From: a virus
Virus record (IMG/VR): IMGVR_UViG_3300005337_000032
Coordinates: 1 to 40,149 of that record
DNA: 40,149 nucleotides
Direction: 5' to 3' (one strand)
How positions within the stretch are numbered: position 1 is the first letter of the stretch; every line of letters begins with the position of its first letter. The notes under the pieces are model-generated. The model was not told the origin of the DNA, made no database searches, and saw only the letters and a program-made list of their open reading frames with translations. A program made the position numbers and the translations under genes. Positions 1-40,149 of the stretch are shown here, in pieces.

Positions 1-62
1 GTCTCTCGCTGCGCTCCAGTCGTCCACGACCCCCCCTAGACGACGGCGGAGGTGATGACCTC

Positions 63-1307
63 GTGAGCAAGGCGCTGGTGGCCGATCTGCACCCGTTCCC
101 GGGCAACCCGCGGCGCGGCGACGTGCCGACCATCGTGGCGTCCCTGGAACGGCTCGGTCAGTACCGCCCCATCGTGGTGAACGCGGGCACCCTGACGGGC
201 CGGCCGAACGAGGTGCTCGCCGGCAACCACACGCTGCTCGCCGCCCGGGAACTGGGCTGGGTGGAGATCGACATCCACCTGGTCGACGTCGACGAGGACG
301 ACGCTCGGCGGATCGTGGTGGTCGACAACCGCGCGAACGACAAGGCGACGTATGACGACACCGACCTGGTCGCGATCCTCCAAGCCCTGCCGGACCTGGA
401 CGACACCGGCTGGACCCCCGATGAGTTCGAGGCGCTGCTCGCTGGCGTCCGTCCCGAGCCCGACAACGAGGTCGGGGACGAGGCGGACGCCGCCCCGGCG
501 CTACCGCGGGAGGCGGTGACCCAGCCCGGGGACGTGTGGCGGCTCGGGGACTCGGTGCTGGTCTGCGGTGACGCGACGGACCCGCTGGTCTGGGACGCCC
601 TGTTCGACGGGACCGACGCGGTCGCGGACGCGATGTGGACGGACCCGCCGTACGGGGTCGAGTACACCGGCGGCACCGCGGAGGGTCTGACGATCCAGAA
701 CGACACCGCGGCCGGGCTGCGGGACCTGCTCGACGGGGCGTTCGGCGGTGCGCGCGAGCGGCTGCGCCCGGGAGCCCCGTGGTACATCGCGCACGCCGAC
801 CGGCAGCGGCTGACCTTCGAGCACGCCGCCCGCGAGGCGGGCTTCCTGGTCCGGCAGACCCTGATCTGGGTCAAGAACGCAATGGTGCTCGGGCACAGCG
901 ACTACCACTACCGGCACGAGCCGATCCTGTACGGCTTCACCGGCGGCTACGAGGGTCGGCTCGGTCGCGGCGGCCCTGGATGGTGGGGGAACAACGCGCA
1001 GGTCAGCGTGTTCGAGGTGCCCAAGCCGCAGGTGAGCGCGGACCACCCGACGATGAAGCCGGTCGCGCTGATCCTGGGCATGCTGACCAACTCGGTCAAG
1101 CCGCACGGGGTGGTCTTGGACCCGTTCGCGGGCTCCGGTTCGACCCTGATCGCGGCCCTGCACCGGCACTGCACCGCCCGACTGATCGAACTGGAACCCC
1201 GGTACTGCGACGTGATCTGCGCCAGGTACCAGATGTTCACCGGCCAGCAGCCCGTCCGGGACGGCGTGGCCGTCGACTTCCCGGCGCAACCGGTGGTGGC
1301 AGCGTGA
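63..1307 (+). CDS. ParB-like nuclease domain fused to adenine/cytosine-N4 DNA methyltransferase
   Basis: A 414-aa protein. Residues about 1-110 resemble the ParB/Srx-like domain found at the front of many phage methylases (NPRRGD near the start, then a GNHTLLAARELGW segment). Residues about 155-395 are an amino-methyltransferase: DPPY at 194-197 (catalytic motif IV) precedes the SAM-binding DPFAGSGST motif at about 353-361, the beta-class order. It would methylate exocyclic amines of phage or host DNA, perhaps as protection from host restriction. The GTG start is supported by GGAGGT at 48-53, nine bases upstream. Its stop overlaps the next GTG, so it opens the packaging operon. Family call is firm; target sequence and purpose are not visible. 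Confidence 0.9.
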   Translation: MSKALVADLHPFPGNPRRGDVPTIVASLERLGQYRPIVVNAGTLTGRPNEVLAGNHTLLAARELGWVEIDIHLVDVDEDDARRIVVVDNRANDKATYDDTDLVAILQALPDLDDTGWTPDEFEALLAGVRPEPDNEVGDEADAAPALPREAVTQPGDVWRLGDSVLVCGDATDPLVWDALFDGTDAVADAMWTDPPYGVEYTGGTAEGLTIQNDTAAGLRDLLDGAFGGARERLRPGAPWYIAHADRQRLTFEHAAREAGFLVRQTLIWVKNAMVLGHSDYHYRHEPILYGFTGGYEGRLGRGGPGWWGNNAQVSVFEVPKPQVSADHPTMKPVALILGMLTNSVKPHGVVLDPFAGSGSTLIAALHRHCTARLIELEPRYCDVICARYQMFTGQQPVRDGVAVDFPAQPVVAA

Positions 1308-1789
1308 CGGCCCGCGCGAACAACGGTGCGAAGGCGGCACCACCGTCGCTGCGGCTGCTGAAGGGCTACGTTGACACCTCCGGGCAGGCCCGCAACCCCG
1401 ACGGCACCCCGATCCCGACCCCGCCGCCGTACGTGCGCCTGCCTCCGGTCAAGCCGGAGACGCTGTCGCCGGACGCGGCCCGGATGTGGGACCTGGTGGT
1501 GCCGGAACTGACCCGGGTGGAGTTGCTGAAGCCGCTGGACGGGCCGTCCTTGGAGATGGCCTGCGAGACGTACTCGCGCTGGTGCGAGGCGGTGCGGTGG
1601 CGACGCGAGCGGGGAGTGCTCGCGTCCAACTCCCAGGGCGTCGTGGTCGCCCCGTGGGCGCGGGTCGAGCAGGAAGCCTCCCGGGAGTTCCGCGGGTGGT
1701 GCGCGGAGTACGGGCTGACCCCCGCCGCCGAGAACAAGGTCGGCAAGGTGGGGCCGGCAAGTGACGACGACAACCCGTTCGACACCTAA
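1304..1789 (+). CDS. terminase small subunit (P27-like)
   Basis: A 161-aa protein starting at a GTG that overlaps the methyltransferase stop by 4 bp. It reads as a P27-type small terminase: a proline-rich N-terminus, then a helical region (DAARMWDLVVPEL, LEMACETYSRWCEAV) and a conserved tail with EFRGWCAEYGLTP. Small subunits recognise the packaging site and load the large subunit. It overlaps the large terminase by 29 bp, as is common. The assignment rests on the helical pattern and its place directly before an obvious large terminase. Confidence 0.85.
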   Translation: MTARANNGAKAAPPSLRLLKGYVDTSGQARNPDGTPIPTPPPYVRLPPVKPETLSPDAARMWDLVVPELTRVELLKPLDGPSLEMACETYSRWCEAVRWRRERGVLASNSQGVVVAPWARVEQEASREFRGWCAEYGLTPAAENKVGKVGPASDDDNPFDT

Positions 1790-3488
1790 GTCCGTCCTCG
1801 ACCGCCTGAAGATCAGCCCGGAGGTCGGGTGGTACCTCGACCAGCGCGGCATCGCGCTGCCGGACACCCCGCCGAAGGTCAAGACGCCCGAACCGCGGGC
1901 CGTCAAGGGGGCCAGGTTCGACCCGGCGCGCGTGGACCGGGTGCTGGCGGCGTTCCGCCGGTTGCAGCACGTCGCCGGGCAGTGGGCCGGGCACCCGTTC
2001 GTGCCGGACCCGTGGGAGGTCGCCTACATCCTGGCCCCGACGTTCGGCTGGGTGCGCTACGACGACGAGGCCGGCGACTGGGTGCGGATCATCCGCGACC
2101 TGTACGTCGACATCCCGCGCAAGAACGGCAAGAGCCTGCTGTGCGCGGCCATCGCGATCTACATGGCGTGCGCCGACGGGGAGCAAGGTGCCCAGGTCGT
2201 CACCGCGGCGACCACCCAGGACCAGGCACGGTTCGTGTTCACCCCGATCCGGACCCTCGCGGAGAAGTCCCCGGCGCTGCGGAGCGCGGTCAAGGCGTAC
2301 CAGACCAAGGTCGTGCACCCGAGGTCAGGGTCGTACATCGAGGTGATCTCGTCTGTGGCGGACGCCCAGCACGGGGCGAACATCCACTGCTGCATCATCG
2401 ACGAACTGCACGTACACCGGACCGCGGACCTGGTCGAGACGTTGGAGACCGGCCGCGGGTCGCGCACCCAGCCGCTGTCCGTGATCATCACGACCGCCGA
2501 CTCCGGCCGGCGCAACACGATCTACGACCGCAAGCGCGACTACGTCGAGCGGCTGTCCCGGCGGTCCATCCGGGACCAGAACACCTACGGCGTGGTGTGG
2601 GCGGCCGACCGGGGCGACGACCCGTTCGCGGAGGCCACCTGGCGCAAGGCGAACCCCGGGTACGGCGTCTCGCCGTCCCGGGCAGCCCTCGCGGCGGCGG
2701 CGGCGAAGGCGAAGAACAGCCCGGCGGACCTGAGCCAGTTCCTGCGACTGCACCTGGGCATCCGCACCAAGCAGGAGACCCGGTTCATCACCCTGGACGC
2801 CTGGGACGCCAACGCCGGGATGGCCGTCGTGGAGGCGCAAATGACCGGCCGGGTCGCCTACGGCGGGCTCGACCTGGCGTCGGTGTCGGACATGACCGCG
2901 CTGTGCTGGCTGTTCCCGCGCGGCCCCGACGCCGGGTTCGACGTGCTGTGGCGGTTCTGGGTGCCGGAGGAGTCGATCCCTCGGCTCGACGACCGCACCG
3001 CCGGGATGGCGACGGTCTGGGTCCGCGACGGGTGGCTGGACGTCACCCCCGGCAACGTCACCGACTACGCCTACGTGCGCGCCACCGTGAACGAGGACCG
3101 AGAGCGGTTCGACGTGCACTCCGTCGCGTTCGACATGTGGAACGCCTCGCAGTTGTCCATCGACCTGATGGCCGACGGCCTGGCGATGCAGAAGGTCGGA
3201 CAGGGCTACGCGTCCATGTCCGCTCCGCTCAAGGAAATCCAGCGGCTCCTGATGACCGGCACGCCGGCCAAGCCGATGCTCCGGCACGGCGGCAACCCGG
3301 TGATGCGCTGGATGACCGACAACCTGACCGTGGCGATGGACCCGGCCGGCAACGTCAAACCGGACCGGGCGAGCGCCACCGACAAGATCGACGGCTGGGC
3401 GGCCCTGGTGGACGCCATGTCGACGGCCATGACCTCACCGTCGCCCAAGGCCAGCGCGTACACCGAGCGTGGCCTGCGCGTGGTGTGA
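1761..3488 (+). CDS. terL: terminase large subunit
   Basis: A 575-aa packaging motor. The ATPase domain carries Walker A in the PRKNGKS stretch at about residues 119-125 and Walker B with catalytic acid in CIIDEL (about 211-216). The C-terminal nuclease domain starts at about residue 368 with GGLDLASVSD, whose first aspartate (371) should bind metal. It pumps DNA into proheads and cuts concatemers. The GTG start lies inside the small subunit gene; length is normal. Confident from motifs and position. Confidence 0.96.
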   Translation: MTTTTRSTPKSVLDRLKISPEVGWYLDQRGIALPDTPPKVKTPEPRAVKGARFDPARVDRVLAAFRRLQHVAGQWAGHPFVPDPWEVAYILAPTFGWVRYDDEAGDWVRIIRDLYVDIPRKNGKSLLCAAIAIYMACADGEQGAQVVTAATTQDQARFVFTPIRTLAEKSPALRSAVKAYQTKVVHPRSGSYIEVISSVADAQHGANIHCCIIDELHVHRTADLVETLETGRGSRTQPLSVIITTADSGRRNTIYDRKRDYVERLSRRSIRDQNTYGVVWAADRGDDPFAEATWRKANPGYGVSPSRAALAAAAAKAKNSPADLSQFLRLHLGIRTKQETRFITLDAWDANAGMAVVEAQMTGRVAYGGLDLASVSDMTALCWLFPRGPDAGFDVLWRFWVPEESIPRLDDRTAGMATVWVRDGWLDVTPGNVTDYAYVRATVNEDRERFDVHSVAFDMWNASQLSIDLMADGLAMQKVGQGYASMSAPLKEIQRLLMTGTPAKPMLRHGGNPVMRWMTDNLTVAMDPAGNVKPDRASATDKIDGWAALVDAMSTAMTSPSPKASAYTERGLRVV

Positions 3489-3498
3489 GGGGGTGCGC

Positions 3499-3711
3499 GT
3501 GTCGACCAGGGCTCTGCGGCGTCATCTCGGCTCGGAGGTCATCGTCAACGTCGCCGAAGGTGACGAGCGCGCGTTCCGCGGCACGCTCGCCGGAGTCACC
3601 AGCGAGCACCTGACCCTCCGCGACGCGCAGGTCGTCAGCCCGCGAGGTGCGCCGCTCGGCGGCCTCGCGGTCATCCCGTTGATGAACGTGACCTGGGTGC
3701 AGGTGATGTGA
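3499..3711 (+). CDS. small Sm/LSm-like SH3-fold protein between terminase and portal
   Basis: A 70-aa protein. The pattern EVIVNVAEGDERAFRGTLAG followed by VTSEHLTLRDAQVV resembles an Sm-fold strand order (a charged turn, then F-x-G-x-L and H-L-x-L-x-D-A). The start is placed at GTG 3499 because the GAGGGGG run at 3487-3493 is well spaced for it; GTG 3493 in the same frame is an alternative adding two residues. It sits between large terminase and portal and is presumably co-translated with them. No role is known to me; a head-assembly or nucleic-acid-binding role is conjecture. Confidence 0.75.
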   Translation: MSTRALRRHLGSEVIVNVAEGDERAFRGTLAGVTSEHLTLRDAQVVSPRGAPLGGLAVIPLMNVTWVQVM

Positions 3712-3712
3712 G

Positions 3713-5734
3713 GTGGCCTACCAGCCGCGGTCCGGGGACATCATCTCGCTGTCGGACGAGAAGGCCGGCGCGCTCACCATGAGCGTCCCGCTCTACAACT
3801 GGCCCGGGGACTCCACCGACCCGGCGCAGATGTGGAACGAGCAGTCCGCGGTCCGGATCGTCACGAACTACATCGCGCGCAAGGTGTCCGCGGTCCCGTT
3901 CCACCTCTACAAGCGGGTCTCCGACACCGACCGGGAGCGGATCACCGACTCGCCGGTTGCCCGGCTGCTGCGCCGGCCGGCACCGGGGCGCGGCTGGTCG
4001 CGGTTCGCCGAGCAGTTGGTCCTGGACATGACCGTGCTCGACCGGTGGGCCTGCCTGATCAGCGCGGACGAGGACGGCCCGTACCTCGAACACCTGCCGG
4101 CCAACCAGGTCGCCATCGTCACCACCCGCGGCGTGCCGCAGGCGGTCCGGGTGTACGCGGCCGGCACCACCGCCGGCACCGGGTACATCGACGTGCCGCT
4201 GGACCGGATGCTGTTCGACGTCGCACCCCAGGTGATCCCGGCCCGGCTCGACCAGGGCAACCCGCGGCTGACCACCCTGTCGTCGATGTTCGCGGAGTTG
4301 GACGAGACGGGTGCGTGGCGGCGCGCCGTGGCAGCGAACGGCCCGCAGGTGCCTGCCGTGATCGAGCGACCGGTGGACGCCCCGCAGTGGTCCGACGAGG
4401 CGTGGACGCGCTTCAAGACGTCCTGGGACGAGTTCAAGCGGGGCGGCGGCAAGGAAGGTGGCACGCCCGTCCTCGAAGACGGGATGGCGCTGCACGAGGT
4501 GAAGGTCTTCACCCCGGACGACGCCTCGGCGTCCGCGTCGCTGCGCAAGATGACCATCGAGGAAGCCGCGATGCTGTTCGGCATCCCCCCGGAACTGGTC
4601 GGGGTGCGACCCGGGAACTACTCGAACGTGCAGGCGTTCCGCGAGGTCGAGTACGTCGACGTGCTCGGGTCGTGGGTGACGAACCTGGAAGCGGCGTTCA
4701 ACCTCGGCCTGGACGCCGCCGGCCTGCTCGACCCGCTGGAGTACGTCGAGGCGAACGTCGAGTCCCGGCTGAAGGGCGCGTTCGAGGAGCAGGCGCAGGT
4801 GCTCTCCTCGTCCGTCGGTGCACCGTGGATGACCCGCAACGAGGCCCGCGCTCGGCAGAACCTGCCCGCCATCGAAGGTGGCGACGAGATCATCACCCCG
4901 CTCAACGTGCTCGTCGGCGGCCAACCCAACCCGCGGACCCTCGTCGAGGAGCAGGCACCGCTGCCACCAGCGAGCGGCGACGAGGACAGCACCCCGGAGC
5001 AGGACGGCGGCGAGAAGGCGCTGGCCTACCCGTGGGAGTCCGGCTGGCCGGAGATCGTCACCGAGTCGAACGGGCTGAAGCGCGACCTGGACCGGTTCTG
5101 GAAGGCGCAGCACGCGCGGCTCGTGCAGGCGGCATCCACCATCGAGTCGAACGGCGGCCTGAAGGCGGCCGGCCCCGGTCGCAAGTCGGCGTCCACCACC
5201 GAGTGGGTGCTCGCCCAGGAAGACCTGGACCGCATCCTGCTCTACCGGGCGGGGACGATCACGGACGCCGGTGCGAACCAGGTGCTGGCGACCTACAACC
5301 CGCTGTCGGAAGGGTTCGACCCGGCGCAGATGCAGGCGTGGGCGAACACCGCCGGGCTGAACAACGCAGCGCTGTGGTCGGAGGCGCTCAGCCAGCGGAT
5401 CGCCGAACTGCTGGTCGCGGACGACGACCTGTGGGAGGCGTTCCTCGCCGACCCCGCTGGCGGCAAGGCGATGATCGACCGCTACGCGCGGACGTGGTCG
5501 ACGGAGTTCGCCGAGTTCGGCCGGCACGACGCGGCCCGCGCCTCCGGCCTGCAGTTCAAGACGTGGCGGACGGTCTCGACCAACCCGCGGTCCAGCCACT
5601 CGGCGCTGTCCGGCGTGACGGTGCCCATCAACGAGGCGTTCTCGAACGGCTGCGCCTATCCCGGCGACTGGCGTGGCGGCGCGGACGAGGTCGCCAACTG
5701 CCGGTGCCGCGTCGACTACTCCACCGGGCAGTGA
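3713..5734 (+). CDS. portal protein with C-terminal MuF domain
   Basis: A 673-aa fusion. Residues about 1-400 are an HK97-type portal (NEQSAVRIVTNYIARKVSAVPFHLY near the start; KMTIEEAAMLFGIPPELVG and YSNVQAFREVEYVDVL in the clip/stem region). Residues about 430-670 resemble the MuF/SPP1 gp7 head morphogenesis domain, ending in PRSSHSALSG, GCAYPGDWRGG and a final NCRCRV. The portal forms the ring through which DNA passes; MuF domains bring minor head proteins or effectors into the capsid. The GTG start has an AGGTGAT ribosome site. The fusion in one reading frame shows no sign of error. Confidence 0.93.
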   Translation: MAYQPRSGDIISLSDEKAGALTMSVPLYNWPGDSTDPAQMWNEQSAVRIVTNYIARKVSAVPFHLYKRVSDTDRERITDSPVARLLRRPAPGRGWSRFAEQLVLDMTVLDRWACLISADEDGPYLEHLPANQVAIVTTRGVPQAVRVYAAGTTAGTGYIDVPLDRMLFDVAPQVIPARLDQGNPRLTTLSSMFAELDETGAWRRAVAANGPQVPAVIERPVDAPQWSDEAWTRFKTSWDEFKRGGGKEGGTPVLEDGMALHEVKVFTPDDASASASLRKMTIEEAAMLFGIPPELVGVRPGNYSNVQAFREVEYVDVLGSWVTNLEAAFNLGLDAAGLLDPLEYVEANVESRLKGAFEEQAQVLSSSVGAPWMTRNEARARQNLPAIEGGDEIITPLNVLVGGQPNPRTLVEEQAPLPPASGDEDSTPEQDGGEKALAYPWESGWPEIVTESNGLKRDLDRFWKAQHARLVQAASTIESNGGLKAAGPGRKSASTTEWVLAQEDLDRILLYRAGTITDAGANQVLATYNPLSEGFDPAQMQAWANTAGLNNAALWSEALSQRIAELLVADDDLWEAFLADPAGGKAMIDRYARTWSTEFAEFGRHDAARASGLQFKTWRTVSTNPRSSHSALSGVTVPINEAFSNGCAYPGDWRGGADEVANCRCRVDYSTGQ

Positions 5735-5747
5735 AGGGACCACGGCC

Positions 5748-6542
5748 ATGAGCACCAGCACCATCGCCCGCACCAAGACGGTCCGGGCCTCGATCAAGTC
5801 GACGGGCGCGGACGAGGGCACGGCGCTGGAGGACGGCCAGTTCCGGGCGCTGGTCTCGGTGTTCAACAACGTCGACTCCTACGGCGAGCGGGTCACGCCC
5901 GGCGCGTTCACCGACACCCTGAAGGACTGGGAGACCCGCGGCGACCCGATCCCGGTGATCTGGTCGCACGACTGGGGGAACCCGTTCGCGCACATCGGGC
6001 ACGTCGTGAAGGCCACCGAGACCGACGACGGGCTCGAAGTGATCGGGCAACTCGACGTCGAGGACGAGCGGTCGCTGGCGGCGCAGGTGTACCGGCTGAT
6101 GAAGGGCCGGCGGGTCACCCAGTTCTCGTTCGCCTACGACGTGACGGACGGCGGCTGGGTCAGCGAGAAGAAGTCCACGAGCGACGACGACGGCGAGGAC
6201 GACTCCGGCGACGACGACGACGAGCAGGACGTCTACGAGTTGCGGGCGCTGCGGCTGCACGAGGTCGGGCCGTGCCTGCTCGGGGTGAACCAGTCCACCG
6301 AACTGCTCGACATCAAGGCGCTGGTCCGCGACGAGGTCGTCTCGGCCCTCGCTCGCAGCGCCGTGGCAACCACCATCTCCGGTGCGCAGGTCGCACCGGC
6401 CAAGCAGGGCAGCAGCAGCCAGGTTCATGAACCGCGAGACGGTGCACCGGCCCCGACGCCGGCGGCACCCGCTCCGCCACGCATGCACTCCGCGAGCGTC
6501 CTCGCCCTGATCGACACCCAACTTCCAGAAGGGATCAACTGA
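5748..6542 (+). CDS. prohead protease (HK97 family)
   Basis: A 264-aa protease with the likely triad His74 (WSHDW), Ser127 (QFSFAY) and Glu172 (LHEVGPCLLGVNQST). The N-terminal half has the typical FNNVDSYGERVTPGAF segment. Residues about 144-162 are a very acidic Asp/Glu run, and the C-terminus is Pro/Ala-rich. It would mature the capsid by cleaving the N-terminal region of the next gene product. ATG 5748 is preferred over upstream in-frame codons because AAGGGA lies eight bases before it. Confidence 0.93.
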   Translation: MSTSTIARTKTVRASIKSTGADEGTALEDGQFRALVSVFNNVDSYGERVTPGAFTDTLKDWETRGDPIPVIWSHDWGNPFAHIGHVVKATETDDGLEVIGQLDVEDERSLAAQVYRLMKGRRVTQFSFAYDVTDGGWVSEKKSTSDDDGEDDSGDDDDEQDVYELRALRLHEVGPCLLGVNQSTELLDIKALVRDEVVSALARSAVATTISGAQVAPAKQGSSSQVHEPRDGAPAPTPAAPAPPRMHSASVLALIDTQLPEGIN

Positions 6543-6543
6543 C

Positions 6544-7866
6544 ATGGGTGTGATCGAGACCCTCGAAGCGGAGCGCGTGGACATCGCCAAGGCGCTGCGC
6601 GACCTCGCGGTCAAGGCGGAGCAGGAGAACGGCGGCGTCATCGACGGGCCGCTCCTGGACCAGGTGAACAGCCTGAAGGAGAAGTTCATCGGGAAGGGCT
6701 CCGAGATCGAGCGTGCGCGCTCGCTCGTGGCGACCCACTCCGAGATCGACGCGTTCCTGTCCGACGGGGACGCCGCCGACCTCAACGCCGAGGTGCTGAA
6801 GGGCACCCAGGTCGGGCTCGGCGGCAAGCGCGCCAAGTCCGTGGGTGGCATCTTCACCGGCTCGGACAACTACAAGGCCCTGATGCACCAGTTCCCGAAC
6901 GGGATCGGGGAGACCACCAAGGGCATCAACTCCGGCCCGGTGCAGGTGCCCGGCGGCCTGAAGGCGCTGCTCACCGGTGCCGACCACACCGCGTCGGCCG
7001 GCACCCTGGTGCGGCCCGACTACTACGGGGTGGTGCCGTACCCGACGACGCCGTTCGGGCTGCGCAACCTGATCACGACCGGCACCACCGGCTCGGACAA
7101 GATCGAGTACGCGCAGTACCTGCCGATCACCGCCCCCGGCGGCTCGACGAACAACGCCGCCGTGGTCAAGGAGGCCACGACCGTCGGTGGCACGGACGGC
7201 ACCAAGCCGCAGTCGGACATGAAGTTCAAGAAGGCGTCCGCGGACGTGCTGACCATCGCGCACTGGATCGCCGCCACCAAGCGGGCGCTCTCGGACGCGG
7301 CGCAACTTCGCACGTACATCGACGCGTTCCTCCGGGACGGCATCGCCCGCAAGATCGACGAACTGATCATCAGCGGCGACAAGGACACGCCCACCGCCCC
7401 CGACCAGGAGGAGTGGGACGGCATCCTGAACACCGCCGGTGTGCAGGACGTCCCGTTCGACACCGACGCGGTGACCGTCTCGCGCAAGATCATCACCGCG
7501 GTCACGAACGTCGGTGGCGTCGTCACCGGCTTCGCGGTGTCCCCGGCCGTGGCGGAGAGCATCGACCTCGCCAAGGACGGCAACGACCGCTACCTCGGCA
7601 ACGGTCCGTTCTCGGTGGGACCCAACACGCTGTGGGGGGTGCCGCGGGTCACCGTCTACGGCATCCCGGACGACGTGATCATCGGCGGCCAGTTCACGAC
7701 CTGCATCCTGTGGGACCGCGAGCAGACCACCGTCACCGCGACCGACGCGCACGCGGACTTCTTCGTGCGCAACATCGTCGCCATCCTCGCGGAGGCCCGT
7801 GCGGCGTTCGCGGTGATGAACCCGCAACTGCTCGCCATCGGGCACACCGAGGCCACCACGCCGTAG
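6544..7866 (+). CDS. major capsid protein (HK97 fold) with N-terminal delta/scaffold region
   Basis: A 440-aa protein. Residues 1 to about 105 are helical and charged (LEAERVDIAKALRDLAVKAEQ), as in HK97-type scaffold regions removed by the protease encoded just upstream. The rest has the fold's features: GLRNLITTGTTGSDKIEYAQYLP, the P-domain segment AHWIAATKRALSDAAQLRTYID, then DELIISGDKD, and a C-terminal domain ending in RAAFAVMNPQLLAIGHTEA. ATG follows the protease stop with one base between. Confidence 0.95.
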   Translation: MGVIETLEAERVDIAKALRDLAVKAEQENGGVIDGPLLDQVNSLKEKFIGKGSEIERARSLVATHSEIDAFLSDGDAADLNAEVLKGTQVGLGGKRAKSVGGIFTGSDNYKALMHQFPNGIGETTKGINSGPVQVPGGLKALLTGADHTASAGTLVRPDYYGVVPYPTTPFGLRNLITTGTTGSDKIEYAQYLPITAPGGSTNNAAVVKEATTVGGTDGTKPQSDMKFKKASADVLTIAHWIAATKRALSDAAQLRTYIDAFLRDGIARKIDELIISGDKDTPTAPDQEEWDGILNTAGVQDVPFDTDAVTVSRKIITAVTNVGGVVTGFAVSPAVAESIDLAKDGNDRYLGNGPFSVGPNTLWGVPRVTVYGIPDDVIIGGQFTTCILWDREQTTVTATDAHADFFVRNIVAILAEARAAFAVMNPQLLAIGHTEATTP

Positions 7867-7946
7867 CGGACCGGGCGCAGGGCCGGGGCGGGCGGACGTC
7901 ACCCAACCTCCCCGGCCCTGCGTCCCTCAACCGAAGGGAGCAACCG

Positions 7947-8132
7947 ATGAAGGTCGTCAACGGCATCCGCGTCAAGGACAAGGACGCGACGGAGGACGCC
8001 CCGAGCAAGCGTCGGGACGCCGCCCAGAACAAGGCACGCGGCACCGCGAGCACCAAGGACGTGCCACCGGTGAAGCCGGTCACATCCAGCGACGTGAAGG
8101 GCGACGGCGGTGGACGATCCGCCACTGGCTGA
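7947..8132 (+). CDS. small charged protein after the capsid gene (unknown)
   Basis: A 61-aa, very polar protein (MKVVNGIRVKDKDATEDAPS at the start, ending in a Gly/Ser tail) with no hydrophobic core, so probably disordered. The ATG has a good AAGGGAG ribosome site ten bases upstream. It lies after the capsid gene and overlaps the connector gene by 23 bp. Small proteins here are often head decoration or connector accessories, but nothing in this sequence proves that. Confidence 0.7.
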   Translation: MKVVNGIRVKDKDATEDAPSKRRDAAQNKARGTASTKDVPPVKPVTSSDVKGDGGGRSATG

Positions 8133-8658
8133 CGCGGCCGACCTCGCCATCGCGCTCGGCGTCCCCGTGGGCGACGAGCGCCTCAACCAGGCGCTCGTCG
8201 AGTCCTCGAACCGGTTCCGTGGGGCGGTGCGGCACTACGTCTCCAAGGAGACGCGCACCGTCACGCTGGACGGTCGCGGCTACCGCGCGCTGCGGCTGCC
8301 GTCGCTGAACGTCGACCCGGCCAGCGTGGTCGTCGACGTCGACGACGGCAGCACGCCCGAGGTGATGGTCTCCACGGCCGGCGTCATCGCACGTCGGGAC
8401 GGCGCGGTGTTCCCTGTCGGGTTCGGCAACGTCACGGTGACCTACGACGCGGGCTACCCGGAGGACGCGATCCCCGGGGACATCCAGGCCGCCGTCATCG
8501 ACCAGGCGAAGGTCATCTACACCGCCCAGCGCGGGGTGCAGTCGATGCAGGTCGGCGGGATCAGCCTGGTGCAGTCCACCACCGACACCGTCGGCGTCAC
8601 CCAGCAGTGGGTGGACGTCGTCGCGGCGTACCGGATCAGGGTCGGCGACCGGGCGTGA
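8110..8658 (+). CDS. head-tail connector protein (HK97 gp6-like adaptor)
   Basis: A 182-aa protein starting at GTG inside the preceding gene. It has a helical N-terminus (DAADLAIALGVPVGDERLNQALVESSNRF), a beta-rich middle (TVTLDGRGYRALRLPSLNVDP) and a helical C-terminus (DIQAAVIDQAKVIYTA), the pattern of adaptor proteins that sit under the portal. First gene of the neck cassette. The family call is from pattern and gene order. Confidence 0.8.
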   Translation: MDDPPLADAADLAIALGVPVGDERLNQALVESSNRFRGAVRHYVSKETRTVTLDGRGYRALRLPSLNVDPASVVVDVDDGSTPEVMVSTAGVIARRDGAVFPVGFGNVTVTYDAGYPEDAIPGDIQAAVIDQAKVIYTAQRGVQSMQVGGISLVQSTTDTVGVTQQWVDVVAAYRIRVGDRA

Positions 8659-9002
8659 TCTTCACCCAGCACCTGACGCGGCTGCGCGTCGCGACCCGCG
8701 TCACCCGCGGCGGGGACGTGGTGCCGGACTGGTCGCTGGAACCGGACGCGCTGGAGATCGACCGGGTGTCCGTGCAGCCGTCCAGCCAGCAGGAGGCCGT
8801 CACCGAGTCCTCCAACGTCCGCTCCCAGCGGTGGCGGGTGCTGTCCGCACCCGGCACCTGGCCGGACGTGCGAGCACAGGACCGGGTGCTGTTCGACGGG
8901 AACACCTTCGAGGTCGAGGGTGACGTCGCGGCCTGGCCGAACCCGTGGAACGGCGAGGTGCACCACGTCGAGTTCGGCATGTACCGCGTCGAGGGCGGCT
9001 GA
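8655..9002 (+). CDS. head closure / stopper protein
   Basis: A 115-aa beta-rich protein starting at a GTG that overlaps the previous stop by 4 bp. Features such as RWRVLSAPGTWPDVRAQDRVLFDGNTFEVEGD and WPNPWNG-EVHHVEF resemble the phage stopper fold, in which a loop closes the channel after packaging. Position two in the neck cassette fits. Moderate confidence in the exact role. Confidence 0.72.
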   Translation: MIFTQHLTRLRVATRVTRGGDVVPDWSLEPDALEIDRVSVQPSSQQEAVTESSNVRSQRWRVLSAPGTWPDVRAQDRVLFDGNTFEVEGDVAAWPNPWNGEVHHVEFGMYRVEGG

Positions 9003-9003
9003 C

Positions 9004-9300
9004 GTGACCGTCGTGCGGCTGCTGGACGTCCGGCTGGACTCCGCCGGGCTGTCCGCGATCCTGTCCGGCCCCGAGGTCCGCGGGCTCGTCCTGGACGCCG
9101 CCAACCGCGTCGCGTCCAGCGCTCGTGCCGGCGTGGGTCGGACCGGGCGGGTCACCGTCGAGACGTACGTGGCGCGCGGCGGACGGATGCTCGGCAGCCG
9201 CGTCGCCGCCGCGGTCGTCGTGGTCGGGTCCGGGATGGAAGCCAAGTACGGGGTGCTCGCACAGGGCGCTGCCGCAGCAGGGCTACAGGTCCACCGGTGA
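9004..9300 (+). CDS. neck / tail-completion protein (HK97 gp10-like)
   Basis: A 98-aa protein with an amphipathic helix (VRGLVLDAANRVASSARAGV), a basic beta part, and an ending in GSGMEAKYGVLAQGAAAAGL; a C-terminal alanine-rich helix of this sort is typical of short tail-completion proteins. GTG start one base after the previous stop. It overlaps the tail terminator by 4 bp. Function is inferred mainly from position between stopper and terminator. Confidence 0.7.
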   Translation: MTVVRLLDVRLDSAGLSAILSGPEVRGLVLDAANRVASSARAGVGRTGRVTVETYVARGGRMLGSRVAAAVVVVGSGMEAKYGVLAQGAAAAGLQVHR

Positions 9301-9722
9301 ACAAGCCGCTGGTGTTGTACGGCGACGCACAGGCGTCCGCCGCGGACTACCTGCGCGTCGCGCTCGCCGGCCGGCCGGAGCCGTACACCGACGGCGTCAC
9401 CGTCGGCACCCGCATCCCCGCCAGCCGCGACCTGGACACGCCGGCGCTCCCGTACGTGATGGTCGTGCAAGACGGGCCAGGCCAGGTGCGTGGCCTGGCG
9501 CTGACGGTCGTCACGCTGCGCTCGACGACCTGGGCGTCCAACGAGGACGTCGCCTACGACCTCGCGCAGATGTGCCACGGGCTGCTGCTGCTGCACTCCG
9601 GCACGGTCATCCGATCCACCTTGCCGCTGCTGTCCGTCTACCCGGCGGTCGACCCGGACACCGGGGAGCCCATCGCGTCGTTCTCGATCACCGCGAACCT
9701 GCGCGCGGTCGTCACGGTCTGA
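9297..9722 (+). CDS. tail terminator protein
   Basis: A 141-aa alpha/beta protein: a helix (ASAADYLRVALAGR), a long strand segment (ALPYVMVVQDGPG followed by LTVVTLRSTTWASNEDVAYDLAQMCHGLLLL) and a final strand SFSITANLRAVVTV. This matches the lambda gpU-type terminator that caps the tail tube and joins it to the neck. It directly precedes the major tail protein, as expected. Confidence 0.8.
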   Translation: MNKPLVLYGDAQASAADYLRVALAGRPEPYTDGVTVGTRIPASRDLDTPALPYVMVVQDGPGQVRGLALTVVTLRSTTWASNEDVAYDLAQMCHGLLLLHSGTVIRSTLPLLSVYPAVDPDTGEPIASFSITANLRAVVTV

Positions 9723-9769
9723 CCCCCACCCGCATCACCATCCACACCCACCGAAAGGGGCACCCCGAC

Positions 9770-10399
9770 ATGGCCGGGAACCCGGACAACGCAGCATTGT
9801 GGGCCGAGGCCGACGTCTATGTCGCTCCTCTCGGCACCGCCGCACCCACCGACGGAAGCGCGGTCTTCCCCGTCGGCTGGGTCGCCGTCGGACTGCTCGA
9901 CGGCGACGACGGCTTCACCACCACCCGCGACCAGGACACCAACGACCTGTACGCGTGGGGCGGCATCCTGGTCCGCACCTCCCGCGCGCACTTCAAGTTG
10001 ACGAAGGGCTTCTCCGTCCTGGAGGACAACGTCACGACCCGCAGCCTCATCTGGCCCGGGTCGACCGCGGGCACCATCGTGGTGCCGCGCCCGGAGTCGG
10101 TCCTGCTCGCCTTCGAGACCCGGGAGCCGGGCACCGGGAAGGTCCACCGGCTGATCACCGCGAACAGCGCACAGGTCGACGTGGACGGCGACGTCACCGA
10201 GAACGAGACGGACCTGACCAAGTACGCGCTGGTCGCGACCATCTTCCCGACCGGCGACGGCACCCTGTTCACCGAGCAGGTCGTTCCCCCCGCCGCTGGC
10301 GGCGGTGCCCTCGCGGCCCCGCAGGACGAGGCGGTCACGGACGCGGTCGTCGTGGACGAGCCGGCCCCGGCCGTCAAGGGCGAGCGCGTCTCGGCCTGA
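9770..10399 (+). CDS. major tail (tube) protein
   Basis: A 209-aa protein with a strong ribosome site (GAAAGGGG) before ATG 9770. It reads as a siphophage tube subunit: N-terminal WAEADVYVAPLGT, a VGLLDGDDGFTTTRDQDT segment, then FKLTKGFSVLEDN and a beta-rich core. The last about 40 residues are Ala/Val/Glu-rich and look like an exposed extension. Hexamers would stack around the tape measure to form the tail tube. Confidence 0.88.
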   Translation: MAGNPDNAALWAEADVYVAPLGTAAPTDGSAVFPVGWVAVGLLDGDDGFTTTRDQDTNDLYAWGGILVRTSRAHFKLTKGFSVLEDNVTTRSLIWPGSTAGTIVVPRPESVLLAFETREPGTGKVHRLITANSAQVDVDGDVTENETDLTKYALVATIFPTGDGTLFTEQVVPPAAGGGALAAPQDEAVTDAVVVDEPAPAVKGERVSA

Positions 10400-10483
10400 C
10401 CGCACTCCTCGGCGGGCGGCTCCGCGGTGTGAACCGCCCGCCGAGGTCCACACCGCGCACACCGCAGAACCCGGGGAACCCCG

Positions 10484-10753
10484 ATGCCGACCGTGCCCGC
10501 GTTCACCAGAGAGCAGGTCGAGGTCAAGGCCCGCGAGATGGGCCTGGCCGACGGTGAGGGTGACCTCGCCGACCAGGCGATGCGCGTCGCGCATCACGCA
10601 CTGGCGACCGAGTTCATCGATTCGCTTCGACCGACGGTCACCGTCGGGACGACCCACGACCTGACGGTCACCGTCGAGGTCGCCCTGGACGGGCTCGTCG
10701 TCGGCGCGTCCGTCACCCACGTACCACTCTCGGAAGGACCCACACCGCGATGA
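10484..10753 (+). CDS. small tail-region protein (unknown)
   Basis: An 89-aa protein starting with a basic/acidic helix (FTREQVEVKAREMGLADGEG), followed by a beta segment (VTVGTTHDLTVTVEVALDGLVVG). No family recognised. It lies between tube protein and tail assembly chaperone and overlaps the latter by 4 bp, so it is almost certainly co-translated. A role in tail assembly is a guess from position. Confidence 0.7.
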   Translation: MPTVPAFTREQVEVKAREMGLADGEGDLADQAMRVAHHALATEFIDSLRPTVTVGTTHDLTVTVEVALDGLVVGASVTHVPLSEGPTPR

Positions 10754-11064
10754 GCACCACCACGGACAAGCCAGTCGTCGACCTCAACCTGGACAGCCTC
10801 GCCAAGGAGGCGCACTCCGAGCCGTACCACGTCGTCCTCGGCGGGAAGCGGTTCGTGCTCGTGCACGCCGGCGTCCTGGACGCCTTCGAGTTGTTCGACG
10901 CGATGAGCAAGCCGGAGCCGCACGCGACCCTCGCCGTGCTCGGGCTCGCGCTCGGCAAGGACGGCATGGTCGCCCTGCGCGGCGCGCACCCGTCGTTCGA
11001 GCAGATGCAGGCGACGATCAAGGGCTACTTCGCGCACTCGGGCCTGGCCGTCCCGGAAGACTGA
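10750..11064 (+). CDS. tail assembly chaperone, short form (gpG-like)
   Basis: A 104-aa protein (VVDLNLDSLAKEAHSEPYHV, then VLGGKRFVLVHAGVLDAFELFD) of the size and position of lambda gpG analogues. A second ORF in the -1 frame overlaps its 3' end and continues to 11438, the usual layout for a programmed -1 frameshift giving a G-T fusion that chaperones the tape measure. The ATG overlaps the preceding stop. Confidence 0.82.
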   Translation: MSTTTDKPVVDLNLDSLAKEAHSEPYHVVLGGKRFVLVHAGVLDAFELFDAMSKPEPHATLAVLGLALGKDGMVALRGAHPSFEQMQATIKGYFAHSGLAVPED

Positions 11065-11438
11065 GCCTGCCCGGGAGGCGGACGGCGGCCACGCTGCGCC
11101 GCTACCCGAGGCAGGTGCGCGCGGACGTACGCCGCTTCTACCACACCGACCTGCTCACCCTGTCCGCCCCGGAGATCGTGGCGCTGGTCAACGACCTGAT
11201 GTCGCTGGACTCCTCGACGGCCCGTGCGGTCAACCACGGCCCGGTCTGGCAGGCCGAGCACTACCTCGCGGCGGACCTCTGGGGCGCGTTCACCGGCAAG
11301 GCCCACCCCGCTCGACCGTCCAAGTCCGGCGTGCGGATCGCCCGCGAGCAGGACCCGCGCTTCCTCGCGGCACGGGAACGCGCACGGGCTCGCGCCCGGC
11401 AGCGTGCCCGAGACATCGACGCCGGTGTGATCACCTGA
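11043..11438 (+). CDS. tail assembly chaperone extension (gpT-like, made by -1 frameshift)
   Basis: The -1 frame relative to the short chaperone is open through its stop and reads LRRYPRQVRADVRRFYHTDL, then LTLSAPEIVALVNDLM and WQAEHYLAADLWGAF, ending in a strongly basic Arg/Ala tail. No good ribosome site precedes the first in-frame GTG at 11115, so production as a fusion is more likely than independent initiation. The start given here is the frame entry near the presumed slip site, not a start codon. The fused tail would bind the tape measure. Confidence 0.75.
   Translation, partial: PGRPGRLSLPGRRTAATLRRYPRQVRADVRRFYHTDLLTLSAPEIVALVNDLMSLDSSTARAVNHGPVWQAEHYLAADLWGAFTGKAHPARPSKSGVRIAREQDPRFLAARERARARARQRARDIDAGVIT
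11051..11060 (+). promoter_or_regulatory. candidate -1 frameshift site
   Basis: Near the end of the short chaperone the reading-frame codons are gtc-ccg-gaa, giving heptamer C-CCG-GAA at 11052-11058. The P-site proline codon can re-pair after a -1 slip (CCG to CCC); the A-site codon cannot do so cleanly. This is the best candidate I could find by eye; no canonical X-XXY-YYZ heptamer is present in the last 80 bases. Confidence 0.35.
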
Positions 11439-11445
11439 GCCGGGG

Positions 11446-14400
11446 GTGAGCGTGCAGACCGCAGGCTACGCCGCCCTACAGATCGTCCCCACGATGAAGG
11501 GCGCACGGGCCGCCCTCACCACGGAGATGACCGGCGCGCTCGGCGGTGCCGAGCAGGCCGCATCCCGGGCAGGCGACAGCGCCGGCTCCGGGTTCGCCTC
11601 CGGGTTCGCCGGTGCGCTGGGCACCGTCGGGAAGGTCGCCGGCGCGGCACTGCTCGCCGGCGCAGCCGCGGTCGGCGCGTTCGGCATCGCCGCGGTCAAG
11701 GCAGGCATCGACTTCAACACCCTCGGGCAGACGTCCCGGGCGGCGCTGACCACGCTGCTCGGCTCCGCCGAGGCTGCCAACGCCCAGATGAACGCGCTGG
11801 ACGACTTCGCCCGGAAGTCGCCGTTCGCCAAGCAGGTGTTCATCTCCGCCCAGCAGCAGTTGATCGGCTTCGGCGTCGCCGCCGAGGACGTGCTGCCCAC
11901 GCTCGACGCGATCCAGAACGCGGTGGCCGCGACCGGCGGGTCCAGCGAGCAGATCGGTGAGATCACCGGCGTCCTGGCGCAGATCAGTTCCGCCGGGAAG
12001 ATCACCGGCACCGACCTGATGCAGTTGGCGAGCCGAGGCATCGACGCCGCCACCCTGATCGGCGACCAGTTGGGCAAGACCGGTCCGCAGATCAAGACCA
12101 TGATCACCAAGGGCACCCTGGACTCCGAGGTCGCCCTGGACGCACTGACGTCCGGGATGGCCGCCAAGTTCGAGGGTGCCGCCGCCGGGGTGAAGAACAC
12201 CTGGACCGGTGCGATGGACCGGGTCAAGGGCGCGATGCGCGACGTGGGGTCCGCCCTGGTCGAGCCGTTCATCTCCAAGGCCGGCGGCGGGTACGCGGTG
12301 ACCTGGGCGAACCAGGTCGCTGACCTGATGCGCCGGCTCATCCCCGTCATCGAGCCGCTGGCGGTGGCGTTCGCGGACAAGATCGCGCCTGCCATCACGA
12401 AGGCGTTCGACGCGGTGAACCTGCTGTTCGACCGGTTCGCGTCCGTCGACCCGACGGCCCTCGCAGGCGGCCTCGGGGACGGTCTGTCCGGGCTGGCACC
12501 GATCCTCGCGGGGCTCACCGGCGCGATCCCCGGGGTGCTGTCGAACATCCCGATCATCGGGGACGCGTTCGAGGGCGTCAGCGGTCCGATGGGTGTGGTC
12601 ATCGGGCTGTTCACCGCCATGATCGCCGCGTCGCCGGAACTGCGGTCCGCGCTGGGTGACGTGTTCTCCGCGCTGAGCAACGCCGTCCAGTCGCTGAAGC
12701 CCGTCTTCGACGTCCTGATCGGTGCCGTGTCCCAGGCGCTCGGCGCGCTCGGCGGCGCGCTCGCCAGCAGCATCGGCGCGATCCTGCCGCCGCTCGCCGT
12801 CGCGGTGCAGGCCGCGCTGCCCGCCCTGACGAGCCTGGCGAACGTCGTCGGCGTGGCGCTGGTCGGCGCGGTGGAGGCGCTGGCCCCCGTGTTCGTGGGG
12901 CTCGCCACGGCCCTCGCGGGCAGCATCGGATCGCTGATCCCTGCGCTCATCCCCATCTTCGCCTCGCTGGTCACCGTCGTCGCGCAACTCGTCCCGATGG
13001 TCTCCGGGCTCGCGGGGACCCTCGGGACCGCGCTGCTCGACGCGGTCGCGTCCCTCGCACCGGTGTTCGTCTCGCTGCTCACCACGCTGGTGTCGACCGC
13101 GTCCGCTCTGCTCCCGGTGCTGCTGCCGATCTTCGAGTCGCTGGTCGCACTGCTCCCCAGCCTGGTGCCTCTGTTCGCCTCACTGGCCGGGGTGCTCGGG
13201 CAGGCCCTGCTGACGGCCGTCACCACGCTGGCCCCGGCGGTCGTCCAGGTCGCGGCGGCGCTCGGCCCGACCCTGGTGCCCGTGCTCGCCTCGCTGGTCG
13301 CGAGCATCGGGGAAGTGCTCCCGATGCTGCTGCCGCTCATCCCGGCGTTCCTGGACGCGGCTCTCGCCATCCTCCCGCTGGTGCCGATGCTTGCGAACCT
13401 GGCGGCGAGCCTCATCACGTTCGTGACGCCACTGGTCACCTCGAAGGAGGCCGTGCTCGCGCTGGTCGCCGCGTACGTGGTGTGGAAGTCGGTGCAGGCC
13501 GGCATCGCCATCGCCGGGATGATCACGCAACTGTGGACCCAGACCACCGCCGTGTACGCGTCGACCACGGCGTGGATCGCCAACACCTCCGCGATGCTCG
13601 CCAGCAAGGCGCAGACGGTGATCCTGTCCGCGATGTACGCGAAGGACTTCCTGATCTCGCTGGCGCGGTCCACCGGCGCGGTCGTCGCTCAGACCGCCGC
13701 GTGGCTCGTGCAGCAGGGTGCGCTGATCGCGTTGAAGGTCGCGATCCTGGCTCAACTCGCCGTCCAGAACGCGGTCAAGGTCGCGACCACCCTGTGGACG
13801 GCTGCCCAGTGGTTGCTCAACGCAGCCCTCCTCGCCAACCCCATCGTGCTGATCGTGGCCGGGATCATCCTGCTCATCGGCGTCATCGTCCTGATCGCCA
13901 CCAAGACGACCTGGTTCCAGGACATCTGGACCGCGGTGTGGGACTGGATCAAGGGCGCGGCCGAGGCGGTCGTCTCCTGGTTCACCGACACGCTGGTGCC
14001 CTGGTTCGGCTCGGTGTGGGAGTCGATCAGCACCGCGGTGGAGACAGCGTGGAACGGGATCGTCGCGTGGGTGACGAGCGTCTGGCAGGGCATCGTCGAC
14101 TTCGCGATGGCGGTGTTCGGGGCCTACGTCGGCTTCTGGACGGGCATCTGGAACGCGGTCCGCGACGCGGTCATGACGGTGTGGAACGGCATCGTCGACT
14201 GGATCAAGGGCATCCCCGAGCGGTTCATGGCGGGCCTCGCCATGCTCGGGAACCTGGCGTCCACCATCGGCGGCTGGGTCAGCGACGCGTACAACGCCGC
14301 CGTCGGCAAGTTCAACGAGATGGTCGACTACGTCAAGGGCCTGCCCGGGTCGATCATGACCGGGCTCGGTGACCTGTCCCGGACGCTCCTGTCCGTCGGC

Positions 14401-14916
14401 GAAGACCTGATCCAGGGCCTAATCGACGGCGTCGGGAACATGGCGAAGGCCGTCACCGACAAGGCCATGGGCGTCGTCAACGGCGCGGTCGACGCCGTGA
14501 AGAACTTCCTCGGCATCTCCTCGCCGTCGACCCTGTTCGCCGAGATCGGCACCAACATGATCTCCGGCATGGTCATCGGCGTCGCCGGCATGGCGACCGA
14601 GGCCGCCGGCGCGGTCGTCGGTGTGGCCGAGGCGATGGCGGACGCCGCCGCCGCCTCGACGGTCAGCATCCCGGTCACCGCAACCGCCCAGACGGTGAGC
14701 GCCCCGCTGGCGGTGTCCGGGTACGGGATGGCCGACCCCAACTCGAACCCGATGATGGGCACCTCGGTTGCCACCCAGGGCCTGCCCGGCACGATCACCC
14801 TGCTCGACGCCGACGGTTCGATCCTGACCCGCGCTCGGGTCGTCGCCGACGGTGCGCTCGCCGAGCAGAGCCGGGCGACCAGCGCGACACGGCAGACCGC
14901 CGGGAGGTCGTACTGA
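11446..14916 (+). CDS. tape measure protein
   Basis: A 1156-aa protein, the longest in the window. The N-terminus has an amphipathic/coiled region and a hydrophobic stretch (about 58-86), then the tape-measure N-terminal motif (FNTLGQTSRAALTTLLGSAE, FARKSPFAKQVFISAQQQL). Residues 464-637 consist of three 58-residue repeats rich in Leu, Val, Pro and Ala. The region around 690-870 has several hydrophobic helices and Trp-rich repeats (WTAVWDWIKG, WESISTAVETAWNG). It sets tail length and probably enters the cell envelope during injection. GTG start after a GGGGG ribosome site. Confidence 0.95.
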   Translation: MSVQTAGYAALQIVPTMKGARAALTTEMTGALGGAEQAASRAGDSAGSGFASGFAGALGTVGKVAGAALLAGAAAVGAFGIAAVKAGIDFNTLGQTSRAALTTLLGSAEAANAQMNALDDFARKSPFAKQVFISAQQQLIGFGVAAEDVLPTLDAIQNAVAATGGSSEQIGEITGVLAQISSAGKITGTDLMQLASRGIDAATLIGDQLGKTGPQIKTMITKGTLDSEVALDALTSGMAAKFEGAAAGVKNTWTGAMDRVKGAMRDVGSALVEPFISKAGGGYAVTWANQVADLMRRLIPVIEPLAVAFADKIAPAITKAFDAVNLLFDRFASVDPTALAGGLGDGLSGLAPILAGLTGAIPGVLSNIPIIGDAFEGVSGPMGVVIGLFTAMIAASPELRSALGDVFSALSNAVQSLKPVFDVLIGAVSQALGALGGALASSIGAILPPLAVAVQAALPALTSLANVVGVALVGAVEALAPVFVGLATALAGSIGSLIPALIPIFASLVTVVAQLVPMVSGLAGTLGTALLDAVASLAPVFVSLLTTLVSTASALLPVLLPIFESLVALLPSLVPLFASLAGVLGQALLTAVTTLAPAVVQVAAALGPTLVPVLASLVASIGEVLPMLLPLIPAFLDAALAILPLVPMLANLAASLITFVTPLVTSKEAVLALVAAYVVWKSVQAGIAIAGMITQLWTQTTAVYASTTAWIANTSAMLASKAQTVILSAMYAKDFLISLARSTGAVVAQTAAWLVQQGALIALKVAILAQLAVQNAVKVATTLWTAAQWLLNAALLANPIVLIVAGIILLIGVIVLIATKTTWFQDIWTAVWDWIKGAAEAVVSWFTDTLVPWFGSVWESISTAVETAWNGIVAWVTSVWQGIVDFAMAVFGAYVGFWTGIWNAVRDAVMTVWNGIVDWIKGIPERFMAGLAMLGNLASTIGGWVSDAYNAAVGKFNEMVDYVKGLPGSIMTGLGDLSRTLLSVGEDLIQGLIDGVGNMAKAVTDKAMGVVNGAVDAVKNFLGISSPSTLFAEIGTNMISGMVIGVAGMATEAAGAVVGVAEAMADAAAASTVSIPVTATAQTVSAPLAVSGYGMADPNSNPMMGTSVATQGLPGTITLLDADGSILTRARVVADGALAEQSRATSATRQTAGRSY
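12835..13356 (+). repeat. three tandem 174-bp (58-residue) repeats in the tape measure gene
   Basis: Units at 12835-13008, 13009-13182 and 13183-13356. Each begins with a Leu-Ala-x-x-x-Gly-x-Ala-Leu pattern (LANVVGVALV, LAGTLGTALL, LAGVLGQALL) and has LAPVFV or LAPAVV about 15 residues on. Spacing is exactly 174 bp with no gaps. The DNA has drifted, so this is an old duplication kept for protein structure. Confidence 0.85.
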
Positions 14917-15758
14917 TGGCCGGGATCGCCGTCGAGGCACTGCCGAACGAGGTGCCACCCCAGGTCGGGATCACGATCACGGGACTCGACCCCGGCGCGC
15001 CGTCGACCATCCGGGTGGACGTCTCCTGGGACGGCGTGACGTGGACCTCGGTGCGCGGCGCGTTGTCGCTGACGGTGACCGGGGACGTGTTCCTGCGCGA
15101 CCACGTCCCACCGCTCAACGTGCAAGCCGCCTACCGGCTGACGGTGCTCGCCGGCACGACCATCCCGGACACGCTCTCGGCGTCGACCCTGGTGCCCTCG
15201 TCGACGATGTGGGTGCAGAACCCGCTGTCGCCGCACGACGCGTTCCCGGTCGTGATCGGTGCGCTCCCGTCCGACGGCCGGGTCGGGCTGCTCGACCCGG
15301 CGCTGGGCTCCGCGTCCTGGCAGCAGCACACCGACACCGCCGTGCCGGAGGGTGCCTCGCTGCCTGTCGCGTCGGTCTCGACGCGGCTGCGCGCGGCGGA
15401 CGTCGTCCTCACCCTCGGGTACATCCAGAGCGTGCACGACGGCACGGTGCGCAACCTGCTGATGTCGACCGGCCCGGTGGTGATCCGGGGACTGCCGGTG
15501 CGCTACCTGCTCGACGACGTCGCGCACGTCGTCCTGGGCGACCTGACGGAGACCAGGCTCGACTACGGCAACCGGCAGATCACCACCTGGGCTCTGACGG
15601 CCCGCTCCGTGCGTGCGTCCGCTCAGGCCATCGCGGTGCCGTGGTGGACCTACCAGGCGGTCGTCGCGCTGTGGGCACCCAGCACCTACGACCAGGTCAA
15701 GGCAGCCCGCCCGGGTGCGACGTACCTCGACTGGCAGCGCGACCCCCGGGTGCCATAG
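14916..15758 (+). CDS. distal tail protein (Dit-like minor tail protein)
   Basis: A 280-aa protein whose ATG overlaps the tape measure stop by one base. It is beta-rich and contains Dit-like features such as PVVIRGLPVRYLLDDVAHVV followed by LGDLTETRLDYGNRQITTWAL and a final WWTYQAVVALWAPSTYDQV. Dit hexamers form the hub joining the tube to the tail tip. First of the tail-tip genes. Confidence 0.8.
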   Translation: MAGIAVEALPNEVPPQVGITITGLDPGAPSTIRVDVSWDGVTWTSVRGALSLTVTGDVFLRDHVPPLNVQAAYRLTVLAGTTIPDTLSASTLVPSSTMWVQNPLSPHDAFPVVIGALPSDGRVGLLDPALGSASWQQHTDTAVPEGASLPVASVSTRLRAADVVLTLGYIQSVHDGTVRNLLMSTGPVVIRGLPVRYLLDDVAHVVLGDLTETRLDYGNRQITTWALTARSVRASAQAIAVPWWTYQAVVALWAPSTYDQVKAARPGATYLDWQRDPRVP

Positions 15759-15760
15759 CC

Positions 15761-18241
15761 GTGCGCCTGACGTCCGCGCTGTTCGACTCGGAGGTCACCG
15801 GCACCACCTTCGGGGACCGCCTCGAAGTCAACGCGTGGCGCGGCGGCGTGCTGCTCGCCGGGAACCTGCCGATCACCGGGTGGTCGCTCGGGTGGGACGC
15901 CGACCGCCAGGTGCAAGGGCAGGCGTCGTTCACCGTCGCGGACCCGGACGGCGACCTCGCGCCGTGGGGCCTGGCCGACGCGCTCGGCCCCGGCGGCTCG
16001 CGGCTCCAGGCGACGTGGGTGTCCGGGCTGACCGGCACGCGCGTCCCGCTCGGCTGGTGGCGCATCCGCAAGGCCGACCCGCACGAGTCGTGGCTGCTGA
16101 CCCGGGTGCCGTCGACGAGCACCGCGCCAGGACCGGTGACCGCCATCAACCTGATCACCAACCCGAGCATGGAGACGGCCGGGGTCGCGAACAGCCAGAC
16201 GGTCCGCACCAACCTGTGCCTGACCCCTCGGGTCGCCGTCGGCACCACCGGCTGGACCTGGGCGGCAGGCGTCAGCGAGGTTGGCACCACCACCCAGATC
16301 ACCGGCGCAGTCGACGGCCCGACGCTGCCGGACGGCTCGGTCTGCTCGACGTACATGCGCCGCAGCATCACGACCGCCAAGACGAACAGTTCCACGGGCT
16401 GGCAGATCGCCGGTGCCTCCGTGCTGCCGACGGTCATCACAGCAGGGGACCTGTACACGGCGTCGCTGTGGGTCCGCTCGTCGGTGGCGACGACACTCAG
16501 CGGCTTCCGGCTGCAAGGTCGCAACGGCTCGACGTCCGTGGGTTTCGCGGACGCCCTCACCATCCCACTGGCCGCGAACGTGTGGACGCTGCTCTCGGTG
16601 ACGACGACCGCTGCGACGCTCACCGGTGCTGGAGACAACCTCCTGGTCTGGCCGTACCAGACGGCCGCGGTCGTCCAGCCCGCCGGTTCCACGATGGACG
16701 CCACCGCCCTCATCGTGGAGGAGGCCCCCCTCGCCCGCCCCTACTTCGACGGGGCGATGACCTCGGCCGACCCGGACCTCGCGAACGCGTGGACCGGCAC
16801 CGCCCACGCCTCGACGTCCGCCGCACGCAGCACCCCGCCGACCATCGTCACCGGCTCGACCGCGTCCACCCCCCGCTCGTCGCAGTGGGCGGCCAGCGGC
16901 ACCCGCTCGGTGCGGATCGTCGCCAGCCCTGCCGCCAACACCGGTGCCGCGTCCACGACCACGTTCGCCTACGTCGGCGGTGCGGCGACCACCGGGATGA
17001 ACGCGGGGATGCTCGCCGGGCACACCTACACCGTGGTGGCGACGTGCAGGCTCAGCGGCGCGCAGGTCGGCACGCTGAACGCGCTCGCCCGACGCATCGT
17101 GGTCGTGCACAACAACGCGAACGGGTCGAACGGCGCAACCACGCTCTCCTCGGACGCCGCGCCGAACGCCGCCGGGATCACCCAACTGCGGTTCACGTTC
17201 ACGCTCCCCGCCGACTCGGTGTGGGCACAGGTGCGGCTGTACAACGGCGCGACCGCCGGCAACGGCGACGTCTGGTGGGACAACGTGCTCCTGGTCGACG
17301 GCACGTACACCGGCGCGTACTTCGACGGTTCGACCGTGAAGCCCGGCGCAACGTACGCCTGGACCGGAACGGCACACGCGTCGACGTCGACGTCCGCCCC
17401 GGTGGTGACGACGACCGTCCAGAGCATCCGGCGGCTGTCCGGCGGCGGGTCCGTCGAGGTGTCCGCCGACGAGGAGACCGCGACCGTCGAGATGGCGCGG
17501 CTCGACGGCGAGGTGCCCAGCACAGCGACGTGCCTCGCGGAGGTGCGTCGGCTGCTCGCCGAGATCGCGAACGTGACCGTCCTGGCTGGGGTCACGGACG
17601 GGCCGCTGCCGTCCGGGTGGACGTACTCCGACTCGCGCATCGACGCCGTGGAGGACTTGCTCGCGTGCATCAACGCCACCCACCGGATGGGCGGGGACGG
17701 GTCCCTCGAAGTCGTCCCCGTCGAGGGTGTCGGGCCGGTGTGGACGCTCGCCGGCGGTGACGCCGGGGTGCTGATCTCCACGGTCCGCTCCCTGGACGAC
17801 GCCGGCGTCTACAACGGCGTGACGTCCACCGGGGAGACCGCGGCCGGGCAACCGCTCGTGGAGCGCGCGTACCTGACCGGCGGCCCGCTGACGTGGGGTG
17901 GACCGTTCGGGAAGGTCCCGATGTTCCACCGCGCCATCGCCCAGACCCAGCCCGGGGTGTACGCCGACGCCCAGACGACGCTCGCGCGGCGACGCACCTC
18001 CGGCGAGGTCGACCTTGCGGTGACGTGCCTGGCGCACCCCGGTCTGCAGGTCAACGACCGGGTCACCGTGCTCGCCGCGACGACCGGTGCGGACGAACCC
18101 ATCGAAGGCCGGGTGGTCGGCATGTCGCTGGGGTCGGCGTCGTCGCAGTCGGGCACCACCCCGGCCAAGTCGATGGCGCTGAAGGTGCGGGTGTCCGCGG
18201 ACACGCTCGACGCCATCGCCACCCGGGTGCACCGTGGCTGA
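15761..18241 (+). CDS. tail-tip hub protein with two inserted carbohydrate-binding-like modules
   Basis: An 826-aa protein. Residues about 1-125 and 550-826 look like parts of a Tal-type tail hub (GNLPITGWSLGWDADRQVQG near the start; SDSRIDAVEDLLACINATHR later). Between them lie two jelly-roll-like modules, about 128-355 and 356-548, each with an N-P-S-M-E or similar entry, Trp-rich strands, and a matching end (YFDG at 328 and 520, then AWTGTAHASTS). Such modules in tail tips usually bind host cell-wall sugars. GTG start two bases after the Dit stop. Confidence 0.82.
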   Translation: MRLTSALFDSEVTGTTFGDRLEVNAWRGGVLLAGNLPITGWSLGWDADRQVQGQASFTVADPDGDLAPWGLADALGPGGSRLQATWVSGLTGTRVPLGWWRIRKADPHESWLLTRVPSTSTAPGPVTAINLITNPSMETAGVANSQTVRTNLCLTPRVAVGTTGWTWAAGVSEVGTTTQITGAVDGPTLPDGSVCSTYMRRSITTAKTNSSTGWQIAGASVLPTVITAGDLYTASLWVRSSVATTLSGFRLQGRNGSTSVGFADALTIPLAANVWTLLSVTTTAATLTGAGDNLLVWPYQTAAVVQPAGSTMDATALIVEEAPLARPYFDGAMTSADPDLANAWTGTAHASTSAARSTPPTIVTGSTASTPRSSQWAASGTRSVRIVASPAANTGAASTTTFAYVGGAATTGMNAGMLAGHTYTVVATCRLSGAQVGTLNALARRIVVVHNNANGSNGATTLSSDAAPNAAGITQLRFTFTLPADSVWAQVRLYNGATAGNGDVWWDNVLLVDGTYTGAYFDGSTVKPGATYAWTGTAHASTSTSAPVVTTTVQSIRRLSGGGSVEVSADEETATVEMARLDGEVPSTATCLAEVRRLLAEIANVTVLAGVTDGPLPSGWTYSDSRIDAVEDLLACINATHRMGGDGSLEVVPVEGVGPVWTLAGGDAGVLISTVRSLDDAGVYNGVTSTGETAAGQPLVERAYLTGGPLTWGGPFGKVPMFHRAIAQTQPGVYADAQTTLARRRTSGEVDLAVTCLAHPGLQVNDRVTVLAATTGADEPIEGRVVGMSLGSASSQSGTTPAKSMALKVRVSADTLDAIATRVHRG

Positions 18242-19148
18242 CACACCCATCCCGGTCGTCCGGCTCGTTCCCGGCACCGTGGTCACCCTGCCGGACGGCG
18301 TCACCCTCGCGGTCAACATCGCCGGCACCAACCCGCCGGTGTGGTGGCCCGCCGGGTACATCCCCACCGCCGGGGACGCGGTCAAGGTGCTGATGGTCGA
18401 CGGCATCGCGGTCGTGCACTCCCCGGTGATCGCCGGGCAGCGCCCCCTGACCGGGACCGTCGCCGGCGTCCCGGTCGACGGGCTGCTCCCGGTCACGACG
18501 ACGAGCGGCACGATCCAGGCGCGCTACGTCGGCTCCGCACCTGCGAACGGCACGCTGGTGCGGCTCGACTGGCAGTCGACGTCCCCGTGGGTCTGGCCGT
18601 CCGCAGCGGCCAGCACCACCCCGCCGGTCGACCCGGGTGGCGGGGGCGGCCCGGTCGCACCACCGGCCACCCAGTCCGGCATCCACTGGGTCGCCGCCGG
18701 GGACTCCGGGACGTGGTCGGCGCAGGGCTGGTCGTCGTACTACGGCAACAACCTCACCCAGGGGTCATACGGCGGGGCCTCCTACACCGGGGCGTGGTTC
18801 TACGGCTCCGCACCGCAGCAGATCGCCGGCCGGGTCGTCACCGGTGCCCGGGTGCACATCGGCTCGCGCCGCCGGATGGGCAACTACAACGCCGACCTGG
18901 TGCTGAACATCTACGTCCACACCAACCCGACCCGACCCGCCGGCGACACCACCCGGGTGATGGGGCCGGTCAGCGTGACCCTGCCGCCGAACGCGCCGCC
19001 GCAGTGGGTCGAACTTCCCGCCTCGTACGGCCAGCAGATCGTCGACGCCGGCGGCGGGCTCGGCATCGCGTCAGGCACGTACGGCGGTGTGACGGGCGTC
19101 GGTGAGGACGCGTCCTCCGGGCAACTGCAACTCGACTGGAAGATATGA
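18234..19148 (+). CDS. minor tail / baseplate protein with OB-like N-terminal domain
   Basis: A 304-aa protein. Residues about 1-120 look like a small beta barrel (VVRLVPGTVVTLPDGVTLAV followed by AGDAVKVLMVDGIAVV), similar in pattern to OB-fold domains of tail spikes. A Pro/Gly linker (PPVDPGGGGGPVAPP) at about 126-142 joins it to an aromatic, Gly-rich C-terminal domain (GWSSYYGNNLTQGSYGG). The GTG overlaps the hub stop. Host-surface binding is likely but not shown. Confidence 0.75.
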   Translation: MADTPIPVVRLVPGTVVTLPDGVTLAVNIAGTNPPVWWPAGYIPTAGDAVKVLMVDGIAVVHSPVIAGQRPLTGTVAGVPVDGLLPVTTTSGTIQARYVGSAPANGTLVRLDWQSTSPWVWPSAAASTTPPVDPGGGGGPVAPPATQSGIHWVAAGDSGTWSAQGWSSYYGNNLTQGSYGGASYTGAWFYGSAPQQIAGRVVTGARVHIGSRRRMGNYNADLVLNIYVHTNPTRPAGDTTRVMGPVSVTLPPNAPPQWVELPASYGQQIVDAGGGLGIASGTYGGVTGVGEDASSGQLQLDWKI

Positions 19149-19158
19149 GGCACCCGCC

Positions 19159-19692
19159 ATGGCAGTGACCCCCACCGGCCTCGTCGTCCCCGTCGGGTCT
19201 GAGGCGTTCGACCCCGCCACCGACATCACCGACCTCGCCACCTCGCTGACCGGTCGCATCATGGTGCCGGTCGCGAACGTCTCCGCCCGCAACGCGCTGT
19301 ACGCCGCGGTGGGTGCGAGCGCGAGCAAGCCGCTGGTGGTGTTCCGGGCCGACGCGCCACCCGGGCAACAGGTCGAGTACACGACCGACAACACCACCTG
19401 GCGACCGGTCAACGCCGGCAACGGCAACCCGTACGCGATGGCGATGGGCACCGGGGTGCGCGTGTTCGCCGCCGCGACGTCCGGGGCGTTCACCATCAAC
19501 CTGCCCGCGGGCCGGTTCTCGGTGCCGCCCGTCGTGATGATCGGCAACGGCAACCCGTCCTACGGCGTCTTCTTCGGCGCGTCCGCCACCACCACCCTGA
19601 TCACCGCCCAGGGCTACGGCGGGGCGGCAGGGCTGTCCGTCGCCTACAACTGGGTCGCCCTCCAGGCGACGTCGACGAGCGCGGGCGGGTGA
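19159..19692 (+). CDS. tail fibre protein with lectin-like C-terminal domain
   Basis: A 177-aa protein. The N-terminus (VVPVGSEAFDPATDITDLAT) resembles short attachment segments of actinophage fibre proteins, and residues about 110-172 (FTINLPAGRFSVPPVVMIGN, then YNWVALQAT) fit an H-type-lectin-like sandwich domain at fibre tips. It probably binds host polysaccharide. The ATG is ten bases after the previous stop. Confidence 0.7.
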   Translation: MAVTPTGLVVPVGSEAFDPATDITDLATSLTGRIMVPVANVSARNALYAAVGASASKPLVVFRADAPPGQQVEYTTDNTTWRPVNAGNGNPYAMAMGTGVRVFAAATSGAFTINLPAGRFSVPPVVMIGNGNPSYGVFFGASATTTLITAQGYGGAAGLSVAYNWVALQATSTSAGG

Positions 19693-19699
19693 TGCGGCC

Positions 19700-20299
19700 A
19701 TGACCAGGACAGGTGACCAGGCGATCCAGTACGCGCTAGACCGCGTCGGAGGGTCCATGCCCGACAGTGGTCTCTGCCTCCAATGGACCCGGGAGCCGTT
19801 CGAGATTCCCGCCTACTACGCGTCCGCCGTCGACGCCTGGTACGGGGCGGACTACCGCCAGGTCGGGGACCGCAACCCGCCCCAGGCCGTCCCGGTCTGG
19901 TTCAAGTCTTCCTCTCCGTATCGGCATGTCGCCTTCCACTGCTACGACGGCGTCATCGTCAGCACGTTCAACGCCGAGATCAGGCGCTTCGAGTCCATCG
20001 CGTCCATGGAGTCCGTGTACGGCCCGTATGCGGGCTGGGGTCCAGGGCTGAACGAGGTGCAGGTGTGGTGGCCGACGACGCCGCCGGAACCGGAACAGGA
20101 GGACGACGTGCAGGCACTCATCTACACCGACGGTACGCAGACCTGGTGGCTCTACAACGGCCAGACCAAGCGGGCGCTGCGCCCCGAGGAACCCGCGCAA
20201 CTCGCGGACCTGTCGATCATCACCCGCGAGGCCCTCGCGGCAGGACCGAAGTGGCTGCCGCCGGCCACGGTCGACGGCATCCCGAACGCGGGGGCCTGA
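19700..20299 (+). CDS. endolysin (cysteine peptidase/amidase-like, NlpC/P60 or CHAP type)
   Basis: A 199-aa protein. Residues about 1-110 look like a papain-fold cell-wall hydrolase: Cys26 in SGLCLQWTRE, and His76 with His80 in YRHVAFHCYDG. A Pro/Glu-rich linker (about 126-135) leads to a small domain at about 138-182 (ALIYTDGTQTWWLYNGQTKR) that could bind the cell wall. It follows the fibre gene and precedes a two-helix holin candidate, the usual lysis location. Catalytic residues are inferred from the pattern; the exact bond cut is unknown. Confidence 0.72.
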   Translation: MTRTGDQAIQYALDRVGGSMPDSGLCLQWTREPFEIPAYYASAVDAWYGADYRQVGDRNPPQAVPVWFKSSSPYRHVAFHCYDGVIVSTFNAEIRRFESIASMESVYGPYAGWGPGLNEVQVWWPTTPPEPEQEDDVQALIYTDGTQTWWLYNGQTKRALRPEEPAQLADLSIITREALAAGPKWLPPATVDGIPNAGA

Positions 20300-20300
20300 G

Positions 20301-20510
20301 ATGGCGAGCGACCCGGCCACGAACCCGGACCACGAACTGGACGTCGACCCGCAAGACCTCGAAGCGACCGACCCGGACCTGCCGCTCGCTCGCGTCGTCG
20401 CGCTGCTGCGTGCCGTCGCTGGCGAGGACGGGCGCGCCGAACTGCGGTACTGGCGGCTCGGCCACGAGCACGTCGTCCGGGTCCGGCGCGGGGCGGGCTC
20501 GGGAGCCTGA
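20301..20510 (+). CDS. small protein in the lysis cassette (unknown)
   Basis: A 69-aa protein with an acidic N-terminus and one helix (LPLARVVALLRAVAGEDGRA), no membrane segment. It starts right after the endolysin stop and ends three bases before the holin candidate. No family recognised; a lysis regulator is possible but unsupported. Confidence 0.7.
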   Translation: MASDPATNPDHELDVDPQDLEATDPDLPLARVVALLRAVAGEDGRAELRYWRLGHEHVVRVRRGAGSGA

Positions 20511-20513
20511 CCG

Positions 20514-20891
20514 ATGCGCCGCCGCATCGAATGGAGCCCGCCGGCGGTCGTCGCCGTCATCATCGTGGCGACGCTCGCGGTCGGCACGACGGCGGCGGTG
20601 CTCGTCGCCATCTGGCGCGGTGAGCCGCTGTCCACCCAGACCATCGGGATCATCTCCGTGGTCTGGGGCGCGCTCGCCGGTGGAGTGTCCGCGTGGCTCG
20701 GGGCGCAGAGACCGCCGAGCGAGAGCACGCTGGACGCACCACCCGTCAAGGAGGACACCATGAGCACCACCGTTCCCGAGCCCGTTCCGGCACAGCCCGA
20801 CGAGGGCGACCCGAGGTCGCCTTCCGAGCCCGTCGTGCCCAACCCGGACGCACCCGACGAGGGCGACCAGGACGTGCCCACGCGCCGCTGA
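20514..20891 (+). CDS. holin-like membrane protein
   Basis: A 125-aa protein with a basic start (MRRRIEW), two membrane segments (about 11-33, VVAVIIVATLAVGTTAAVLV; and about 42-64, TIGIISVVWGALAGGVSAWL) and a long acidic Pro-rich tail exposed to the cytoplasm. This two-helix layout beside an endolysin suits a holin that makes the membrane hole. Last gene of the late operon. Other phage membrane proteins could look alike. Confidence 0.7.
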   Translation: MRRRIEWSPPAVVAVIIVATLAVGTTAAVLVAIWRGEPLSTQTIGIISVVWGALAGGVSAWLGAQRPPSESTLDAPPVKEDTMSTTVPEPVPAQPDEGDPRSPSEPVVPNPDAPDEGDQDVPTRR

Positions 20892-20904
20892 GAGACGACA
20901 GACG

Positions 20905-20935
20905 AAGGCCCCCGCCCAACCAGGGCGGGGGCCTT
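20905..20935. terminator. bidirectional hairpin terminator
   Basis: A perfect 13-bp stem (20905-20917 with 20923-20935) with a five-base loop. It lies between the convergent late operon and the leftward gene ending at 20955. The sides carry A and T pairs at the base, so it can act in both directions, though there is no long T run. Confidence 0.88.
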
Positions 20936-20954
20936 CCGTCGCGTGGTGAGACGG

Positions 20955-21350
20955 TCAGCGGATGCGGTCCGCGAGGTCGCTGCGCGTGGCCTGGTCGATC
21001 TGGTTGATCCACTGGTCGGTGTAGGAGGTGGACTTGGTCACCCAGAAGGTCCCGCCCTGCAGGATGCTCAGCAGGTGGTTGAGCCGGTCCCGCTCGTCCT
21101 TGCCCTCGGGCAGTTCCTGCGTGGCGGCTGCGTGCACCTGGTGCACCGTGCGCTGGCGTCCGACCGCCTCGACCAGGGCGTCGGTGTCGAAGGAGGTCAG
21201 GGCGTGGCCCTTGGCGATCTTCTCGTTGAAGCCCTCGACCACCCGGGCGACCTCGTTGAGGTAGCCCTCGGTGCGCCAGACCAGGTCGGCAACGATCCGG
21301 GCGATCTGCTCGTCGGTGCGGCTGGCGGTGTAGGTCTCGATCATGTTCAT
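20955..21350 (-). CDS. leftward helical protein (unknown)
   Basis: A 131-aa mostly helical protein (ETYTASRTDEQIARIVADLV, WRTEGYLNEVARVVEGFNEK) with a conserved-looking C-terminal part (LLSILQGGTFWVTKSTSYTD). No family recognised. The start is set at ATG 21350, with GGGGAG nine bases upstream; a second ATG two codons on is possible. It is transcribed alone from family I promoter P1. Its leader closely resembles that of the integrase gene. Confidence 0.78.
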   Translation of the reverse strand: MNMIETYTASRTDEQIARIVADLVWRTEGYLNEVARVVEGFNEKIAKGHALTSFDTDALVEAVGRQRTVHQVHAAATQELPEGKDERDRLNHLLSILQGGTFWVTKSTSYTDQWINQIDQATRSDLADRIR

Positions 21351-21393
21351 GGCGGTGGCTCCCCGGCGTGGTGCTGGCTTCCTGACACCACTA

Positions 21394-21422
21394 ACTATAC
21401 GCACGCCGTGCGTAATATGCCA
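21394..21422 (-). promoter_or_regulatory. family I promoter/operator P1
   Basis: Read leftward: -35-like TGGCAT, an exact 17-bp spacer holding the dyad GCAC-GGC-GTGC, and -10 TATAGT ending at 21394. It drives the 131-aa gene with a leader of about 37 bases. Confidence 0.75.
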
Positions 21423-21430
21423 GTCGACAG

Positions 21431-21450
21431 GGAGTGCTCCGCGTCACTTC
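21431..21450. repeat. 20-bp repeated 3'-end element, copy 1
   Basis: 19 of 20 bases match the copy at 35520-35539. It spans the stop codon of the leftward HTH gene and contains the dyad GTGCT-CCGC-GTCAC. It lies between that gene and promoter P1. Confidence 0.7.
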
Positions 21451-21635
21451 GCCCGCGGCGCGCGGTTCCCTCGTCCGGGCCGAGCGGCGTTCCAGGCGTC
21501 GATCCGCTCCGCGGTCCAGCCGCGCGTGCCGCCGACCATCACGTCCGGCTCCGGCAGGCGGTAGCGGGTCAGCGTGCCCGGCACGACGCCGAGCCGGGCC
21601 GCGACCTCCTTCAGCGACAGGTAGTGCTTCGTCAC
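21444..21635 (-). CDS. excisionase/MerR-like helix-turn-helix protein
   Basis: A 63-aa protein with the AlpA/HTH_17 pattern HYLSLKEVAARLGVVPGTLT followed by a wing-like VMVGGTRGWTAERIDAWNAA. Proteins of this sort act as recombination directionality factors or small regulators. GTG 21635 follows AGGAGA at a good distance. It is third in the operon from P2. It could be the partner that makes the serine integrase excise, or the reader of family I sites; neither can be decided here. Confidence 0.8.
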   Translation of the reverse strand: MTKHYLSLKEVAARLGVVPGTLTRYRLPEPDVMVGGTRGWTAERIDAWNAARPGRGNRAPRAK

Positions 21636-21646
21636 GGTCTCGTCTC

Positions 21647-21796
21647 CTAGCGGCACGGGGTGCCATCGGCTTGTCCTGCAGGTGTGAACCGGTCGCACTC
21701 GGAGCACTCGGTGCACGGGCCGCGCTCGTAGCGTTCTCCGCCGTGCCACTCCACGAGGTGGTCGCGGCGGTGATGCCCGCAGGTGCACCTGGTCAC
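21647..21796 (-). CDS. small cysteine-rich (zinc-binding) protein
   Basis: A 49-aa protein with C4, C6, C28, C31 and C34 and several histidines (TRCTCGHHRRDHLVEWHGGE), the look of a short zinc ribbon. The GTG overlaps the stop of the preceding leftward gene, so it is translationally coupled. No function is known. Confidence 0.7.
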   Translation of the reverse strand: MTRCTCGHHRRDHLVEWHGGERYERGPCTECSECDRFTPAGQADGTPCR

Positions 21797-22059
21797 GCGA
21801 GGGCCGCCCGCCACTTGCGGCCCTCGGCGGTCAGCCGCCGGTAGACCGGGCTGTCGGTGTCGGTGGGCAGGCTCAGCCGGGTGCCGTCGGCGAGCCGGGT
21901 GCCGTCCATGCGGTCCCAGACCCGGTCCCAGTCCACGCGCGGGCTGCTGTCCTGCCACTCCAGGCTGTCCCGCAAGGCGGCCATGACCTCCTCGGTGAGG
22001 TCAGCGGCCGTCTCAGGCTCCTGCCACTCCTGGCCCTCGTCGTCGGTGATGCGCTTCAC
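21793..22059 (-). CDS. small leftward protein (unknown)
   Basis: An 88-aa acidic protein (KRITDDEGQEWQEPETAADL, then DWDRVWDRMDGTRLADGTRL, ending in VYRRLTAEGRKWRAALA). The last part looks like a helix that may bind nucleic acid or protein. Start GTG 22059 has AGGAG seven bases upstream. First gene of the P2 operon. No family recognised. Confidence 0.75.
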   Translation of the reverse strand: MKRITDDEGQEWQEPETAADLTEEVMAALRDSLEWQDSSPRVDWDRVWDRMDGTRLADGTRLSLPTDTDSPVYRRLTAEGRKWRAALA

Positions 22060-22097
22060 GGTGTGCTCCTGTGCTGGGGGTCTCGGCTGGCTCCCCA

Positions 22098-22126
22098 AGG
22101 ATACGCACGCGGTGCGCGTTATGCAA
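22098..22126 (-). promoter_or_regulatory. family I promoter/operator P2
   Basis: Read leftward: -35 TTGCAT, 17-bp spacer holding GCAC-CGC-GTGC, -10 TATCCT ending at 22098. The best -35 of the five copies. It drives the three-gene operon 22059-21444. Confidence 0.8.
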
Positions 22127-22166
22127 CCTGGGCCAGGTCATGCTGGCCGAAACTCGCCGTCGTGCC

Positions 22167-22185
22167 TGTCTAACACCGACGGACA
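22167..22185. promoter_or_regulatory. family II operator A
   Basis: Dyad TGTCTAAC-ACC-GACGGACA in the divergent gap between the leftward P2 operon and the rightward gene at 22251. It lies upstream of the rightward gene and about 40 bp from P2, so it could affect either side. No clear -10 could be assigned to the rightward unit. Confidence 0.65.
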
Positions 22186-22250
22186 CAATGCGGTAGGAAA
22201 GGGACCAGGCACGGAGAGAACCCGCGCCGCCGTTGATGAGGGGGTAATTC

Positions 22251-22601
22251 GTGAGCGTGCACGAGCCGCAGCATGTGGCCGACCCAAGCGCCGTCAGTTC
22301 CTGGTCGCACCACCTGCCCGACGACTTCCTGCTGTGCCGAGACCTCGGCCACCTCTGGCGTCCGTTCACCGCTCGGTACAACCCCGAGGTCCACGCTTAC
22401 GAGCGGACCATGCGCTGCGGCCGGTGCAAGACCGACCGCGAGCAGACCCTGTCCCTGCGCGGCGAAGTGCTCCGAGGGCACTACACGTACACCGAGGGCT
22501 ACCAGGCCCCGGCCGGCCAGGGGCGGCTCACCGGAGACGCGAGAGGCGCGCTCCGAATCGAATCAGTGACCCGGCTCATCGGGCACGACGAGGGGAACTA
22601 G
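22251..22601 (+). CDS. putative zinc-binding protein (unknown)
   Basis: A 116-aa protein with a likely metal site: C29 and H34 (LLCRDLGHLW) and C56/C59 (MRCGRCKTDRE). The C-terminal part is basic (LRGEVLRGHYTYTEGYQAPA). GTG start after GAGGGGG. First gene of a short rightward operon governed by operator A. I have seen this general pattern in actinophages but cannot give a function. Confidence 0.78.
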   Translation: MSVHEPQHVADPSAVSSWSHHLPDDFLLCRDLGHLWRPFTARYNPEVHAYERTMRCGRCKTDREQTLSLRGEVLRGHYTYTEGYQAPAGQGRLTGDARGALRIESVTRLIGHDEGN

Positions 22602-22604
22602 AAC

Positions 22605-23219
22605 ATGGCACGCGAGGTCCAGATTCTGACCTGGTGCGACGTCTGCTACGCCGCAGAGGAGCACGTCCCGGTGGCCGCCACCCACGAGGTGATCGTGGAC
22701 GGCAAGGGCTACCTGATCGAACTGTGCGAGGCGCACGAGGTGGCGCTGTTCAAGCCGCTGCTGGGGCTCACCGAGCACGCCGCTGACCTGGACAAGGTCA
22801 AGGGGAAGCAGCCAGCCAAGAAGTCAACCAAGACGACGTCGGCCCTCACCGCCAGCACGCGCACCCGGACGCGCACGATAGCGACGGGCACCGACAGGGC
22901 TCTGCCGGTCGGCATCGTCTGCCCGGTCGCGCACTGCGGGCAGCCGTACCACGGGCGGAGCCAGAGCGCGATGGAGCAGCACGTCCGCATCATCCACGAG
23001 GTCACGTTCGCGACCCTGCTCGGAACGGAGTGCCCGGTCTGCGGAGAGACCTACGAGATGGTCGGTGCGCACGTCTCGAACAGCCACCCGGAGGTTTCGA
23101 CGCCAGCGCTCACGGGGATGACGGCAGCGTGGTGGTGGGCGTCCCAGAACGGCGACCCGCACGAGGTCATCAAGCGCTCCGGGCTGCTCCCGTTCGTCGT
23201 CGGAGCCGGGGATGACTGA
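22605..23219 (+). CDS. Lsr2-like N-terminal domain with two C2H2 zinc fingers
   Basis: A 204-aa protein. The N-terminus (MAREVQILTW, then HEVIVDGKGYLIELCEAHE) follows the pattern of the Lsr2 dimerisation domain but carries a zinc site C11-x2-C14 with C41-x2-H44. A basic Lys/Thr/Arg linker (about 65-98) is followed by two C2H2-type fingers: C106, C111, H126, H131 and C143, C146, H156, H161. Lsr2 family proteins silence AT-rich DNA and some phage copies help to keep lysogeny. The usual Lsr2 DNA-binding end is replaced here by the fingers. Binding of DNA is inferred. Confidence 0.75.
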   Translation: MAREVQILTWCDVCYAAEEHVPVAATHEVIVDGKGYLIELCEAHEVALFKPLLGLTEHAADLDKVKGKQPAKKSTKTTSALTASTRTRTRTIATGTDRALPVGIVCPVAHCGQPYHGRSQSAMEQHVRIIHEVTFATLLGTECPVCGETYEMVGAHVSNSHPEVSTPALTGMTAAWWWASQNGDPHEVIKRSGLLPFVVGAGDD

Positions 23220-23511
23220 CGGCCCCCAGGTCGACTTCCCGCCGGCCATCGACCTGTGGCTGCTGCACGGCAGCATGGGCACGGCGGTGATGACGGCCGA
23301 CGGGCCGCGCGTGTTCATGAGGCTCGCTGCGCGGCTCAACCACGGCGACGAGCAGGACGACCGGACCTACGTCCTCGACCAGGGGCAGGTCACCCACGTC
23401 ATCGCCGGGCTGATGCAGATGGGCTGGTCCGCGTTCGGCCGGCGGTCGCTGATGGAAGGCATGGCGGAACACCTCGGTGTGCCGGACGACATGGTTCCAG
23501 GGGAGTTGTAG
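23212..23511 (+). CDS. small protein coupled to the zinc-finger gene (unknown)
   Basis: A 99-aa protein (PAIDLWLLHGSMGTAVMTAD at the start; VLDQGQVTHVIAGLMQMGWS later), probably a single small alpha/beta domain. The ATG lies 8 bp inside the zinc-finger gene, showing coupling. No family recognised. Confidence 0.72.
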   Translation: MTDGPQVDFPPAIDLWLLHGSMGTAVMTADGPRVFMRLAARLNHGDEQDDRTYVLDQGQVTHVIAGLMQMGWSAFGRRSLMEGMAEHLGVPDDMVPGEL

Positions 23512-23527
23512 ACGGGGGTCGGTCGGA

Positions 23528-23686
23528 GTGAGCGAACAGGGCGACGCGGCCTACGCCAAGGCGTACGAGGCGGGCTACGAGGAGGGGTACAACAACGGCT
23601 ACGACGAGGGGTACGCCGCCGCGCTGGACGGCGATCCGGAGGAGGACGAGCGGCGTCCCATCGTGGACGTCATCGACTCGCTGTGA
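23528..23686 (+). CDS. short Gly-Tyr repeat protein
   Basis: A 52-aa protein with a four-residue period (AGYEEGYNNGYDEGYAAALDG), similar in look to the GX3 motif of Yae1-like proteins. The rest is acidic. The GTG has GGTCGGA before it, a weak ribosome site. Last gene of the short rightward operon. Function unknown. Confidence 0.65.
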   Translation: MSEQGDAAYAKAYEAGYEEGYNNGYDEGYAAALDGDPEEDERRPIVDVIDSL

Positions 23687-23698
23687 GTGATCCGCATC
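23685..23698. repeat. 14-bp dyad after the rightward operon
   Basis: GTGAT-CCGC-ATCAC directly at the stop of the Gly-Tyr repeat gene. It resembles the dyads at 21433, 35019 and 35522, all placed at the ends of genes. Confidence 0.5.
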
Positions 23699-23788
23699 AC
23701 ACTGGATGCCGCGACGCGCTGACCTGCGGAAACGCACAGAATCGCGTCCGGGGGTAAGGACCGCGGGGTGGGGCCTCGACGCGACACA

Positions 23789-23828
23789 GGGCAACGTGTG
23801 GCCTCACAGGGGGTCATCCGAGTTGCCC
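23789..23828. other. candidate attP (40-bp inverted-repeat site near the integrase)
   Basis: GGGCAAC at 23789-23795 is mirrored by GTTGCCC at 23822-23828, with imperfect symmetry continuing inward and an asymmetric core near 23806-23812. It lies in a 175-bp stretch (23687-23861) in which I see no convincing gene, about 300 bp past the 3' end of the serine integrase. Size, symmetry and place suit a serine-integrase attP. No attB is available to compare. Confidence 0.4.
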
Positions 23829-23861
23829 GAATGCGCTCCGCCGGCCCGCGAGAACTTGCGT

Positions 23862-24071
23862 TCATCGGCTACGGTGTGCCACCGAGGACCCCGCCGTCCG
23901 CTTCCTGACAAGGCTCCCGGCGGGGTCCTCGCCATGTGCGGCGAGGGCCACCCGCCGGGCGGCTGGCCCGAGGAGGCGCTGGATGTCGCGGCGCTGCTCG
24001 TCGGTGAGCGGCGGCGCAGCATCGGCCATCGCCTGGCAGTAGGCGGATTCCTCGTCGGTCAGGTCTCGCAT
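23862..24071 (-). CDS. small leftward protein (unknown)
   Basis: A 69-aa protein with a typical small actinophage start (MRDLTDEESAYCQAMADAAP, then LTDEQRRDIQRLLGPAARR). ATG 24071 has AGGTGA at a good distance. The last third is encoded within a strong hairpin (23883-23931), so its C-terminus may be functionally unimportant. It is preceded by a tandem pair of family II operators. Confidence 0.72.
   Translation of the reverse strand: MRDLTDEESAYCQAMADAAPPLTDEQRRDIQRLLGPAARRVALAAHGEDPAGSLVRKRTAGSSVAHRSR
23883..23931. terminator. large hairpin, possible terminator
   Basis: A perfect 14-bp stem (23883-23896 with 23918-23931) and a 21-base loop. It could end the rightward operon 22251-23686 and shield the leftward gene it overlaps. 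No T run follows on either strand, so a transcript structure other than a terminator is possible. Confidence 0.5.
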
Positions 24072-24113
24072 CGTCTGTCACCTTTGGACGCCGTTGTCCA
24101 ACGACTCTAGACG
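24072..24113. promoter_or_regulatory. family II tandem operators F2 and F
   Basis: F2 CGTCTGTC-ACC-TTTGGACG at 24072-24090 and F TGTCCAAC-GAC-TCTAGACG at 24095-24113, starts 23 bp apart. They occupy the whole leader and likely promoter of the 69-aa leftward gene, F2 abutting its ATG and overlapping its ribosome site. Confidence 0.65.
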
Positions 24114-24129
24114 GGCCGACCATCGGCGT

Positions 24130-25560
24130 CTACAGGGTGAGCGCGCCCTTGAAGGCCACCTTCACCGTGCGGTGGTCGAAGTCGCGACCCCGACCCTGCG
24201 GGTAGACCGTGGCGACCAGCAGGCGCTGGATCAGCGCGCGCTTCACCGAGATCGACCCCTCGGCGTCCCAGGCGGCCCGCGCACCGGCACCCGCGAACTT
24301 CGCAAACTCCGGCATCGGCTCCGCGACCCGCCGCCGCGTCATGAGCACCTGCCGGTCCCGGGCGGCCTCGTCGACCTCGGCGTCGTAGCGCGCCTCGGTC
24401 AGGCGGCCCTCCTTGAACTTCTTCCAGGCCATCCCCTCGGCGGCGTCCACCGCGTCCAGGGCGGCGTCGATCTCGGCCAGCGCGTCGGCGTCCCCTCCGA
24501 GCAGCGCGGGCGCGTCCGGCTTCGAGAGCCGGTCGAGCATCGCGCCCACCACGATGGCCTCGACGTCGTCCTGCTTGCGCCGCACCCCGTGGCACCCCGG
24601 CTTCACGCAGTAGTAGGCGTTCGCGCGGCCCTTGCTGACCAGCACCCGCATCCCGGTCTCGCACTTGCCGCACAGCACCAGGCCCGACAGCAGGTGGACC
24701 ACCGAGCCGTCGTGGGCGACCGCTCGCCCCTTGGTGGTCAGCAGGTTGGTCACCCGGTCCTGCTCCTCGTCGGTGAGGATCGCGGGCCAGTCGCCGCGCT
24801 GCCCGGCGAGCACCTTGCCCTGGTAGACGTACCTGCCGCAGTTGCGCTCCCGCAGCATCACCAGGCGCAGGTTCGTGGAGTCCCACTCGCCACCCTTCAC
24901 GGTCCGCAGCCCGCGCCGGTTGAAGTCCTGGACGATGGCGTACCGCGACTCCCCGGCGAGCATCCGGCGGGCGGCCTCCCGGATCACCCCGGCCGCGACG
25001 TCGTCCAGCAGGTCCGGTCCGCCGACCGGGTTCGCCCGCCAGCCGTAGGGGACCTTCCCTGCCCGACGGCCCTTCTTCGCCATCTCCGCCAGGGCGTCGG
25101 TGACGCGCTCGGCGGTGCGCTCGGCCTCGGCCGCGTCCCACGCGGCGACCGTGCGGGCGACCCCTCGGCCGTCGGCGGTGGCGTAGTTGTGCTCCATCGA
25201 CTTCACGGTAACGATCTGGATTCCCGACTCGCCCAACTCGACGAGGTCTTCAAACTCGCGCGGGCGGCGGGTCAGGCGCGACTGGCTGTAGGCGAGGATC
25301 ACGTCAAACTCCCCGGCGCGGGCGCGGGCAATCATGTCGTTCCACGCGGGCCGGTTCTTCTTCGTCTTCTTCGTGCGGTTCGAGGCACCGAAGTCGTTGT
25401 CGGTGAACACCTCGACCACCACCCACCCCGGGCGGTTCGCGACGAGCGCCTGGGTGTGGGTGTCCTGGAGGTCGACCGACTCCTCCAGGCCCTTCTTGTC
25501 CTTGGACACCCGGCGGTAGATCGCGACGCGCATGGTGTCGCCGGCGAGGAGGATGGTCAT
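24130..25560 (-). CDS. int: large serine integrase
   Basis: A 476-aa recombinase. The catalytic domain begins with MRVAIYRRVS, the nucleophile being Ser19 (counting from ATG 25560), and includes YSQSRLTRRPREFEDLVEL. The recombinase domain has KKGRRAGKVPYGW, and a zinc ribbon follows (LVLCGKCETGM, then YYCVKPGCHG). A helical coiled-coil part (ALAEIDAALDAVDAAEGMAW) closes the protein, as in phiC31-type enzymes. It integrates phage DNA between attP and attB. ATG 25560 has GGAG in a leader like that of the 131-aa gene; ATG 25533 is a possible alternative, nine codons downstream. Confidence 0.95.
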   Translation of the reverse strand: MTILLAGDTMRVAIYRRVSKDKKGLEESVDLQDTHTQALVANRPGWVVVEVFTDNDFGASNRTKKTKKNRPAWNDMIARARAGEFDVILAYSQSRLTRRPREFEDLVELGESGIQIVTVKSMEHNYATADGRGVARTVAAWDAAEAERTAERVTDALAEMAKKGRRAGKVPYGWRANPVGGPDLLDDVAAGVIREAARRMLAGESRYAIVQDFNRRGLRTVKGGEWDSTNLRLVMLRERNCGRYVYQGKVLAGQRGDWPAILTDEEQDRVTNLLTTKGRAVAHDGSVVHLLSGLVLCGKCETGMRVLVSKGRANAYYCVKPGCHGVRRKQDDVEAIVVGAMLDRLSKPDAPALLGGDADALAEIDAALDAVDAAEGMAWKKFKEGRLTEARYDAEVDEAARDRQVLMTRRRVAEPMPEFAKFAGAGARAAWDAEGSISVKRALIQRLLVATVYPQGRGRDFDHRTVKVAFKGALTL

Positions 25561-25591
25561 GGCGGTGGCTCCTTCGTGCTGGTCTTCCTGA
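25558..25591 (-). repeat. integrase leader resembling that of the 131-aa gene
   Basis: The leader contains TCAGGAAGACCAGCAC and then GGAGCCACCGCCATGA. The same two blocks, slightly spaced apart, lie at 21348-21386 before the 131-aa leftward gene. Outside the leaders the two genes do not look related. Confidence 0.65.
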
Positions 25592-25613
25592 CGATCCGAA
25601 GGTAGCACCGACC

Positions 25614-25649
25614 AGGTTTCCCCGGGGGGAAGCGCGCGGGTTAAAACCT
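25614..25649. repeat. inverted repeat between the integrase and the repressor operon
   Basis: AGGTTT at 25614-25619 is mirrored by AAACCT at 25644-25649 around a CCCCGGGG palindrome. It lies one base past the stop of the leftward gene ending at 25650. It could be a terminator for the repressor operon, part of the integrase promoter, or a second attP candidate. Confidence 0.45.
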
Positions 25650-25970
25650 CTACGTCTGCAGGTCAGTCGGGTAGAGGGCGGCGTTCATCGCATCGACCCG
25701 ACGCTGAAGGTCGCGCAGGTCGCCCTTCGCGACCATGACCACCGAGAGCGTGATGCCCGGCACCTTGCCGTTGAGCCAGTACCCGCCGAGGTGAGGTCCG
25801 ACCGGCACGAGGATCGCCCCGAGGTTGCGGACCTTGGTGAGTTCCTCGCTCATCAGCAGCAGGGAGGTCTGCCACTCGCGCGCGCCGTCCACGATCAGGA
25901 ACTCGAACCGCACGATGCCTCGGGCGAGTTCAGTGAGCCGTTCGGCGCTGGCCCTGCGGATGACCGTCAC
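25650..25970 (-). CDS. repressor-operon partner protein (unknown)
   Basis: A 106-aa protein (MTVIRRASAERLTELARGIV, then VRNLGAILVPVGPHLGGYWL and KGDLRDLQRRVDAMNAALYP). It looks like a small alpha/beta fold with a C-terminal helix. GTG 25970 follows the repressor stop by three bases, so the two are surely co-transcribed. No HExxH metalloprotease motif, so it is not an ImmA-type antirepressor. Function unknown. Confidence 0.75.
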   Translation of the reverse strand: MTVIRRASAERLTELARGIVRFEFLIVDGAREWQTSLLLMSEELTKVRNLGAILVPVGPHLGGYWLNGKVPGITLSVVMVAKGDLRDLQRRVDAMNAALYPTDLQT

Positions 25971-25973
25971 GGT

Positions 25974-26378
25974 TCAGTGGCTGCCATTGTTGAGGAGCGC
26001 GCTGCCGTCAGATGGCGTCAGCGAAATGATGAAACCCGCGACTATTTCCTGCTCGCGCTTCGGCAGGCGGCGAATCTGCGCGGCCAAGGCGTCCGCGCGG
26101 TCTGGACCTGCGCGGACGTCCCCCTTTGACCGGTAGCCAGCGGAGATGATCGCGGCGTCCTCGACGACTTCGATAGGTAGACCAAGCCCTGCGGAAAGGG
26201 CGGCGACCGTTTCCGGTTCAGCGGTCATGGGTGGCTTCTTGTTGATGATGAAGCCGATAGTCGAACGGCTCAGTCCGGTCAGGGCTGCGAGGTCGGTGTA
26301 CGAGGCGCGCGTGCGCGCGCGGTAGTCGACCAGCAGTCGTGCCAGCCCGACGTACTGCTCATCCGGCTTGCCTGTCAT
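25974..26378 (-). CDS. putative immunity repressor (XRE-type HTH)
   Basis: A 134-aa protein with one helix-turn-helix at about residues 27-46 (YTDLAALTGLSRSTIGFIIN), followed by helices and an unrelated C-terminal part (LAAQIRRLPKREQEIVAGFI). There is no LexA/S24 peptidase domain, so induction by RecA cleavage is not expected. ATG 26378 is chosen because family II operator B begins two bases upstream, suggesting self-control. The gene uses more A/T than its neighbours, a sign of separate origin. Repressor identity rests on HTH, orientation and operator placement. Confidence 0.75.
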   Translation of the reverse strand: MTGKPDEQYVGLARLLVDYRARTRASYTDLAALTGLSRSTIGFIINKKPPMTAEPETVAALSAGLGLPIEVVEDAAIISAGYRSKGDVRAGPDRADALAAQIRRLPKREQEIVAGFIISLTPSDGSALLNNGSH

Positions 26379-26379
26379 G

Positions 26380-26398
26380 TGTCTAACGTTAACGGACA
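26380..26398. promoter_or_regulatory. family II operator B at the repressor start
   Basis: The most symmetrical copy: TGTCTAAC-GTT-AACGGACA. It begins one base upstream of the repressor ATG, so bound protein would block initiation or early transcription of the repressor gene. Confidence 0.72.
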
Positions 26399-26449
26399 CC
26401 CGTCGAATTGGACCCACGTTCGACCTGTGCGTCACTCGAACGAGACCGG

Positions 26450-26491
26450 CGTCCGACAGCCCTAGACGGTGCCGGCCAACGGTGTTAGACA
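26450..26491 (+). promoter_or_regulatory. family II tandem operators G and C forming a rightward promoter
   Basis: G CGTCCGAC-AGC-CCTAGACG at 26450-26468 and C CGGCCAAC-GGT-GTTAGACA at 26473-26491, starts 23 bp apart. Their ends supply TAGACG (26463-26468, -35-like) and TAGACA (26486-26491, -10-like) with a 17-bp spacer. The predicted start falls on GTG 26498. The hexamers are far from TATAAT, so promoter activity is inferred from spacing and from the same layout at 32305. Confidence 0.6.
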
Positions 26492-26497
26492 GGACTG

Positions 26498-26791
26498 GTG
26501 ACCCGCTACGGACCCCGTCCCCCAGTCGTCGTCGTCAAGCCCAACGCGTTCATCCAGGCGCTCGACGAGTCCGGCCTCACCGTGCGCCCGCTCGCCCACG
26601 CCGCCGCCATGCCGGTGTCCACCGTCGGCGCGATCTGCACCGCCGCGCGGCGCGCCGTCGAGGACAACCTGCCCGCCGAGGACTTCCCGCACACCACCCT
26701 GTTCAACGCCCGAGCCCTGGCCCGCGCCCTCGGCAGGCAGCCCGCCGACCTGTTCGCCGAGCCGTCGGTGATCGCCGGGGGCCTGCGGTGA
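26498..26791 (+). CDS. Cro-like helix-turn-helix protein
   Basis: A 97-aa protein with a helix-turn-helix pattern at about 18-47 (FIQALDESGLTVRPLAHAAA, MPVSTVGAICTAARR) and a second helical segment (LFNARALARALGRQPADLFA) typical of XRE proteins. It is the first gene on the rightward side of the immunity region, opposite the repressor, the classical Cro place. No ribosome site; the mRNA is predicted to start at the GTG. Overlaps the exonuclease gene by 4 bp. Confidence 0.72.
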   Translation: MTRYGPRPPVVVVKPNAFIQALDESGLTVRPLAHAAAMPVSTVGAICTAARRAVEDNLPAEDFPHTTLFNARALARALGRQPADLFAEPSVIAGGLR

Positions 26792-27843
26792 GCGACGACC
26801 TGCCGGCCGGCGTCCGCGGGAAGTTGGTCCTGCCGGCCAAGGCGTACTCGCGCAACCGTGCACCGTGGCTCACCGCCCGCCGCGCAGGGATCGGCGCATC
26901 CGACATGGCCGCGCTGCTCGGGATGAACCCGTGGCGCAGTGCCGTCGACGTCTGGTTCGAGAAGACCGACACCACGCCCGTCACCGACGTCCCGCCGTCC
27001 GAGGCTGCCGAGTGGGGAACCGCCCTCGAAGACGCGGTGGCGCGCAAGGCCGTCGCCCGGCACCCGCACCTGGGCAAGTTGGTGCCGTCCCCGGGTCTGG
27101 TCGCCCACGAGGAGCACCCGTGGATGCTCGCGACCGTCGACCGGCTGCTCGCCCCCCGCCTGGTCCGGCCCCTGCTGGTCGACGGCGGCATGGAGGTCAA
27201 GACGACGTCGCCGGGCACCTTCGAGGAGTCCTGGCACCCGCCGCGCGCCGCGGAGCACGCCGAGCACGGCCGGCTGGACTGGCCGCCGTTCCCGGTGCAG
27301 ATCCAGGTCCAGCAGCAGATGGCCGTCCTCGGCCTGACGCACATCTGGGTCGTCGTCCTGGTCGGCGGGCAGCGGATGCCGGCCCCGTACCGGATCGAGC
27401 GCGACGAGACCGTGATCGAGCAGTTGATCGAGTTCGGCGGCATGTGGTGGGACGAGTACGTGGTGAAGGGCTCCAAGCCTGAGCCGACCGTCGCGGACCG
27501 GGAGAACCTGTCCCGGCTGTGGCCCGGCGATCCGAACCTCGACCCCATCGTCGCGGACGACGACCTGGTCGCGGAGATCAAGAGGTTCCTGCGCGCCCGG
27601 CAGTTCAAGGTCAACGCCGAGTCCGTGATGGCCGACGCCAGGTTCAACGTCGAGAAGCGGCTGGGCGACGCGACCGAGGCCGTGGACGAGGACGGCCGGA
27701 CGCTCGTCACCTGGAAGCCGCAGACCTCCCGCCGCATCGACACTGGCGTCATCCGGGACGAGTACCCGGACGTCGCCGCCGCCGCCACCCGCGTGATCGA
27801 GAGCCGTGTGTTCCGACCGAAGGAGATCGTGCCCGATGACTGA
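26788..27843 (+). CDS. YqaJ-family exonuclease
   Basis: A 351-aa nuclease with the YqaJ signature: GIGASDMAALLGMNPW near residue 35, then MLATVDRLL and MEVKTTSPG holding the Asp, Glu and Lys of the active site, followed by PVQIQVQQQMAVLG. It would resect double-stranded ends and hand single strands to the RecT protein encoded next. GTG overlaps the Cro-like gene stop. Confidence 0.92.
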   Translation: MSDDLPAGVRGKLVLPAKAYSRNRAPWLTARRAGIGASDMAALLGMNPWRSAVDVWFEKTDTTPVTDVPPSEAAEWGTALEDAVARKAVARHPHLGKLVPSPGLVAHEEHPWMLATVDRLLAPRLVRPLLVDGGMEVKTTSPGTFEESWHPPRAAEHAEHGRLDWPPFPVQIQVQQQMAVLGLTHIWVVVLVGGQRMPAPYRIERDETVIEQLIEFGGMWWDEYVVKGSKPEPTVADRENLSRLWPGDPNLDPIVADDDLVAEIKRFLRARQFKVNAESVMADARFNVEKRLGDATEAVDEDGRTLVTWKPQTSRRIDTGVIRDEYPDVAAAATRVIESRVFRPKEIVPDD

Positions 27844-28630
27844 ACTGGCGCAGCGCGTCGCCGACGCGCAAGACCCCCGCCGGGCGACGCTGACCGACCT
27901 CGTGGAACGCATGCGACCGGAGTTCGCGAAGGTGCTCCCCGCCCATCTGCCCACCGACGCTTTCCTGCGGCTGACGCTGACCGAACTGCGGACCAACCGG
28001 CTGCTGCTCCAGTGCTCGCCGGAGTCCCTGCTCGGCTCGCTGATGACCGCCGCGCGGCTGGGCCTGGAGCCGGGCGGGCCGCTCGGGCAGATGTACCTGA
28101 TCCCGCGGCGGCTGAAGGACAAGGGTTGGACCGTCGTGCCGATGATCGGCTACGCCGGCCTGCGCGACCTGGCCTACCGCAGCGGCGTCGTGCAGGACGT
28201 CAGCGTGCAGGTCATCCGGTCCGGCGACCGGTACGAGGAGGGCGCGAACGAGTCCCGTGGCCTGTGGTTCGAGTGGTCTCCGATCCGGTCGCCGTTCGAG
28301 ACGGACGACGAGGTGGAGCGGCCCATCGTCGGGGTGTTCGGCGTCGCACGCCTGACGACCGGCGGGACGATCTTCCGCAGGCTGACCCTGCGCGAGGTCT
28401 TGGAGCGCAAGGACCGCGGCTCGGCCGGGGACTCCGGTCCGTGGTCAACCGACTTCGAGGCGATGGTCCGCAAGACCGGCCTGCGCGCTCTGGCGTCGCT
28501 GCTGCCGAAGTCGGCCGGGCTGATGCTCGTGGAGCAGGTGGACGAGCAGCCCGTCGAGGTCCGGCCCCCGGGGGTCGACCTGCCGCTGTCGGAGGAGCCC
28601 GCGCCGGACGCTGCCGGCGACGAGCCGTGA
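27836..28630 (+). CDS. recT: RecT-like single-strand annealing protein
   Basis: A 264-aa protein with RecT family features: TDAFLRLTLTELRTNRLLLQ, SLLGSLMTAARLGLEPGGPL, GQMYLIPRR and then MIGYAGLRDLAYRSG, and later DFEAMVRKTGLRALASLLP. The C-terminal tail is acidic and Pro-rich, as in single-strand-binding partners. It overlaps the exonuclease gene by 8 bp; the pair is a standard phage recombination system. Confidence 0.93.
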   Translation: MTELAQRVADAQDPRRATLTDLVERMRPEFAKVLPAHLPTDAFLRLTLTELRTNRLLLQCSPESLLGSLMTAARLGLEPGGPLGQMYLIPRRLKDKGWTVVPMIGYAGLRDLAYRSGVVQDVSVQVIRSGDRYEEGANESRGLWFEWSPIRSPFETDDEVERPIVGVFGVARLTTGGTIFRRLTLREVLERKDRGSAGDSGPWSTDFEAMVRKTGLRALASLLPKSAGLMLVEQVDEQPVEVRPPGVDLPLSEEPAPDAAGDEP

Positions 28631-28845
28631 CGCCGACGCCGGCCGGGCACGCGGTGAAGGCCGTCGCGATCCAGGAGGGCCGCTGTCCGGTGTGCGACGA
28701 GCGGTCCCGGCGGCAGGCCACGTTCGTGGAGCGGGTCACCTTGTTCCGTCCCGCGGACGAGGCGATGGACCTGGTGACGGCGCGGTCCGTCGAGTGGGAG
28801 CCGGACTTCACGCACCGGCGGTGTGCCGAGGAGGTGCCGGTGTGA
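28627..28845 (+). CDS. small zinc-ribbon-like protein (unknown)
   Basis: A 72-aa protein with GRCPVCDERSRR at about 18-29 and a later HRRC, together a plausible zinc site. GTG overlaps the RecT stop, and its own stop overlaps the HNH gene start, so it is part of the coupled recombination operon. No function known. Confidence 0.75.
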   Translation: MTPTPAGHAVKAVAIQEGRCPVCDERSRRQATFVERVTLFRPADEAMDLVTARSVEWEPDFTHRRCAEEVPV

Positions 28846-29279
28846 AGCGCGGGGAGCCGCTGCGGCGGTACACCCCGCTGACCCGGTCCACCCCGATGCG
28901 CGCCGTCTCCCCGGCACGGCGGGCACGGCTGAGGGGCTACGTCAGCGTCCGGACGGAGGTGTACGTGAGGTGCGGTGGCATGTGCGAACTGTGCGGGCTC
29001 GGGTTGAGGGCAGACGCGTTCGACTGCCACCACCGGCTGCGCCGCTCCCAGGGCGGCCTGGACGACCTCGCGACGTGCGTGGCCCTGCACCGGCACTGCC
29101 ACCAGTGGGTGCACGACCACCCGCACCAGGCGATGCTCATCGGCTTCCTGTGTCCGTCCACCCACCGGGTGACGCACTGGCCGCTGCACCTGCACCGGCT
29201 GCTCTGGGTCCGGCCGGTGGGCAACCACTGGGAGTCGGCTCGCCCCACCTTCGGCCAGAGGATCGGTGACGTCCCATGA
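28842..29279 (+). CDS. HNH endonuclease
   Basis: A 145-aa protein. C48-x2-C51 (MCELCG), then C62-H63-H64 (FDCHHRLRRSQGG) and LATCVALHRHCHQWVHDHP form a zinc-stabilised HNH fold. The middle Asn of the classical motif is not obvious, but Asp/Thr variants occur. Basic N-terminus. Within the recombination operon it may process DNA rather than aid packaging, since the terminase genes are far away. Confidence 0.88.
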   Translation: MKRGEPLRRYTPLTRSTPMRAVSPARRARLRGYVSVRTEVYVRCGGMCELCGLGLRADAFDCHHRLRRSQGGLDDLATCVALHRHCHQWVHDHPHQAMLIGFLCPSTHRVTHWPLHLHRLLWVRPVGNHWESARPTFGQRIGDVP

Positions 29280-29611
29280 GCGAGACTGCGCACGCCCGAC
29301 GCACCGACCCGGGCACCTCCCACCTGGCCGCAGCCGCGGTGGATGTACCGAAGCAGCGCGCCCGGGTGTACGCGATCCTGCTGGACCTCGGGGACCTCAC
29401 GGACGAGGAGATCGCCAACGAGCACGAGCGCCGGACCGTGGTCTATGGGTGGCCGCGCGCGTCCGCGTCCGGGCTGCGCTCCCGCCGGCACGAACTGCAC
29501 CGTGACGGGTGGGTGCTGCCCGTCATCGACCCGGCCGCACGGACCGCGCTCGGGCACCTGACCCTGCGCTGGCACGCGCTGACCGAGCCCGTCGAGGAGG
29601 CTGTCGAATGA
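29276..29611 (+). CDS. winged-helix DNA-binding protein
   Basis: A 111-aa protein. RTDPGTSHLAAAAVDVPKQR is a common entry in phage wHTH proteins; it is followed by a helix-turn-helix (LTDEEIANEHERR) and a wing (SGLRSRRHELHRDGWVLP). ATG overlaps the HNH stop. Role (regulator or replication helper) unknown. Confidence 0.78.
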   Translation: MSETAHARRTDPGTSHLAAAAVDVPKQRARVYAILLDLGDLTDEEIANEHERRTVVYGWPRASASGLRSRRHELHRDGWVLPVIDPAARTALGHLTLRWHALTEPVEEAVE

Positions 29612-29799
29612 GCACCGTCCTGCATGTCTCCCGGACGTTCTACGGCGGGGACAAGGAGCGGTTCCCGGAGTGCATCTGCGCGGAGCAACCGTGCACGTAC
29701 GTGGTCCCCGACGTCGACTGCCCGCAGCACGGGCCGCGGTTCGGTAAGTCGTTTCGGGCCGGGCACGCCGAGCAGAACTGCCCGGCGAGGCAGCGGTGA
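29608..29799 (+). CDS. small Cys/His-rich protein (unknown)
   Basis: A 63-aa protein with six cysteines (ECICAEQPCTYVVPDVDCPQHG, broken across two possible metal knuckles, and a C-terminal NCPARQR). Starts by overlapping the previous stop. No function known. Confidence 0.7.
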   Translation: MSTVLHVSRTFYGGDKERFPECICAEQPCTYVVPDVDCPQHGPRFGKSFRAGHAEQNCPARQR

Positions 29800-29984
29800 A
29801 GCGCGGCGACCAGGTGTACCTGGTGAAGGACGTCAAGACGAGGTTCGGCACCTTCGCGGCGGGGCTCGCGGTCGACGTCGTGATCGTCAAGCCCGACGGC
29901 AAGGTGACGGTCCGGCTCGTCGGCCGGCACTCCGCGACGGTCCCGGACGACCACGTCAAGGAGCACCGATGGCCGACCGAGTGA
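29796..29984 (+). CDS. small SH3-like protein (unknown)
   Basis: A 62-aa beta-rich protein (KRGDQVYLVKDVKTRFGTFA, then GKVTVRLVGRHSATVPDDHV) with the look of a KOW/SH3 barrel. GTG overlaps the preceding stop and the end overlaps the RusA gene by 16 bp. Function unknown. Confidence 0.7.
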   Translation: MKRGDQVYLVKDVKTRFGTFAAGLAVDVVIVKPDGKVTVRLVGRHSATVPDDHVKEHRWPTE

Positions 29985-30466
29985 TCTACATCCCCGTCGA
30001 GATGTTCCCGGGGAGGGTGATGAACGCGAACCACCGGCCCACCCCGCACGAGCGGCACCGGGAGACCCGGTCGTGGCGGGACCTCGGCGTCGTCGTCGCG
30101 CGAGCCGCGCACATGCGACCGATGCCGCCACCCGTCCTGGTCGTCGCGGAGTTCCGGTACAAGACCAACCACATCCACGACACCGCGAACAACTACCCGA
30201 CGATCAAGGCGCTCCTGGACGGCTTCGTGGAGGCCGGGATGCTCGCAGGCGACGACGACCGCCGGCTCGCTGGGCCGTGGCTCGTGCGGATGGAACCCAA
30301 CGGCCCGCCGCTGATCCGGCTGACCCTCCGCCCGCTCCGTCAGGTGGCCGACGCCGCCGCTCTCGTCAGGGGGAAGCATGACCCTCGACATTCCACTGCA
30401 CTCGGCCGTGGGGATCACCTACCGGCAGTTGGACCACTGGACGCGGCAGGGGTGGCTGCGGGCTGA
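29969..30466 (+). CDS. RusA-like Holliday junction resolvase
   Basis: A 165-aa protein. The RusA pattern is clear: H70-D71 in NHIHDTANNYPTIKALLDG, Lys80, Asp84 and the acidic D95-D97 (LAGDDDRRLAGPW). It resolves branched DNA formed in replication or recombination. The last 30 residues are encoded in DNA shared with the next gene (89-bp overlap) and look unlike family members, so the functional domain probably ends near residue 132. Confidence 0.87.
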   Translation: MADRVIYIPVEMFPGRVMNANHRPTPHERHRETRSWRDLGVVVARAAHMRPMPPPVLVVAEFRYKTNHIHDTANNYPTIKALLDGFVEAGMLAGDDDRRLAGPWLVRMEPNGPPLIRLTLRPLRQVADAAALVRGKHDPRHSTALGRGDHLPAVGPLDAAGVAAG

Positions 30467-30689
30467 GAACGCCACACCCGGGTCCGGGCACGCCCGGGTG
30501 TGGCCCCCCGGGGAGTTGATGATCGCCGGGCTGATGCGCCGGTTCACCCTCGCCGGCTTCTCCGCGTCGCGTGCCGCCGCGATGGCCCGCGACGCGTACG
30601 AGACCGCGGACCTCGGGGACGGCTCGTTCACCTTCCTGCTGGCTGGGGGGCTCGTGCTGTCCGGGCACGTAGAACGGGTGGCGTCGTGA
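30378..30689 (+). CDS. MerR-like helix-turn-helix protein
   Basis: A 103-aa protein. GITYRQLDHWTRQGWLRAEN, followed by HARVWPPGELMIAGLMRRF, is the MerR-type winged helix with the conserved W-x2-x-G-W turn. A C-terminal helix follows (AAAMARDAYETADLG). It lies just before the replisome organiser; it may help at the origin or regulate early genes. Confidence 0.78.
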   Translation: MTLDIPLHSAVGITYRQLDHWTRQGWLRAENATPGSGHARVWPPGELMIAGLMRRFTLAGFSASRAAAMARDAYETADLGDGSFTFLLAGGLVLSGHVERVAS

Positions 30690-31207
30690 CGACCCGGATC
30701 GGACGCGGCGGGTGGGTGCGGGTGTGGCGCTCCATCGCGTCCGACACCGACTTCCGGGCACTGTCCGTGCCGGCGCAGTGGCTGTACTTCACCTTGCTGT
30801 CCTCGCCGGCCACCGAGTTGTGCGGGCGGACCGAGTGGCACGCGGGCCGACTCGCGACGCGGTCCGCATCGGCCGACCGCGCGACCGTGGTGGCGGCCGG
30901 GATGGAACTGTCCGAGGGCCGGTTCATCATCATCGACACCGGCACCGGGGAGGCGCTGATCCGGACCTACGTGCGGCACGCCGAGGTGCTGCGCAACCCG
31001 TTCCTCGCCAAGTCGGTGCGCGCCGGGTACGAGCGGCTGATGTCCGACCGCCTGCGCGGCGTCCTGGTCTGGGAACTGCGCCGGATGCATGTGGATAACC
31101 CCACCCTGCACTGGGGATCGCTTGTGGACGTGCTGGGGATGGACGCGATTGACCCGGGCGACCTTCACAGCATGTTCGACTCCGGGACGGACCCCGACGA
31201 CTCGTGA
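30686..31207 (+). CDS. replisome organiser-like protein
   Basis: A 173-aa protein. VRVWRSIASDTDFRALSVPA, then QWLYFTLLSSPATELCGRTE, is the winged-helix N-terminal domain seen in phage replication initiators. A second helical part follows (HAEVLRNPFLAKSVRAGYER). It is shorter than many relatives and lacks a visible DnaD/DnaC-loading tail. GTG overlaps the MerR-like gene. A DnaA box lies in its 3' part and iterons follow its stop, so it probably binds the origin. Confidence 0.72.
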   Translation: MTTRIGRGGWVRVWRSIASDTDFRALSVPAQWLYFTLLSSPATELCGRTEWHAGRLATRSASADRATVVAAGMELSEGRFIIIDTGTGEALIRTYVRHAEVLRNPFLAKSVRAGYERLMSDRLRGVLVWELRRMHVDNPTLHWGSLVDVLGMDAIDPGDLHSMFDSGTDPDDS

Positions 31208-31383
31208 GGTCTCCGCCACGAAGCCCCAGGTCAAGCGGTCCCCGGGGTAGGCGCTCGGGGTAGGCGCTCGGGGTAACCGCTTGGGGTAGGCGCTACCGGT
31301 AGACCTGTAGACATAAGGCTTTTGGTCACCTCTCGTAACCAAACTCACCAGAGCAAAGGTGTGGACAACGCGCATGTGGACAA
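31090..31383. other. candidate replication origin (DnaA boxes, iterons, AT-rich stretch)
   Basis: TGTGGATAA at 31090-31098 is a perfect DnaA box (reverse of TTATCCACA). Four tandem 13-bp iterons of type GGGGTAGGCGCTC run 31244-31295, with an inverted partial copy at 31233-31243. A stretch poor in GC follows (31305-31350) with a TTGGT...ACCAA hairpin. Two copies of TGTGGACAA (31360-31368, 31375-31383) match the DnaA box preferred in Streptomyces. The stretch 31208-31393 has no gene. It sits directly after the replisome organiser. Confidence 0.72.
31244..31295 (+). repeat. four tandem 13-bp iterons
   Basis: Copies at 31244-31256 and 31257-31269 are identical (GGGGTAGGCGCTC). 31270-31282 differs at three positions (GGGGTAACCGCTT) and 31283-31295 at one. 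Period is exactly 13 bp. Typical of binding sites for a replication initiator. Confidence 0.88.
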
Positions 31384-31393
31384 GGAGCGCCCG

Positions 31394-31984
31394 ATGACGC
31401 GATCCGGCGACCGGCTCGCCTTCACGACGGCCAAGCAGGACCGCGTCAAGGAGTGGTTGGTCCGCACCGCGAACGAGTGCGTGGACCTCGCCGTGCGGTA
31501 CACCGAACTGCACGGCCGGATCGCTGGCGGCTCCCCGATGGGCGTCGCCTCCCCGTCGCCGTTCGGACGTCCGCCGTTGCGGTTGGACGTCGTCGACACC
31601 CTCCGCGCCGTCGAGGCGATGACGGACCACCGGGTGAACCTCGCTCGTGGCGCTCTGAGGCTCGGTCTGCGGCCCCCGGGTCCCACAGACCACCCGAGGA
31701 CCGTTCGGGCTCTCACATGGCTCTCACGGGCGTTTCCGACGGTGATGGAGGCGGACCCGGAGACCGCACGGGACGCCGCCCGGGACGTGTTCCACTGGAA
31801 CGCGCGCTGCGGGCTGTCCCTCGGGGTGATCCCGCGGGCGTTCCGGATCGCCGAGCCGTGCCCGGAGTGCGGCGGGGAGACGCTCGTCGCGGACCCGATG
31901 TCGTGGACGGTGACCTGCGTGCGGGCCGGCTGCCCGTACCGGGTGCCGGTGCAGACCGCGGTGACGGTGTGGTCCACGGGGTGA
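31394..31984 (+). CDS. zinc-ribbon protein after the origin (unknown)
   Basis: A 196-aa protein, mostly helical, with a C-terminal zinc ribbon (PCPECGGETLVADP, then VTCVRAGCPYRVP). ATG 31394 has AAGGAG six bases upstream; the frame is open further up, but that stretch holds the DnaA boxes. The position suggests a part in replication or early regulation. No family recognised. Confidence 0.75.
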   Translation: MTRSGDRLAFTTAKQDRVKEWLVRTANECVDLAVRYTELHGRIAGGSPMGVASPSPFGRPPLRLDVVDTLRAVEAMTDHRVNLARGALRLGLRPPGPTDHPRTVRALTWLSRAFPTVMEADPETARDAARDVFHWNARCGLSLGVIPRAFRIAEPCPECGGETLVADPMSWTVTCVRAGCPYRVPVQTAVTVWSTG

Positions 31985-32019
31985 CGCGTACCACATGAGG
32001 GTGTATTCCTTGGGGATGC

Positions 32020-32038
32020 TGTCCGACCGTGTTGGACG
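32020..32038. promoter_or_regulatory. family II operator E
   Basis: TGTCCGAC-CGT-GTTGGACG, a near-perfect dyad in the 84-bp gap before the gene at 32069. A promoter here would govern 32069-33994, but no convincing -10 could be fixed. Confidence 0.68.
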
Positions 32039-32068
32039 GCATTCCACTGCACGGGGGCGGAGTCAACG

Positions 32069-32320
32069 ATGACCGAGGCTGGCTGGACGGCACCTGGAGA
32101 CGACGGGCTGCTGATGCGCGAACCGGACGTGCTCATAACCGACACCGGCCCGATCCCCGTCGTGACGGTCTGGGACGAGGACGAGGGCCTGCGGGTGTTC
32201 CTCGGCAACCGCGAGCCACCACTGACCCGGTCCGGGCTGCGCCTGGTCGGACACGCGCTGCTCGCCTACGCCGAGATGCAGGACCCCAAGGTCCCCGAAC
32301 GATCTGTCCCACGGGACTAG
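32069..32320 (+). CDS. small acidic protein (unknown)
   Basis: An 83-aa protein with a beta part (EPDVLITDTGPIPVVTVWDE) and a helix (GLRLVGHALLAYAEMQ). First gene after operator E. Its 3' end carries operator D2. No family recognised. Confidence 0.72.
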   Translation: MTEAGWTAPGDDGLLMREPDVLITDTGPIPVVTVWDEDEGLRVFLGNREPPLTRSGLRLVGHALLAYAEMQDPKVPERSVPRD

Positions 32321-32346
32321 ACGCGACCGGCCGACGGTGTTAGACA
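32305..32346 (+). promoter_or_regulatory. family II tandem operators D2 and D forming a rightward promoter
   Basis: D2 TGTCCCAC-GGG-ACTAGACG at 32305-32323 and D CGGCCGAC-GGT-GTTAGACA at 32328-32346, starts 23 bp apart. TAGACG (32318-32323) and TAGACA (32341-32346) are again separated by 17 bp, exactly as at 26450-26491. The predicted start is one base before ATG 32354. Confidence 0.62.
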
Positions 32347-32353
32347 CGGAGGC

Positions 32354-32530
32354 ATGGACCGACTCGACCTGGACACCCCGGACCACGTTCTGAACGCCGC
32401 GACAGCGGACATCGAGAGCCTCTACATCCTCGACGGCATCTCGGACGACCTGATCGTCACCTTCCGCGTGTGGGACTCGATGTACCGCAGCGCCGTCGCC
32501 CGGGATCGCGCCGGGCTGGTGCACCGGTGA
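32354..32530 (+). CDS. 58-aa protein after tandem operators (unknown)
   Basis: A short protein (MDRLDLDTPDHVLNAATADI, then DGISDDLIVTFRVWDSMYRS). It begins one base after the predicted transcription start, so its mRNA may be nearly leaderless, though GGAGG lies just upstream. The stop overlaps the next GTG. No family recognised. Confidence 0.72.
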   Translation: MDRLDLDTPDHVLNAATADIESLYILDGISDDLIVTFRVWDSMYRSAVARDRAGLVHR

Positions 32531-32781
32531 ACGCGCCGGCGGTGCAGGCCGCGGTGGTGCAGCGGGTGGTCCCCGGGCACACCGTGGACAAGGGACCGGA
32601 CGGCCAGGTCGCGGAGGGCTGGGGCGTCGCGTTCCAGGTCCGCCGGCTCGTCGTCGACCTCGCCGAGGGCGCGCACCGCAACGGCCAGTCCGTGGACTGG
32701 ACGACCCTGGTGATCAGCGCTGCGCCGGCACCGAACGGGTCCGACGGTATCGTGGTCAGCGCGCGGGCGGGCACCCGGTGA
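32527..32781 (+). CDS. small protein (unknown)
   Basis: An 84-aa beta-rich protein (VQRVVPGHTVDKGPDGQVAE, then VAFQVRRLVVDLAEGAHRNG). 4-bp overlaps at both ends place it in one operon with its neighbours. No family recognised. Confidence 0.7.
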   Translation: MNAPAVQAAVVQRVVPGHTVDKGPDGQVAEGWGVAFQVRRLVVDLAEGAHRNGQSVDWTTLVISAAPAPNGSDGIVVSARAGTR

Positions 32782-32972
32782 GCGCCCCCGGGCTCGCCGC
32801 AGCCGCGCAGAAGGTGCGCGCCACCCGCGAGGAGCAGACCGCCGCGACGGCAGCCCGCGGCGAGGCGGAGACCGTCCTGGAGCACGCCCGGCAGGCGGAG
32901 CGGGAGGCCCGGCTCCGGTTCGAGGACGCGTGCGCGGACCTGTACGCGGCGGCGGTCGAGGCGCAGCCGTGA
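32778..32972 (+). CDS. short coiled-coil protein (unknown)
   Basis: A 64-aa protein that is almost entirely one Ala/Glu/Arg-rich helix (ATREEQTAATAARGEAETVL, then EHARQAEREARLRFEDA), probably an oligomer-forming coiled coil. Overlaps both neighbours by 4 bp. Function unknown. Confidence 0.7.
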   Translation: MSAPGLAAAAQKVRATREEQTAATAARGEAETVLEHARQAEREARLRFEDACADLYAAAVEAQP

Positions 32973-33349
32973 TCGCGTTCCACGGTGGAGCCCCTGGGTT
33001 GCGACCCGGCGACTGGATCGTGCCTCGCTCGCCGGAGGACACCGCGCACTTCGTGGACGGGTGCCCGGTGTGCGAGGCGCGGCGTCGCGGCGAGCGGCTT
33101 CCGGAGGACGACCTGGACCCGACGCTGGTGTACGTGACGACCGAGCGCGACTACGCGACGGTGTTCGCGGACGGCTACCCGCGCGGCGGGCTGTACCGGG
33201 TGGAGACCCAGGGCGAGTTGACGCCCTCCCCGGACCCGGTGCCGTCGTGGGGTGTGCCGCGCGCGCGGGTGGTGTCCGTGCTGGACCGCCTGGTCCGGCT
33301 CAGCGTGCACGACCGGCGTCGGCTGCAACGCCGCTACCTCGGCCGGTGA
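32969..33349 (+). CDS. ADP-ribosyltransferase-like small protein
   Basis: A 126-aa protein. FHGGAPGLRPGDWIVP with His5, LVYVTTERDYATVFADGYP with Tyr55 and the Thr pair, and GGLYRVETQGELTPSPDP follow the strand and motif order of Arr/KptA-type ADP-ribosyltransferases. An insert holds C32-x2-C35. Such enzymes transfer ADP-ribose from NAD to protein, nucleic acid or drugs. It is three bases from a DNA methyltransferase gene, which hints at a joint role in DNA modification or host takeover. Family call is by eye only. Confidence 0.6.
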   Translation: MIAFHGGAPGLRPGDWIVPRSPEDTAHFVDGCPVCEARRRGERLPEDDLDPTLVYVTTERDYATVFADGYPRGGLYRVETQGELTPSPDPVPSWGVPRARVVSVLDRLVRLSVHDRRRLQRRYLGR

Positions 33350-33352
33350 CCC

Positions 33353-33994
33353 ATGCGGCTCGTGGACCTGTTCTGCTGCGCCGGGGGTGCGTCCGCTGGT
33401 TACGCGCGCGCAGGGTTCGAGGTGCGGGGCGTCGACATCGTGAAGCAGCCTGAGTACCCGTACCCGTTCACCCTGGGCGACGCCCTGCGCGAAGACCTGC
33501 GCGACGCCGACGCGATCCACGCCTCGCCGCCATGCAAGGTGCACACCCCGCTGCGGCACACCGCGCGCCGGGAGATGAACCACGTCGACCTGATCGGCCC
33601 GACGCGCGACCTGCTGGTGGCGACCGGGCTGCCGTACGTGATCGAGAACGTGGTCGGCGCTCGTCCGGTCATGCTCGACCCGGTCTGCTACTGCGGGTCG
33701 TCGTTCGGGCTCGCGGTGCGTCGCCACCGACTGTTCGAGTCGAACTTCCCGCTCGTCGCGCCAGCGTGCGACCACGCCTCCCAACCGGTCGTCCTGGGCG
33801 TCTACGGCACGGGCGGATCGGACTCCGGGCGCGCCGCACGAGGGGGAGGTGGTGGGGTGAAGGTCTCAGGCCGTGCCGCCGCCGACGCGCTGGGCATCGA
33901 CTGGACGACCAATCAGACCCGGCTCTCCCAGGCGATCCCCCCGGCGTACACCGAGCACATCGGTCGCCAACTGCTCGCCGTCCTTCAGCGGTAG
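33353..33994 (+). CDS. DNA cytosine-C5 methyltransferase
   Basis: A 213-aa enzyme. Motif I is DLFCCAGGASAGYARAGF (about 5-22), the catalytic SPPC lies at 58-61 (Cys61), ENV at 98-100, and RRHRLFE near 123-129. Conserved end motifs (LSQAIPPAYTEHIGRQLL) are present. The target-recognition part is very short, so the recognised sequence may be short. It may protect phage DNA from restriction. No matching restriction gene is seen. Converges with the leftward island, overlapping by 10 bp. Confidence 0.9.
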   Translation: MRLVDLFCCAGGASAGYARAGFEVRGVDIVKQPEYPYPFTLGDALREDLRDADAIHASPPCKVHTPLRHTARREMNHVDLIGPTRDLLVATGLPYVIENVVGARPVMLDPVCYCGSSFGLAVRRHRLFESNFPLVAPACDHASQPVVLGVYGTGGSDSGRAARGGGGGVKVSGRAAADALGIDWTTNQTRLSQAIPPAYTEHIGRQLLAVLQR

Positions 33995-34125
33995 CCGACA
34001 ACCGCCCGGCGCTCGGCGTAGCCCTCAGCGGCGGCCAGGGTGCGGAAGGTGTGGCGTTCCACGCCGTTGGTCAGGGTGGTGAAGGTGCCGTCCGGGTTCG
34101 CGGTGACGACGGTGTTGGGGGTCAC
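33985..34125 (-). CDS. 46-aa leftward protein (unknown)
   Basis: A small protein (MTPNTVVTANPDGTFTTLTN, then GVERHTFRTLAAAEGYAERR) starting at a GTG three bases after the preceding leftward stop. A basic helical end suggests a small binding protein. Last gene of the P3 unit. Confidence 0.65.
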   Translation of the reverse strand: MTPNTVVTANPDGTFTTLTNGVERHTFRTLAAAEGYAERRAVVGYR

Positions 34126-34127
34126 GG

Positions 34128-34325
34128 TCAGGCCCCCTTGAACTTCGGGTTCGGCTTGCGGAAGGTGATCGTCATCTGGCCGGGCTTCGTCTTCAGGAAC
34201 CCGCGGCGGTACTCGGTGGCGACCTCCCAGCCGTCGTCCAGGTACTTCTGACGCTCCTTGGCCCCGGCGCTCGTGGTGCCGCTGAGGGTGACGGTCTTGA
34301 GGATGAACGGGTCGCGTCGGCTCAC
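34128..34325 (-). CDS. 65-aa basic leftward protein (unknown)
   Basis: A basic protein (FILKTVTLSGTTSAGAKERQ, then YLDDGWEVATEYRRGFLKTK). A pattern that I associate with small actinophage proteins of unknown function. GTG start almost touches the preceding stop. Confidence 0.72.
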   Translation of the reverse strand: MSRRDPFILKTVTLSGTTSAGAKERQKYLDDGWEVATEYRRGFLKTKPGQMTITFRKPNPKFKGA

Positions 34326-34326
34326 G

Positions 34327-34632
34327 TCACGCCTCCGCAGCGTCGGTGGCGGCGACGGTGCGCTCGGCGTCGCGCAGGTCGCGGTTGGCGTTCACCGCGT
34401 CCACTCGCGCCTCATCGAGCGCGGTGCGAGCGTCCAGAGCGCGGTCGGTGACAAGCCGGACGAGTCGCTGCGCGGCGGCGAGGTCGGCGTCAGCCTGGCG
34501 CATCTCGTGCTCGGCGTCGTGCACGCTCGCGCGGTAGTGCTGGGCGACCTCGCGGAGGTGCGGGAGAATCTTGGTGCGGTACTCGTCGAGCAGGGCGGCG
34601 TCGAGGCGCGCCTCGCGGTCGGTGTCGGTCAT
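34327..34632 (-). CDS. coiled-coil leftward protein (unknown)
   Basis: A 101-aa protein, helical throughout (HDAEHEMRQADADLAAAQRL, then TALDEARVDAVNANRDLRDA), likely a long antiparallel or dimeric coiled coil. ATG 34632 has AAGGAGCC at a good distance. Preceded by a hairpin that may limit read-through from P3. Confidence 0.72.
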   Translation of the reverse strand: MTDTDREARLDAALLDEYRTKILPHLREVAQHYRASVHDAEHEMRQADADLAAAQRLVRLVTDRALDARTALDEARVDAVNANRDLRDAERTVAATDAAEA

Positions 34633-34667
34633 CGGGACAGGCTCCTTCGGGTTGTGGGTGAAGCGGG

Positions 34668-34692
34668 CGGGCGGGGCACGAGGCCCCGCCCG
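34668..34692 (-). terminator. GC-rich hairpin between two leftward genes
   Basis: A perfect 10-bp stem (34668-34677 with 34683-34692) and five-base loop just past the stop of the 89-aa gene. No T run follows, so it may weaken rather than end transcription. Confidence 0.65.
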
Positions 34693-34701
34693 GCAGGTCG
34701 A

Positions 34702-34971
34702 TCAGGCGAGGTAGGCGGCGGCGACCGCGGTGAGGACGTCGATCCCGGTGGCCCGGAAGGTGGCCTGCGGGCCGGTGAAGACCTCGTTGGCGGTGCACGC
34801 GGACAGGATCGTGTCGGTGTCGTTGATCGCGATCCAGACCGCGCGGCTGCCGGAGACGATCAGCACGTTGCCGCGGTAGGCAGGCTTGATCGTGGCGGCG
34901 ATGCCGCCGTGGGCGAGGGTGTCGACCAGCCGGACGGCGAGGGCCATGGCGGGGTTCGCGGTGGTGTTCAT
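34702..34971 (-). CDS. 89-aa leftward protein, predicted leaderless (unknown)
   Basis: A small alpha/beta protein (MALAVRLVDTLAHGGIAATI, then RGNVLIVSGSRAVWIAINDT and ATGIDVLTAVAAAYLA). The -10 of P3 lies so that +1 is the A of ATG 34971. No family recognised. Confidence 0.75.
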   Translation of the reverse strand: MNTTANPAMALAVRLVDTLAHGGIAATIKPAYRGNVLIVSGSRAVWIAINDTDTILSACTANEVFTGPQATFRATGIDVLTAVAAAYLA

Positions 34972-34977
34972 GGCTCC

Positions 34978-35006
34978 ATCATACGCACGCGGTGCGGGTT
35001 ATCCCT
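34978..35006 (-). promoter_or_regulatory. family I promoter/operator P3
   Basis: Read leftward: -35-like AGGGAT, 17-bp spacer with GCAC-CGC-GTGC, -10 TATGAT ending at 34978. Expected +1 (seven bases on) is 34971, the first base of the ATG. Confidence 0.78.
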
Positions 35007-35018
35007 AGTGGGCCGCGG

Positions 35019-35030
35019 GTGATCCGTCAC
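35019..35030. repeat. 12-bp dyad at a gene end
   Basis: GTGATCCGTCAC, overlapping the stop of the 75-aa leftward gene and placed before promoter P3. A short form of the dyads at 21433, 23685 and 35522. Confidence 0.45.
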
Positions 35031-35254
35031 AGCCAGAGCCCGTCGTGGCGGACCACCTCGACTACCTCCCAGGTCCACCGCCCGGCCGTGCCGCGGTAGG
35101 AACCCTCGTACTGGCCGCCGGTCTGGTACGTCGTGGCGTACGGCAGCCAGCCGATCAGCGTTCCGGCGTCGGCGATCACCTCGGTGACCTCCAGCAGGTG
35201 GGTGCGGCCGTTGCGCCGCACCCGGACCACGTCCCCGGGCTCGATGGCGGTCAC
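35027..35254 (-). CDS. 75-aa SH3-like leftward protein (unknown)
   Basis: A beta-rich protein (IEPGDVVRVRRNGRTHLLEV, then GTAGRWTWEVVEVVRHDGLW) similar in pattern to small SH3/KOW folds. GTG overlaps the preceding stop by 4 bp. Second gene from P4. Confidence 0.72.
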   Translation of the reverse strand: MTAIEPGDVVRVRRNGRTHLLEVTEVIADAGTLIGWLPYATTYQTGGQYEGSYRGTAGRWTWEVVEVVRHDGLWL

Positions 35255-35475
35255 GCCTCCGTCCGGACCCAGGCGGTGGTCCCGGGCTTCTTGGCGGAGG
35301 CCGCGGTCTGGACCAGACCGGCCTCCGCGAGGGCACCGAGCAGGGCGCGGATGGTGGCGACCGGCGGCGCGGCGGGGAACAGCGCGCGCTTGATCTCGGC
35401 CGGGGTGCGCGGCGTCGAGGTGACGGCGTCGAGGATGACCCGCTGGGCTCGGGGGAGGTTCTCGGTGGTGGGCAT
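35251..35475 (-). CDS. winged-helix leftward protein, predicted leaderless
   Basis: A 74-aa protein with a wHTH pattern (RAQRVILDAVTSTPRTPAEI, then VATIRALLGALAEAGLVQTA). Could be a regulator of the leftward units. The P4 -10 places +1 on the first base of ATG 35475. Confidence 0.76.
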   Translation of the reverse strand: MPTTENLPRAQRVILDAVTSTPRTPAEIKRALFPAAPPVATIRALLGALAEAGLVQTAASAKKPGTTAWVRTEA

Positions 35476-35481
35476 GGCTCT

Positions 35482-35510
35482 AGTATACGCACGCGGTGCG
35501 CGTTATGGGT
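35482..35510 (-). promoter_or_regulatory. family I promoter/operator P4
   Basis: Read leftward: -35-like ACCCAT, 17-bp spacer with GCAC-CGC-GTGC, -10 TATACT ending at 35482. Expected +1 is 35475, the first base of the ATG. Confidence 0.8.
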
Positions 35511-35519
35511 AGCGGGCGA

Positions 35520-35539
35520 GGAGTGCTCCGCATCACTTC
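35520..35539. repeat. 20-bp repeated 3'-end element, copy 2
   Basis: Differs from the copy at 21431-21450 at one base. It spans the stop codon of the 65-aa leftward gene and precedes promoter P4, the same layout as copy 1 and P1. Confidence 0.7.
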
Positions 35540-35730
35540 AGCCCTCGCACGCCACGCTCGTCGCACGCGGTCTGGACCTCACCGGCCGAGCCGCTGGCGT
35601 CCTCCATCGCGGCGCGCACACCACCGAGGTCACCCTCGGCCAGTGCGCGCTCGGCGTCCCGGACGTCCTCGCGGATGCGGCGCAACCACTCGCGCACCTC
35701 CGCCTTCGTCATGGGTCGGTCGGCGCTCAC
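35533..35730 (-). CDS. 65-aa helical leftward protein (unknown)
   Basis: A charged helical protein (MTKAEVREWLRRIREDVRDA, then ALAEGDLGGVRAAMEDASGS). GTG start overlaps the preceding stop by 4 bp. Second gene from P5. Confidence 0.72.
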   Translation of the reverse strand: MSADRPMTKAEVREWLRRIREDVRDAERALAEGDLGGVRAAMEDASGSAGEVQTACDERGVRGLK

Positions 35731-35894
35731 CGGGCGTCCCTCTCGGCAGCAGCCTGTGCCTGCTTCCTGGTCTGGTAGGTCCCGACGAACTTGCCGTCCA
35801 CCTTCAAGACCCAGACGTGGCCTGCCTGGTGTGCACCGTCGCCCTCCTTGGTGATCTCAACTCGTCCGTCGGGGGTCGGTTCACTCGTTCGCAT
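35727..35894 (-). CDS. 55-aa DUF2188-like leftward protein, predicted leaderless
   Basis: A small protein (AHQAGHVWVLKVDGKFVGTY, then QTRKQAQAAAERDAR) with the look of a DUF2188-type fold: a strand with W/V, then a strand, then a basic helix. ATG 35894 lies eight bases past the P5 -10. Confidence 0.72.
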   Translation of the reverse strand: MRTSEPTPDGRVEITKEGDGAHQAGHVWVLKVDGKFVGTYQTRKQAQAAAERDAR

Positions 35895-35901
35895 GGGACC
35901 T

Positions 35902-35930
35902 ACTATACGCACGGGGTGCGGGTTATGCCT
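35902..35930 (-). promoter_or_regulatory. family I promoter/operator P5
   Basis: Read leftward: -35-like AGGCAT, 17-bp spacer with GCAC-CCC-GTGC, -10 TATAGT ending at 35902. Expected +1 is 35895, one base before the ATG. Confidence 0.77.
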
Positions 35931-35967
35931 AGCGGTGGGGCGTGTCGGTGTTGCTCCAGCAGGGTGA

Positions 35968-35986
35968 CGTCCATCACTATTAGACG
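35968..35986. promoter_or_regulatory. family II operator I
   Basis: CGTCCATC-ACT-ATTAGACG in the divergent gap between leftward P5 and the last rightward operon. It lies 24 bases before ATG 36011. A partner copy 23 bp away was not found. Confidence 0.6.
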
Positions 35987-36010
35987 GTGACCACTGACCA
36001 GGGGGACGAC

Positions 36011-36127
36011 ATGGACACCGACCTGCTCGCGCTGCTCGCCCGCGGCGTGCCGTGGCTGCTCGCCAAGGAGGCCATCGCGAGCACCCGGCTCGACCGCGAC
36101 GAGACGCACAGCCTGGACGAGCGGTGA
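36011..36127 (+). CDS. 38-aa protein opening the last operon (unknown)
   Basis: A short protein (MDTDLLALLARGVPWLLAKE, then AIASTRLDRDETHSLDER). AGGGGG precedes the ATG at a good distance; GTG 35987 in frame is an alternative that would add eight residues. Its stop overlaps the next GTG. Confidence 0.6.
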   Translation: MDTDLLALLARGVPWLLAKEAIASTRLDRDETHSLDER

Positions 36128-36495
36128 CCTCCCGGCGGGTCCACACGCTGCGGTGGTGGGCACCAGCCGTGAGCGTCGGTGCCGGTGCCGCCATGGTCGG
36201 TGTCGGGTCGTTCCTCGGGGGCGACCCGGGCACCGGCATCGTGATGCTGCTCCTGGGCGGCATCCTGGTGCTCGACCGGCAGGCCACCCGCGAGCAGTTC
36301 AAGTCCGGCTGGGCGCGCGGCTTCAACGACGCCATGTGGGCGTTCCACGAGGCCGGCCAGCACAAGGTCCCCGAGATCGTCACCCGGCAGTTGATCCACG
36401 GCACCGTGATCCCCGAGCCGTGGGACCCGGCGCGGGAGCCTCCGAACTTCGTGGTCAACATGACCTGGACGAAGCGCGACGGGACGGACGACTGA
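36124..36495 (+). CDS. small membrane protein (unknown)
   Basis: A 123-aa protein. Two hydrophobic segments (about 11-31, WWAPAVSVGAGAAMVGVGSF; and 38-52, TGIVMLLLGGILVLD) are followed by a soluble part (NDAMWAFHEAGQHKVPEIVT). Probably cytoplasmic-facing C-terminus. No family recognised. Confidence 0.75.
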   Translation: MTSRRVHTLRWWAPAVSVGAGAAMVGVGSFLGGDPGTGIVMLLLGGILVLDRQATREQFKSGWARGFNDAMWAFHEAGQHKVPEIVTRQLIHGTVIPEPWDPAREPPNFVVNMTWTKRDGTDD

Positions 36496-36776
36496 TGGCA
36501 CGCCTGATCCGTGACGCGTTGCTGCACACATCGGTGGTGACGAACTACGCCGACGCACCCTCCTACGCCGAACCACGCGGGCGGAGGACACTGGACGAGA
36601 GGCCGGCGCTGCCGGTCGAGGTGATCCGCCGCTACCCGGCTCGGCAGATCGAAGCGGCGCTCGACGCGGCCGACGGCGACGTTCGGCGGCTGGTGTTCCA
36701 CGAGGACCGCAGCATCGAGGTGTTGGCCGAACCCAGGGGGAGCCGTGGACGACGAGGACTACCAACCGCCGAGTGA
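36495..36776 (+). CDS. 93-aa protein (unknown)
   Basis: A basic protein (RLIRDALLHTSVVTNYADAP, then PVEVIRRYPARQIEAALDAA). One-base overlap with the previous stop; 32-bp overlap with the next gene. No family recognised. Confidence 0.68.
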   Translation: MARLIRDALLHTSVVTNYADAPSYAEPRGRRTLDERPALPVEVIRRYPARQIEAALDAADGDVRRLVFHEDRSIEVLAEPRGSRGRRGLPTAE

Positions 36777-37062
36777 CCAGCCGCTGAGCGTCGCGGTGGT
36801 CGACGGCCGTGACGCGCTGGCCTACGTGATCGTCCGGCCGACGCCGACCGGTGGCCTCGACGTCGAGGCCGCGTCCAGGGGCCTGTCGAAGGCGGAGGCC
36901 GCCTACGTCCTACGCCGGGTCGCCAGCCAGTGGGACCCGCCGCCGATGAACCCGGACTGCGTCGTCGGTAAGCACACCTCGTGCGCCGGGGACGCGTGGG
37001 ACGACGTCAACGACGAACGGACCACCTGCGGGTGCGACTGCCACGGAGGGCGCGGGACATGA
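36745..37062 (+). CDS. 105-aa protein with C-terminal zinc site
   Basis: N-terminal SVAVVDGRDALAYVIVRPTP and a C-terminal Cys cluster (CVVGKHTSCAGDAWDDVNDE, then TTCGCDCHGG) that looks like a metal knuckle common in actinophage small proteins. GTG start. Function unknown. Confidence 0.74.
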   Translation: MDDEDYQPPSDQPLSVAVVDGRDALAYVIVRPTPTGGLDVEAASRGLSKAEAAYVLRRVASQWDPPPMNPDCVVGKHTSCAGDAWDDVNDERTTCGCDCHGGRGT

Positions 37063-37262
37063 GCATCATCACCGCGGCCGACGTCGAACGGATGGCGGCC
37101 CTGGAGTACAACGAGCACGGGCCTGGGACCTTCGCCGGGCTGGACGAGTCCGAGCGGGAGGCGCAGGTCCGCTGGGCCTACGACCTCCTGCAAGGCACCT
37201 TCCCAGGCAGATGCATCGGGGACCGGCACGTCACGCCGCACCGCGGGTGCACGCTGCGATGA
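37059..37262 (+). CDS. 67-aa protein (unknown)
   Basis: ATG overlaps the previous stop by 4 bp. Helical (TAADVERMAALEYNEHGPGT, then SEREAQVRWAYDLLQGTFPG). No family recognised. Confidence 0.68.
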   Translation: MSIITAADVERMAALEYNEHGPGTFAGLDESEREAQVRWAYDLLQGTFPGRCIGDRHVTPHRGCTLR

Positions 37263-37426
37263 CGGAGTCCGACGACCGGCAAGCCCGGGAGTGGAACGCG
37301 TTCTACGACCAGCAGGTGGAGCGCGGCCTGTGCCCGTACTCGGGACACGCCATCGTCTTCTGCCACCTGACCGACCTGTGCGACTGCTTCGACTTCCCCG
37401 AGGAAGGACCGTTCATCCGTGAGTGA
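37259..37426 (+). CDS. 55-aa protein with Cys/His residues (unknown)
   Basis: Contains LCPYSGHAIVFCHLTDLCDC, a possible metal site. ATG overlaps the previous stop; 8-bp overlap with the next gene. No family recognised. Confidence 0.66.
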   Translation: MTESDDRQAREWNAFYDQQVERGLCPYSGHAIVFCHLTDLCDCFDFPEEGPFIRE

Positions 37427-37613
37427 CCACCAGGTGCTCGTCGACACCCTCGCGGCTGCGCAGGCTGTCGAGCGTCCGCCCACCGTGATCCGGCGGTGGG
37501 CACACCGCGGGCTGCTCACCCGCTGCGGTGCGGACCGGCGGGGCCGCACCCTCTACGACCTCGCGGAGGTGTTCGATGTCGACCGACGATTCCGACGACG
37601 ACCGACGACGTGA
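37419..37613 (+). CDS. small MerR/HTH_17-like protein
   Basis: A 64-aa protein. VERPPTVIRRWAHRGLLTRC, then GRTLYDLAEVFDVDRRF, is a helix-turn-helix with the W-x2-R-G-L turn. Short, with a basic end. It may be a local regulator or a DNA-bending protein. Confidence 0.72.
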   Translation: MSDHQVLVDTLAAAQAVERPPTVIRRWAHRGLLTRCGADRRGRTLYDLAEVFDVDRRFRRRPTT

Positions 37614-37716
37614 GCGTCCCCGACGCGGGCAACCGCTGTGGGTCCCGTTCGCGCTGGCGTTCGCGGCAGGGTTCGCCGTCGGCTGGGCTGTGCTGGTGTT
37701 GCTGTGGACGTGGTGA
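37576..37716 (+). CDS. 46-aa single-pass membrane protein
   Basis: An acidic/basic N-terminus (STDDSDDDRRRERPRRGQPL) and one membrane segment (about 22-44, WVPFALAFAAGFAVGWAVLV). 38-bp overlap with the HTH gene. No function known. Confidence 0.65.
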   Translation: MSTDDSDDDRRRERPRRGQPLWVPFALAFAAGFAVGWAVLVLLWTW

Positions 37717-37880
37717 TCCAGGTGAGCCTGCCGCACGCCACCTTCGGGCTCGTCGTGCACGACGGGTGGGTGGTCGACGCCGCCCCCATCGCACGGTGGG
37801 CCATCGGGAAGCGCGAACGGTACGTCGCCGACTACTTCCGTCGCCGAGGGGCGCGGTTCGAGAGAGTGGAGGACGCATGA
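37713..37880 (+). CDS. 55-aa protein (unknown)
   Basis: MIQVSLPHATFGLVVHDGWV, then VDAAPIARWAIGKRERYVAD. This pattern is familiar from small actinophage proteins. GTG 37713 overlaps the previous stop by 4 bp; GTG 37710 and 37704 are in-frame alternatives. Confidence 0.68.
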   Translation: MIQVSLPHATFGLVVHDGWVVDAAPIARWAIGKRERYVADYFRRRGARFERVEDA

Positions 37881-38095
37881 GCCGTGAGGTGATCGCCCCG
37901 GCGCGGGTAGCCGCCGCCGCCGCAGCGCTGGACCGGCACCGGTGGAAGACCATGGGCGTCGACTCGACCCTGTGCGAGTGCGGCGAGGTGGTCCACGGCG
38001 ACGCCGCCCTGACCACCTTCCCCGCCGACGTGGCGTTCCGGGAGCACATCGCGGTCGCCATGCTCACCGCCGCCGGGTTCACGGTCGAACTGTGA
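37877..38095 (+). CDS. 72-aa protein (unknown)
   Basis: Alanine-rich helix (PARVAAAAAALDRHRWKTMG), CECGEVVHGD, then a helix (AFREHIAVAMLTAAGFTVEL). ATG overlaps the previous stop. Possible metal binding. No family recognised. Confidence 0.68.
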   Translation: MSREVIAPARVAAAAAALDRHRWKTMGVDSTLCECGEVVHGDAALTTFPADVAFREHIAVAMLTAAGFTVEL

Positions 38096-38316
38096 GCGAC
38101 CCGCACCCGCTCGACGACCTCGCCCACACGTACTGCCGCGCTGGTGTCCACGGTGACGAACTGGAACGCGCGCTGCACTCGCTCGGCTGGGCGCGCGTGA
38201 TGGACAAGACCACCTGGCTGCTCGTCGACGCCCTGCATGGGCTGCTCGGCCAGATGCTCGACCACGCCCCACCCGACATGCCACGCATCCACGACGGACC
38301 ACCGGAGGGCTCGTGA
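38092..38316 (+). CDS. 74-aa protein (unknown)
   Basis: Helical (HPLDDLAHTYCRAGVHGDEL, then TTWLLVDALHGLLGQMLDHA). GTG overlaps the previous stop by 4 bp. No family recognised. Confidence 0.68.
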   Translation: MSDPHPLDDLAHTYCRAGVHGDELERALHSLGWARVMDKTTWLLVDALHGLLGQMLDHAPPDMPRIHDGPPEGS

Positions 38317-38423
38317 ACAAGACGCTTCAGGTGATCGGTGCGGTGCTCGCCACCGCGGTGGTCATCGGCCTCGCGTGGTGGCTGATCGCCGCCACCCTCA
38401 ACCCCCCGGTCGGTCCGCTGTGA
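38313..38423 (+). CDS. 36-aa single-pass membrane micropeptide
   Basis: MNKTLQVIGAVLATAVVIGL, then AWWLIAATLNPPVGPL: one membrane segment (about 5-28) and almost nothing else. 4-bp overlaps at both ends argue that it is a real gene in this operon. Confidence 0.62.
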   Translation: MNKTLQVIGAVLATAVVIGLAWWLIAATLNPPVGPL

Positions 38424-38665
38424 AGGACGACCGGATCACCGCGGAGATGATCGAGAAGTTGGCGGCCAAGGCTGCCGAGGAGGCGTGCCCGGTGTGCGGC
38501 GCGGTCGGCCAGATCACGGTCACCGAGAAGTGGGTGCCGACGCCACCGTCGCACCCCACCCTGCGGTTCTCGCGCGGCCCGCGCGGCTTCCCGCTGTGGT
38601 TCCAGTGCAAGGCGTGCGGCAGCGGCGTGCGAGTCGCTGAGATGCCGAAGGGGTACCGAGGGTGA
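38420..38665 (+). CDS. 81-aa zinc-ribbon protein (unknown)
   Basis: CPVCGAVGQITVTEKW and QCKACGSGVRVAEMP form a CxxC-CxxC zinc ribbon. GTG overlaps the micropeptide stop. No function known. Confidence 0.72.
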   Translation: MKDDRITAEMIEKLAAKAAEEACPVCGAVGQITVTEKWVPTPPSHPTLRFSRGPRGFPLWFQCKACGSGVRVAEMPKGYRG

Positions 38666-39000
38666 CGCACTACGACCGGGCCGGACGACCCATCACCCTG
38701 GACGAGTGGCTGGCCCTGGTCGCGGACATCGAGGGCAAGCGAGTGGCCGCCGCCGACGTGGTCACCCCCACCGGTCGGTGCCTGTGGGTGTCCACCGTCT
38801 GGCTGGGCATCGACTACTCGTTCGGCTACGGGCCGCCGCTCATCTTCGAGACGATGGTGTTCGAGCACGGCATGGCCGACACCTCGTACGGCGAGCGGTA
38901 CGCCACCGAGGTCCAAGCCCTGGCCGGCCATGCTCGGGCGGTGCACGCCGCCCGAGAAGGGTTGCTGGACCCCCACGACAAGAAGGCGGAGCACGGATGA
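38662..39000 (+). CDS. 112-aa protein (unknown)
   Basis: RPITLDEWLALVADIEGKRV, then GRCLWVSTVWLGIDYSFGYG, and FETMVFEHGMADTSYGERYA: a well-formed alpha/beta protein with several aromatic residues. This pattern is frequent in actinophage genomes, without known function. GTG start, 4-bp overlap. Confidence 0.74.
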   Translation: MTHYDRAGRPITLDEWLALVADIEGKRVAAADVVTPTGRCLWVSTVWLGIDYSFGYGPPLIFETMVFEHGMADTSYGERYATEVQALAGHARAVHAAREGLLDPHDKKAEHG

Positions 39001-39257
39001 GCGACATCGACTGCCCGCGCGCCAAGTCCGCGATGACGCCGTGCATCGCCCGGGACGGCCGGTCCGCGCTGGCCGACGACCTCCGGTGCGTCGGCTGCAA
39101 CGCTGAGCCGCTCCCGCTGCTTGACGACCTGCTCGCCAAGATGGGCGGCAGCGATCTCGTCGGCCTGCCGCGTCCCGAGCAGCAAGCCGACCTGCTCGCC
39201 GCCTACGTCCGCCTCTACGTCGACCGCAAGGAGACACCCCATGACCAGACCACTTGA
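38997..39257 (+). CDS. 86-aa protein with two CxxC-type sites (unknown)
   Basis: DCPRAKSAMTPCIARDGRSA and LRCVGCNAEPLPLL suggest one metal-bound knuckle. The C-terminal part is helical (RPEQQADLLAAYVRLYVDRK). ATG overlaps the previous stop; 17-bp overlap with the next gene. Confidence 0.7.
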   Translation: MSDIDCPRAKSAMTPCIARDGRSALADDLRCVGCNAEPLPLLDDLLAKMGGSDLVGLPRPEQQADLLAAYVRLYVDRKETPHDQTT

Positions 39258-39501
39258 CGTCCGGCTCCGCGAGTATCGCGACATCCTGCTGCACACCGCG
39301 GACGACATCGACGCGACCCTCGCCCGGCTGCCGTCCCAACCGCGGGACGACGACGACCGGGAGGCCCGTGCGGTGCTCGGCTCGGTCGCGCAGTTCCAGC
39401 GCAAGTACGCCGAGGACATGACCACCCTGCTCATCGGGGACGAGGAACTGGAGTCGTGGGCCATCACCGGGGAGTTGCCACCAGGCGGCGGCCCGCTGTG
39501 A
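39241..39501 (+). CDS. 86-aa helical protein (unknown)
   Basis: PLDVRLREYRDILLHTADDI, then LGSVAQFQRKYAEDMTTLLI. Helical and acidic. Overlaps both neighbours. No family recognised. Confidence 0.7.
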   Translation: MTRPLDVRLREYRDILLHTADDIDATLARLPSQPRDDDDREARAVLGSVAQFQRKYAEDMTTLLIGDEELESWAITGELPPGGGPL

Positions 39502-39818
39502 GCGGCGACCTCGCACACCGGATGTACGACGAGCCGGTGGCGTGCCCGTACTGCGGTTACCAGATGGACGCCACCACCGCGGTCGACGGCCCCGGGGACA
39601 AGGAGCCGAAGGCAGGCGACGTCGCGTTCTGCATCGCGTGCGGGCGGGTCGCGGTGTTCACCTCGATCCTCGGGCGGCTGCGACCGGTCCCACCCACCGC
39701 GGAGCAACTCGCGGAGTACCTGGCGGACCCGCGCATCGGCGGCATCATCGACGCCTGGAACGTGGTCCGGGCTCGCCATCTGCTCGGTCGTCAGGGATGG
39801 CCGGGGACTCCAGGTTGA
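39498..39818 (+). CDS. 106-aa zinc-ribbon protein (unknown)
   Basis: ACPYCGYQMDATTAVDGPGD and FCIACGRVAVFTSILG form a zinc ribbon; a C-terminal helix follows (AEQLAEYLADPRIGGIIDAW). GTG overlaps the previous stop. No function known. Confidence 0.74.
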   Translation: MSGDLAHRMYDEPVACPYCGYQMDATTAVDGPGDKEPKAGDVAFCIACGRVAVFTSILGRLRPVPPTAEQLAEYLADPRIGGIIDAWNVVRARHLLGRQGWPGTPG

Positions 39819-39976
39819 CGGCACCCTGCCGTCTAGGAACACTGGTCGCCAGCGGGACAGGTGTCTCTCCGGGAGGGTTCCCCTCACCCGGCGGTAGCCC
39901 GGACCGCACGCCGGCAGACCGGGACGCGACCCCCCCTGGGCAACGTCCCGGTCTGTGCGTCCGCCGGGGGTGAGAC
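39819..39976. other. non-coding gap with hairpins at the right end
   Basis: No gene seen. It holds the dyad GACGGCA-CCC-TGCCGTC at 39817-39833, a degenerate family II-like site near 39830-39848, and a strong hairpin at 39915-39955. CGA followed by seven C and T occurs here (39927-39937) and also at 27-37, the other window edge. Confidence 0.5.
39915..39955 (+). terminator. hairpin after the last long operon
   Basis: A perfect 12-bp stem (39915-39926 with 39944-39955) and a 17-base loop. Placed after the 18th gene of the rightward operon. No long T run follows, so its strength is uncertain. Confidence 0.6.
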
Positions 39977-40149
39977 GTGAGCGACCCCACCCCGGAGCAA
40001 CTGCCGGTGCACCACCCGCCGAAGGCCGACCCTGAACTGCAGCCGTACGCACAGTGGCGGCAGGACGAGGACCGCGGTGCCCGCGCCGCTCACGCCGACG
40101 CGCAACTCCCACCCGAGGACCGCACCCCACCGGAGACCATCGTCACCGA
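39977..40149 (+). CDS. small protein running off the right edge (unknown)
   Basis: At least 57 codons (SDPTPEQLPVHHPPKADPEL, then QPYAQWRQDEDRGARAAHAD). GTG start after CGGGGGTGAGAC. It has no stop before the edge. If base 40149 is joined to base 1 it stays open and ends at a TGA at 53-55, giving 75 residues with an Arg-rich end, just before the methyltransferase start. Function unknown. Confidence 0.6.
   Translation, partial: MSDPTPEQLPVHHPPKADPELQPYAQWRQDEDRGARAAHADAQLPPEDRTPPETIVT

Follow-up and report, generated by a model that had tools for sequence, protein, structure and literature searches.

A putative promoter-operator common to small leftward genes in a temperate phage with a GC-rich bacterial host

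Results

Genome organisation

The window analysed here is the entire IMG/VR virus record IMGVR_UViG_3300005337_000032 (40,149 nucleotides, GC 70.8%) and comes from a temperate phage with a GC-rich bacterial host; its gene plan is that of an ordinary temperate siphophage:

up to ~20.9 kb: DNA methyltransferase-like gene, terminase, portal, capsid and tail genes
20.9-22.1 kb, minus strand: first leftward block
24.1-26.4 kb (24130-26378), minus strand: leftward repressor-serine integrase unit
after the repressor-integrase unit, rightward: RecE/RecT and other early genes
34.0-35.9 kb, minus strand: second leftward block
from the second leftward block to the window end: further rightward genes

The capsid protein is nearest to those of Curtobacterium phage Elener and of Arthrobacter and Gordonia phages, with identity of at most about 42%. 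No member of the phage collection was close to the window at the DNA level, and the RecT relatives were too distant for use in comparison.

Five promoters with an operator in the spacer

The pattern ATANNNCGCACNNCGTGCGTATNNT has exactly five matches in the window, all on the minus strand, versus none expected from 100 dinucleotide shuffles. All five 29-bp sites described in the initial annotation were thus recovered in place and on that strand, at a frequency that chance does not produce. There was no weaker sixth copy in the window, as the next-best places need at least five mismatches and are the same five sites read on the opposite strand. The bare dyad GCAC-N3-GTGC has eight matches versus 2.4 expected (about threefold over), three of them outside these promoters.

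P1, 21394..21422, minus strand: TGGCAT-17-TATAGT; perfect dyad TACGCAC-GGC-GTGCGTA; 43-nt gap to the ATG of the 131-aa gene
P2, 22098..22126, minus strand: TTGCAT-17-TATCCT; precedes the 88-aa, 49-aa and 63-aa HTH genes, which it would drive
P3, 34978..35006, minus strand: AGGGAT-17-TATGAT; 6 nt ahead of the 89-aa gene, which starts leaderless
P4, 35482..35510, minus strand: ACCCAT-17-TATACT; 6 nt ahead of the 74-aa wHTH gene, which starts leaderless
P5, 35902..35930, minus strand: AGGCAT-17-TATAGT; 7 nt ahead of the 55-aa gene, which starts leaderless
GGAGCACTCC element, 21431..21440, minus strand: 8 bp upstream of the P1 hexamer

As the initial annotation held, each site combines a spacer of exactly 17 bp containing the dyad with a TATNNT -10, which fits the sigma-A-type TANNNT; the register is confirmed by TTGCAT or TTGCAC at the -35 place of related promoters described below. 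The dyad occupies -25 to -13 and touches the edge of the -10. The -35-like hexamer also claimed at every site is convincing for P2 (TTGCAT) and generous for P1, P3, P4 and P5, where TTG has been lost. Actinobacterial promoters often have weak -35 boxes. The missing TTG in four of the five copies could also point to activation instead of repression. A search of 20800-36200 for sigma-70-like promoters matched P1 and P5 only, and no intrinsic terminators were found in the same region.

All five copies have identical dyad arms (CGCAC/GTGCG), the same ATA at -31..-29 and the TAT...T of the -10. With the copies aligned on the -10, the flanks are unconserved, at 31% pairwise identity over 29 nt upstream and 35% over 37 nt downstream. 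In P3, P4 and P5 the -10 ends 6, 6 and 7 nt ahead of the ATG, as in leaderless transcripts of actinobacteria; P1 and P2 leave room for short leaders, of 43 and 38 nt, that contain a Shine-Dalgarno-like sequence. P3 and P4 have 86 bp in common (76%), and the sole other copy of GGAGCACTCC in the window lies at 35520-35529, 9 bp upstream of the P4 hexamer; hence cassette copying has taken place. P2 is probably the ancestral copy and the others derived, since it retains the TTGCAT of the related promoters.

Genes behind the sites

Twelve plausible small genes, all open ORFs, follow the five sites, one more than the eleven counted initially:

P1 unit, 20955..21350, minus strand: 131-aa protein
P2 operon, 21793..22059, minus strand: 88-aa protein, first gene
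P2 operon, 21647..21796, minus strand: 49-aa Cys-rich protein
P2 operon, 21444..21635, minus strand: 63-aa HTH protein, last gene (phrog_597, 2e-25)
P3 unit, 33985..34971, minus strand: 89-aa, 101-aa, 65-aa and 46-aa genes
P4 unit, 35027..35475, minus strand: 74-aa winged-HTH-like and 75-aa genes
P5 unit, 35533..35894, minus strand: 55-aa (DUF2188-like, weak) and 65-aa genes

The sequence arrangement thus gives good support to one type of promoter-operator common to a group of small leftward genes. That it would serve all leftward units, as first proposed, is too strong, because the repressor/integrase unit (24130-26378) carries no site, nor does the ORF at 23862-24071. Neither the phage nor the viral collection yielded relatives of the 131-aa protein, the phage collection held none of the 74-aa protein, and the 89-aa protein gave none where they were sought. 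PADLOC, run on leftward genes other than the 55-aa gene, made no defence assignment and gave one weak homing-endonuclease match. A GC-rich inverted repeat follows the 89-aa gene, and the distal three genes of the P3 unit may be partly uncoupled.

The 63-aa protein is predicted to be a beta-alpha-alpha-beta-beta-alpha winged HTH of the MerR type (AlphaFold pLDDT 83). The best PDB matches of the model were RacA, BldC, BmrR, NmlR and MtaN, with moderate E values of about 0.01-0.05, and matches to Pfam stayed below the cut-offs. We thus have moderate confidence in a MerR-type DNA-binding fold for this predicted structure.

A separate set of immunity operators

The putative immunity repressor has operators of its own:

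25974..26378, minus strand: 134-aa XRE-type immunity repressor homologue, matching a gene annotated as immunity repressor in Arthrobacter phages
26381..26490, plus strand: immunity-type operators GTCTAAC..GGAC / TTAGAC, a motif different from the P1-P5 dyad

Sites resembling GTCTA-N7-TAGAC are fourfold over expectation and clustered at the repressor gene, and relatives carry the same motif at their own repressor genes. Further copies at 22168 and 35969 lie in the two divergent intergenic regions adjoining P2 and P5. The CGCAC dyad is absent from the repressor region of the window. Because the repressor homologue has its own motif, the leftward dyad constitutes a second, separate operator. The repeated TCTAAC..GTTATAGT promoters of phage Elener were set aside as a counterpart, as they match the immunity-type half-site.

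Distribution of the pattern

The initial annotation had suggested looking for the pattern in other phages. The full pattern was absent from exact-pattern scans of IMG/VR viral contigs and blastn of the site against phages found nothing; the same design with other dyads was recovered in relatives. In a set of 84,980 species genomes, the full pattern gave six single matches in unrelated taxa, and the one examined, from Enteractinococcus (L017), lies inside the thiD coding sequence. At up to 3 mismatches, two of 396 Micrococcales genomes matched, near the control background, in a survey that may not include the phage's own host. No match to the Arthrobacter phage version described below occurred in 295 genomes from a single Micrococcales family. 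The operator is thus phage-specific, and as the pattern is near-absent from the bacterial genomes scanned, the reader is probably phage-borne.

HTH homologues in other viruses

Since comparison of the promoters by sequence identity failed, relatives were sought through proteins, which gave 80 viral loci with homologues of the 63-aa HTH. A TTG-17/18-TATANT promoter, often with TTGC, is common at a distance of 270-490 nt upstream of the homologue. Among 35 distinct spacers, from promoters picked by their -35 and -10 alone with TTG required and symmetry ignored, 11 contain a dyad at p<0.05 versus shuffled spacers (Fisher p 6e-6), whereas the other 24 show no significant dyad. The dyads vary by phage (TACATCG..CGATGTA, ATACATGT..ACATGTAT, ATACACCCG..CGGGTGTAT, AGCATCG..CGATGCT and others), and several loci (L087, L055, L073) repeat their own operator two to three times. 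Bifidobacterium PMBT6, with an imperfect dyad (TACATAC-CGC-GTTATTA), was not counted as a further case.

As in the window, the loci of Gordonia phages Kita and Phistory, Microbacterium phage R1 and other IMG/VR viruses often have an in-spacer dyad reaching the -10; they differ in usually having one copy per locus and in a dyad sequence that changes with the phage, and they carry mostly a pair of very small membrane proteins as cargo. The recognition helix covaries weakly with the spacer (r 0.19, p 0.015; r 0.15, p 0.04 as a partial correlation controlling for the remainder of the protein). The remainder itself, in a comparison that includes three hand-added rows slightly out of register, correlates better (r 0.37), so the covariation mostly reflects shared ancestry. 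Near-identical HTHs stand behind different spacers (L064 versus L075; L107-L109), and among Gordonia loci nearly identical HTHs are found with different spacers.

The Arthrobacter phage counterpart

A close parallel in layout is found in Arthrobacter phages that share both the HTH and the repressor, among them Abidatro, Andrew, Kuleana, RedFox and relatives. They carry a 26-bp CAATACACGCCTAACCGTGCTANACT in 2-3 copies per genome, always leftward, with 28 near-identical sites in 11 genomes and no conservation upstream of about -37. Like the window, they have the block between lysis and integrase/repressor, repeated leftward copies with little or no -35 and a dyad abutting the -10, a homologue of the HTH encoded alongside the copies in that leftward block (57-67% identical to the 63-aa protein over the core) and a homologous repressor. 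Their dyad is CACG-N6-CGTG in contrast to CGCAC-N3-GTGCG, the copies are fewer, and a long conserved leader is kept in the transcripts. In RedFox a paired change restores the dyad symmetry (CACGGCTAGCCGTG), and a single copy of the operator was seen in the 16 kb of JanetJ that were examined. The promoter was found in 37 Arthrobacter records and the HTH in 37, lists compared by number alone. Pairwise repressor identity among these phages is also high (67-94%), so repressor and HTH are not separable there as the reader. Within the partly covered literature, we found no paper describing the Arthrobacter repeated promoter, which is not proof of absence, and none describing this promoter family.

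Comparison with known systems

Cluster O mycobacteriophages such as Corndog carry the repeat TGTTCGG-N3-CCGAACA, for which the authors thought a transcriptional role unlikely (PMC4351075). Like the window dyad, it is phage-specific, has a 7-3-7 geometry and many copies and is absent from the host, but it is present in more than 30 copies, most of them away from promoters (PMC4351075). The cluster K SAS/ESAS (GGGATAGGAGCCC; PMC12699233) are likewise short repeats just upstream of gene starts, the ESAS with inverted repeats, but differ in sequence; a search of the window for the SAS GGGATAGGAGCCC near starts with up to 2 mismatches gave no matches. The cluster A stoperator GGTGGMTGTCAAG has no exact or one-mismatch copy in the window and none at P1-P5, and its two-mismatch matches number five versus 1.8 expected, a count reached by one of 100 shuffles. 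For the SOS box of actinobacterial LexA, CGAAC-N4-GTTCG, there was no exact match in the window, and its three one-mismatch matches are at chance level with none at P1-P5.

Discussion

A protein bound at a dyad from -25 to -13, touching the -10, blocks polymerase. In the mechanism that we propose, a sigma-A-type host RNA polymerase would use the TANNNT -10 of P1-P5, and a dimeric phage protein on CGCAC-N3-GTGCG would lie across the spacer and the margin of the -10, thereby blocking the polymerase. Copying of the P2 cassette to P1, P3, P4 and P5 would have brought extra accessory genes under the same control, and one regulator might switch all twelve genes. The lead candidate for the reader, through guilt by association, is the 63-aa protein, because P2 would drive its gene and homologous operons show in-spacer dyads; this is our best guess rather than a result. 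It favours the first of the readers proposed in the initial annotation, whose alternative of a host factor is disfavoured by the near-absence of the pattern from the bacterial genomes scanned. By repressing its own P2 operon, the 63-aa protein would create a negatively autoregulated regulon independent of the immunity repressor. We give an even chance to the complete reading, that the four other sites were copied from P2 into a second, immunity-independent regulon with the 63-aa protein as its most likely reader and repressor; the identity of the reader, repression and the timing of expression are what we infer from these comparisons. As to timing, gp32 of cluster N phage Butters, a homologue of the 63-aa HTH, has been reported as one of the variable-region genes with expression in the lysogen (PMC7542560). 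This points to a lysogenic role, for the window phage by extrapolation; by this analogy the P1-P5 regulon probably belongs to the lysogenic programme.

Another phage regulator, namely the immunity repressor, the Cro-like protein or the 74-aa wHTH, might read the dyad instead, with the 63-aa protein as cargo. P4 stands before the 74-aa gene, so that autoregulation would fit, and nearly the same 63-aa protein behind different spacers is expected if the reader changes faster. However, the immunity operators GTCTA..TAGAC are distinct and sited at the repressor gene, and the 74-aa protein, also named initially as a possible reader, has no relative in the phage collection, yet relatives have in-spacer dyads. 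We consider such a reader unlikely.

It is rather less probable that there is no dedicated reader and that a good promoter was copied with its accessory genes, the dyad being carried along or serving promoter strength alone. The shared 86 bp of P3 and P4 and the GGAGCACTCC upstream of P1 and P4 do attest copying, and 24 of the 35 related promoters lack a clear dyad. Against passive carriage stand arms that stayed invariant while the flanks diverged to about a third identity, unrelated dyad sequences at the same place in different phages, and the paired change in RedFox that kept the dyad symmetric.

Proteins of the MerR family recognise dyads located in the spacer, which must be 19-20 bp long for them to activate transcription. 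The window resembles the promoters of the MerR family (BmrR, MtaN, NmlR) in its dyad between -35 and -10 and in a candidate reader of predicted MerR-type fold, although the 63-aa protein has no sensor or coiled-coil part. A MerR-type activator that remodels the DNA from within the spacer could switch the promoters on and compensate for the -35 lost in the four copies without TTG. None of the five sites has a spacer of the length that MerR activators correct, all being 17 bp, so repression is the simpler expectation; moreover, P2 and most relatives (selected with TTG required) have a good TTG -35, and weak -35 boxes are an ordinary actinobacterial feature. We regard activation of this kind as improbable. 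A host regulator, which could be entertained because the genome of the true host may not be among those scanned, is very improbable in view of the background-level matches in Micrococcales, the absence of the Arthrobacter version from the family scanned and the six unrelated single matches in the entire genome collection.

A phage-borne repressor is thus the preferred reading. Little is known about the co-regulation, in temperate phages, of dispersed accessory (moron) genes that are not under the immunity repressor. It is possible, though we hold it only tentatively, that actinophages have a second, immunity-independent specificity system made of a minimal MerR-fold protein and a phage-specific in-spacer operator, in which cassette copying would recruit new accessory genes into a lysogenic regulon and operator sequences would switch from phage to phage, much like immunity groups. 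Because the cassette can be recognised, a 63-residue protein stands as candidate reader, and several laboratory phages of Arthrobacter and Gordonia share the layout, the proposal is directly testable. Furthermore, the operator sequence would allow the genes expressed with the prophage to be listed from sequence alone.

Operator-like sites in the window

Scanning of the window with up to two mismatches allowed revealed 20 GTCTA-N7-TAGAC-like sites against 4.8 expected, and these are probably immunity operators. Two of them fall between divergently oriented genes, at a distance of 40-50 bp from P2 and P5, two minus-strand promoters with the CGCAC-N3-GTGCG dyad. The gene of the 134-aa XRE-type immunity repressor homologue is apparently leaderless. 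An inverted repeat following the 89-aa gene, the first of the P3 unit, is a possible processing or attenuation site.

22168, 24073, 24096, 26381, 26451, 26474, 32306, 35969: GTCTA-N7-TAGAC-like sites
26376-26399: apparently leaderless start of the repressor gene, GTTAAC/GTTAGAC operator immediately 5' of its ATG
34660-34700: inverted repeat GGGCGGGGCCTCGTGCCCCGCCC, 3' of the 89-aa gene, no T-run

Promoters and small operons of related phages

A strongly conserved, repeated leftward promoter with a dyad and a conserved leader, TAGAGAGTCAGCAAGG, was identified in 37 Arthrobacter phage records; our literature search did not find it described in the papers searched. In Curtobacterium phage Elener, four promoters, with both directions represented, have a TCTAAC..GGGTTATAGT-like sequence in common.

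Arthrobacter phage L011, 20563, 22613, 23050 (-): repeated leftward promoter with TAGAGAGTCAGCAAGG leader, example locus
Elener (L009), 22936, 23416, 36440, and a fourth, leftward, near 22900: TCTAAC..GGGTTATAGT-like promoters

In L042, L043, L048, L049, L059 and other viral loci, a conserved operon approximately 350 nt upstream of the gene for the homologue of the 63-aa predicted MerR-type protein encodes a 32-45-aa basic peptide with a single transmembrane segment and a 48-56-aa membrane protein. The two constitute a putative small membrane module carried by prophages.
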